From: Saccoglossus kowalevskii
Taxonomy: Eukaryota > Hemichordata > Enteropneusta > Harrimaniidae
Reading direction: 5' to 3'
DNA: 64,000 nucleotides
Assembly: GCF_000003605.2 (NCBI RefSeq)
Contig: NW_003141314.1
Location: 256,453-320,452 of the forward strand
Below the pieces are notes generated by a model. The model searched no databases and was not told where the DNA came from. It worked only from the letters and a program-made list of their open reading frames with translations. Positions 1-64,000 of the stretch are shown here, in pieces. Position numbers and translations under genes: made by a program. Numbering within the stretch: the stretch's first letter is position 1; the number at the start of each line of letters is the position of its first letter.

Positions 1-6977
<6,977 letters not shown>

Positions 6978-7129
6978 TTAGTGTATTCCACAATGAACGT
7001 TCGCCATATTTGATCCAACCAACCTCTGTGCCAACACAGACATTTGCATTATAACGCTATTTGCATACATAATGACCCGGCACGACCGTAATGACTTCAC
7101 TGGATAAATATTCAAATCGCGCGTGCTGT

Positions 7130-7139
7130 GACCAATCAG
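7130..7139 (+). promoter_or_regulatory. CCAAT box (NF-Y consensus)
   Basis: GACCAATCAG matches the NF-Y consensus RRCCAATSRS at all ten positions. It lies 332 bp upstream of the DCTD start and 192 bp from the WWC start, a usual place in TATA-less divergent promoters. Confidence 0.55.
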
Positions 7140-7442
7140 AATGTGTCTACTTACTTATTCTGCCATTTAGGGGAACTCCGGAATTTGGCACAGTCCACTG
7201 TACATTAAGGGGTCGTTCTGCAATGATATAGTTATTTTGATGAAATTCTAATCATTAGAAGGTAGAAACATATTTGAAATTACATAATAGAATACACCAT
7301 ATTTCTATACAATTATTGTAATGCACGGACATTGATCGAAATTCCGCCCCTTCAGAGTAGTACATATTAAAATGTCTGGATTATTTTGGCATATTGACCT
7401 GAGAATCACAAATCTGAACAGCGCCAACTTCTTGACTGTCAG

Positions 7443-7450
7443 TGACGTCA
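7443..7450. promoter_or_regulatory. CRE / ATF-CREB palindrome TGACGTCA
   Basis: A perfect 8-bp cAMP response element lies 21 bp before the preferred DCTD start. If it acts as a promoter element, transcription starts very near here, which supports the ATG at 7471 over the upstream in-frame ATG at 7372. Confidence 0.5.
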
Positions 7451-7470
7451 TTAGCGCGGCAAAATCTAAG

Positions 7471-7577
7471 ATGGCGACAAAACAAAAATCTTCCACCTAC
7501 CACAAAAGCTCGAAAAGAGTAAGGACAGAAGTAAGGGACGCAACACCACGAGTCAGAGAGTCAAATGGAGAAATAAC
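7471..7577 (+). CDS. DCTD: DCTD exon 1 (N-terminal extension)
   Basis: The exon runs from ATG at 7471 to an AC|GTAAGA donor, 107 nt, ending with two bases of a codon. It encodes a basic leader ([18 protein letters not shown]...) that the human enzyme lacks. Linkage to exon 2 rests on exact phase match, strong splice signals and a promoter-like upstream region. An in-frame ATG at 7372 would add 33 residues but would place the CRE inside the coding region, so 7471 is preferred. The start overlaps a YY1-like ATGGCGAC. Confidence 0.72.
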
Positions 7578-10500
7578 GTAAGACGTAGTTTAAGTGTCAT
7601 ATTTTATGTAATTTCATAACCGACTTAACTCGAAAACTACAACACGCACAAACAACGGGTAAACTTCAACTTGTACGTATTTACTATAATTAGACATAGT
7701 CTTTACCTTGCCGTTTATTCGGTGTTATTTGCTTACTAAACTTCAACTTGCACGTTTTCTCTTGACGGTTTGCGGGGTTGACCTGGGAGATTTACACCAT
7801 GCAATAAATAATTCATTGCTTTATAAATATATGATAAGGCCAATATGATATTATCTTGTCCCAAAACGACAATTGTTACTATTACTGCATTGGAGGAACA
7901 TGTGTTTGAATGAGTGACGTGTACGTGTTCACAGTGTTCTGACCAATTTCTAATTATATTTGAGCTAAAGGTCCATGCGTAGTATCATATCTCTGTCGTC
8001 TTTTGTTATTATTCCTCGTGACATACAATATCAACAATTTCCAAAAACATTTAATTAATATTCTTCACTATTTATTAGGATTCATATTAGTCACAAATAA
8101 TATTGTTTTGAAAAATGTCAAAAAGTTTCATGATAACTCGTTAAAACGTATGAAAAAAAATGCTACTGTAACATTCAGATGACAACTTTCAAGCTTTGAT
8201 AGGTTAGATGTATGCGTATAATAACATGGCCCTGCGTACATGGACTGTCTTGAGGGCTTAGTATCATAATACAGACAGACAACCCCACAGCCATGCACAG
8301 TGAGCATAACAATGCACTCTATCACTTTGGAGGTGGATATCAAAAATGAACTTTCACTGGCTTCACATCTATTTTACCATTTAAATGACTATTACGTGTT
8401 GTCTCAAGGCTGTATTCTTGTACCAATGACATTCTACTCAACTGATAAAAAAATTTGGGTAATCTCATGTTTAAACAGTCTTCCAAACTGGCAGATTTAC
8501 ATTCTCAAAGGAGGCGCTTTGAATAAAGTTATTTAGTTTTTTCTTGTAATGACACGCAAGATGGTATCAAATAATACAATTAGATCAGTAAATACTATTG
8601 GAATAATCAAACCAGATATTTCAGAGTGATCGTCTTGAATGCATCCAAAAAACAATCGTGTTCCAATATATGGTCACTATTTGTGACGCTCGAATACAAA
8701 ACTACCATGACTACATATGGCTGTGTGTGGGGACATTGTTCTTTAGTTTGCCCCAAACGACACGGCATTATATGTAGGGCTAATAATAACATTGACACAT
8801 GTGTGCAAATAGTCATGGTAAGCAGACATTTTCATTATTAGCAGAAATGTAATATTTAGTTGAAATGTTTTAAAATTGAATAGATTGTAATTGTGAAAAA
8901 AAGTATACTGATGGGCAATAAGGCAAATTGCTGTGCAGTCATATCACAATTTCATCAGGTTGATCATTCCTCGTCTCAGCACTAATTTTCATTCTGACAA
9001 TTTTCATTCAAACAACCCATCTTCTGGCATATATTAGCCTAGTTTAATCAATGCAAATCTTTGTCTCTTGAAAAGATGCAGTGTATGTTTTCAGCTATGT
9101 TGATAAACGACAGTGTTTGAGGCTACTGGAATAGTCAAGTACATACGTGAATTATGTATTGCAATAATGTTATTTCCAGTTTGCAGATCATAAAAAAAAT
9201 TGTTATTGATGATTTACAGTCAGAATTATCATTTATCAGTGAATTATGCCACAAATCCTACATTCAGAAATACTGTGTGATTGGCTATTGTTTAAAATTA
9301 CTGCACTGAAAAATGTGTATGAAAATCACGCACACATCGCTTCCTGGATGAGACACTGGATATTTCTAAAATAATAGGCGGGTCTTCTGAACTCACCGCT
9401 TCAAGTTTTTCATTCAAATACACACCTCTGAAATGATTTAAATTAATAGTTTATGCAATAATGATTCGGTTGTAGTTGTTACCATGGAAATGTGTTATAT
9501 ATATATATATTCAGTAATTCCACTTATTGGCTTTTGTTTTTAATTTTAAGTGAAAACAATTTGAAACGTGTCGATTATCTGTCATGGGAAGACTATTTCA
9601 TGGCTGTTGCGTTCCTCTCTGCTCAGAGAAGCAAAGATCCAAGTTCACAGGTACAACAATTCTTCTATCTGCCACATAAATATAGTCTCGTTCATAAACA
9701 CAATATTTCCATTTTTTGGTAAGTTTTCAGGTAAATTGGGTTAGAGTAAGAGGAATCCAGGAAATAGTATTTATTCTGACGTTACGTAGGAACATGTGTA
9801 ATATGTGTTTACTTTTCTAGGTTGGAGCATGCATTGTTAACGAGGAAAAGAAAATAGTGGGTATTGGCTATAATGGTATGCCCATAGGTTGCAGTGATGA
9901 TGTATTACCATGGAGACGGAAAGCAGATGATGAGTTGGACACAAAATATCCATATGGTATAGTCAAGAGAAAATAAATGCATTCATGGCAGTTTGAATAA
10001 TAGAAATTAAATTGCAATCATGTAATAATTGAGAAATGTCCTGTATTAAGAAACATATTTCTCTATCATTCCATGGACAGATAGAAGTACCATTTATTTC
10101 GGCTATTCCTGGAGGCTTTCAGCAGTCAATGTGTTAAAGATAAATTTGGTTTTAAGAAATGTTTAAATGTTGCCTATAGATGGCGCTATTCTCTCAATGA
10201 GAGACAAGAGTTTCCCGATTATTTCTTGGCACATACAGAATTTGATTTTGTTCATAGTCATCAAGAGTATTATAATTTCTAAAGCAGATCTTACCAACAG
10301 ATCAAGTTCAACCTAGATTTTGAAAGGTGTCTAAATTAGAGTGTTTGTACACTGATGTTAACTTGGCTTTCACAAAATAACCTGCATAATTGATTTTGTC
10401 AAAAATTAATAAAGAAATTACAGAAAAATATGAAGTATATGATTTTCTTAGGATAGTGACAACTTTTTGAATGACATAATTCATTTCATCCTGATTGCAG

Positions 10501-10769
10501 TCTGCCATGCAGAGTTGAATGCCATCTTAAATAAGAACTCTTCTGATGTCAAAGGCTGTACTATGTACGTTGCGTTGTTCCCTTGCAATGAGTGTGCCAA
10601 GTTAGTGATCCAATCAAAGATCAAAGAAGTGGTTTACGTGTCCAATAAATACCATGATACGGCTGGTGTGACAGCTTCCAGGAAAATGCTGGATTTAGCA
10701 GGTGTTAAATACAGGTATGAAGTGCATAGTGGTATGTCAAACTGTTTGTACAGTGTCATTAAACCTTAA
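7471..10769 (+). CDS. DCTD: Deoxycytidylate (dCMP) deaminase, gene span
   Basis: dCMP deaminase converts dCMP to dUMP, feeding thymidylate synthase; the family is a zinc enzyme, activated by dCTP and inhibited by dTTP. Four exons (7471-7577, 9551-9650, 9821-9956, 10501-10714 or -10769) join without a phase conflict. The spliced product reads to 203 residues if the frame runs to TAA at 10767-10769. Zinc ligands are His117 (in CHAE), Cys143 and Cys146 (in PCNEC); Glu119 is the proton shuttle. [37 protein letters not shown] and [18 protein letters not shown] are hallmark blocks, almost the same as in the human enzyme as recalled. It differs from human (178 residues) by an N-terminal extension of about 33 residues, basic and Ser/Thr-rich. 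The last 17 residues look unlike the family's usual C-terminus, so a final exon is probably missing. Confidence 0.92.
7578..9550 (+). other. DCTD: DCTD intron 1, nothing else recognised
   Basis: A 1,973-bp intron runs from GTAAGA to an acceptor ending TTTTAAG. It is AT-rich with a short TA run near 9500. The open frames at 8128-8841 overlap on both strands and show no domain or splice support. Confidence 0.6.
9551..9650 (+). CDS. DCTD: DCTD exon 2
   Basis: The 100-nt exon completes Thr36 and ends at phase 0 at CAG|GTACAA after Gln69. It carries [16 protein letters not shown] and [12 protein letters not shown], the start of the deaminase fold and one of the most conserved stretches of the family. 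Confidence 0.93.
9821..9956 (+). CDS. DCTD: DCTD exon 3
   Basis: The 136-nt exon follows a pyrimidine-rich acceptor ending TTTTCTAG and stops with one base of Val115 at G|GTATAG. It encodes VGACIVN...[14 protein letters not shown] and VLPWRR, the segment that in known structures shapes the substrate and allosteric dCTP sites, ending in DTKYPY just before the zinc motif. Confidence 0.93.
10501..10714 (+). CDS. DCTD: DCTD exon 4 (zinc-binding core)
   Basis: The exon follows a TGATTGCAG acceptor. It encodes [19 protein letters not shown] and [12 protein letters not shown] with all three zinc ligands and the catalytic Glu, then [16 protein letters not shown] and LAGVKYR. At 10715 there is a plausible donor (ACAG|GTATGA) exactly where the resemblance to the family stops. 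Without splicing, the frame runs 18 more codons ([17 protein letters not shown] and stop) to 10769. The usual C-terminal block with KIVIDF was not found downstream; it may lie in the gap at 14481-15397, farther right, or be lost. Confidence 0.88.
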
Positions 10770-10924
10770 CAAATTTATTTATTTATTTATTGACAGTATT
10801 TGTTGCTTGAATCTAAAATAATTGATTCATGAGATCTTTTTAAACTAAGAGTATTTATTTATTATTACCAGGTAAATTACTTCATTTGTATTAAATTTTA
10901 CCTATGAGGTGAGAATTTTAGTAA

Positions 10925-11800
10925 TTTGTGTCCAGTGGGCCACTTTTAGACTCCATTCAGATGAAGTCTGACAACAAGGCCATTTTGTTTCAAAGAATGC
11001 AATTCTGGATCTGTATATCTGACATGCCTGGATCGATTAAGTTGAAACTTCACACTAGGGAAGTCTTGTATTTGGACGTAATATTCTTTAAAAAACCAGA
11101 TGTCCAGCTGTCGGACATGACACGACAAGACACAAACGACACATGCTTATTAGCATAAAACTTGTTCATTTGAACTTCATGAACATAATATAGAAGAGCC
11201 CTGAATCAAGTACATTTTTGTACATTGAGTGCTTATATACCCTTGTGAACTTGGGAAACTTAGATTCAAATCTACAATACTATGATTGGTCAATACAAAT
11301 ATTGTGGTGTTGCCTCTCACGTTCGCACATAGCACAGCGTTCAAGGTCTTATCCCATTTTTTTACATTCAAGCTCAGTGGTATAAACAATATGTATAGCA
11401 GTATAATAAAACGATACAATATCAGTAATAAACAACAAACCTTTCCATATACATTTCTGACACGTGCATACATTATATCAGATATTGTACATGCATTTGT
11501 TTCATGATCTGATTCAGGATGGCCGACTGGCAACTATTTTAAGACCAAAATCACAAATCGCCATTTCAGGACCCGATCTCAGTCATGCATGGACAGATTG
11601 TGTTCATACATTCAACATAATGGAATCATTGAATAGTTCGGATTGGGTTCAAAATGGCCGACTGGTGGCTATTTTGTTTCAAAGAATGCAGTTTCTGATC
11701 AAGTTCAAACTTCACACGTATATCAGACATCACAACGGACAAATTTGCATGCATTTGTGTCCCCATCAAATCCAGAATTGCTAACTGGTCATCTTTTTTT
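10925..11800. repeat. Cluster of diverged dispersed-repeat copies
   Basis: Three related segments follow one another at about 10950-11060, 11510-11570 and 11640-11790. They share phrases such as TTTTGTTTCAAAGAATGCA, ATGGCCGACTGG and 'TGCCTGGA.C.AT.AAGTT.AAACTT', and a related segment runs at 11830-11890. They look like decayed copies of one transposable family of unknown class. The open frames here are produced by the repeats and not supported as genes. Confidence 0.6.
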
Positions 11801-11889
11801 AATTAATACAGTTCCACAGAGCCATATCCCATACTTGCCTGGACCAATCAAGTTTAAACTTAAAACATACATCACATATCTCAGAATTA

Positions 11890-12427
11890 CTGAGACTATT
11901 AGGGACGACGTCAAAAGATCGATGTCGGATAAAAAAAAACTTAATTCTTTTAGTTTTTTCCCCAAACCCCCCACCCCCCCACTGAAACTTAATTGATAAA
12001 TATTGATCATGGCGTCAGACTACATTCACCATTAAATACAAATTGATAATCTGACAATAGTATGGCATAGCAGTTGGCTGTAATAATGAAAGAGAATATA
12101 CGCATGCGCAAACTAATGTCTGGGTTCTGAGCATGCTTCTAGGTCCATGCCCTGAAATTGACCTCATTTGACCACATATTTACACTCGGACCAAACCATT
12201 TTCTCGTTTTGGATGTGTTTTTTTTTCATTTTCTGTTATTTTTGTCATGATTGGATAGAAAAAAAAACGAACTACAAATACTCCAAGGTTTTTTTGAGTT
12301 CATTAAAAAATAAAATCGTTTTTGTAGAATGAAAACTTTTCGAGGTCAAACCCCCACCCCCACCTCACCCCCAAACTAAAGCAAATAAGTTTTTTATCGA
12401 TCTTTTGACGTTGTCCCTTAGTGTCAG
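11890..12427. mobile_element. Foldback / MITE-like element with imperfect inverted arms
   Basis: The sequence from 11890 rightward (CTGAGACTATTAGGGAC, ACGTCAAAAGATCGAT, then CTTA, TTTTAGTTT and a C-rich tract) is found again in inverted orientation ending at 12427 (ATCGATCTTTTGACGT, GTCCCTTAGTGTCAG). Arms are about 65-85 nt and imperfect. The centre has no coding frame. No clear target-site duplication was found, so the class is open. Confidence 0.55.
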
Positions 12428-12781
12428 GTTTATTTAACAAATTGTCTGCTGTCATTGATCTTTTCCATTTATTAGGGCTGTCAATGGACGTATTCAGTAC
12501 TAGTAGCTGATGTGTTTAAGAAAAATCAACATATTTGTTATTCCGATGTTTTAATAATCAGTGTCAGTGTAATCACTTGTTTGAAATTTTTGAGACATTT
12601 TTAACAGGGGAATATATCATGTTGTATTTATGAAAATAAACATAATAACTGAAAATGAATTCCCAGCTGTCTAGGACCTGTTTGTATATTACAACCCCAA
12701 CAATTAAAATCAAAGACAGATTAGAAAGAACTCCCATGCGCTGATGGTATTGGCGACATGAAGTACAAATTTACTACAGTA

Positions 12782-13009
12782 AGCAAATGTGCTAATACAG
12801 CAAATGTGCTAATACAGCAAATGTGCTAATACAGCAAATGTGCTAATACAGCAAATGTGCTAATACAGCAAATGTGCTAATACAGCAAATGTGCTAATAC
12901 AGCAAATGTGCTAATACAGCAAATGTGCTAATACAGCAAATGTGCTAATACAGCAAATGTGCTAATACAGCAAATGTGCTAATACAGCAAATGTGCTAAT
13001 ACAGCAAAT
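12782..13009. repeat. 17-bp tandem satellite, about 13 copies
   Basis: The unit AGCAAATGTGCTAATAC repeats head-to-tail about 13.4 times with almost no variation, which suggests recent expansion. Confidence 0.95.
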
Positions 13010-13244
13010 ACACCATTTAAAATAGCATCATCTGCTAGCAATGATCAAGGTGGTTCTAAGAAACTGTTTAACAATTATAAATATATTTAATGAATTAATG
13101 ACTATATATGATGACTTGATATTTTGGTCTGATATCTTGTCAGACAAAATTATAGCACCAGTTGCATGTCCCTATCAGCAACAGTATTATAGTTATGAAT
13201 ATTATTGTACATAGTCATATGACCATTAGTCATGTCACATTGAT

Positions 13245-13660
13245 CTCAACCAAAAACTAATCAGGTTTGCGCATAATCCCAAAGCATCTATGTACCACGT
13301 TTCATTGAAATCTGTTAGAATGGTTCGTGAGAAACAAATGAAATCCTTAAAATTAGCTAATTAATATGCAGATTAGAGCACTATTATGCACAGGATTTTT
13401 CAACCAAATCTAATCAGGTCTGCACAATATCTCAGGGCATCTATGTAAGATGTTTCATTGAAATGTAATAATTAGTACTTTAAATATCAGCAGAAAAGCC
13501 AAAAATTTAATAATTATGCAAATTAGGTAATTAATAGGCATATTAACTAGTAACATATCGGGTCCGTGCATTGTATTATGACATCTATGTACACACACAC
13601 ACACTGACACACACAAACTAACTGCAAAGACTCCCATTCTGTGCTTCGCACACGGGAGTC
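13245..13660. repeat. Dispersed repeat with internal tandem units and a terminal hairpin
   Basis: Two diverged units of about 137 bp (from about 13250 and 13400) share 'AATCAGGT.TGC', 'GCATCTATGTA' and GTTTCATTGAAAT, followed by a partial third unit (ACATCTATGTA), a CA-rich stretch and a hairpin at 13629-13660. The arrangement of repeated core, simple-sequence tail and terminal stem-loop is typical of non-autonomous elements. The family is not identified. Confidence 0.55.
13629..13660. repeat. Terminal hairpin GACTCCC...GGGAGTC
   Basis: A 7-bp outer stem (GACTCCC/GGGAGTC) and an inner stem (TGTGC/GCACA) around a TTC loop mark the right end of the dispersed repeat above. Confidence 0.7.
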
Positions 13661-13925
13661 AAAAAGTGCACAGATCATGTCTCTAAACTACTCAAGGCTA
13701 ATAAATTATGATTTGACATTCTTTTTAATTCTATAAAATTTTGGATACTTGGTTCTATGTGTAAACTAGCTCTGCTTTTCAAGTTTTTATATTGTCATCT
13801 GTGGCATTTAATTGTAGTTCAAGACCTAAAGCAGCTGTGCAAGAATTAACACTGCTTTGTCAAAGTAATCATTCAACTGTTCATCTATGTGGCTGGTAGT
13901 GACTTGAATGTATGACTATTATCTG

Positions 13926-14480
13926 TCAAAGTAAAAATACATTGGGCTGGCAGGATAAGGGTTAAACCTGGTCTGGTCATATCAATGTAAAAGTATATAG
14001 GGCTGGCAGGATATGGGTTAAACCTTATCTGGTCAAGTCAATGTAAAAGTACATAGGGCTGGTAGGGTATGGGTTTAACCTTATCTGGTCAAGTCAATGT
14101 AAAAGTACATAGGGCTGGTAGGGTATGGGTTAAACCTTATCTGGTCAAGTCAATGTAAAAGTACATGGGGCTGGCAGGATAAGGGTTAAACCTTATCTGG
14201 TCAAGTCAATGTAAAAGTACATGGGGCTGGCAGGATAAGGGTTAAACCTTATCTGGTCAAGTCAATGTAAAAGTACATGGGGCTGGCAGGATAAGGGTTA
14301 AACCTTATCTAGTCAAGTCAATGTAAAAGTACATAGGGCTGGTAGGGTATGGGTTAAACCTTATCTAGTCAAGTCAATGTAAAAGTACAAGGGACTGGCA
14401 GGATAAGGGTTAAACCTTATCTAGTCAAGTCAATGTAAAAGTACATAGGGCTGGCAGGATAAGGGTTAAACCTTATCTAG
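13926..14480. repeat. 56-bp tandem satellite running into the assembly gap
   Basis: About ten head-to-tail copies of a 56-bp unit. The leftmost is the most diverged. Each unit has a near-palindrome ATAAGGGTTAAACCTTAT. The array is cut off by Ns at 14481 and does not resume after the gap, so its true length is unknown. Confidence 0.95.
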
Positions 14481-15397
14481 NNNNNNNNNNNNNNNNNNNN
14501 NNNNNNNNNNNNNNNNNNNNNNNNNNNNNNNNNNNNNNNNNNNNNNNNNNNNNNNNNNNNNNNNNNNNNNNNNNNNNNNNNNNNNNNNNNNNNNNNNNNN
14601 NNNNNNNNNNNNNNNNNNNNNNNNNNNNNNNNNNNNNNNNNNNNNNNNNNNNNNNNNNNNNNNNNNNNNNNNNNNNNNNNNNNNNNNNNNNNNNNNNNNN
14701 NNNNNNNNNNNNNNNNNNNNNNNNNNNNNNNNNNNNNNNNNNNNNNNNNNNNNNNNNNNNNNNNNNNNNNNNNNNNNNNNNNNNNNNNNNNNNNNNNNNN
14801 NNNNNNNNNNNNNNNNNNNNNNNNNNNNNNNNNNNNNNNNNNNNNNNNNNNNNNNNNNNNNNNNNNNNNNNNNNNNNNNNNNNNNNNNNNNNNNNNNNNN
14901 NNNNNNNNNNNNNNNNNNNNNNNNNNNNNNNNNNNNNNNNNNNNNNNNNNNNNNNNNNNNNNNNNNNNNNNNNNNNNNNNNNNNNNNNNNNNNNNNNNNN
15001 NNNNNNNNNNNNNNNNNNNNNNNNNNNNNNNNNNNNNNNNNNNNNNNNNNNNNNNNNNNNNNNNNNNNNNNNNNNNNNNNNNNNNNNNNNNNNNNNNNNN
15101 NNNNNNNNNNNNNNNNNNNNNNNNNNNNNNNNNNNNNNNNNNNNNNNNNNNNNNNNNNNNNNNNNNNNNNNNNNNNNNNNNNNNNNNNNNNNNNNNNNNN
15201 NNNNNNNNNNNNNNNNNNNNNNNNNNNNNNNNNNNNNNNNNNNNNNNNNNNNNNNNNNNNNNNNNNNNNNNNNNNNNNNNNNNNNNNNNNNNNNNNNNNN
15301 NNNNNNNNNNNNNNNNNNNNNNNNNNNNNNNNNNNNNNNNNNNNNNNNNNNNNNNNNNNNNNNNNNNNNNNNNNNNNNNNNNNNNNNNNNNNNNNNN
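14481..15397. other. Assembly gap (917 N)
   Basis: The gap begins inside the 56-bp satellite and ends in unique sequence, as expected where assembly failed on a tandem array. Any open frame across it is meaningless. It could hide a last DCTD exon. Confidence 0.99.
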
Positions 15398-18300
15398 TGA
15401 AACAGACAACTTGTGAATAGTCGTTCTTAGTGATTTGAATTGCACACAGGTGTGCCTTTATCGCTTGTGTATGAAGTTAGTCATGCCAAGAGTTGAATAA
15501 AGCGCCCTCAATTGCCAGCCATGACAGTTCTTTCAGCATCTGGTCAATGCAAATTTGTCAAAGATATTGCAGACAATTGCTAGCAAGATGAGATTGAAAA
15601 CTCCAAAAATTTATAAGATGGGGTATGTGATAAAGATTGTGTGAATTTAAGTCGCAAGTGAAACCTAATTCAAAATTACTGAACAGTTTTTGCAGTGTTC
15701 TTGGTTATTTGCAAAGTGTAACATGTGCAGTCCATGTTTTTGAATGTGGGGAGATTCATTTCAGTTTACGCAATCAAACCTCCCACTGAGTTCTGTGATA
15801 TTAGAAGTAAATCACCTGTTGAAAACCTCCATGGTCAGTCTTAATGAATGGAAACAGCATCAGTTGGTAACAATTAAATGCACTACAGGTTATTTGTAAT
15901 AGAGCCACACATTTTATTCCAACAGTGAATGATGTACAAGATATCTACATAGACAGGTAGCTGCAAAAACTAGTGTTTTCTCCACCTTTGTATTGGAATA
16001 GATAGCTGCTTTCTTACTTAGTATGCAACTCAACACAACCTTCATTTTGAAGAAGGTAATTGGTTTTATTTTCTTCTAAAAATGACAAAACAAAAGCCAC
16101 CGCCCCTTGCAAAGTTATGAATGCCCTTCAAGGGTGGCAACTTTCAAGTCTTGTTTTTTTTATATTTCTAATCTAGACGAAAATGTAACACTTCGCTATT
16201 TCAATGAATGATGCTGTTAAGAGAATGAAACTTCTGTTTAAAATTGGATAAATGTACTGTGTAAAAACTTGTCTAAAAGTCATGATACAACTTGTGACAA
16301 GCAAAAACTTCAGCATGGGAGAACTTTGATGTATTTTTTTTAACTTTGGACAAATAAAACATTTAGCCCAAAATTAAAAATATCCAAATCAAAACAAGAC
16401 ATGTACTTCAGTTGAAATTAAATAAAGAGATTGTAATATTTTAAAGAAAATAGAAAAATTCCCAAATATACAAATACTAGGTACATGAAAAAAAACACCA
16501 TGAAAGCTTTTCTGAGAAAGTTCCCACAGAATGGAGTGGAAGTAAATACTACTAGGCAGCGTATGAAGTTCCCTGTATAAAACAAATCCCAGAGAATGAA
16601 CGAAAACTGAAATATGGAATGAGAAGGGGAAAAAAAAAGATGTACATGTTTTCATATATTTAAATATATTAATTTAGAATTTGAAGAAAAATCTTGAAAT
16701 TCGTTGTTTTCACAGGCATGCAGATAATTGTATCAAATTTTTTTTCTTAAAAAAAAAAGTAAATCGTCAAACTAATAATATGTGTCTAAGTTTCACACTT
16801 GCGGGTTAACAGTGGTTACTATGACAACAATGAGATGCTTGTTTTTTTTGTTAAAATATCGCAAGCAAAGCTAGCAGATATGGCAGGTGAAATTGTCCCT
16901 AAAATGAAGTTCTGTTTTCATCAATTGCAATTTTAGCAAAAATTGTACATTTAAGATATTAAAAATGAACTTATTTTCACCAGTTGGTGCAGACTATACT
17001 AATTTTTGACTTGGGTTAAAAGGGCACTTTGATAGATCATGTCCACTATATAATTTGATTATTAAATGAAAGTTGTTCCTTGCAGTGCAGTGTGAAAAGC
17101 TCAGCAGTCAAAAAAAAAAAAAAAACACATTATGCAGAATTTCATTATCTTTACAAACAAATTGACAGCAGGTTTATAATAGAAATCAACCCCAAGGAAC
17201 ATAATGGTACCTGCCAAGAAAAGGGCTTTATCACCAGTACCAATGGGTTGTGTTGGGTGTAGGATGAGGAAAGAGAGGGCTAAGTTAGAATTTACAGAGG
17301 CCTTGTTTGCATTTTAATTGTCTCCGTAAAATTTGATGTATGAATATAAAATCATCTATATATATATTTACAACAGTTGCACCAAGCATTAGACATTGAT
17401 ATTGCCAATGAATGGACATAGAAAAAAAAATATATTTAATAATGGACTAGTAATTTCTGAAAAATGAGCAATATCTATATGTGTGTCAATCTTAATCAAC
17501 AGTGGACATGCCTATTTTATGTATTGGGAGAACAAGTACAGGAGCAGGGTTTTATCTTGATAGCATCGTGACTATATAGAGTCAAGAAGCACCAATAATT
17601 AATGGTTTGTAATATTTCATAAATCAAGGCAATATAAAATGTTATTACTTTAGAAAATATTTTAAGGCACGCAATATAGACCCCATACAATTATTATTAT
17701 TATATATATATATATACACACAGTGGCCAGGCTCCCCCTATCACTCCTAGATTTGAGTGGAATCTTCCATCAGCTGATTGGCTTGGATGAATATTTAATC
17801 TGGTTTATAAACCATGGCAAGGAAGAGATATGCAGCCATGCAAGCGAGAAAACAGAAAGCCCAGCATGCAACAGGTACTGGCACTGCAACCGTTTGGCTG
17901 AAAAGGCATAATATTTTCACAATGTAAATACGCACAACTTGGCACATCAAAACTCCCACAATAACCTGCTTTTGCAACCCTTATCAACAATATGGTGTGA
18001 CCCCCAAAATCGGGTCTGACCATTTCACATAAAACTATTTCATAAGACTTTCAAAGCTTCCTGTACTCTTTAAAAACAATGAAATAAAATAAAACAGTCA
18101 TGCTTTCAAATATCGATTAAAAAAAAAGAATTTCTAAAAATAATTCATTTTCATTATCATTTCACATGAACTATGACCTCATAAGGCAAATTGAAATGTT
18201 AGTTCAGCACGCAATAATTAAAATATATTTGTTTAAATGTAAGGCAGCACCACATCGTTCACGGCAACAGCAATGCATATTAACTGATAGTCCACATAGC

Positions 18301-18483
18301 CAGCTTGCAATGCATTTTGGGAATTATCGATGCTCGGTTTAAAAAAAATATCCTATGAGCACCAATCAGGCATTCGCTTATTATTCAAAGTCAATGTTCC
18401 TGTGAAGTTCCTGCTCAAGAAGTAACACAGTTCCTGATTGGAGCATAGACAGCAGATTAAGCCAATCAAATTGCTTGTCAGTT
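15398..18483. other. Gene-free stretch between DCTD and Shroom 3' ends
   Basis: AT-rich DNA downstream of both convergent genes. It must hold the Shroom 3' UTR (adjacent to 18484) and possibly DCTD 3' sequence, but I could not place polyadenylation sites with confidence. A TA/TTA microsatellite lies at 17690-17716. Short open frames lack support. Confidence 0.5.
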
Positions 18484-18762
18484 TTAAAGAGGCTTCATTA
18501 GTTTATCACATTGCTGCATACTCTCTTTCAAAGCTTGCAACTGCTCTTCCCCGAGTCTGATCTTGTCATCAATCTGTCGCGAGGTCATTGTCAGATCAGT
18601 CTTCATGCTCACAAAATGCAGAAAATCGGCGAAGTCCTCTTTATTTAGATAACCAATCAGGGTATTTGATACCTGGTTTTGACGCTTGTCAATACCTTCT
18701 TTTAATTTTGTAGCCTCTTCATGTTGTGTCCGCAATTTGTCTATCTTCTCTTGCAACTGAAT
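18484..18762 (-). CDS. SHROOM: Shroom last coding exon (ASD2 C-terminal half)
   Basis: The exon begins at phase 0 after CCAACAG and ends at TAA (18484-18486). It encodes 92 residues: IQLQEKIDKLRTQHEEATKL, KEGIDKRQNQVSNTLIGYL, DFLHFVSMKTDLTMTSRQID, DKIRLGEEQLQALKESM. The heptad pattern and 'L..HFV.MK..L', 'DDKI.LGEEQL..L.ES' are the second half of the ASD2 coiled coil that, in known structures, pairs with a second chain and binds ROCK. The tail after ASD2 is only about 12 residues; human SHROOM3 as recalled has a longer tail. Confidence 0.95.
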   Translation of the reverse strand: MQLQEKIDKLRTQHEEATKLKEGIDKRQNQVSNTLIGYLNKEDFADFLHFVSMKTDLTMTSRQIDDKIRLGEEQLQALKESMQQCDKLMKPL

Positions 18763-21700
18763 CTGTTGGAGAGAATTAGATTAGAGTTATTCATTTCACA
18801 AATAAGAAAATGGAATGTTTAATAAATGGAAGAATTTTCCCCTGGCCAATTACAACTTTCATGAAGTGAAACTAATATTCAGAATCAGCACACCACAAAA
18901 TACAGAAAACAGTACAGACTGCTGAACATTTTCACAACTTGATAATATAGTGTCCAGGGGGTATGGCATTTTATACAGCTATGGTAATCCTAGTCACCAG
19001 TGAAATTTTCATTGCTACCAAATTTCACTAAACTCACAACATATATTTTTTTGGGAAAATTTAAAGCGGTTTCATATAGTACAGTAGATGTACTCTCATC
19101 ATACCAGGGACTATCGATTTTTCTAGAAGTTTATAAAAAGATGGAAATTACATTTATTTTATTTCTCTAATGCAAGTTTTGACAACTCAAACCATATTGT
19201 ATATTTCTCACCTTTTGTTCAGGTATACAGTCCTCATCTAAACTGTTGTAGACATTTTCTGCTCGAGCAAGTCGCCCAGATAATGATAACAATAAATTGA
19301 TAATACTGTCAAGTTCATTCACAAACAATTCAAACTTTCCGAATTCGGCCGGTGTGCAGACAGACTTGGCTTGTTCCGTTACAATCTCACCCAGTTCTTT
19401 ATTAGCATGAATCTCCTCATTGATTTCTTCTTTTTCTGCCCGTAAACCATCAAGTTTCTTCTTAATGCTGTCAAGTAGCTCCTCCTGTGAATGTTGAACG
19501 TATATATTTGAGTAAATGTTGCTATTGGTTTGGAGATAAACACCATAGTGCTTGTTCCAATTCCATGAATGCAATGCTTTCGACACAGATCAACACAGTA
19601 AACAATATACAATGAATGATAATAATTATCGTTGTCATAGCTACAAGATAATTATTATAGCTACCTTTTTTTTGTTGAGTTCTTCACTGTCAGCAGGTAC
19701 CTCACCATTGTCTTCACTTAGTAAGGCTTGGTTCAACAACTGAGCTTTCGGGGCGGATAACTTGAGATATGAAAGGAGTAAACTCAGGTCCTCCCTGCAC
19801 AATCAATAAATCAAAATATGTTACTATTTATGTTTTTACAACTTGGTGGCATTTCCAAGGACATTATTGCACATGGATACTTTGGGCTGTCAACTTACAA
19901 TCCCCATATATTATATTTTAAAAGACGACATTGTAATTAATTCATGAAGATTGGACAAACAAACGAGAAAATAAAATAGTGACAGATTTGAAATGACGTT
20001 GTAATAATTTCGTTGTGCAGGCAAATAAAGTAACTACCTTAGGATTTACTCCAAAGTAACGTAGCTGAGTTAAATGTGTTTATCGTCCACACATGTCTCC
20101 ATTTAATGTTTTATGCACGATGCAACCTTCTATGATAACACGAGTTCTATATTTACGAAGGTCTTGTAATCGTGACAAACACAGCTTTATACTACCGTAA
20201 AGATGATAATGATGATGATTATAGAATAAATTTAGTTACCTTGGTGATGGTTTTATTTCTTGTGGCTTCTCCCCATTCATTCTGCTGACGCTTCGTTTCC
20301 TTTTTGATTGTGATCCGTTGTTACCTTTGGGAAACAGTCCCGCCATGTAATCCGACGTTGTCTTCTGTGTTGGACGCAATATATGCTGTAAATCTTTATC
20401 ATTTGACTTGCTAATAATATCAGTCGCAAGTTCCTCAGTTTTCAGTTCCTCGGGAGATTTCTCCTTCGGTTTTTCAACTTCCTTCAATTCAACTTGTTTG
20501 GTTTCAGGCTTTACAGATTCTAAATGTTTTATTTGTGGTTTTTCTGATTGCGGTGATGCCGATGGCTTCTCTACGGCAGGTGACAAAACTATTGCTGCAT
20601 CAACTCGATCGGCTGCCTCCTCAGTGATGCTCTCTGCAGGACTGTTCATAGGAGGCGTTTTCTGCATGAACGGGGGTGGAGTATGAGACTGCTGACCACC
20701 TTTCTCTTGGCTCTCGTACTTCCGTTTGATTTCTGAGACAGACGAGCTATATCTACTTACAATACTTCTTCCAGGCTTTGGGGCAGGCTTCATTTCAGTT
20801 GGTTTTTTACCCAATGGACTAGTTGGCGGATATTTAGGACTGGTTGACTTTTCCAGAGATAGCTTTGTACTAAGTATGTTTGGTGATTTAATACCGACTG
20901 GACTTCTATCGACTTTGGAGGGTGGTGATGTAACTTTACTTTCGTGAGATTTGGGAGACACAGACTTTAAAATTATTTTCTCTATGCCTGGTGATGTTCT
21001 TCTTCCTGGTGATACTGTATTTTCTGGTGACATTTGTTTGTCTGGTGAACGTTTTCCAGTATTTGATGGTGGAGGCGATGTACCAGTTGGTAAACTTGAT
21101 GTACTTCGCGGGGATGACATGTATCTTCCAAAAGGTCCACGGGATCCGTGTTTTTGGTTGATGTAAGCACCATAACTATTTACTTCTGATGGCCTAAAAA
21201 AAGAAATTAAAAAAAACAACAACACTAAATTTAATCTAGGATCACATTTTCATCTCATTTTTTCACATACTGTAAATGACTTTAATTTCGCAACAAATTT
21301 TCCATATATCCAATAGCTCCAAAAAAACAGGTCAATTTTTTCTACAAGTCATACATGAATGTTCGAAAATTTCACTCAAATTAAAATTGGCTGCTATTAA
21401 GCTATGGCATAAAATAAAAATAAACAAAAGTTTTGGAAATCAGCTGATATTCATAAAATTAGCGATTATGAATATTTCATTGTGGTGGATCATGCTTGAT
21501 ATTATACAGTTCATGTCAAATACATTGTTTGTTTACATGAAATGGTGCAACAACCACACACCTATAAACGAAATAGAAAAGTTATCATTACTTACAGGAC
21601 AACACTCTGCGGATGTTTCATCATCTCTTTCTCTACTTTATCCAAGATATTATCTTCACTAGTACTGCTTACTAATGTTGTCGGCGCCGGCTCAGCTGTA

Positions 21701-24700
21701 CTCAAACGCTTAATGGCAGAATCGTCCAAAGCCCCGTTCATTAATAATTCCAGAGGTGGCGGTGGTGGAAATTCAATGTTCACAATTTCTAACTCGTCCT
21801 CACTTGGAGATGATGGCGGTGTAGGAAGAATGAAACTGTCGCTTGTCAGGTAGCGATTATCAAAGTTATTCTTCTCTTTAGTTTTCTTTCTATGTTTGGA
21901 TGATTTTCCTGGTAAATTCCACAAATGTTTAGGTGATATTTCCGGCTGCGGCCTCTCAGAGTCTCTCACTGAATCCCAACTGTAAAATGAAACAAAAACT
22001 ATGTTTATAGTTTGGTTCACAGACAATTAATGTTTTTTTTAGGAGTTTCATTGTGGTAACAAACATCAATCATAAGTTTTGACAGGAAAACCCATAAGAC
22101 TTCAAAATAGCAGTTTTCCAATGATTTACGATCACATGCTTTTAAATATGTCCATCTGTATTTTGACCTTGTGACCTTTGACACCAAGATGTGCATAAAT
22201 AAAATGGGAGAGAATGAGTACATTGTTTACTGCCTCACAACCATAAAGTTGGCACTAAAAATCCTGTTTACCAAGATGTCTCTTATTAACCACACACCCC
22301 TCTCCAAAAAATAGAATGGCCCATCTCATTTTGGTGGTGGGCTTCTAATAGTGGTTCATAGATTCAACTATTTGGAGGGAAGGGGGTGGCCAGTTAACAC
22401 CTGTCACTGTCATTCAAGTAGAATCAGCTCACTATGCAATGAAAAATAACTCCACATCAACAAGGCATGTTTTTTTTTCTTCTGCCAAACTGTATAATGC
22501 TAATCACTGATACATTGCACAGCTTTCAAATATGCAGCTAAATTGAAAATCATCTGAAAAATATTGTAATACAAATCTTTGCGTGCAGATATGTGGATTC
22601 AAATGCTGTATTTTGTATATAGAAGCAAAGGAGATAACTTTGATATGGTGATATAATACAGCTACAAAAACCAAGTCAATTTAGTGAATAGAAGAGCCAG
22701 AAATTCTGGGCTACTTCCAATGATGTTAATGATAGCACCATATTCAGAGATTTTAAAATTCCTATATTACTTAAATGCAAATGGAATGCTAAAAAAAACA
22801 TACGACTTCAGAATTTAAACATCCTGAGTATTTTGCAATTCAGTGAATAGTCTACTGACCACTGCTACTTGCATGGATTGGTACTACGCAATGAACAGTT
22901 GTTCCATATGAAGGCCAGATTTCAACAAATGATGATGTATTTTCAAAAGTAATAATTTCACATATCTTAGCTAAGATGCGAGCAATACAAATATGAGTGT
23001 TTGTGCGTCTCTCTGTAAAGAGAGCATTTAACCCTAATATTGGGGAAATAATCTCCTGTGCCCAGACAGAACCTCTAATAAGCTACTGGTACAACGTAAG
23101 CCTACTACATAACTAATTCTTACTGATGTTGTATAATATCAATTTCATGGAAATGTAGAACCATCCAAAAATGAGGTAAAAAGTAGCTGCAAATAGAAAA
23201 CAATTATTTTGCAAAGTAAAATAAGTTGAAGATGTAGAACCACAGATCATCTAAAAGGTTTACAGCTGAACGTTACACTTTTGAACTGCAATGTGACTAA
23301 GAATAACATGTATCATATTAGTAGTGCATGGTAGTCTAAATGTATTGGATAAAAAAAACACACATTGCTTCTAGGATCAAAGATGCAGATAAAGTACATT
23401 TCCAGGGAAACCAAAGATAACAGAGAGGAAGTGATGCATGAGTTAAAATGAAAACAAAATGCTCTTCGATGAAGTCATCATTTATCAGTGCTCATCCCAA
23501 ATTCCAATCATACATTTTATTACAACTTCTTTCCAATTCTGTCTGAACGATAAAGCTGGTAGATACATTCAGAGACATTCTCACAGCTAAATTTACGTGT
23601 GTTATTTGCGCACATAAACATCTCTAAACTACTGACTCTATTTTGGTAACTCGGAATCAAGTCCCAAGATGATTTTGACTTGCAGAGTTTCATCCAAAGA
23701 ATATAAACATTGCTAGATATTTTACACTCTGATCTTAGATTATTTATTTAACAGGACAGCTACTTTCAGCACTTCATTATTTCATTTTTAAACCTCGCCC
23801 TTTTCCACATTTCAATTGTAGTTATAACCACTGCCCAACGTTCCTGTTAGTTCTTTGTTTATTAATAACCACATTTCACAGCCAACAAATCCAATTGTTT
23901 AAAACATTCACCAGGAATGTATTAATTAACATGCTGACAATAACTTCCATTCACAGTACTTCAGCGTACAGCACGTTACATTACACCTGCCCCACTGGGA
24001 GCAACAGCTCTTAAAATATGCGTCTTTCTTCAAGTGTAGGTATCAAAGACAAATTTATTTTCAAAGAACAGAATAGTTTTTAATTTGATTTGATCCTGAA
24101 TTTGACAGAGAGATACAAGATATCAAGTGGAAGAGATCCATCATTCAACTTTCAAATCGAAAACATTTGTTAACCTGAAGAACCAAGAAAAATTAAACAT
24201 ACATACAGACTTAGAGTGATACATATATTAACACGAATTTTAAATTATAAAATGATGTTTTTCATAATCTGCCAATAATCTGCAGTCGTAGGCTATAAGT
24301 GTACTGCAATGGAAAACATCAATACCCTCCTCTAAGAATAAAACTTATAGAAGTGAAACGATCAATACAGAAATGACAAAAATTACAGTTATATGTAGAA
24401 TTGTCAATATGTTGCTGAATGCAGTTAGTGATTAAAGGCGACACAAAGGCCATGCACAGGCTAAGAGCATGTCTTTTTAGCAAATTAAGTGAGAGAACTG
24501 ATTCACTAATTCAAGATGTCGCTAATGACTTTACTATAAATTCAAAATGGCCAAGGCTTGGGGATTTGTATACAGTAATCAGGAACATAAAAATCTGGAG
24601 CGTTTCCTTATTACACTTGACAGTTTTCCTTTGTTTTTATGAAGGTGATAACTGCGCATTTGTTTTGGCACGCGACAGACAAGTATTGTGAAAACAGGTA

Positions 24701-27700
24701 ATCAACAATGACAAGAAAGATTCGCTAAATCAACATTTCACTATTACGTCATTTTACCACAATTTGCTAAAATTGCATGTGGCTTTTTCAACATGTTTTA
24801 CAGTATACTTGTACAACCTCTATGATAGATTTTACTGTCAACTTGATCAGTCATCAGACTCTCACAAAAGTCATGTAAGTCTTTTTTTTTACAACCAATA
24901 AAAAATTTTATATTTTTTTTAGTGTTCAGCTACATTATCCACTATGACAACCCCAAACAGGAAATCTGAGCCACAGTCCCTCTATAGAGAGACTGTGTCT
25001 GAGCACTCACCTCCTATGCACCAACTCTATTTTAGTTTGAGCTGAAATGTCAACTGATAACAGTATGCAATCTTATTCAAATTAATATAATTTGCATATT
25101 AATCAATCTCAAAAAAAGCAGTGACACAGCTTGTGATTTGATAACCAAATTAAACAGACAAAACAAAAGCTAATTATAAATCATTAGAAAGCAACTACCT
25201 ATATTATTTTAAGATGGATATTTGAAATAGCTCAGTAACACAGCAACATTATGCAGCTCAGCCAGTCTATAGTCGTACCCCATAAATCAGTGATCTTGTT
25301 TTGACAGTGTTTAGCACCAGATCTATAATTCACAGTTGAAGTCACGTTCCTGCTCTTAAGAACCATCCCTTTGTCAGCTAAACAGTTTACTCCAAATAGT
25401 GTACATCCAGATTTATATATATTTTAACAAATATACAGTATCTGCACAACTTCCGCATTTCAAAATGGAATTCATCTCGAATGCATTTTGATAAACTACA
25501 CTAGAAAACATTCTATATGCAAACTAGATAAGCCCATATAAGGAAGTGCCATCCCAAGATGATGAGAAAACAGTATGTCTGTGTCATGGGAGGTGACTGT
25601 CCCTATTTTACTTGAGTCAATAACATTTGATGTTGAATAATCAACAAGAAACACTGGATAGTATGAAACATACTTGAACAAAGCTGTAGTATGATAAGTA
25701 ATAATATTTGTCTGCACAGTGTGGGATATCATGCAGTCTAAATATCCTGCACAACAGAGTCGACTAACAATTACACAGACTTGATGCTGATGACAAGAAT
25801 GACATATGTAAAAGATTTGTTTACATAATCACATAATCAAAACTGAATTTGAAAATCAGACATATATTGTGTTTGAGGATAGAAGTTCAAGGTCACATAA
25901 TATTACAATTTGTGGGATAGCTAAAATACAGAAATTCACAAGTTTTAAAATCAGCCCTAAAACGTACCTCAAGTCTCATATGAATAAATGTAACCTGCTC
26001 TGTATTATAACAGACATAATATAAAGGATTCTCACCCAAACATGCATTTCATGATAGTAACTTAAAACACTTACTTAGAAGCCTTGCGTATAAAATTTAG
26101 CTCAGGAATAAGGTGATTCTCAACTCAACAGATAGGAAGTTGGAATGAAAGCTTGTTGTGTGTTGCAACAAATATTGACTAGCCACAGGCCACTAAGTCT
26201 ATTAATACTAAACAACCGTGACAGAGGAGATTGGAATGAACTAACCCAGTGATGTCACACTGCGCTGACCAATCAAGCAAGAGGAAAACAGTCACATGGT
26301 TTCAGAGAAAGGTCATGTGGTCCCATTTCAATCATGATGTGATGTATTTTTTTTTTTAATCAGGTGGATGACAAGTTGATTTCTTATTACAAATTCCACA
26401 TGTGTTTCGGATCGTTTTTCCATGGAAAAAGTATAACTGATTCACAGACTGTCAGCAACACAGGTTTCCGACATGATAATATATTATTATGCAGGAAATT
26501 TTTTTTCATTGAGAAATTTAATTTTATTGTTTTCAAAACCTTTTTTTTTGGTAATTATTACCTATTTAGAAATTATCAATTAATAAGTGAAAAAAATAAT
26601 GAAGGGTACTATTTATGATATATATATATATATATATACATTTTTGTTAAAATCATTATCAGTGTCAATCAAATTTGTCCTACCAAATTGCATTAAAAAT
26701 CAAAAAATCTTACAGGGAAGACAACCCAGAATACTAACAGTAAAAACCTGTTTTCATTAACATACATTTACACTGACTGTCTACATGGGGCAGGGTATCA
26801 GACTACCACTTCCGGCAGCTTGGAATTGGGACAAATTCCAAATACCAGTGGAGATGACAGGACTTTATAATCCGACCAAATTAAATCTGGTTTAACATAC
26901 ACAAGACTTCCTCTGAGATAATTAAGAAAGTTAATTACCAAGCTAATCTCATGGCTGAGCTAACAAACACTGGTGGTGTTCTCTTTGTAAGTTTTCCTCT
27001 CATGAATATTAGACAAATTGTCCTTGAACTGAAAGACAGTCTTGAACTGTATTTAGTTCAGTGAATAATAAAATTTCTGGTTCATCATCTTGTATATTTT
27101 TTTTTTTTTTATATATTTGTCTTTTATTTTGGAGAAGATGATTTTTCCATTGGCTACAGTTCTCAATCAAAATCTTGGCGCAAAAAATGGAATGCGGATT
27201 TGTTTTTCGAAAACTGACTGTAATTTGTAACTAAGTAGTATAAATACTGACTGAGGAAATAACAATTGCTTGAACACTTGTTTTTATAAACATTTCTGTT
27301 TTGAAGGATGTTTTTATTGCTATACATAGCAGCAGTGAGTGGCTACTTATTTGGATTTGTGATAAAATTCTATGTACTAAGTTATTTACTCCATTCACTT
27401 CTATTGGATCAAATACAGTATAACTTACTACACAGAGATGTTTACCCAGTAAAAGTTGTATGCGTAAATAAGTTAATACATGTACAATGTATTTTAAGAT
27501 ATACAAATAACCCAAATTAAATTGACAACAGCATCATTGTGAATTGTTGCCATAACATGCACGAGATTGGTCAATATCAATTAGATTAGAATAAACCACA
27601 GTGATAGAGAGACTGTGAATAAACTTATATTTAAGAACAATATATGTATTGTTTGATGAACTAATCAAAATGAAGTATTTGAATAATTCAATTAGAAACT

Positions 27701-30700
27701 ACATTTTATGTTTAGTAGAGAAAATGAAAACAAAAAATTATCTCTGATTTTTGAAGCAGAAACAGGAACAGGAACAGGAAATGAAACTCTCGATATACAT
27801 TTTTAAAATTAGATTCGTAATGAACCTCCATCACCTTGCAGAGAGCAATTTTTTTCACAGATAATTAATGACAACCCTCTGCATCGAATCATGCGAGACC
27901 ACACCACAAAACATGCAAGAAATGCAAAGTTCCCTTCCATGTGGTTAAAAAAATATGATTGGGGGAAACTTTAGAGGGAATCTGAATCAAATGTTGGCGG
28001 AAATAAATAGTAGTGGTGACAGGATGAAAAGTATTCAGTCAAAGACATAAGATAAGAAGGTAGTAGTTTGTTGTAACCTCATATTCACTGGGGTTGGAAA
28101 AATCTAGAACATCCGGTGTAAATCAGTCTCCTGTGACGACAAATTCTGAGAATGTATGAAAGAGCATTCTTGCAATTTCTAGCAAGCAGTAGTTGCTATG
28201 GCAACATAGAAAATTCTGAGAAAGCGAAGGATACCCAAAAATTGACATGTGGCTATGGTTAAATTAGTATGATTGACTAAAAAATTTGATGAAGTGAAGA
28301 AGTTTGTGTTTCAGATGAAAAGGTTGTGGAGCAGAGGTCATCTTCAATTTGTCTCTGATTACCAATTTTAAATTATTAATGATAAATGAACATCAATAAA
28401 TCGGGTCAATATTTAGCAATTTTTGTTGCATTTCAAAGATAAATTGGCCTTACACTGGAGTAATTGTGAAACTTATTAGCACGACAACTGTGTTGAGTTG
28501 GGAATTACTGATTTTATATATATCTTAATTTTTAAAAGATTTTTTTTTATCCCTCAACTCATGACCGTAAATTTTCTTTGTTTAAATCTTTAAAATCTAC
28601 AATAAAAAAATCTAACGAATGAACATGAAGATGGAATTAACTTTATACATAAGCTAAGGATATTGAGAAGTACTTTTACTTTGTTTTTACAGTATTTGTC
28701 AACAAAATATTCACTTACTTTGGAGAGGTATTTTCTTCCGGTGCTGATGGAGGGAACTTAAACACTTCCCCATCACTGATTCTCCTCATTTCTGGCAATT
28801 TTTCATCTTCATAATGTGAACCGCTGTCGCTGTCTGAGTCGCTAGACATAGGTTGGACTAGAGTCACAAGCTCAGCACGATGCACCTGTAGCAGCAGAGG
28901 GAAATGATGTCAATTTATTCTGATTTGTCGATTGAAATAAAGAAAATAATCCACTCACTACACATGCTAAGAAAAAGAAAAAATATATGTAAAATATATA
29001 CAGTTTGTATTTGAGTTTATTTAATTGATTTCAATTAAATAATTTTCTTCTTTTTTCTTATATTAGTAATTTCCATGTTGTTATATACTTAGTTTATGTA
29101 GACTTTTATTTTTGTCAATTATTTACCCACATTCACTTTTTTTAAAATGGTCTCTGAAATAATTAAAATCTCGAATTGATAAACTCTAACAACACATGCA
29201 GGAAGAATCAAAATGAAACTCAAAATATTTACTTTCTGTCATAGCACCCTCATGGAAAGTAATGTTTGAAATAAACACCGAGGGCGCTCTACAAAGTCAT
29301 TTGAGAAATTAATTGGGGCTAGATATTTTTTCACCAAATACTGTCTTTGCACAAACTGTGTAAGGGCGATGAGAGTGGGTGGATTGGTTGGTGTCAGAGA
29401 TGCAAGGTAGGTTGGGAATGATAGGAATGGCAGTGACTGGAGTTTAAGATGAAAACTAAAAATAACAAAATTAAAACACTTCTCAAAACAAAGTACACTA
29501 TTAATATAAATGTTAAAACTAGATTGGACAAATTAATGAGACTACGGTAATAATGTATGAAGGGGAAGTGAGTAATTGCAACAACAACTGAGAAAACAAA
29601 TATACTGTAAAAAGTATGATTTTCATTTTCAATTTTTTGTGAATTTCATGATAGTTACTATGACAACACTGTCAATATCCCAATGAGCTACAAAATTATG
29701 CTAGTTTCCTTAACTGATTTCTTTGTCTGGCATGAAAACAAAACGATTTACAGTATATGTGTCTTTGCTACAGTCCTACTGGTTATTCACACACAGAGGT
29801 AAACGTCTAGTCATGCAACACACCTCAAAGATTAGCAGCCAGGATGAGGGTTTAACAAGGGATGCAGAGAGTGTTAAAACAGCACCACATACACCAGTTT
29901 TGACAATTCAGAAGCTTTGAGTTCACTCTAAGTAACCCCCCCCCCCCCCCATGGAATGTCTCTCCAAATAGATAAGTTTCGGGTTCCCTGGTAATGTGAA
30001 AAATAAGGGGAGGGGGGGTGAAGCCACATAGATTCACTTCCAGTCAGCGGAAATATGTAGTTTAAAGCGGTTATTTCAGTCATGAGAACGTTAATAATGT
30101 GGCAACCATGGAAGGCACTCACCAACAGAAAACTAATATTATCAAAAGCGAATTCAAATATTGATGGTTGATGACAATTTGGTCTGAACTGAGTTGGAGA
30201 ATAATTCCAACTTGCCTAAGGAGGTTCATGAATGTCACAGTCACAGTTAGACTACTTAAAGATTCTGATAGATATTTTACTAAAATGTGACTATGATAAA
30301 ACCAGTGTTTGGTTTCTATAAGTGATTTTTTTGTGTGAAGTGTTTACTACTATACAGTGATGACAACAAAAAGGTCAGAAATTGCAAAATCACACAATAA
30401 ATAGTTGACTGGGGTAAATATTGAATTCTGGTGTAAGCAGCAGAAGGAGAATTTTGCATACAGATTCCTCAAAATAGTATGGTGCTAAACTTCCAGAGTG
30501 CAACTTTAACTTTAGGTGAAAATTAATTCTTCAAATGCTAAAGTAAACTGTCCATAATTTTTTTTTAAAAATGTGATCAAAACTTGGGCCAATAAAAAAA
30601 TTATGTCAATTTGGTGTTCCAAAAATAACAAAAAAAATTATAAGATATACAAATTTACGAAAAATCATTGGCAGGAAAAAAATTACAGCATCTCGAAGAA

Positions 30701-33700
30701 TTAATGAGTAAACAAATGAATTGGTGACTAATGAAATGGTGGACTATTATAGCATGGAGGTCAAATTATAGCAAGCCAGGAGGAAAGTGGAGAAATGGAA
30801 CATGGCATTAACCTTATTAGGGGTGGTAACCACCTGCAGGGGTGATGGAAGTGTCTGTGCAAAGGCAGCTTTCTGGTACGTTTCACTGGATTTCCTGGGT
30901 AATGAATCCCGGTCCAGATTAGGTGACCAACTACTTACTGGGCTCTTCTGTTTCTGCAGGTCTCCACTTCTGGGTTTCTGCTGCGGCAGTGTTGTAGCTT
31001 TGTCCTGCGCAGGAACCATGGGGTGTATTGCAAGCATTGGTTTTGGTGTGACAGGCTCAGTTTTCAGTGATTGCTGAGAACCTCTAGAGGCATACAGCTG
31101 ATAAATGTCCTTGGTCGACACCGTAGGAACTCTGGGTACCCTACCATACATTGGCAGTGAGGCAGTCTTATCAAGACTGTTGCTACTCTGGTGCCTGTGA
31201 TGCTGTTGGGCAGCAAAACCCAAAATAGAGCTTTGCGACTGATGTGGAGATTTCTGTTTACTCCCTGCTAATGATCCCGGTGGCGATCCACCGCTGCTCG
31301 GCCTATCCCTCTGTGATGATAATGAATTTGTTGAATCTCTATGTGATGCAAGACTTGCGAGTGACCCCTGTCGTTTGATCTCGTTTGAAGAATAGGCATT
31401 CGGCGGCATGGAACTAGGACGCAGTACTTCTGAGTTGGCTCTTTGCATCATGGGTACAGAGTTTTCAACAGAGCCACGTCGGAAGGACGATGTGCTGTAG
31501 CTTTTCTTTGGTGGTATGGGTTGCTCTGACATACCATGTATCATATTAACTGGTCGATTCCTGTCTGAGTAACTTGGCAGTTTACATGAACTGGCTAATG
31601 ATGATGTGCTTTCTGCAGATTCACTTTTTCCAGTCTTTTGACTATAGAAAAGAAACAAGGCTTCTTTCACTTTTCTACGTTCTTCAGGATCCGACGGTTG
31701 CCTTCGTTTCATATGACTGGTGGGATCTGAATGTTTATGTCTCTGGTCTCCTGTGGCAATCTTCTGATACTGATCTGAATCAGACTTGGTATACCGATGA
31801 TCAGGTTTCTCCATTTTAGGATCGGACCCTCTATGTCGTCTTTTGGGATCTGACAGATTACGTTCCTTCTTAGGATCAGATAATCTTTGACGATTTCTGT
31901 ATTCTTCTTTGTACGGATCAGAATTACGATGTTGTCTTTCATGATTTGAAGTATCTATTTCAAGAGACTTGTGAAACATCTTCTCAGGATCCGAATGCTT
32001 CTTTGGATCAGACTTCCTCTTGGGATCTGATCGCCTTCTTGGATCTGACAATCGACGCTTTTCTTTAGGTCTGTTTTGGCCAGGGTTCTCCTCAATATCA
32101 CTCAGTGGCTTAACATCATCTTGTTGAACACCTGGAAAAACTCTGCTTGGAGAAGTTGGATCATATGCATATGATATGGGCCGAGCAGGATTTGAGTCAT
32201 CTGCTTTCACGTGGTCATACCACTTATTAACCTCAGCTGAAGCCGATCTCGCTGGCATGGTAGCACTTTTGGGGCTGTTCCGATCAAATTTGCCAAAACC
32301 TACATCAGCATTTGGAGACAGTTTATCTTGTACATTTGGAGGTGATTTTCCAGAATGCTTGTTGAAAAACTCGCTTCTTCTAACATTATTTTTGTTACTG
32401 ATTTCAGGGTTTTTGGCTTCTTTATTGAAGTCTTCCCTAGTCTTGGCTTTTGATGACAAATCTTTGACCTTTGCGAATCCTTCATGGGTCTGGCGATGTT
32501 CTTTCTGCAGCTGCGACATAATAGAATGAGAGTCAGCATCTTTTCCTTCATTTTTCAAGTTCTGACGCTTTAAATGTTCTTGTTTCTCTCTTTCTTTCTT
32601 CTCCTTTTGAAGCTCAATGGGTTCTCCACGCTTGTACTTATCGCTGAATGGTGTCTGACTGTTTCTTTGCATTTTTGACATAAATTGTTCATTATTTTTC
32701 TCAGTCTCAAGACTTTCTGGATTAAAAATGTCATAACTTGAAGAATGCGTATGGTAATTTCTCCTGAAAGGGTTCTCTGATTCAATATCAAAGATAGAAG
32801 GCCGACCTGGTGATCCTTTTGATGGCTGCTCAATAAGTTTTGTAAACGGTGAAGACTTGCGTAAAGGGGGCGATTTTAATTTGATGTCTTCTTCTTCTTT
32901 ATTAGTATCAGCCTCAACTTTCAACTCTACAAATGCCATTTTGTCACTGGATTGTTTCCGTGGGTTTGCCATTTTGTTTTCTGGAACTAAGTCTGGAGGG
33001 TATTTTTTATCATTACTAAGATCTTCAAATCGTTTTACTGTTTCCTCAGTTGGACTTATAGCATGGCGTTTGGACATTTTAGTTCCCATTCCAGGTGTAA
33101 CCTGAAAATCTCCAGGGCTCTTCCAAGTTCTAGCAGTTGACACAGGAGTTTTATCTAGATGCCATCTGTCTTCACCTGGCTTTCTCTCATGTGGACCAGT
33201 ACCAGACATTTTCTCCACAGGAGGCCCTTCATGTGTACCATTGATTGTTGCAACTTCCCTCTCACTTGGGGAATGCAAATCATAAACAAGTCTATTTTCA
33301 GTTGGATGATACTCCCTACTGGGATTAGGAATGGAATTAACTTTATGTAATGCTTCTGGACTTTGACATTTGCCAGATAACCTTTTGACCTCCTCACTAA
33401 CAGAAGAATTAGGGAGTGAATGTGGTTGGACGCTGTAGCCTTGTTCAGTAAGATTTTGTTCCAAATAGGATGCATATTGATTTAGACTTGTGTCATGTTG
33501 ACTACCAGTACTCTTTATAGAATTATTCATTGATTCAGGTGACCAGAATCTCTCCGGTGATTTGTCCAGATTACTAGGCGTGCTGTGTGAGTTATTCACC
33601 ATTTCTGCTTTCAAATTCTGTTTCTCAAATGGAATGTCTCGTGTGGGTGGTGAAGGCACATCGTATTTTGCAGTATAGTCATAAGGCTTAGTGTATTTAG

Positions 33701-35677
33701 CATCTCCATGTTCTAGTTTCTCAGCAAGGAGTGGTTCGTCCATCGCAACATGGTAGACAGTTGCAGTATGCAACTCAAATTTTGAGCTGGGCGGGTATTT
33801 GTGCTGTTTGCCATTAATCACATAACTACCGGACGCAGTGAGATGAACTGGATGGTACAATGTCTTTGGGGAACTGTCAGTGTAAGGCTTAGGCTCTTTC
33901 TCTAAAAAAGCCTGAGAAGCAAATGTTTTTGTATCAGAATCGTCATCTAATGGCAGTGTTTTGATATGTGCCTTATAACCTTGATGTTCCGGCCACTCAT
34001 GTTGCGGAGAAGTGTCATTGTTCCAAGTGTTTGATCTCAGATGTACGGTGTCTGCCTGTGGAGCTATGACAACCTTACTCTGAACTATTGCTGGCCATGT
34101 AGGTGACTTATGGCATTTGTGGACAGCCTTCATACTGGAATCACGCTGCGGTGGGATTGGTGGGGACACTTCTTTTTTTGGTGGCAATGGTGGTGGCCTC
34201 TCATTTGTATAACCTTGATTAACTGGGGATGAGTTCTGATCAGGATATTTGAAGATAGGTTCATCAGGTTTGGGATGTCTAATATCAGGTGATATCATAC
34301 ACGTCAGTTCTGTCCTTTTCAACTTAGGCTGGTTCTCACTTTCAACTCTGTCACCAGACTGTTCCCACATTACTTTTTGTGGGGACTGAACTCTCCCTTT
34401 AATATCAGATGGTCCTTTCACTCCCACATTAAGATCTTTGGATACTTCTGCCCTGTGATGTCTCTGCGCTTGCTTTCCCGAGTCCACAGACTGGGCATGC
34501 ACAAGCTGCACTGGAATAGCACGCGTTTCTATAACACTGGCAAATTTATGATTATTTCCAAGTTTCACTTTGTCCGGGATTCTACTATCAGAATCCCGCT
34601 TAACATCATTAAATTGTTTACCTGGCAAATGTTTACTATAGTAATACTCATCCCTTTGCACTTTCTCAAAATCCCTATTGCTTTCATGCACTTCTCTGCT
34701 CCCAGCATCCTTTGCTGGAAGTCGATATGAATTTGTTTTCCCACTCATATCATTGTACTCAATTGCCTTTTGTTTCACAAATCCAGGCTGCCTATAAGAG
34801 GAAGTAGACCCTCCTTTAAAGCTGTTCAAACTGGACATTGATCGGGATGTATTACTGCGCATCGAGGAACGAAATGAATCTCTCCCATTCCAGTGACCAG
34901 ATTGGGGTTGATCTTCCACCGTGTGAAATCCTCTTCTGTACTCTTCATGTTGCTTCTGTTTAATTTTAAATTCAGGGTCTTGTTGATGGCCCTCATGACT
35001 ATGGTGCCATGACTTTGGTCTGTAAGATGGTGACCTATGGATGAGAAGTAAAAATAGAGAATAACGATTCAACATATCAAAGATACACATTCTATATAAA
35101 GATTGTTCCTCCTTTGTTCAACATTTTTATTACCAGAAAAGATTCCTAGAATATCTGACTGAGAGAAATGACATTTTGACACTGAATACACTGCAACCAG
35201 TGTCTGAACTGAACAACAAAGGAACTGGTAGGTTAATAGGTTTTTTTTTATAGCATGTACATAGGAGAAGATGTTTGGAAAAGTTTCTGGTTTAACATAG
35301 GTTGACGCATTACACATAATTTTTTCCCTCCCACCAAAATGTTGTTACATCAATTTTGCTCAATTTTATGTAATTTTCTAATTTTTTTTTAAATTTTGAA
35401 ACTAATGGACAATTTGTCTATGGTTACAGGTCCTGATTGAAATTTTTTGGGGAAAAATTGTGGTTAGATCTGAGACAAATTCAAGTTGAGTTCTTACCGC
35501 TCTGTTTTCTTCAGCCTCATTTTGACGCCATATCCACTAGGCCTGCTACTAAAGTCTGATTGGTGATGGCTAGTTAACATACCACTGGATTCCTTCTCTT
35601 TCTCCTGTAACTGTTTAACTCTTTTGTAAAATTCAGATGATTTGGGACTTGTAATAGTATCAAAATCTGGTGGTCCC
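18484..35677 (-). CDS. SHROOM: Shroom family actin-binding protein, gene span (supported exons)
   Basis: Shroom proteins bind F-actin through ASD1 and Rho kinase through the C-terminal ASD2, recruiting ROCK to apical junctions to drive myosin II contraction and apical constriction. Eight exons on the minus strand (35498-35677, 30834-35034, 28719-28885, 21596-21979, 20240-21193, 19665-19794, 19212-19484, 18484-18762) join in phase without a stop. The C-terminal ~290 residues form a full ASD2 coiled coil with the family signature NLLLSLSGRLARAEN. The rest is low-complexity, Ser/Pro/Lys-rich, as usual for Shroom, with most of it in one huge exon. With the candidate first exon at 56328-56500 the protein would be 2,246 residues, within the family range. 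No PDZ domain was found, so this may be a PDZ-less form or the PDZ exons may lie upstream or unrecognised. Confidence 0.93.
19212..19484 (-). CDS. SHROOM: Shroom exon (ASD2 core with SGRLARAEN signature)
   Basis: A 273-nt phase 0-0 exon between TTCACAG and AAG|GTGAGA. It encodes EELLDSIKKKLDGLRAEKEE, then ELGEIV...CTPAEFGKFELFV, ELDSIINLLLSLSGRLARAE, and NVYNSLDED. The SLSGRLAR block is the most conserved part of ASD2 and identifies the family. Confidence 0.97.
19665..19794 (-). CDS. SHROOM: Shroom exon (start of ASD2)
   Basis: A 130-nt exon between GTGCAG and AAG|GTAGCT. It encodes EDLSLLLSYLKLSAPKAQLL, NQALLSEDNGEVPADSEELN, KKK. 'SAPKA.LLN' is a recognisable family motif at the ASD2 entry. 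There is no ATG, so simple ORF searches miss it. It completes an Arg codon with the previous exon and ends at phase 0. Confidence 0.92.
20240..21193 (-). CDS. SHROOM: Shroom exon (Ser/Pro-rich linker leading into ASD2)
   Basis: A 954-nt exon between TTTTTTTAG and CCAAG|GTAACT. The first two thirds are rich in S-P/T-P dipeptides (for example SPENTVSPGRRTSPG, KSVSPKSH, STSPKYPPTSPLGKKP), candidate proline-directed kinase sites. The last third changes to charged sequence: PEELKTEELATDIISKSNDK, then TTSDYMAGLFPKG and KRKRSV. The latter blocks ('TE.LA..I', 'T..D.M.GLFP', 'KRK') occur just ahead of ASD2 in SHROOM3 as recalled. Confidence 0.93.
21596..21979 (-). CDS. SHROOM: Shroom exon with EVH1-ligand motif
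   Basis: A 384-nt exon between TTTTACAG and CCT|GTAAGT. It encodes WDSVRDSERPQPEISPKHLW, a basic KSSKHRKKTKEK run, LPTPPSSPSEDELEIVNI, EFPPPPPLELLMNG and DNILDKVEKEM. EFPPPPPLE (about 21747-21774) fits the Ena/VASP EVH1 ligand consensus (acidic-FPPPP-x-acidic). A putative EVH1-binding site has been described for mouse Shroom. Confidence 0.92.
24965..25003. mobile_element. Micro-palindromic insertion, copy 1, flanked by TCTGAG direct repeats
   Basis: A 27-bp palindromic core at 24971-24997 starts CCACAGTCCC and ends GACTGTG, with a TCTATAGAGA centre. The hexamer TCTGAG stands directly on both sides (24965-24970 and 24998-25003), as a target-site duplication would. Same family as the copies at 27590 and 49336. 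Confidence 0.7.
26618..26639. repeat. (TA)n microsatellite
   Basis: About eleven TA dinucleotides inside a Shroom intron. Confidence 0.9.
27590..27623. mobile_element. Micro-palindromic insertion, copy 2 (shortened), flanked by AATAAA direct repeats
   Basis: A 22-bp core at 27596-27617 (CCACAGT, ATAGAGA, GACTGTG) is flanked on both sides by AATAAA (27590-27595 and 27618-27623). The core lacks part of the left arm compared with copy 1. Confidence 0.65.
28719..28885 (-). CDS. SHROOM: Shroom exon (acidic Ser/Asp segment)
   Basis: A 167-nt exon between TGCTACAG and CCAAA|GTAAGT, phase 0 in and two bases out. It encodes VHRAELVTLVQPMSSDSDSD, SGSHYEDEKLPEMRRISDGE, VFKFPPSAPEENTSP. The acidic Ser/Asp run looks like a casein-kinase-2 type region. 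There is no long ATG-initiated frame here; the exon is recognised from splice sites, phase and composition. Confidence 0.88.
28886..30833 (-). other. SHROOM: Shroom intron (1.9 kb)
   Basis: Intron between the giant exon and the acidic exon. It contains a C run at 29938-29950 and AT-rich sequence; short open frames at 29723-30125 on both strands have no support. Confidence 0.7.
30834..35034 (-). CDS. SHROOM: Shroom giant central exon
   Basis: About 4.2 kb of uninterrupted coding sequence, residues ~118-1518 of the model. The acceptor is ATCCATAG|G at 35035. Two donors are possible at the far end: CAG|GTGGTT (exon end 30834) and AAG|GTTAAT (exon end 30813); both keep phase 0 and differ by 7 residues (VVTTPNK). 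In order it holds: a His/Arg-rich start; NERPPPLPPKKEVSPPIPP at about 34145-34204 (SH3-type proline ligands, PPLPPK); a lysine/glutamate-rich stretch near 32400-32640; an array of ten SDP motifs at about 31688-32066; then RRKVKEALFLFYSQKTGKSE and a long Ser/Gln-rich tail. One very large central exon is usual for Shroom genes and should include the actin-binding ASD1, which I cannot delimit; the SDP array and following block are the best guess. No membrane segments or signal peptide. Confidence 0.93.
31688..32066 (-). repeat. SHROOM: SDP-motif array within Shroom
   Basis: Within about 126 residues the tripeptide SDP occurs ten times, mostly followed by basic residues (SDPRRR, SDPKRK, SDPKKH, SDPEK, SDPYK, SDPKKE, SDPKRR, SDPKM, SDPTS, SDPEER). 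Spacing is irregular: the first four lie 6-7 residues apart, later ones farther. This looks like decayed short-unit duplication kept for a charged function such as actin or phosphate-dependent binding. Confidence 0.8.
35498..35677 (-). CDS. SHROOM: Shroom 5'-most supported exon
   Basis: A 180-nt exon between TTATTTGCAG and GAGCG|GTAAGA. It encodes GPPDFDTITSPKSSEFYKRV, KQLQEKEKESSGMLTSHHQS, DFSSRPSGYGVKMRLKKTE. The in-phase acceptor needs an upstream exon ending with two codon bases. A short charged helix (KRVKQLQEKEKE) is the only structure visible. Confidence 0.85.
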
Positions 35678-38051
35678 CTGCAAATAATGGAGAAAGAAAA
35701 CAGACTTAAATGTGGCATAATTCCTGATTGATTTCTGACAATTGTCTGGTGTGTGGGTGGACCCTATTGGTGTAGTCAGCAAAGAATTATGTGAAGGTAC
35801 AGGCAGTAAAGAACTTAATGCAATTTAAGACTTGGTGATTGGTTCCAATAATATTCACAATAATGTATATGCTCTATTATTAGCGCATCCTCTTACAGGA
35901 GCGCAGGATACGGGATCATTAAAATACAACTATAGACACTATATATATAATGTACGCGTAACTAATAGAGTAAATACAGTATACATATCTGAGTTTATGC
36001 AAAACACTGAATCAAATATACCAATTTATTCTATTAGAAGCTCACCTCTAAGAGAAGCACATATCAACAAAAAATCACATTGGATGTAAACTCAATCATT
36101 AAAATATTACTTATTTGGACCATAGTAACATAGAAACTGTAATATACATAAATGAATGCTCTACTAATAGAACAAATACAATACTGCTATACATTAACAT
36201 GAATATTACTCATTTGGATAGCCTTTAAAATACACCTCCATAATTTGAATATATTTAATTAATCAAAACTGTTGATTAAGAACTGGAAGCACTGAAAAAT
36301 TAAATCCATTTGTCCAAAATCTATCAACAAATTACGGGTACCGGTAAATAATTTACAAAATGCCGGCATGCAAAATTACGGCATCAAAAAAGTTACCGGT
36401 AAAATCAGATTTATGTGTCACAAGACAAATATAACAATGAAGTCAGTGATAAAACATGAAGAATTGTGTATTGTATAACCTTTTACTTCTAATAGACAAT
36501 TATACTAACTACTGATAACGATTCACGATTACCTTTAATCAAAACAATTAAATCATCAGTTACGTATAAATGATAAAAATACCAGGTGGTAGCAAAGTGT
36601 CACAAAAAGGACAAGCCCATCGATAAATATATTGCAGCACTATGCGTTTCATTGATCTTCTGAAGAGAGATTGCCGACATTATTGCCACTACAGTGCAAC
36701 TCTACAGGTATACATGTATGAAGGTATGAGTGAGAGAATGTTATTTGATGCATACTTGCACAGTGTGAGGTACAAGACCAAAAAAGTGAATAAAATACAG
36801 AACCTGTCTGATTAACAAAGTCAATGATAATTTACTTATTTCGATGTCCATACACAGACTTTTTTTAGAGGAAGAGAAAGTTTGCTTCTCATAGCAACAA
36901 TGAATTTGCAGAGATAACATTTTAATACACACTGAAGACAGGAACAGCACATTGGCCGATGTCATTCTTTAAACTATGAATACATCTACAACAAGGCAGA
37001 AATTATATTTTCTATTTATTTATTAATGACGGGTAGCTGGTCATGTGATATCAAACCACAATGTTCCAGTATGCTAGCATGGGCACACTCCTAATCATTA
37101 ATTCCTCAAATTACTTTACTAACACTATTAATCCACCAGCACCTAACAGCAGGAATTAAAAAAAAAATGCAAGGTTGAAATACATTGTCTGATAACAGAA
37201 AAGTGATAAATTCCGCATTCCAGCATTTGACAATTTCCCTTTCATAATATTGCAACACAAAAGAATAGAACGGATGTTACACAAAATGATTGCGACACTT
37301 CACAAAAGAAAAAAAAAACATTCCAACTAGTGTGGATGATTTCAACCATAATGAAAATAACGGAACAGGCTTTTAAAACAAAAATATATTGAAGTTGATT
37401 CCTGCACACAAAAAAAGCCGCCAAGCCCAATTACTTAGTTATTGCCACAGACAAAATTAAAGTGGTTGATAACAGGTGGTCATTCTCATTTAATTTGATT
37501 TGGATTTGTTTTCTATCTATTTTAATTGAAAGAATGTATTATGTGATCATGACATTGAACCAGGTTTGTTCCACAAAAGATGAACACAACTTAGTTCATT
37601 ATAATATTATTGTTATTTTATCATTGTAACTAGGAAATTTACAGGTATTTCTATGTTTAGCATGCACTGATCTTTGGATTAATCTTCATTCGCACATATA
37701 TACAGTATATATATATATATAAACAACATCATCTTAATGTTGGTAATATAAAAATATCACAGTATTTGATTAATTTCCAAAATATACTCAATACTGTGAG
37801 TGATGCCTGTTTGTTTTTTTAGCAAATGCCAACAGAGCTAGTTTTGTTTTATGAATACTTAAATACAAAAACTATAACTGTGATTGAAAAAGAAATTAAT
37901 TTAACATAATGCATAATAGTATCAAATTACTCACATATATTATTGTTATTTTTTAACCTTAACCTGAATATTTACAAAATAAAATTTTACAAAAAATTAC
38001 ATCACAGAGTTAAATTTACACAAAAACATTTTTGCTCTTTTTTGCAAAAAT

Positions 38052-38619
38052 TTATATAATATAATAAATAAATAAATAAATAAATATATAGGATTTTGCC
38101 AATGATAGCAAACAGTAGTAGAATTTATAGCATTAGAAGTGTCAATATCAACTAAATCTTTTAATTAATTTGTTGACAATATTTGTTATATAATTAATAT
38201 GATACAGCCATAGCACAGACAATATTTGAATTTAGTGTAAACAAATAATTTTATGCATGTTGACATCAAATGTCACACACACGACGCGACGACTATGATG
38301 CTACAAAGCAGACATGCACAAATGAATTATTATATTATATAATATAATAAATAAATAAATAAATAAATAAATAAATATATAGGATTTTGCCAATGATAGC
38401 AAACAGTAGTAGAATTTATAGCATTAGAAGTGTCAATATCAACTAAATCTTTTAATTAATTTGTTGACAATATTTGTTATATAATTAATATGATACAGCC
38501 ATAGCACAGACAATATTTGAATTTAGTGTAAACAAATAATTTTATGCATGTTGACATCAAATGTCACACACACGACGCGACGACTATGATGCTACAAAGC
38601 AGACATGCACAAATGAATT
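38052..38619. repeat. 291-bp tandem duplication, two copies identical by eye
   Basis: The 238 bp at 38091-38328 and at 38382-38619 appear identical base for base, each preceded by a TAAA-type microsatellite of different length. Period is 291 bp. Identity in non-coding DNA points to a very recent duplication or to an assembly/haplotype artefact. Confidence 0.93.
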
Positions 38620-40033
38620 TTACCCGTGTTTTCTGTCGCTAATCAGCGGCAACAAAAGAATAAAAAAGCACAAAGGAGTCTAAATTAAATCGGGTAACGA
38701 GGGGAAACGGGTCACAGCTGGGGGAGATTTCATAACCCCCAAATTATGGTAACCGTGGTTCGAATACTGATTTTGAGGCAAAAAAACATGCAAAGAACAA
38801 CACATGTAGATTTTCATTTAAACATGAAATGCGGGGAGCGGGGAGCGGGAGGGGGGGGAGGTTGGAAACAAATTGGTGCAAATATTTCTTTTTTATTCCA
38901 ACAACATGAATGGGAGAGAAGTTGTGAATTAAATAGGTGTGGCTATTTTAATTATTTGGTAATGATCAAACAAATTCATCATTTCCTTTCACGTTGTTGA
39001 CAATTTATTCTTATAAATTTCATTACTAGTCAGTTAATATCGTTTTTAGTAGAATTGAACATCATCAATTATAAACATGATCCACTAAATATAGTAATAT
39101 TTTATTAACATGACTTTCAGTTCTATTATTATTAGTTTCAAATTAAATGAAGCGAATACAAGAACCCTTTGTCGCCTAGATGTGGCTTTTCTGTACCTAT
39201 TGTTCATATACCATTGAAATACCAATATTTTCCTAATTCTAGTCTTATGTTCAATATAAATATGATGCCAATAATAATGAAGCCATTTAATATTTGTTGT
39301 TTTTATCGCATATTTCTGATTCACAGATGTACAAACCATTTTTAAAAAAAAAAATCAAACCAATATCTGGATATGGGACAAAGCTTCAAAACACAAAATA
39401 TTGTTGGATAAATTTGGTTATAACTGGTATACAGAAGTTTTTTTGTTAAAAGGTGGCAGGTGGTAGAAATACTTGCCATGGCTGCCCCCCTACATATATT
39501 TTCACAGCGCGTAACACACGCCTCTCCATATGGAGTACCATTTTCTCCCCATTCACTATTTTTATTTGACCTTAGGCTAAAATAAAACATGATAATAATG
39601 CCGATAAATTTTAATCTGTGTGAAACAAATGGAGTATAGAAATACACATAAACCCAAAACAATGGTGTCTTGCAGAAACAAAGGGCATAGACAAGACATG
39701 TTATTATACATGAGTTATGGGTATGACTAGAAGCTGTAATCGTGGACATAAAATATACAACAGTATTACTAATACAATATTAAGAGGCATTACAGAGGCC
39801 TTTCTATAGTCAAAATAAGTAATACTGTAAAAAAAAACCCGGTGAATTCTACTGCTTTTGACAAGACACTCAGCGAAGGCATCAGACACATATTAGAAGC
39901 AATCTATATTGTAAGGATGTCCAGAAAAAAAATCACTGAATGTTGTAGATGTAAACATTTAACATTTCTCTGGTTTTTTTTATTATTTCTTTGGTTTTTT
40001 TATCGTGCGTGGCAATCCTCACAAAGGAAAGGA

Positions 40034-40083
40034 NNNNNNNNNNNNNNNNNNNNNNNNNNNNNNNNNNNNNNNNNNNNNNNNNN
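40034..40083. other. Assembly gap (50 N)
   Basis: A 50-base run of N, probably a scaffold join of arbitrary size. The open frame crossing it is not a gene. Confidence 0.99.
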
Positions 40084-42829
40084 AAACAGCCAAATTGTTA
40101 AATTTTCAGAGATGACATTTTATGGGATTACAGTATAATTTTTTTTTGGAGATGACAATGATAAAAAAAGATGAAATTGCGGTGTAATTGAGATAATCTA
40201 TTTTGAAGCATTTGATGGGAGTATCTGCTGACAGGGATGTTTATATTTTTACTTTCATACATTAGGTGTACATTACCACTAAAAACTAAATGAACCAATA
40301 CTGGTATCATTAACTGCTAATGCATGTGTAATTAACTCATTAAGTATATCTGGAAGTAACACTCAAAAAGAACCAATGAAAGTAACCAGAACCAATGGAA
40401 ACTCAAAAGTACAGCCAATATTACTATGGAGGCCAGATGTGTTTCCTGTAGGTGGAAAAAACATTTTATCACCTTCCTGTCTCTTAGATCATTTCTGACA
40501 AAAACATTTACACAACCGTGACTAAAAACTATCAGCCCCTCTCATTCAGCTTTTGGAACATTCTCATCGCTTTGCTTGGATGGAGATTGGGATATTTCAT
40601 TCTGTATAATCAGGGGTCTGTAGGCTCATATGATGTAGAAAATACAATTTTTGAAGACCATTTAGGTGGGATTGAAGGCAAGAAGTGGCAACCTAATCTT
40701 AGGACATGACATTTATGCTTGCATTGGGAAGCATTTATGTGATTATGACTAGGTAGCTGGTGATACAAAGCAACTGACATATTTACACTTAAACCATTGC
40801 CATGTCAAAACAGTTTTCCCGCTCAAACAACAACCTCATAATTCTGAAAATTTGTAAATTTTTTTATTTGCATATATGTAAATTTTGTAATGTCAAATGA
40901 ATTTAAAACAAAACATGAAAGAAATTGAAAAATGTGAAGGTGTTTGTGTGTAATCATTGCAAATACCCAAAGAAACAGACAAACAGACAGCCTACTTGTA
41001 ACACCTATCCAAATTTAGACTATATTTGATGATCTTCAAAGCTTTTCAATGCTTCTTAGGAGGAACATTAATTTGAACAACTCTTCCTTTTAGACTGATT
41101 CACAGTGCAGGTGTTTAGAGCTGTCATTCTACATCACTCACTGAACATATCCATTCTCTGCAAACTGAATTAACTTGACAGCGAGAAAAAAACTCAATTC
41201 TATGCAAATTCTGAACAAATATTATCGTTTCACATTCTCAATCGCAATAAGTGTCATCGAGGACATGACGTCAATTATATTGAAATTCCAATAAATTGTC
41301 ACCACTTTCCAGAAATTTGATCATTTCAGATTGTTCATGGTAAAAACATGTTTTTAAAGACACTGAGATTCCACCGAGGGGAAACAGTGAAATTGTCAGT
41401 CCTAGTGATTTGCAGTGTTCGTCACGCAAAACTAAAAGCAATTTGCAGTTTTAGAATATTCAACTATAACAATCTAGAAGTTTTTTTCAAACCTGTTGCT
41501 AAGACAAGAAATTGACAACTATTTCTAAATATTGTTAGTTTCCACAGGAAATCAGGTGAAAAACAGATTACAAAATATCAATCGTTTACGGATATTGTCA
41601 ATATGTTAACACATTAATTAAGCTTTGACATGTACGTCAATCAAAGACGCATATTGCAAGGGAATACCTGCCATCTCACCACCTTTACAAAAAAAAAAAT
41701 AATAATAAAAAACGCTATCTGTCTTTTGTTATTTTGATTACAACTGTTGACTTCTGGGTCAAATGCAAGAAACCTTTGAATTAGCTTGTCCGTGTATATT
41801 AAAGATAGGTATACAAGCATGCTCCAATGAACAAATTCAACCAGCCAGCCATTTTTAACAATGACCGGTCAAAGAATACATAAAAGATTCAAGGATACAA
41901 GTGGCTTGCTCTAGTAAATCAGTCATGCGCATAAATACAGCACTGACCTAAAACCCTAACAGAATTTTGGCATGTCAGTTAAAAATACTGGCAACATTAC
42001 GGCAGATGGCTATCAGATTTTACCTGCAATGTATTTGCCACTGACGCAGTGTTCTTTTTTTTTAATAACAATAAATTTTCAAAATAAATTCTGATGCATT
42101 AAAAAAATGGCAGTTCAATAGAACAGAGAACTGCTCAACAAATTCAACTGGTAAGCGTGTTTATGTTCATGGCAAAACAACAACATCAACGTACGTGCCG
42201 GTAATAAGATAAAATAGAACTGGTGAACAACTGACTGTATGAAAATTTCAAATACTATACTGGGCAGAAAATAATATTAAAATACCATTCGTAGAATTTT
42301 TTAAAACCCAACCGTCCGATTTACTAGAACGTACTGCACATTATGACTCATGATTCGATAGTGACAGTAAAAAGGTGGGGAAAGTCTTGATGACACACCT
42401 CACTACAGTCTAACTGTTAGTATCATTTCAACACATGCAATGAATCCAGAAAAAATATAAATCTACAGAGATAAATTAAATAATAAAAAAAATCTACAGG
42501 TATTTTTTTTACCTCGAATACTGTACCTTACCTTGTTTTGAATGACCAACGTCATTGTACCAATGACTGCCATTGAATCGTAGACGACAATAGCACATAC
42601 AACACGTAAGTATATTAGGGTGTCAGCGGTAACATGTTTTGATGGTTAATTTAACAAAAGGGTAATTTAAATAAAATCACTAACATACCATTATTAAGCA
42701 GCTTAAAATCCCTTTCTCGAAATGTTAACCCAGCATTAAACACGGTGAAAATGAGTTAAATTTGAAGCGAAACCAAAATCTGCTCATGTGTCCGTGGGCT
42801 CCATATTCATGCCATGTCTACTGTGTTGT

Positions 42830-42900
42830 GTACATACGTATATAGTCAAAATGGCGGCTACAATAAAAGCAGCCAATCGCAGGTGTGCTTACAAAAAGCA
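42830..42900. promoter_or_regulatory. Possible internal promoter (YY1 + CCAAT)
   Basis: AAAATGGCGGC (a full YY1-type site) lies 19 bp from AGCCAATCGC (CCAAT box) in a small island of higher GC inside the presumed Shroom intron. This pairing is typical of TATA-less promoters. No convincing first exon was found beside it: the plus-strand frame from this ATG (MAATIKAANRR...) has a possible CGCAG|GTGTGC donor but no known domain. Confidence 0.3.
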
Positions 42901-43925
42901 CTTAGAGCCCAGCATAAACAACCAATCATTTATTTTGATAGGGGTAAACACCGCGAGGGAGACATCAAAGAAAGCCACCCTCAAGGGAAGGATTCTAAAG
43001 AATTTTTTGAGTCATTTCGGTCTCTCTTATGTCGAACCGCAAAATATGTGGTTTTAAAAAAGGGGGGGAAACACGGTTGACAAGGTAACGAAGATGGAAT
43101 GCACCTAGTTACTCAGCCACTACTGGAGCAAGCAATATTTCATGGCCGAACAAAGAATGGCAAGGCTGTTTACTACCAACAAAATAAATAGAAAATATTA
43201 CTTAATTTTTTTGACGATGACATGATTTAGATTCTTAATATAAGGTGATTAATGAGTTTGCAGAAAGAAAAAAATTAATTGACAAAAGAAAACTTCATTG
43301 ACATTTTTCATGTTTTGTATGCTATTATATATACGGTATGTACAGTGTATAAAAGCTATAGCTAGAATGAGTAGACATTCTCTGCACTGGCTTGCTGCTT
43401 CAAAGTCAAGTTCAGGGAATTTCTTTTAGGACAAGCAATAAAATCCACTGTTCCATAAAATGTGTGTTTTAGAGCCACTGCGACAAATGCCTTTTCAGAA
43501 TAGTTGCTATCGGAAAGAATTTTCAAAAAAAATAATTTTATTTTATTTTGTCAAGCTAGAACAAGACATGAATAACTGGCAGACAATGCAAGCGCATACC
43601 TTCCCTTAAGCAAGGCCAGCACCTGGTATTTTTGAAGCTTGTAGACCCCAAGTGACCTTAATGCTTTTTGTGTGGAGAAACAATTAAATGATTGGACAAA
43701 TTTGCAGTCACATTGTTTAGACCTAAAAAATGTCAAGACTGCTGTGACAAGCAACTACTGCTGTCAGAGGATATGTCAGATATTGTATAAGTAGGAGCAG
43801 GAAAATATTATTTTACAAGTTCATCAGAATAAATGCCACAACAGAAACTAAACACCTGATTATAAATCAGTCAAGATCAGCATAAAGAAAAAACACTAAC
43901 ACAGTATTACGCAGAAAAATTAACT

Positions 43926-44102
43926 GAGGGGAAGCAAGGTCATTCCTCTGCACTAGGGGAAGCAAGGTCATTCCTCTGCACTAGGGGAAGCAAGGTCATT
44001 CCTCTGCACTAGGGGAAGCAAGGTCATCCCTCTGCACTAGGGGAAGCAAGGTCATCCCTCTGCACTAGGGGAAGCAAGGTCATCCCTCTGCACTAGGGGA
44101 AG
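43926..44102. repeat. 28-bp tandem satellite, about 6 copies
   Basis: Head-to-tail copies of a 28-bp unit (GGGGAAGCAAGGTCATTCCT plus CTGCACTA). The left copies have CATTCC and the right ones CATCCC, so the array grew in two blocks. Confidence 0.95.
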
Positions 44103-44646
44103 TGGAATATTTCCCTAAATAACAAACAAATCTTTTCACACTTGTTTTTGTAAGAATGTATTTGAAACAAGAAAATAGCCATTGACAAACAGCGACACAA
44201 GGCTGAAGTAGTTCAATGACGCACACACATCATTTTGACAACTTCCCTTTTTTGGAAACACAGTAATTAAGTTTTACTCCTATATCAACTTTTTTTTTTA
44301 CAAGAAAGTCTTTACAAAGTAGTCACCTTGTTGCGGTTGATGATTAAAAGAAATAATCACATCAATTGGATTCTCCATGGTTTTGCCCATTCATTTGCCT
44401 TACCTGTAAGTACACCATGACATGCATAAAGTTGAGTAAAAAATTTAGGCCCTATCCAAGAAAAAAAAAATCCAAAACACGGGACACCCAATCCTATTAT
44501 ATGTTGTCTGCTTTTATCAACTTCCAATGGAAAAACACAAACATGCTTTCAAAAGGAAATGTAGACAAAGTTGTGGGTTTTTCTGATTGGTCGCAATGAA
44601 AGCTAACAAGGCACTCAAAACGTTTAGAGTCTTGCAATGTACTGAC

Positions 44647-44759
44647 CTTAAACTACTATTGTGTAGTAACACAGGACAACTTTCGTCGCAGTGAGCCACC
44701 ATGTAAATGACGTTAGATTTCCCAAACTGAATATCCCCATGACAGAGAATATCCGCCAT
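44647..44759 (-). CDS. Candidate alternative first exon of Shroom (44.7 kb)
   Basis: From ATG 44759 (CAAATGGCGG, a YY1-like start like the DCTD one) the minus strand encodes 37 residues (MADILCHGDIQFGKSNVIYM, VAHCDESCPVLLHNSSL) and reaches AAG|GTCAGT with two bases left over. This is exactly the phase that the 35677 acceptor requires. No homologue is recognised and the Cys-rich composition is unlike the rest of Shroom. It could be chance. Confidence 0.27.
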
Positions 44760-47700
44760 TTGAGGTGTAGAAATAGGAAAGATTAAAGCTTTGATGGTAT
44801 TAAGCAGAGCTCAATCTGATCCATGTAGATGTAGTCATGTTCAGAAAAAGAACTTGATATTGGCCCTTAGCAGACACAGCCGGCCAATGTAATATTATTA
44901 ACTGGAATGCTACAACACCCTCATGCCCTTGTAAAATACTGAATACCATCTGTTTCTTTGTAATCAAAATACTAGCCTATCTTTCTCTAAAACGGGAAAA
45001 CGAAACCACTGTCAGAAGGAGACTTGTTCTCTTGATTTCAAAAACACTTTCTCCAGTTTCATCCCAGCTACAAGTAACCATGGTTAACTATTTTTCAAAC
45101 AAAACACAAGGCATTACAGCCCCTCTTTCACAGTAACATCACCTGTGTTTCGGGCCTGACATGTCAACATGAGCATGGAGCCCAGTTCACTTGCACGTCT
45201 GGTAATCGAACACTCGATGCAAACGCTCCACTAATTAGAGTAAAGCTCTAAACACTGACTGATGTTGTGGCACTAACCTGAGAGTATAGTTACAGGTTCA
45301 TGACTGCCGAAAAATGCAGTGAGGGGAAACAGAATCTGCAGATCAGATGTAACACTCTAGTATAGAGGGCTCCAAATGTGATTAAAACACAATCCAAGCA
45401 AGATGAAGTGATAATGATCTAAGTCAATAATAACACCATGAATAGTTAATGTAGCCAGTCATCAGGCAAGTAATACTAATAATCAGTGTTGAAACAGTCC
45501 AGTGAAGAGTGCAAGTCAAAGTGGGTCAAGTACATGCATGGCTTGTCAAACCATCATAGCATACCAGAAGCTGGGAGGAGGTATCACCTCCTGGGGGGTT
45601 GCAAACAGTCCTAATGGTTTGAGAATTTTAAACTGTTTTAATTGCCTCCTTGATTTGACAGGATTTCTTCACACTATATGCAACAATAAAAATGCCTTGG
45701 GAACAATTTCTTGAGGCTGCTTTCCTTTAACTAAGAAACTGAGCAAAAATATATCGCTTTGGAATACATGTACTATCAGATAGCACTTATCTCCCCTATT
45801 TGATGAATGGAATGACCCAAATAATTACACCAAATATGTCACACTAACACCATGGATGTGATGTTTTGATTTTTAGACTAAATCAATCAGCCTCCCAGAT
45901 TCAATGAACACCAAAGTCACCTGTCACATGATCCATCTTCCAACAGAGGGCAGGTCAAAGTTCAACAAAGTATATTTATATACCAGTATGTGTTTTTAGA
46001 TGGCTGAGTTAGTGTAATTTTATAATGGCTAAGTGTTGATTGACTAATTACAGATCACTTGCAGAGTAGATATGGTGTCAACTGATGGCGTATTAAGATA
46101 TAGATACAAGAACACTAGGATGGCACCCAGATGTACAGTGTGAGAACTTGAGAAATACCCAGCAATAGTTTAAAACGCAATTCAGATGTTCTATTCTACC
46201 AGGTCATTGTCAATTGATCAAAGAAGTCACAGAAAAATGTCAATATTTTGCACGAAGATTTTGGTGGGAAAAATTGTTGCATGGTCCTGTGAGTCCAATT
46301 TATAAATCATTATGTGGTAATTACAGACCATGTTGTTGGACAGAGCAGTCAGCACTTGTGTGTACACAGGACATTAGATATTAACTAATAACTTTGTTTT
46401 GGGTAAAATTCCTTGGTGGGGATTGTGTTTATGCTACCAGTTTCCTGCTGACATGAAACAAGTTAAATAGAGAGTTATTTTGATCAATATTTTTCTTTTG
46501 GGGTCATGAACCAATTTAACACATTTTAAAGATTCTTAGCAAATTATGTATAAACTATAGAGTGACGATGTAGATAAATGTCTTATTTTGAAGAGAAGGG
46601 GGAGGGGGTTTTGCTAAGTTAAAACTGTTTTTTAACTTCATTAACAATTGCATGCATTTTTTGGTAGAAAGTTGTGAATTTGTTAACCCAAGAAACTACC
46701 AGGATGTGACCTGTTAGAGGGTCACACATACTAGTAATGGACATCTATTTAAATATTTCCCACAAAAAACAACATTAGGTGTAACCAGTCTCAATTTGAA
46801 CCTATAGTCTTTCTAAAGTTTTAACATTTATAGAGCATAGCAATATGGGAGAGGGGAGAGTGGAAAGTGGGGGGCCTAAAATCACTGTTCCTATGGAAAC
46901 AAAGTTGTTTACAACCCCCAACTCCCCATATTATTATTAATTTATACCAACCGGTAGTCATCTTAATATGTTTGTGATAAACATGCAAAAAGAGATAAGA
47001 TTAAGTTGTAAACTATTCAACATAAAAAATTGTGGTATTGTTGGGGTAACATTCCACACACCCTACCCTCCTAACATACACATACCAACGTGAAATAATC
47101 CCTGTTTAGTCCTATAAACAATTTAGTATCCCTTAGAGAAGGAGCCGCATTACATCAATGGTCTCAGCTGAGAAAGAATGTTATTATGTTTTGTTTTGTC
47201 CTGTGTCAACCACCGAACTGTCCAATTGGTATTTCCGCTGGAGGGATTTAATCTCAATCTAAATGTTTGCAGCGGAAAGTGCCAGAGACATGTAAATGAG
47301 TATGGTTGTATAAATTAGAATAATTACTCGGAGAGAGAGGGTATAAACAGGTATACCTAAATTATTGTTGAGAAGGAGGAGAGAACCAATAATCTGAAAA
47401 AGTTGGCCACCATCCAATGCAAGTTTCAGAACAAACACTGACCGAATGAGAAAAGCGGTGTTTAAGAGAGTGCAATACACGATATATTCTGAAGATGGCT
47501 AATTGAAACACTCAATTGCCAGACGCTTGTTTGCCCTTAGCACATGTAGTGGGGTGCGACAATGCTCATCGGGGTTTGAAGATGCGGTGGATGGGTTTCT
47601 ATCCGCCAAACATGCAGAGGAAGCAGTCAACCTGAAAGGTTATACTGTTTAAAAAAGATCAAGTCGCTGAGGAAACAATCACAATCCCAGGTCACATTAA

Positions 47701-49335
47701 TTGCCCCTGATTGCCTGCGGTGACAAAACAAGCGGAGATGACCATAGTGACAGAACAGTGGTCTAAGAAAACAAATAGTAACAAACAAAATTCTTCAGCC
47801 ATGCGATAGCAATTGTGTCTATTTTTATTCAGACCAAGAGAACAGTACACGACCGCTCCCAGTCGAGGAATTTCGCCTTTTCCTAGTTCAATATTTGCAC
47901 GCCGATTAACTTTAGGCTAGTTTTCGAATTGCTGAGGTGTACGCTTAGTCTTTGTACACGAAGTGAAGTCTCAACAAAGCACATGCTTAGTGAGAAAGTT
48001 ACAAAAGAAACTTGGCACGAAACACTGTCCAGGTGTAGAAACACAGACGGGTCATAAAAACAAAACTCTCAACGTTCACCGACAATGAATAGCGCAAATA
48101 TTTCCGAATGACTTCATCATGACAATTGTTCAAATAGTTGACCTGTTTCCAAAATTAATTCACCTCTGTACGGAATGACCATATTGGACCAAAATTAATG
48201 TTTTCGTTTTATCTCTTTCCTTTTTCAAAAAAGAAAGTCCAAATCTGATATTTGATTATCAAAGTATTCAATGAAAATGACGAAGGTTCAGCAGATTAAA
48301 GCAAAAGGGATTAGCAGTTAAATTTTGGACTAGGTAATTAAGACAGCAACCATAAATTAACATTTTTTTAATGGCAATATGATGAAATAAGGCTAGTCTT
48401 AAGGATGGCTAACATACTTTCAGAACACGAGTTTCTTGAAACTTCTCTATCATTATTATTTTTTGTGATATTTATCTGATGAAAAAACTTTCAAACTATT
48501 TTTTTTTTTTTTTTTTTATGAACCTTAATTGTACATATTACCGCACTCCTGATCTTCAATCCAAAATAGAAATCACAAAGTCACTGTTTTCAAGGAAACA
48601 ATGATTTTTAATCGCTTTTTGTTAATAATATGGAACATTTCACCCAGCAAAATGTCATGAATTTGTGGTACACATTTTCAAAATTTTAATAGCTAGCTTA
48701 CAGAATCTCAAGATAAACAACAATATATGCACTAGAAAACTTGGTGACTATGATGGTGTAAGATTAGTTGTAATGGTATTTGAGAACTATTTTTGGCTCA
48801 AGTAATCTGTTTGAACAATAAATAAATTACAGGAGGTAAAAACATTGACATTTTTTTTTTTTTCACCTGATGTCATGCGTGCATACTGTTGGTTTTTTCA
48901 AGGTAACCAAACTATAAAATCAAAAAATTTAATTAACTGCTTTTGGCTGAAGGGCTTGTTGGGTGGTGTTGCGATTCAAAATATTTTGTCGGCTTTCAAG
49001 CGCATATTCTATGGTTGTGCGGGTCCCTGAGAACCAAGGAGATGGCACCCTACCTTTAAATTACTTGAATGTAACATAACCACTCTTGGAAAAACAATGA
49101 GAGTTGTGCAGTAGAATCCCCCTTCCTCACACATACAAAAACACCAAAACAAAAAAAAAACATTTATACAAGAAGTACTGAAAAATGTGTTGTTTTAGTT
49201 TTTTTGCTAATTCAAGATGTACCTAATTCTGGCTTTAATGACATTTTGAGATCTTTATCTCACTACAATTTGCTCATCCATAAATTGAGCCGAGATTTGC
49301 TAAATCCACGATAACAATTTCTGGTCCCCTTCTCA

Positions 49336-49378
49336 GCCAAGCCACAGTCCCCCTATAGATAGAGGGACTGTGGCCAAG
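49336..49378. mobile_element. Micro-palindromic insertion, copy 3, flanked by GCCAAG direct repeats
   Basis: A 31-bp core at 49342-49372 begins CCACAGTCC and ends GGACTGTG, with a CTATAGATAG centre. GCCAAG stands on both sides (49336-49341 and 49373-49378). This is the longest and best-paired of the three copies. Confidence 0.72.
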
Positions 49379-50863
49379 CATACAAAAATGGTCATAACAT
49401 ATTTGTAACAATATTTTGAAATTATTTTTGTATTATTTGGTTGTAACTTAAATAAGGTGTGTTGATTGTGGTATTTCTGAAGCTAGAAAAGATTATACTT
49501 AAAAACCATAAATGAAATGACGCAATAACAACCTATGTGTATATCAATGTAATGAAGCATTTTAAGAACTATACATCTGAGAAAGTTCCAGTACGCAATA
49601 TTTTTTGTCAGGGATTGCGTTAACCCCATATTTTGCTTCCCGGATTCCAATTATTGAAAAGGGACCCAGTTTTTCAGGCAAGCTGGGGTCCAATCTCTAA
49701 TAAAGTTATCCAGAGTCAAATTTAAATTTCTTAATATTTTGTAAGTGGGACTCGTCTTGCCGAGACATTAGCGCAAACCCTGTTTGTATTCCTAAAAATC
49801 AATCCCTGATAGATGTGACATTTGTAAAACCTTGATTATTAAAAATCTGCAGGTGTGTGTCGTCAACTGGGCCGTGCTAACAACCAGATGGCACATGCAG
49901 TGAGTGCGACATTTAATGTCTGAACATGTTATCTGGCACAAAAATATTCTCAAATTGATAACAAATATCAAAAGTACATTAGGCTGTTTTCCCTATATAC
50001 AAAGTCAACTTGGCTCACCTTATTTCCTTCCTGAAGCATTCAGTACTGTGTTTTGCAGACTAGTATGCAAGGACAACTCAGCGAAAACATTCAAAAAATG
50101 TCTCCCAAGATTCTTGAGATACTCCTCAGTGTTTACTGAAAGTCACAAATATTTTGACCGACAAAACGACAAGACCGAGTGCATCAGTTCACACAAAGGA
50201 TCACCGCAGCGTACAAGACAGCCTGCTGGTGAGCGACAAAGACTCACCACATTCTGGTGTCCCATCATTGTCAGATGCAGCCAAGCCTCCCTCCCCAAAA
50301 ATAAAGGATGAATAGTTGGGAGGAGAATAAACAAAACCTCCCATATCATACAGGTACAATGCAGAACAGACTACAAGGTGGAGTCTGAAATGGAAACAAC
50401 ACGCATGCCAATTGCGAAAACAAAGAACCACATTTTGCAGCAAGGAAGGAATTCCCACAAGCATTAAGAGTTATGCCATAGAATCTTTATTATTATACAC
50501 CCAGAGCACTTTGGAAGGGAAACAGTGGCGGAAGGGGTAAACTTAGCTGGTCATTTTATTAACAAATGTACTTGGCAATGTCCGTTTGTGAATAATTTGT
50601 CTATATTTCATGTAAATGCTTGATATACCGATATAGACAGTAATCCAAACAAAAACAATTCATAAGCCTAGAAGGAAAGTTAAGAATGAATCAAATTTAC
50701 GAATTTTCAAATATCTGAGCAAAGAACGACACACAATGTGACAAATAAACCATATAATGGTAGCAGACATATTGTATGTGGTCGTACTCATTTCAAACTC
50801 ATTTTGAGGAAGAAAAATGTACATCAATCCACCTGTTGAACATATTGTAACACTTTGAGCATG

Positions 50864-51016
50864 ACATCACCACACATGCCATGTTCTTTGCTACATCAAT
50901 GCCATCACCATACACCTCACTCACATGATCTGGCCCACATCAATGACATCACCACATGCAGTGGATCATATTAATGACATCACCACACATGCCATGTTCC
51001 TTCCAACATCGAGTAC
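50864..51016. repeat. Degenerate CATCACCACA-rich tandem repeat
   Basis: Four or five imperfect units built on ATCAATGACATCACCACA with ATGCCATGTTC follow each other. Units differ in length, so this is an old minisatellite. Confidence 0.6.
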
Positions 51017-52668
51017 ATCACCATAATTTTAGTCTACTGGGCTCTCACTGTTTTAGTGTTAGTGAAATTTATTATTTGAGAAAGTCAAAAACAGCGAACA
51101 TTACAAATTCATTTTTCAGATTTTTGGTAGTAAAAATCTCAAAATTTGCTGCTTTTTCTCCTGACAGAGAGCGCATAGCTTCATCGTTGTCGTCACATCC
51201 CTGACAAGTAATGCTCAAGTGTAAACAAAACTTTTTTGCCATGTCTATAATTTAGGTAGGTTCAAAACACAGGGTGAATCTCAGGTCATAACACCCTTCA
51301 GTCCAAGCACATTGTCCCTACTCAATGCCATTACAGACAGATGTCTGGTATACAAAGATTTATGGCTCTACAGTCAGCCCTAATTAGTACCCATGATGGA
51401 TCATTAGGTAAAACGGCCTTCAAGTAAAGAAGGGCAAACATCACTCATTATTCAACAGCAAGTGCAACCAAAACATGAGATACTGGTACTTACAGAAGAC
51501 ACACAGACAAATAATATATCAACCCTCAAACTTAACAAAATATTTTGCTTATTCCTGTTTTACAACAGTTTTATCTTTTGTTAAATAGCCTATATCAAAG
51601 CCACAAATATGCTAATATCCTTTAAGAGTTTAGGCATACTTCAAAACAAAGCTTGTCATATAAGTTCCCTCAAGGATGTAGGCTTGGCACCTATTAGAAG
51701 AATGGTGTCTCCAGTCAGGTTCTGGGTGGGTGATTCCATTAAAGCTTTAGGGGTTATTGACTCTTAATAAAGAGAAAACAAATTAAATGATTAACATCTT
51801 TCACAGACTCAAAATCACATTCCAGTATTGTCAGTTTCTTTTCAACATTTGTGAATTGAATTAGAGAGAAAAAAATCAAAACAACATGCAATACTTATTT
51901 AAAACATGAAAAGTGGAGACTAATTTTGGTGACAAACATAAAATGTAAACAGAAGAGGGTAAAGATGCCAAAACAATCAAGACCTGATCAATCAGAAATC
52001 CAAATGTTAATGGAAAAAGAAAATGTACTTGACACTGAGGTAGTCTGTTTCTGCCATGCATCAACTGCTTAGGTCTTTGTATGTACTTGTAAACCAAAAC
52101 CAATATTTATTGTAGAAGGTAGACATATCACGTTAACTTTTAATTTTACTACTATTGGCAGCCATGTGACGCCCCATAACAGAAAATAGACCACATAACA
52201 GTTCTATATTTAATCTCATTGAAAGAACATGGCTTCTGTTTGTCATGTGTCACTCACTGTCACCTTTTTGTCCAACAATCGAGGCACATTCCATCTTTTG
52301 TCAGAGCAAATAAGTCAAGAATTTTGACCAAGTTTTGACCAAGTCAACAACATGTAACAACAAATAAACAAATGATTGTTGTGACTTTTCACTGAAATTT
52401 GTTATTTTCAGAGTGATTGACATGTGCACACCTTGTTTACTAGTTATTTTAGACAGCTGCTGAACAAAACACAGCATTGCCCGAACAAACTTATTCTAAG
52501 TGTACAAAAGTTGAATAGTTGAACACAATTGGAAATGAAAGTTCAGCAAACAAATTGACTAACATTTCACCTGGTTAACTGGTTTGTCTTAATCTTGAAT
52601 GTCACACAGATAAAGAAAAAAATATTTTTTTGTTCACATTAAACTTACAAAGCCTACTTCACAATGTA

Positions 52669-52877
52669 CTGTAGAATACTTTATTTTCGCTTGGAATTTA
52701 TTTTCGCTATTTTCGCTGAAGGGATGATTCTGTGAAAATAAAATCCAGCAAATATACTTCTTTTCCTATATTTCACATTAAACTCATAAAAAAATCAGTG
52801 AAAATAAATTCCATACAAAATGCCCAAAAAGCCTTTTCAGCGAAAATTAATTCCAGCGAAAATAAAGTATTCCACAG
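52669..52877. mobile_element. 209-bp MITE with TIRs and TA target duplication
   Basis: Terminal inverted repeats CTGTAGAATACTTTATTTTC and the matching right end (ending GTATTCCACAG) extend about 40 bp with few mismatches, including GGAATT.ATTTTCGC. The element is bordered by TA on each side (52667-52668, 52878-52879), the signature of Tc1/mariner-type insertion. It has no coding capacity. The TTTTCGC motif also recurs inside the arms. Confidence 0.75.
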
Positions 52878-55800
52878 TAACTTGTATTTGAAGTGGGCCA
52901 GTGAGCAATCATGGATAACTTATAAGATCACACCCTGAGTACCACACTTCTATTTGACAGACATAACTGAGAGCAGCCAGCCATGACATATGTGATGTAA
53001 TGCAGAGGAACATAGCTGTGACAACCAAACATTTTCACCAGGTAAAGAAAACAAAAATTAGAACCATCAGAGAATTCTGCACTAAAATTAGTGCAATGAA
53101 ATGGAAAGACAATTGGAGTCTGATTTCCAGACAAGATAGGATTCTTGCATGTTTTGAACACAATTTAGTACGAGACAAGATTTCACGAATGCCAGAAAAC
53201 TATTTTCTTTTTCCTTGCTACACAAATGAGGTAGGTATTGTTGACGACACCCCCGCAATGAAGAGTGAAAATACCACTATAGCATGATTGCTCTCAACAA
53301 CCGAGAAATATGCAATCTTTTGAAGTCAGTAGAAAACCTGAGGTCACGCTCCCTGAATGAGGTCAGTTTATGTCAGTTTCTTTGAAGATGTAATGAAAAT
53401 AAACAAAAAAATTCAAAAACTATCCCCCTCATGTGTCAGCTAGAATTCCGATGAATCACTCTCCGTAAGTGATAAGATGAAAAGAACAGAATTAGCTATT
53501 CCACATTTCACGATTTTCACTGATTTGAGAAATTCACAAAATTGTCAGTATCCAATATGCAGAGCACTGTAGTGTTCTGAATTTGAAGCAAGATTATCCA
53601 CATACACACAGAAAAATGACACTTGTTGAAAGATACGCTAATTCACAGAGCTAGCATTCTGACCTTAAAACAAGCTTACAGCAATTCTAAAATGAAGCTG
53701 GGGATCAGATATCTAGCTGCGTTGTAGCTACAAAAGACCACACATGTAACCTGTTCCGGAGCAACTACTGTAAGTATCAAAATAAAGGTTGGCTGTTATT
53801 CCAACATTTTGTCGACAGTTTAATTTTTCTCTTCCCGAAACTGTTTGTCGAGGTGTCTTGAGTTGACTTCTAAACATGATGGGTGTTAAAATGAAGTGGG
53901 CATATAGGCATATGGTTGCCTAAGCAGCCCAACCTTGAAATATCATCACATATCAAGTTCAATTATGTCACAGCTACATGTTTAGTAACCTGAAAATCTA
54001 CCAGCCCCTTAGACTTGCAAATTGACAGTTTCAGAAATCCATACACATGGCCTGTTGTAACCCAATCAATACTGAAATCAACCTAAGCTGAAATCCTATT
54101 ACACACCAAATCTTTACCACTCAATACAAACACAGATAATCACCCCAAACATGATGAAGCCAGTTTTATTGTTGGCAAAACATGATTTCTTAGATTTTTA
54201 CATGAACACATAAAATTAAGTAAATAAATGTTTGTCAGAACTGAAAAATTATTATTTAATTAAATAGTGTGAAAATTTTAAATTATCGTAAAATATTAGT
54301 AAAAGATTGTCACATTAGGCACAAATCAAATAAAATCCGATGTAGGTATAAACTCAAATTTGTTTTTAATTTTTATATTTTTTTAGCAAAGAAGTAAAAC
54401 CGAAAAAAAAAAAAATAGTCATAAAAAACAAAAATGCATGTAACAATAAAAAAAAAATGGCAGCTATAACTACCAAGCACATCAAATTGTAATCATATGG
54501 AATGAAGACCAAGTGATTTGATTTAACTTGCAGTCAGTCCATCACCTGTAGAATAATAACTCCCCTAGTCCTATTCCCGAAGACAACATTCCAATTCAAA
54601 ATAGAAGTAGTTTGCAAGTACTACTGGGTTTGTTACAAAAGTAAGGAACACCAGATTTTTAAGGTGATAATATGAAGTACCCGATGCTAATGATTCGGAT
54701 TAGGTGTCCATCCATTGAATAAATAAACCAAATAAGTAGCTTACGATAACATTTATAAAATGGCACTGGTGAAAATAAACACATTATCCATATAATAAAA
54801 GTAAACGGGGGAGGTCTAAAACGGATCCATCATGGAAGCCGCGAAACAACAACAATGCCGATGAGAACAACACCTGTGAACGTACAGTATCAACTTTATA
54901 CCCCATGACACTTAACGCTGTTTGCGGAAATTGAATCGTACCTCCTACCTTACAACAAAAACAATGTACAGTTATAAAAAGCAAAGGTATCATGTCTGCA
55001 ACACCATCAGCCCTGACAAGCGGCTCCTAGCGTCACCACGCCTCATAGGTGAAACCACCTATAATATACAAGCTATTGTGGCTATTCATGGAGTCATCGA
55101 AAAAGCTAAAGAAAACACCTAGTCGCAGGTGCCTTAAAGTAGAGTGTATGAAAAAAAGCTTTTAAAACTACTATCTTCAAGAGCCACTATAGCGTAAGTT
55201 ATCAAGTGTGGGGGTTTAACATGACAGAGGCATACTATAAATGTAGCATTCATCAACAAGAATGTTCAATTGTTTTTCAAGAACTGTCAACTTCTGAACA
55301 CTTAAAGACCAGTGTGTTTCAGGGACCTCAACTTTTTATGTAAATAATCAAGCAAGGAGAGTCCACTTGTATAAATTAGATATCATTGTAAGCAGACTTG
55401 CACCTCCCGTAACGTTGACATCCCTTAGATGTAGAATCACCATAGCGACCATCCCCTATCCAAGTGGGCAAACAAAAAGTTAAATTCTTTCCCTTTAATT
55501 CATCTTAATTTGTTAGAGATTAAAATTCCTTTCCAAATTTACTCAATGAATGGGTATTCTATTTTCCTCCACAGTGTAGTTGTGTGAAAGATGACAATTT
55601 AGGTACCAAGACATGGCTAATCAAGCATGGCTCAATAATTATTAAAACTGATAAAAGACAGGCACTAAGCCGGACAACCAATGGATGGCGGCATTTGACA
55701 GACATGTATAAGTCTAAACATGCTCTGTATTGTGTTGCGAAAATTCCAGTAACTCGATGTACATAATTTGAAAATTTTCAAACAATTACATGAATTGTTT

Positions 55801-56327
55801 CTAAACACAGAGCTGGCAGGATTTCAATCTCACTACAAGTACAATAAACAAAAAGTTGGAAGAATTTGAATTTGATAACCTTACAAACACATATGTCATG
55901 GTGATATATGACACGATATAAATTCTTTTAATACGAGCTTGTTTTCATTTTATCAGGGCTAAAGTTCAATTGGCAATGAGATCATTTCAGACGTATACAA
56001 TAAACCTACTGGACTTCAAAAAAGACTGAGATACACAAAAACACATGAAAACGTGACAGCTCCCTCAAAATTCAATGGAAGGCAATTGGAAACTCAGTAG
56101 AGGAAATATTCAACAAACAAATACTATACTTTGAGACACTTTAACCAAAATGTGTTTCAACAAGATGCGAGACAAAATGAATCAAACTGTTCATCAGGAA
56201 ATAACTGATGGAACGATTTCAACACAGTCATTTCATTTTAATACTGAAACCCAAACAGTTTACGTAACCCTGAAATACCATAAAGGTATTTTAAGACATC
56301 CAATATGCAAGACATTCACAAACATAC

Positions 56328-56500
56328 CTCAGCTTCTTAGCAGTAGATTTCCTAAATGATGTAGACCTCACAGGTTTTTTGTCAGCTGCGTTCACCTTTG
56401 CGACTAAGTTTCGCACGTAACCGGACTTCATGGTTCGTGTCTTTCCACCGACTTTCGAGGAAACACCGCTATTCCTCACATTATGGTATTTCACTGGCAT
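56328..56500 (-). CDS. SHROOM: Probable first coding exon of Shroom (PDZ-less form)
   Basis: From ATG 56500 (context CACCATGC, A at -3) the minus strand encodes 57 residues, MPVKYHNVRNSGVSSKVGGK, TRTMKSGYVRNLVAKVNAAD, KKPVRSTSFRKSTAKKL, then AG|GTATGT. The two left-over bases fit the 35677 acceptor exactly (AG|G = Arg, then GPPDF). The segment is strongly basic and has higher GC than its surroundings, as coding exons here do. An acceptor-like TTTCACAG lies 5 bp before the ATG, so a 5' UTR exon may precede it. No PDZ domain is present. Assignment to Shroom rests on strand, phase and lack of other genes between, not on homology. Confidence 0.5.
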
Positions 56501-59500
56501 GGTGACTGTGAAATGTAAGCAACAGGCGAAGACACAAAATGTTTTGGTTCACAACAATAAAAAAAATTGCTGTGTATAGTATCCGTATCTGCAAATTAAG
56601 TGCTTCGGCAACTTGCTGACCGAGCGAGTGGTAGAGTAGCCAGCACTCAGTCCAATGTTCACAGAAGGATATGAAGTATATAGCTGCCTGTCACGGTTTT
56701 AAAGTATGCATACCGCCTGCCAAAACTTGATACCCCCAATTTCATAAGACTCACGTCACATCAGCCAGACACAGAGCAAACCACAGCAAACATTCCACCA
56801 AGATTAAGCTTTTCTTACAGTCATGCTCAGCTGAAAAGGAAATATGTCCCCTTTCCCCGGGTCCAGCACCTCAGCGCAGAGCTATATACTCCAAACACCT
56901 TGAGGTTCATTAAACAAAATACTTTGACAGGCGTGTGTGCTGGAGAATTAATCAGCTGGCAGGGCTCAGTAATTTGCATGCAATCCAGCAACTGTTTTTA
57001 TTGGCTGCAAAGCACCAGGCCCTGGAATCAGAATAGTGCTTATCGTTTGGTTCACCTGGCAAAGTGAAAGAGTACGTGTAGGTAGTCTGAGGGTGTTAAC
57101 TGACACACAATCCAAACTATCGAGTAAACACAACATTTTTATTTAATGCTCATTCTCAAAGTATCAAGATGAATAGGGTTCTTTTTACTTCTCCCCAGTT
57201 CACCTGATCTGACAAGACCACTATAGCGGAACTGACAAGTTATCGATTTGTTCAAAACAACTATTGCGATCTATCCATCCAAAGGTTTCTATGGCAACCA
57301 TATGACCACTGTGCAAATCTATTCGGGTATACCAGTAAATAATGAAAACTTTTTTCTTTTCAAAGAAAGATTCAGAATGGCGGGAATATATAAACTTTTT
57401 TTTTCACAGACAAACAAAATATTTTCTCATTTTTTTTTTTCAAACACAAACTTATGCAACAGAAGATAGGACAGCTTGACTAAAACTCAATCACAATTTG
57501 TCTTAGTGTCTAACAGATATCCAAATCAATTTATCTTGATAAAATGAGGCAACATAGGTCAGTCTGCTAAATATATATCATTATCAGACCAACCGATCTT
57601 GTTTGACTACTGATGATTCATAACTACGTTGGTCTACATGGATTTTGAGGTCACCAGGTGTCTTTCCTGTATTCAGCTTAAACTGAGTTGGTGCATCGTA
57701 CAAACGTCAACAACCGCAATAGAAGTGGATGTGACATAGCTAATATAACCTACGTACTTGTATTTATCTTATTTATTTATTTTTAATCAATACAGTGTGC
57801 ATCATGGCTACTGTGACAAGTACATAATGTTAAATAGCACACCATATTTGCTCTATTAGAAGTGCATCTGTAATTGATGACCATATTGATTGAAACAAAA
57901 ATTGCATTTATTATACAGTGGTCATATAATAAACACACCTATGGCATTTGCGCAAGTCACTGTGCTAATTAGAGAAAATATTATATGAAGTGAAGTTTTA
58001 AACCCCAAAATGATTCACTATTAATTGTCATGCTGTATGAGAAACTATGGTAGTTGGTGACCAGGCTGTTAGGTCACCATAATCATATCGGTAAATGTCA
58101 ACATTATCAAAACACCTGTCATTCCCCCAATCATATTATATATTATATGTCGGTTAAAATCTCTGATACAAGATGGAATAATGACCACCCTTTTTTAATT
58201 GGTGATATTGATTGATTGATATAATTGGTGCAATGTTGTCATGGAAACACCTCCAGTGATATGAAACACGAAATAAGTTCTTGTAAGATCCAGTGGTCAC
58301 TGACCTTAATGTTATCAATCAAGAAGAAAGTAACAATAGTCTGTAGTCTTAATAGTCAGATTTTCAACAGCCAATAAATATTAACTTTAGGAGCAACAGT
58401 ACGTGTTCTCTATAATAGAGATTTCATTGTTGTTTACATCTGTGTTTTTCTGTTTTGGAGAGAAGAAACTTTAAGCTGAGATTTTCAGTTAGTATTCAAT
58501 TCAAACTAGGCTGATTCAACAAAATTGTGAATTCGGATTGCGAATAACATGGGTCAACTACCACAAGTGAGAAAAACACCGCAAACACCACAAACACTGC
58601 AAAAACACTGCATTTTATATTGTCCTTATCACGGATGATCTTCAAGAATTTGTTTAATATTACAATCGGAATGCAGATTTTCCAGGTAAGTGTTGTGACA
58701 TGTTAGAAATGTGAAGAAAAGAAAAGTGACACCCATGAATGCGAGACATTCCTACACATCAACCTACACGACTCTTCAAATCCGTTACTTTGAGGGGAGA
58801 AAGCCGCTAAATTCTCATAATGGAAAATGACAAAATACTCAGATGTTTTTGAGAAATAGGAGACTGGCTACCCGGTAATGTGATACAGGATTAGCGAGCT
58901 GAGTTTTTTTTATATAACAAATACCTTTAACATGATTAAACAGAGAACTGTAATATGGACTGAAATGCATTGAAGTAAACAATGCATAGTAGCGGGATGG
59001 TGAACCCAGTGACGAGTCCATGTAGACAAAAGTTTAAGATTTCTATTGAGACATCTGATCAGCCCCCAGAATGTTCTAAGTAAGTGAATGTGTGCAATGT
59101 AGATATCAGATATAGAGGCAGGTAGCAAGAGAAAGGGCTGGCCAAAACAAAAACAATGCAAGCTTGGTGAATGAATTGTATTGTACTTTGTGAGACCATA
59201 CATGTAGTGGAGCCAGCATGTAACAATTAATTTGCATGGTCATGAACAGGTTTTGGAAATCTGCCAGTTGATTAAAGAAACCATAATGCCAGAAATTATC
59301 AACCCATTATACAATACACAATGCATGAACTTGTATTAACTACAACATACATGTATGGCCATAAAGTGTTACAATCACGTAGATAAACAACAAGGACTGG
59401 TTACATTTTGATGACTACCACTTCAAAAATGATAACAAAACTGAACTAGTTATGTATATTAGTTATAATTATAAACAATTCACAATTATGCTGACCAAAA

Positions 59501-62500
59501 ATCCCAAATCATATGAAATGATTGTAAGACTGATATTACCGGTAATCAAGGAAGTAGCGGTACATGTACATCCTTCATGAGCTAGCTGACCAAAGTTTTT
59601 CAATCTCTGCTAAAAACCAAAACAAGTTCATGCAAAGACAAATCTATTAAAAATAATAACTACTGGTACTTGTTAAGTCACAGAAAGAATGACCAGTTTG
59701 AGGCATAAAACAAAAACATGGATACAATGTTAGTGGCAGCGAGTTACTTATTAACCACATAAACACACAGCCGTACAAGGATTATGTTTAACAAACAACA
59801 ACAGTAGCACTACAACGATACCGATAACCACAATAGATAGAATATGCCTACCTTTTCTTATAACAGGGCATGTTGGCGAAAAAAACAACAGGGAGAGAGT
59901 TCTCCACTTTGTCTTCCGTACATGTATCAAGAACCATTTTAATGGTTGTACATGCCAAACGTCTTCAGTTTATCCTTTTTAAAACAAACTTGTTTATAAA
60001 ATTCGGCTGTGGGGTAAGATCTTACAATCCTGTGTCAGTTCAGTAAACTTGTTTATGTTGAAGCTGTATAACTTTCGAGTCGTGGGGACACTGCCTCAAG
60101 TCACTAAAGGTCTCGGAGTGACGATCCGGACAGACAATACTAAACAATAGTGGACTGTACCATTTCTTTATAAAGCAGACAGCCAATTACCGAACTCATG
60201 CACCAAATATGTAAACGTAACAGGAAGTTGTGAACTGCACGTGCAAATGGGGACAAAACAAATATTTGTTTTTTTACCAGGTTCGATAAAAGAGGAGGAA
60301 ACCAAAAAAATTAGAATACGAAGGTTTATTGTCAATGAATCCCCAAAGGTATCTCGATTTATACTGGCGATTGTAATGCTCATATTAAGTGGTGAGATAA
60401 ACAGTGTTAGATCGTTGACCCTAGCAAGCGAGGATAAACCCCTCCAACACCAAAAATGAATTCATACGTAGTAAACAAAATAAAATATGGCACAATTTAA
60501 TTACAGATACAAATACATACAACATGTATTGTACTGTGTATGAATTATTGGATGAAACTACGTATAGGGGTGGAACATTTGATATCATAAGGGTTAAGTT
60601 TCTCTACACATTTAACTGTATCAATAACATGCAAAGAAAAAGTGTTATACAACTACAGTGTCTTCATCATTTAAAATAAACCTGGATGACCAGATGTTAT
60701 CATAATCTATACAAAAGATACTGTAAAACATGCATTTTTAGTGAGTATGCTAATTTAGCTAATCCATAATTTCACTAATCCAAGATTTCACTAATTTATA
60801 ATAAAGTACAATCACAAAATGAGATTATTTGCACTTTTAAGATTTTGTTAATTCTTGCATCGAGTCAAATTTGATAAAATGTCATGTAAATGTAGCTATT
60901 TCAAGTTTCACTGTGACGGTATGAATTATCTTGCAGAGAACTTAATTATTCATTGTTTTTAATTTGCTAATTCAAAAATGTGTTAAATTTAAATGACAAT
61001 TGATCAAAATAATGGATGAACATTTGCTTTATTGGCTCAATGAGGAGAATGTGAATTTAAAACCCCACCCATTATCCAAACAGTGGTTTTTAAAAACAAT
61101 TGAATCCTTTCAATGTTTTCCCAAATCAACAACTTGCCTGCACTTAAAAAGTACAGGAATGCAACCTGACATTTAAAATACCACCATTAAAAACACACAC
61201 ACAACGTGTGTGCATGCACAGGTATATAACAAAGCATTATCTCAAATCATTGGTATTCAGAATTTTTTTTTTTCAAAGGTGATTCACCTCAATCCACAAT
61301 TGACGGTACTACGATACACATACCAGTATTCAGGTATCTAAGGAAAGTATTTACACAAGGATTGAGAAAAAAACCTTCATAAGATTTTCTCAAGTGATTG
61401 TTTAGTAGTTGCACCAGACATTCTTGTTTTTGATCCTTGCTTTGTACTTTGATCTCTTTAATAATTACTTATCTTCTATGAAGAAAGAACTGCCTTTTCC
61501 CCATCGCAGCCTCATTTGCTCCGTAGCGTCACTTATGTTACTCATCCATACATTCACAAAATTCACAAAATTCCTATTTGTATGATGAAATTGCACACTG
61601 ACTAGATGAGAAGAGCTAAAAGTTCAAATCAAGTTATATGTTCTCACTAAACCTTCTGAACACCAAGCTTGATCACTGGAATGTCATTCTTAAATTTTCA
61701 TGAAACATGACAGATTGTTGATATAGTAATTCTGTTATTGTTACAAAATATGTATGCAAATTAGATATTATTATTATGCAAATGCTTGCACAACTACCTG
61801 CACTAGTTCAGATCAGAAATACCACACACGTACGTTGTTTTTTTTAAGATGTTCATGCATACTTATATAAACAACATCTAACCAACAGTTATTACCGTAA
61901 TTGTTGACAAGAGTTATATTAATTAAAAATGTAAACAAATCTTCACTTGAGGCAAATTGTTTTCACTAATGTTACTGCAATATTAAAAAGAAATTCGACC
62001 ATGATCTTTTGGAATCTTGGCTCGCTGTTTCTTTACCCTCTGGATGAAAACTAGACTTAATTAAAATGATGAGAGAAAGACGTGAATGACTCTTTATATC
62101 AAAGTAAAACTTGTCTTTATAAAATGCAGGAAGAGGGGAAAATGTCCATCTTCTTTTGATTTTATTACATGTCCTGTTTACAATAAGGTATTTGTGGCAT
62201 GCTCAGCAACCAATATTTGACATATGGTATACACTGTATATGTATCATAAATTTTATTAACACCTTCAAACATTCCGCCATCACGGAAAAGTTGAAATCA
62301 ACATCCAGATAAATCATATATAATTTATACTTAAGGTCACTACGGTAACTCTTTGATAAATAAGTGGAAAAAGTTGACTTTAGTGTATGAAGAACAGAAG
62401 AAGGAACAGGAAGTAAATAAACATTTGGAAGTTAGTCGTCTAGGTTACACTAGTGGAATTAGAAAATTTCTGTGTAATTGTGTGTTCTTGAAAATTGGAG

Positions 62501-62655
62501 GAAAAAACAATCTTAAAAACCACTTCCAACTATTTTACTTGACCTTGGCTATAACCACTACTTCAACAGAATTACCACACTAGATAACAATCGTATTACA
62601 AAGCAATATCCTTTTATGTATGTCAGGACAATATCCTGAAAGTACAAACAATACT
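56501..62655. other. Upstream of candidate Shroom first exon, no gene recognised
   Basis: AT-rich DNA with scattered short open frames, none with a domain or splice support except the tiny candidate at 59852-59871. No RNA gene was recognised. Confidence 0.45.
59852..59871 (-). CDS. Candidate tiny alternative first exon (59.9 kb)
   Basis: CCAACATGCCCTGTTATAAG on the minus strand encodes MPCYKK and reaches AAAAG|GTAGGC, again leaving two bases (AG) in the phase needed by the Shroom 35677 acceptor. The upstream sequence has a pyrimidine-rich tract. So short a frame arises often by chance; it is listed only because of the phase match and good start context. Confidence 0.18.
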
Positions 62656-63172
62656 ACCAAGTAGTATACAGTATCTGTACTGCATAGTTGATGATGTCAC
62701 CAAGTAGTATACAGTATCTGTACTGCATAGTTGATGATGTCACCAAGTAGTATACAGTATCTGTACTGCATAGTTGATGATGTCACCAAGTAGTATACAG
62801 TATCTGTACTCCATGGTTGATGATGTCACCAAGTAGTATACAGTATCTGTACTGCATAGTTGATGATGTCACCAAGTAGTATACAGTATCTGTACTGCAT
62901 AGTTGATGATGTCACCAAGTAGTATACAGTATCTGTACTGCATAGTTGATGATGTCACCAAGTAGTATACAGTATCTGTACTGCATAGTTGATGATGTCA
63001 CCAAGTAGTATACAGTATCTGTACTCCATAGTTGATGATGTCACCAAGTAGTATACAGTATCTGTACTGCATAGTTGATGATGTCACCAAGTAGTATACA
63101 GTATCTGTACTGCATAGTTGATGATGTCACCAAGTAGTATACAGTATATGTACTCCATAGTTGATGATGTCA
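62656..63172. repeat. 43-bp tandem satellite, about 12 copies
   Basis: Twelve head-to-tail copies of a 43-bp unit (CACCAAGTAGTATACAGTAT, CTGTACTGCATAGTTGATGA, TGT). Copies differ only at a few positions (GCATAG/CCATAG/CCATGG). The unit has a GTATAC palindrome. Confidence 0.96.
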
Positions 63173-64000
63173 AAACAATAAAAATAGAGCCTCATTAACA
63201 TACAGTGTCAATATGATCCCCATGCCATTGACAAATGTTGAACACTGAAGGCCATATTTGCCCAACTCAATAGAAGCACAACCAAAGAATCATTAAAAAT
63301 ATTATTTTGACCATGGACATGTCGGTACCTTTGTTATTTGCATGTGCTACAAATAAATCAAATACGGAAAATTCCAGTTTTTAAAATTAAATAATAATTG
63401 GTCAGGTATGATAGCTACCAGTAGCTTGGAAGTTAAGTTACACTCCCCAACTGTACTGTATTTACATGGTTACAGCTGATTGGTTAAACTCAAATGATTA
63501 GGTCATTGACAACCAATCACAGAATTCAGAACAAGTACACACCAATAAATTAAATTCTTTCAATAAGTGATAAATTAAAACATTTAATTAAAGCAACGAA
63601 CATCGCAGGAATTTTTACGGTTTTAGAAGATACTTAAGGACATATGCCGAGCAGACAATTTATTGAAGATCTTTGGTACAGACATAATGAGATTTAATAG
63701 CACTACACCTCACAACTAAGCAGTCTAATTGTTTGTTTTAACTTTTAATATGTATCACTTTAGTTACAACTTGAAAACAGTTCCCCTAGGGACGGTTGCT
63801 ACAATAATAGGTCATTCAATCTTGCTCACAAGTGAAAGAAACATCCATTTAGTTGTATTTTCTCCCACGATCAGTGAATTTTGTGTACATGAATTGCTCC
63901 ATCAGATGCACATCTTCAGTGAAAATACTTCCCAAGGGATAGTTTGTATAATAGCTCCTTATTCAATCTTGCAAATTTAAACTGCACATCTTACAAGTCC
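63173..64000. other. Right flank, nothing recognised
   Basis: AT-rich sequence with two weakly similar segments (about 63781-63835 and 63925-63975, each ending in TTCAATCTTG). No coding or RNA feature is supported. Confidence 0.4.

Follow-up and report, generated by a model that had tools for sequence, protein, structure and literature searches.

The window analysed here, a 64,000-nucleotide stretch of Saccoglossus kowalevskii DNA, contains three short palindromes, each bracketed by direct repeats, which raises the question of whether they are minute mobile elements or traces of larger ones. A Shroom ASD2 exon marks the DNA as that of an animal. The palindromes are 26, 21 and 30 bp long and lie where a preliminary description had placed them. 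Exact direct repeats of 7 bp bracket all three (TCTGAGC, AATAAAC and GCCAAGC), around a core CACAGT...ACTGTG. The repeats had been described as 6 bp long and the core as beginning CCACAGT: the CACAGT part holds, and the leading C belongs to the 7-bp repeat. The features, with the repeats designated target-site duplications (TSDs) and read from the sequence, and the palindromes parsed by eye as putative scars (the first and third against the terminal inverted repeats, TIRs, of intact ends), are as follows:

24965..24971, no strand: TSD copy 1, TCTGAGC
24972..24997, no strand: putative excision scar, 26 bp
24998..25004, no strand: TSD copy 2, TCTGAGC
27590..27596, no strand: TSD copy 1, AATAAAC
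27597..27617, minus strand: putative excision scar, 21 bp
27618..27624, no strand: TSD copy 2, AATAAAC
49336..49342, no strand: TSD copy 1, GCCAAGC
49343..49372, no strand: putative excision scar, 30 bp
49373..49379, no strand: TSD copy 2, GCCAAGC

By this parse the 26-bp site combines two TIR tips, about 14 nt of each, which overlap at AT; its right tip is the variant with T at position 8. The 21-bp site, read on the minus strand, is a 17-nt tip, CACAGTCTCTCTATCAC, fused at AC with the final 6 nt of the opposite tip, ACTGTG. In the 30-bp site a single nucleotide separates about 14 nt from one tip and 15 nt from the other (CACAGTCCCTCTATC).

Abundance and flanks of the palindromes

Nothing except the small number of sites in the window favours chance palindromes with chance direct repeats, and this explanation was refuted. 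CACAGT...ACTGTG pairs of at most 40 bp occur three times in the window, each time with exact 7-bp repeats; in 200 shuffles of the window in two-base blocks, 17 such pairs were obtained in sum, none with a 7-bp repeat. At gaps of 0-30, four pairs were observed in the window against 0.17 expected. The fourth pair (37758-37798, 41 bp) has neither a direct repeat nor TIR sequence inside, and is therefore taken as chance. Palindromes of the window type gave 935 matches in the 572-Mb genome and 12 in the reversed control.

Flanking 7-mers were compared at 27 sites, a non-random sample obtained by taking the first 30 loci in contig order and counting each site once: they were exact in 20, had at most one mismatch in 24, and had 2-5 mismatches in the remaining three. 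No exact match occurred among 702 permuted flank pairs. The matching flanks are thus beyond chance in the window, as had been argued, and the lack of a genome-wide excess of matching flanks, named beforehand as grounds for refutation, was not borne out in this sample.

Centres and lengths were variable among 84 distinct sites compared. An ordinary MITE was rejected, since it needs one internal sequence common to all copies. A second copy of the first window site was sought, and none was found among the 40 of 556 candidates that were scored. In a repeat family carrying a scar, all nine matched copies were filled, with no empty copy and no copy holding a whole element when exact flank letters were required. 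A scan of viral contigs with the tip sequence matched six loci, from which no inference was drawn.

Full-size elements with the same ends

Elements of 1.1-1.3 kb were found in the genome with the same ends as the short palindromes, TIRs of about 30 bp and exact 7-bp duplications. Their TIRs begin CACAGTC[C/A/T]CTC... and carry a CGGT... motif further in. The pattern CACNGTCNCTCNNNNNNCGGTYNNGAAACG, drawn from these ends, identified 121 ends compared with none in the control, the TATCCC type being the commonest intact end. Six pairs of facing ends on the same contig and within 10 kb were matched by eye; exact 7-bp TSDs were present in five (C662, C1728, C2229, C3775 and C3898, the last being L082), the exception being C1630. 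The single type B facing pair (1,135 bp) also has exact 7-bp TSDs. The TIRs are identical over 30-31 nt in L080, L082, C2229, C3775 and C1630 (31 bp in L080 and L082), and identity is lower in C662 (29/30) and C1728 (27/30). These copies bear out the earlier proposal of target-site duplication at insertion. The further suggestion of a remnant of a larger element is also supported, since larger elements with the same termini exist, but the duplications are of 7 bp and not 6 bp.

The full-size TIRs have the length found in Drosophila P (about 31 bp), and the 7-bp TSDs, the C1630 pair excepted, fall within the P superfamily, in which they measure 8 bp in P and Pdre2 and 7 bp in Galileo. The evidence for a P-type transposase comes from C1630, a related 7.9-kb element (C1630:10113-18054); types A, B and D lie outside it. 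Between TIRs identical over 30 nt, three open stretches, collinear and on one strand, matched PF21787 (E 1e-27, 97.4 bits, cut-off 24.6), PF21788 (E 7e-5, 23.7 bits, just under the cut-off of 24.8) and PF21789 (E 1e-6, 28.9 bits, cut-off 24). The element thus has the RNase H core split by a GTP-binding insertion that is characteristic of P-superfamily transposases; its match to the P transposase structure, PDB 6p5a, was weak (E 0.0048). A THAP domain gave no Pfam match in the six open frames, which a short exon could escape, and no convincing C2CH motif was seen, the one match lying antisense to the second gene. The flanking 7-mers of C1630 differ (AGTGGGT and GCAATAC), and for this reason the element may be a rearranged copy or a fusion of two.

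A type A open frame (L054/L079) and the second C1630 gene are related (BLASTP E 1e-8), which ties the two families together. A search with the type A N-terminal peptide gave 18 matches, of which the four loci examined were elements of 486-1,329 bp; no complete type A element encoding a transposase of its own was identified. The other places matching P transposase, L038-L048, showed no matching end pair within 3.2-3.4 kb around the matches, nor did L038 and L039 about 2 kb further out on either side. The N terminus of the second C1630 gene had no tblastn match in plasmids, as expected of an animal gene.

Edges, joins and the probable inner cut

As a rule the short palindromes carry only the outer 17 nt of the TIRs, stopping short of the inner CGGT... 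motif. In types A, C and D, which these counts cover with type B ends excluded, no end of 151 in the first list passed 17 nt, and in the long-scar list seven of 143 did so: five at 18, one at 19 and one at 30. The six ends at 18 and 19 nt are in the range of chance. Two scars are exactly 17+17, L009 and the second scar of L036.

The palindromes are very probably repaired donor sites of departed P-superfamily DNA transposons, not micro-MITEs. A transposon with the TIRs described would insert and duplicate 7 bp of target, as seen in the full-size copies. Its transposase would later cut one strand at the element end and the opposite strand 17 nt within the element, a staggered cut suggested by the scar edges and by P-element biochemistry, so that the outer 17 nt of the TIR would stay on each chromosome end as a 3' overhang. 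The overhangs would not be complementary, because both tips carry the same sequence, and would be end-joined bluntly, through short microhomology or with short inserts. The product would be a TSD, at most 17 nt of each tip and a second TSD, that is, a palindrome of about 18-38 bp with a variable centre.

In types A, C and D each tip does as a rule contribute no more than 17 nt between the paired TSDs, and joins with microhomology or templated inserts were found. The 21-bp class recurs at L051, L058, L073 and L074, each time with another exact TSD, and the window site 27597..27617 has the identical join; it is the join expected if the 3' end of an overhang (...TATCAC-3') paired with the GT of CACAGT in the other tip. 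Among fillers of at least 6 nt, a 5-mer of a tip was present in 75 of 84 (shuffled mean 46, maximum 59 in 1000), a figure inflated by point-mutated tips counted as filler. Some inserts may thus be copied from the tips, and the joins as a whole would fit polymerase-theta-type joining.

CGGT starts at position 18 in the families whose scars stop at 17. In type B it starts at 20, 2 nt further in, and the scars seem to reach 18-19, although part of the pile-up at 19 nt can be assigned to either side of the join. A variant type B end that would explain the 30-bp type B scars by a 17-nt cut had no matches, a weak result with few intact type B ends. Because the stop seems to move with the motif, we tentatively suggest that the inner cut could be placed by the conserved CGGT... 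motif rather than at a fixed distance from the end, which would possibly be new. If so, the scars of this genome would serve as a natural cut-site assay in which, inside a single host, the stagger varies with the arrangement of the TIR, and this varying stagger would belong to a P-like lineage that has two genes and makes 7-bp duplications.

Alternative origins and known P elements

P-type transposases need internal binding sites. The scars lack the internal sites that, according to the accessible part of PMC7776569, these enzymes bind, and they are not expected to be mobile themselves. This weighs against the proposed class of undescribed ultra-short MITEs of 20-40 bp inserting as such with 7-bp duplications, which would explain the many exact 7-bp flanks and the common terminal motif. 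Length and centre vary by site, the centres being variable joins of two TIR tips with fillers and microhomology; the tips usually end at 17 nt, whereas the TIRs of full elements reach 30-31 nt; such a class is highly improbable.

Excision by other superfamilies typically leaves only a few bases. A transposase of the hAT, Transib or a similar superfamily, with ends alike by chance, is very unlikely here, since the retained 17-nt tip and the TIRs of about 31 bp fit P, and the only transposase between such TIRs has P-type domains, in a genome-wide search that covered P-type families only. In its favour are the commonest intact end, for which no transposase of its own was found, and the sole transposase copy, C1630, with its unmatched flanks. 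Extreme internal deletion by interrupted gap repair, instead of plain excision, would suit some longer copies in which one tip is broken, at 16 on the right in L054 (616 bp), at 17 on the left in L071 (318 bp) and at 8 on the right in L081 (486 bp), as well as C1346, a 59-bp copy that retains 30 nt of one TIR. For the 18-38 bp class, which stops at 17 on both sides with no need for gap synthesis, it has little probability, although it starts from the same 17-nt cut as excision and is not sharply separated from it. The excision reading itself has against it the flanks of C1630, the failure to find a THAP domain there or a whole type A element with its transposase, the three sampled sites with 2-5 mismatches, the repeat family filled in nine of nine copies, and the 7-bp TSDs where fly P elements make 8 bp.

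Cut-and-paste excision scars usually comprise only a few bases and are hard to recognise later, whereas the present ones are long enough for genome-wide detection; they would therefore record past excisions even where no element survives, and map the inner cut. Hundreds of scars seem to record where the transposase cut, and they probably preserve as many natural end-joining events from a defined overhang. Short palindromes with TSDs can pass for micro-MITEs, which calls for caution.

Excision junctions of the P element in Drosophila melanogaster, as given in the accessible part of PMC2895639, have the same anatomy: between two TSDs lie no more than 17 nt from either TIR tip, joined bluntly, by microhomology or with a templated insert. 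Those junctions were laboratory-made from one construct and carry 8-bp TSDs, whereas here the scars are natural, number in the hundreds, come from a different animal and have 7-bp TSDs and different TIRs. The 17-nt stagger of the P-element cut and the 8-bp TSD are likewise stated in the part of PMC7776569 available. A literature search, with subscription papers mostly outside its scope, found no genome-wide catalogue of P-element excision scars.

Outside insects, zebrafish Pdre2/THAP9 is also P-type, with a TIR that starts with CA and a transposase, THAP9, that excises; it differs in its 13-bp TIRs, distant subterminal repeats and 8-bp TSD, and excision by zfTHAP9 in fly cells was accompanied by larger deletions of the flanks (PMC10983969, available part). 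The genome of Anopheles gambiae, also an animal, contains non-autonomous elements related to P, but these are MITEs (PMC1562414, in the portion available). Galileo, a P-superfamily element of Drosophila, differs in its long TIRs resembling Foldback, and no scar catalogue was seen in the accessible part of PMC4168063. By the same source it shares the 7-bp TSD, and its consensus target GTANTAC resembles, by eye, several of the TSDs found here.

Micro-palindromes of the window and their direct repeats

Three micro-palindromes are present in the window, each starting with CACAGT, ending with ACTGTG and lying between exact direct repeats of 7 bp, as had been seen in outline in the preliminary description.

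Micro-palindromes of the window
Site 1: 24972-24997, 26 bp, direct repeat TCTGAGC
Site 2: 27597-27617, 21 bp, direct repeat AATAAAC (left tip CACAGTG)
Site 3: 49343-49372, 30 bp, direct repeat GCCAAGC

The core had been given as CCACAGT and the duplication as 6 bp. The CACAGT part of this core stands; its leading C is the last base of the left repeat, and without this C the palindrome has inverted-repeat termini and a 7-bp duplication. The 7-bp repeat was found at all three CACAGT...ACTGTG pairs of the window (pairs of up to 40 bp), and at none of the 17 pairs produced by 200 rounds of shuffling.

The micro-palindromes are very probably excision scars of P-superfamily transposons, that is, repaired donor sites, and not the new class of mobile micro-element that had been proposed: full-size elements exist and the tips stop at 17 nt (see below). 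The transposase would have cut at the donor element, and end-joining would have repaired the site. This kind of lesion is already known; here it occurs in large number and with a 7-bp duplication.

Probable scars and full-size elements in the genome

The genome (572 Mb, 4,830 contigs) was searched with the pattern CACAGTC-N(4-24)-GACTGTG, which reads identically on both strands. The search yielded 935 matches, compared with 12 for the reversed control; window site 2, with its left tip CACAGTG, falls outside this count. The first flank sample consisted of the first 30 loci in contig order matching the pattern with a leading C and comprised 27 distinct sites: the 7-bp repeat was exact at 20/27, had at most one mismatch at 24/27 and had 2-5 mismatches at 3/27. 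Permuted flank pairs gave 0/702 exact repeats and 14/702 with one mismatch; matching flanks are in excess in this sample.

A second sample covered 30 further loci, of which seven ran on into sequence of the terminal inverted repeat (TIR) and one was a broken terminus belonging to a 318-bp element. The remaining 22 showed exact repeats in 11, one mismatch in six, two mismatches in one and five in one, scored at the best TGTG end within 60 bases, a choice biased toward matches. The script missed the right end in three (L052, L056, L076), where inspection by eye showed the 7-mer recurring just past the tip or overlapping it. Loci L077 and L078 are a single site; L049, L069 and L070 have both flanks in common and L057 the left flank only, being copies of one repeat. 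In these four loci the scar lies inside another repeat family and was copied along with it: the same 21-bp scar was found in 9/9 pattern-matched copies, some with point changes, and the copy on contig C1612 retains a perfect target-site duplication (TSD), TCAAAAC. At C3951:8129-8622 seven scar-like units of type B, one of the families defined by TIR sequence, are mostly 65 bp apart, a scar having been absorbed into a tandem array.

Longer elements with the same termini, for which a search had been suggested, were found at 1.1-1.3 kb (1,130-1,333 bp). Their TIRs, about 30 bp long, have the sequence CACAGTCCCTCTATCCC-CGGTCTGGAAACG or one close to it; all four facing pairs fetched are flanked by exact repeats of 7 bp. 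Two elements, L082 (1,329 bp) and L080 (1,321 bp), have 31-bp TIRs in which TATCAC replaces TATCCC; the scars of the window would derive from the TATCAC/TATCCC families. A type-B facing pair spans 1,135 bp, with TTGAAAC flanking both ends. The intact-end pattern CACNGTCNCTCNNNNNN-CGGTYNNGAAACG, built from the first such ends, matched 121 ends, compared with 0 in the control; the inner motif of some intact ends (L060, L063, type B) departs from it. Scars (935) are several-fold commoner than intact ends (121 from this pattern and another 6 of type B), both figures coming from exact patterns and not being full counts. A 59-bp copy at C1346:213942-214001, with 30 nt of one TIR and at most 17 of the other, is an extreme internal deletion, not a scar.

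Scar joins and the position of the proposed inner cut

The P transposase is described as cutting the 3' strand at the element end and the 5' strand 17 bp into the TIR, leaving 17-nt 3' extensions (PMC7776569). Repair junctions sequenced after P excision in the fly consist of two TSDs enclosing two stretches of at most 17 nt each, which are joined bluntly, at microhomologies or through templated inserts (PMC2895639). The scars described here share the form of these Drosophila junctions, but their TSD is 7 bp, the length reported for Galileo, also of the P superfamily (PMC4168063).

Scar edges of types A, C and D were measured against the 30-nt TIRs of intact ends in two samples, each the first 100 places of its search. 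Among the matches listed, 0/151 ends passed 17 nt in the first list (84 distinct sites; 17 type-B ends excluded), and 7/143 did so in the longer-scar list (83 distinct sites; 23 type-B ends excluded), five stopping at 18, one at 19 and one at 30. Exact 17+17 scars were two (L009 and the second scar of L036); in the others the tips share a few overlapping letters or have fillers between them. Fillers of at least 6 nt held a tip 5-mer in 75/84, whereas 1000 shuffles averaged 46 and never exceeded 59; point-mutated tips counted as filler inflate the observed figure. One 21-bp join recurs at unrelated sites (L051, L058, L073, L074 and, on the minus strand, window site 2); it is the product expected from an overhang whose 3' end, ...TATCAC, anneals inside its partner at the GT of CACAGT.

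The type-B intact end, CACAGTCACTCTACTAGGA-CGGTTAGGAAGCG, has 19 nt ahead of the inner TIR motif CGGT. Its 45 scar ends (after collapsing 58), all of at least 17 nt by construction and giving maximum readings, stop at 17 nt (17 ends), 18 (2), 19 (19), 20 (6) and 22 (1). Twenty-six whole type-B scars were read: five have CTAG joins compatible with a 17-nt cut, six (24 and 28 bp) allow 17 or 19, and four have fillers or altered letters. The other 11 show an identical 30-bp join, in which the left tip is at least 18 nt if the right gives its maximum (18+12 or 19+11). A 17-nt cut could also account for these 11, provided that the other tip was the variant CACAGTCACTCTCCTAG; a search for an intact end with this variant gave 0 matches, a weak negative. 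That the CGGT motif places the inner cut is a tentative proposal, about which we are rather more doubtful than confident, drawn from a single family in a sample subject to ascertainment; the stagger is perhaps motif-placed.

A transposase-bearing element and other features

A search of the genome for the P-type RNase H domain gave 13 matches; the best, C1630:12646-13089, falls inside the following element.

P-like two-gene element
C1630:10113-18054 (L083, L037, L084, L085), 7,942 bp, two inverted ends

Its ends, CACCGTCCCTCAACACC-CGGTTAAGAAACG, are inverted and identical across 30 nt, and its open stretches match PF21787, PF21788 (slightly below cut-off) and PF21789, in order; P-type transposase domains lie between like TIRs. 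The second gene, on the opposite strand, comprises two open stretches, one of 321 aa that matches no Pfam family and one of 116 aa with a C2H2 finger close to the N terminus. Through its N terminus the 116-aa stretch is related to an open frame in the type-A element L054 (BLASTP E 1e-8), which ties the C1630 and type-A families together. Two features count against this copy: the flanking 7-mers differ between sides and no THAP domain was seen.

Elsewhere in the window, a 1,447-aa open frame (30747-35090, minus strand) matched nothing in Pfam at E 0.01 or in NCBIfam at E 0.1. A tandem repeat with a 56-bp unit (GGGTTAAACCTTATCT...) at 14025-14464 adjoins an N run (14481-15397), and a stretch of about 48 bp at 24760-24810 has matches at 39 or more other genome places (40 of 556 candidates scored). 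Two exons belong to a Shroom gene, the first of them marking the host as an animal:

Shroom gene exons of the window
19167-19586, minus strand, ASD2 (Pfam E 2.4e-29; PDB match to Shroom2)
20236-21225, minus strand, weak ASD2 match, below its cut-off
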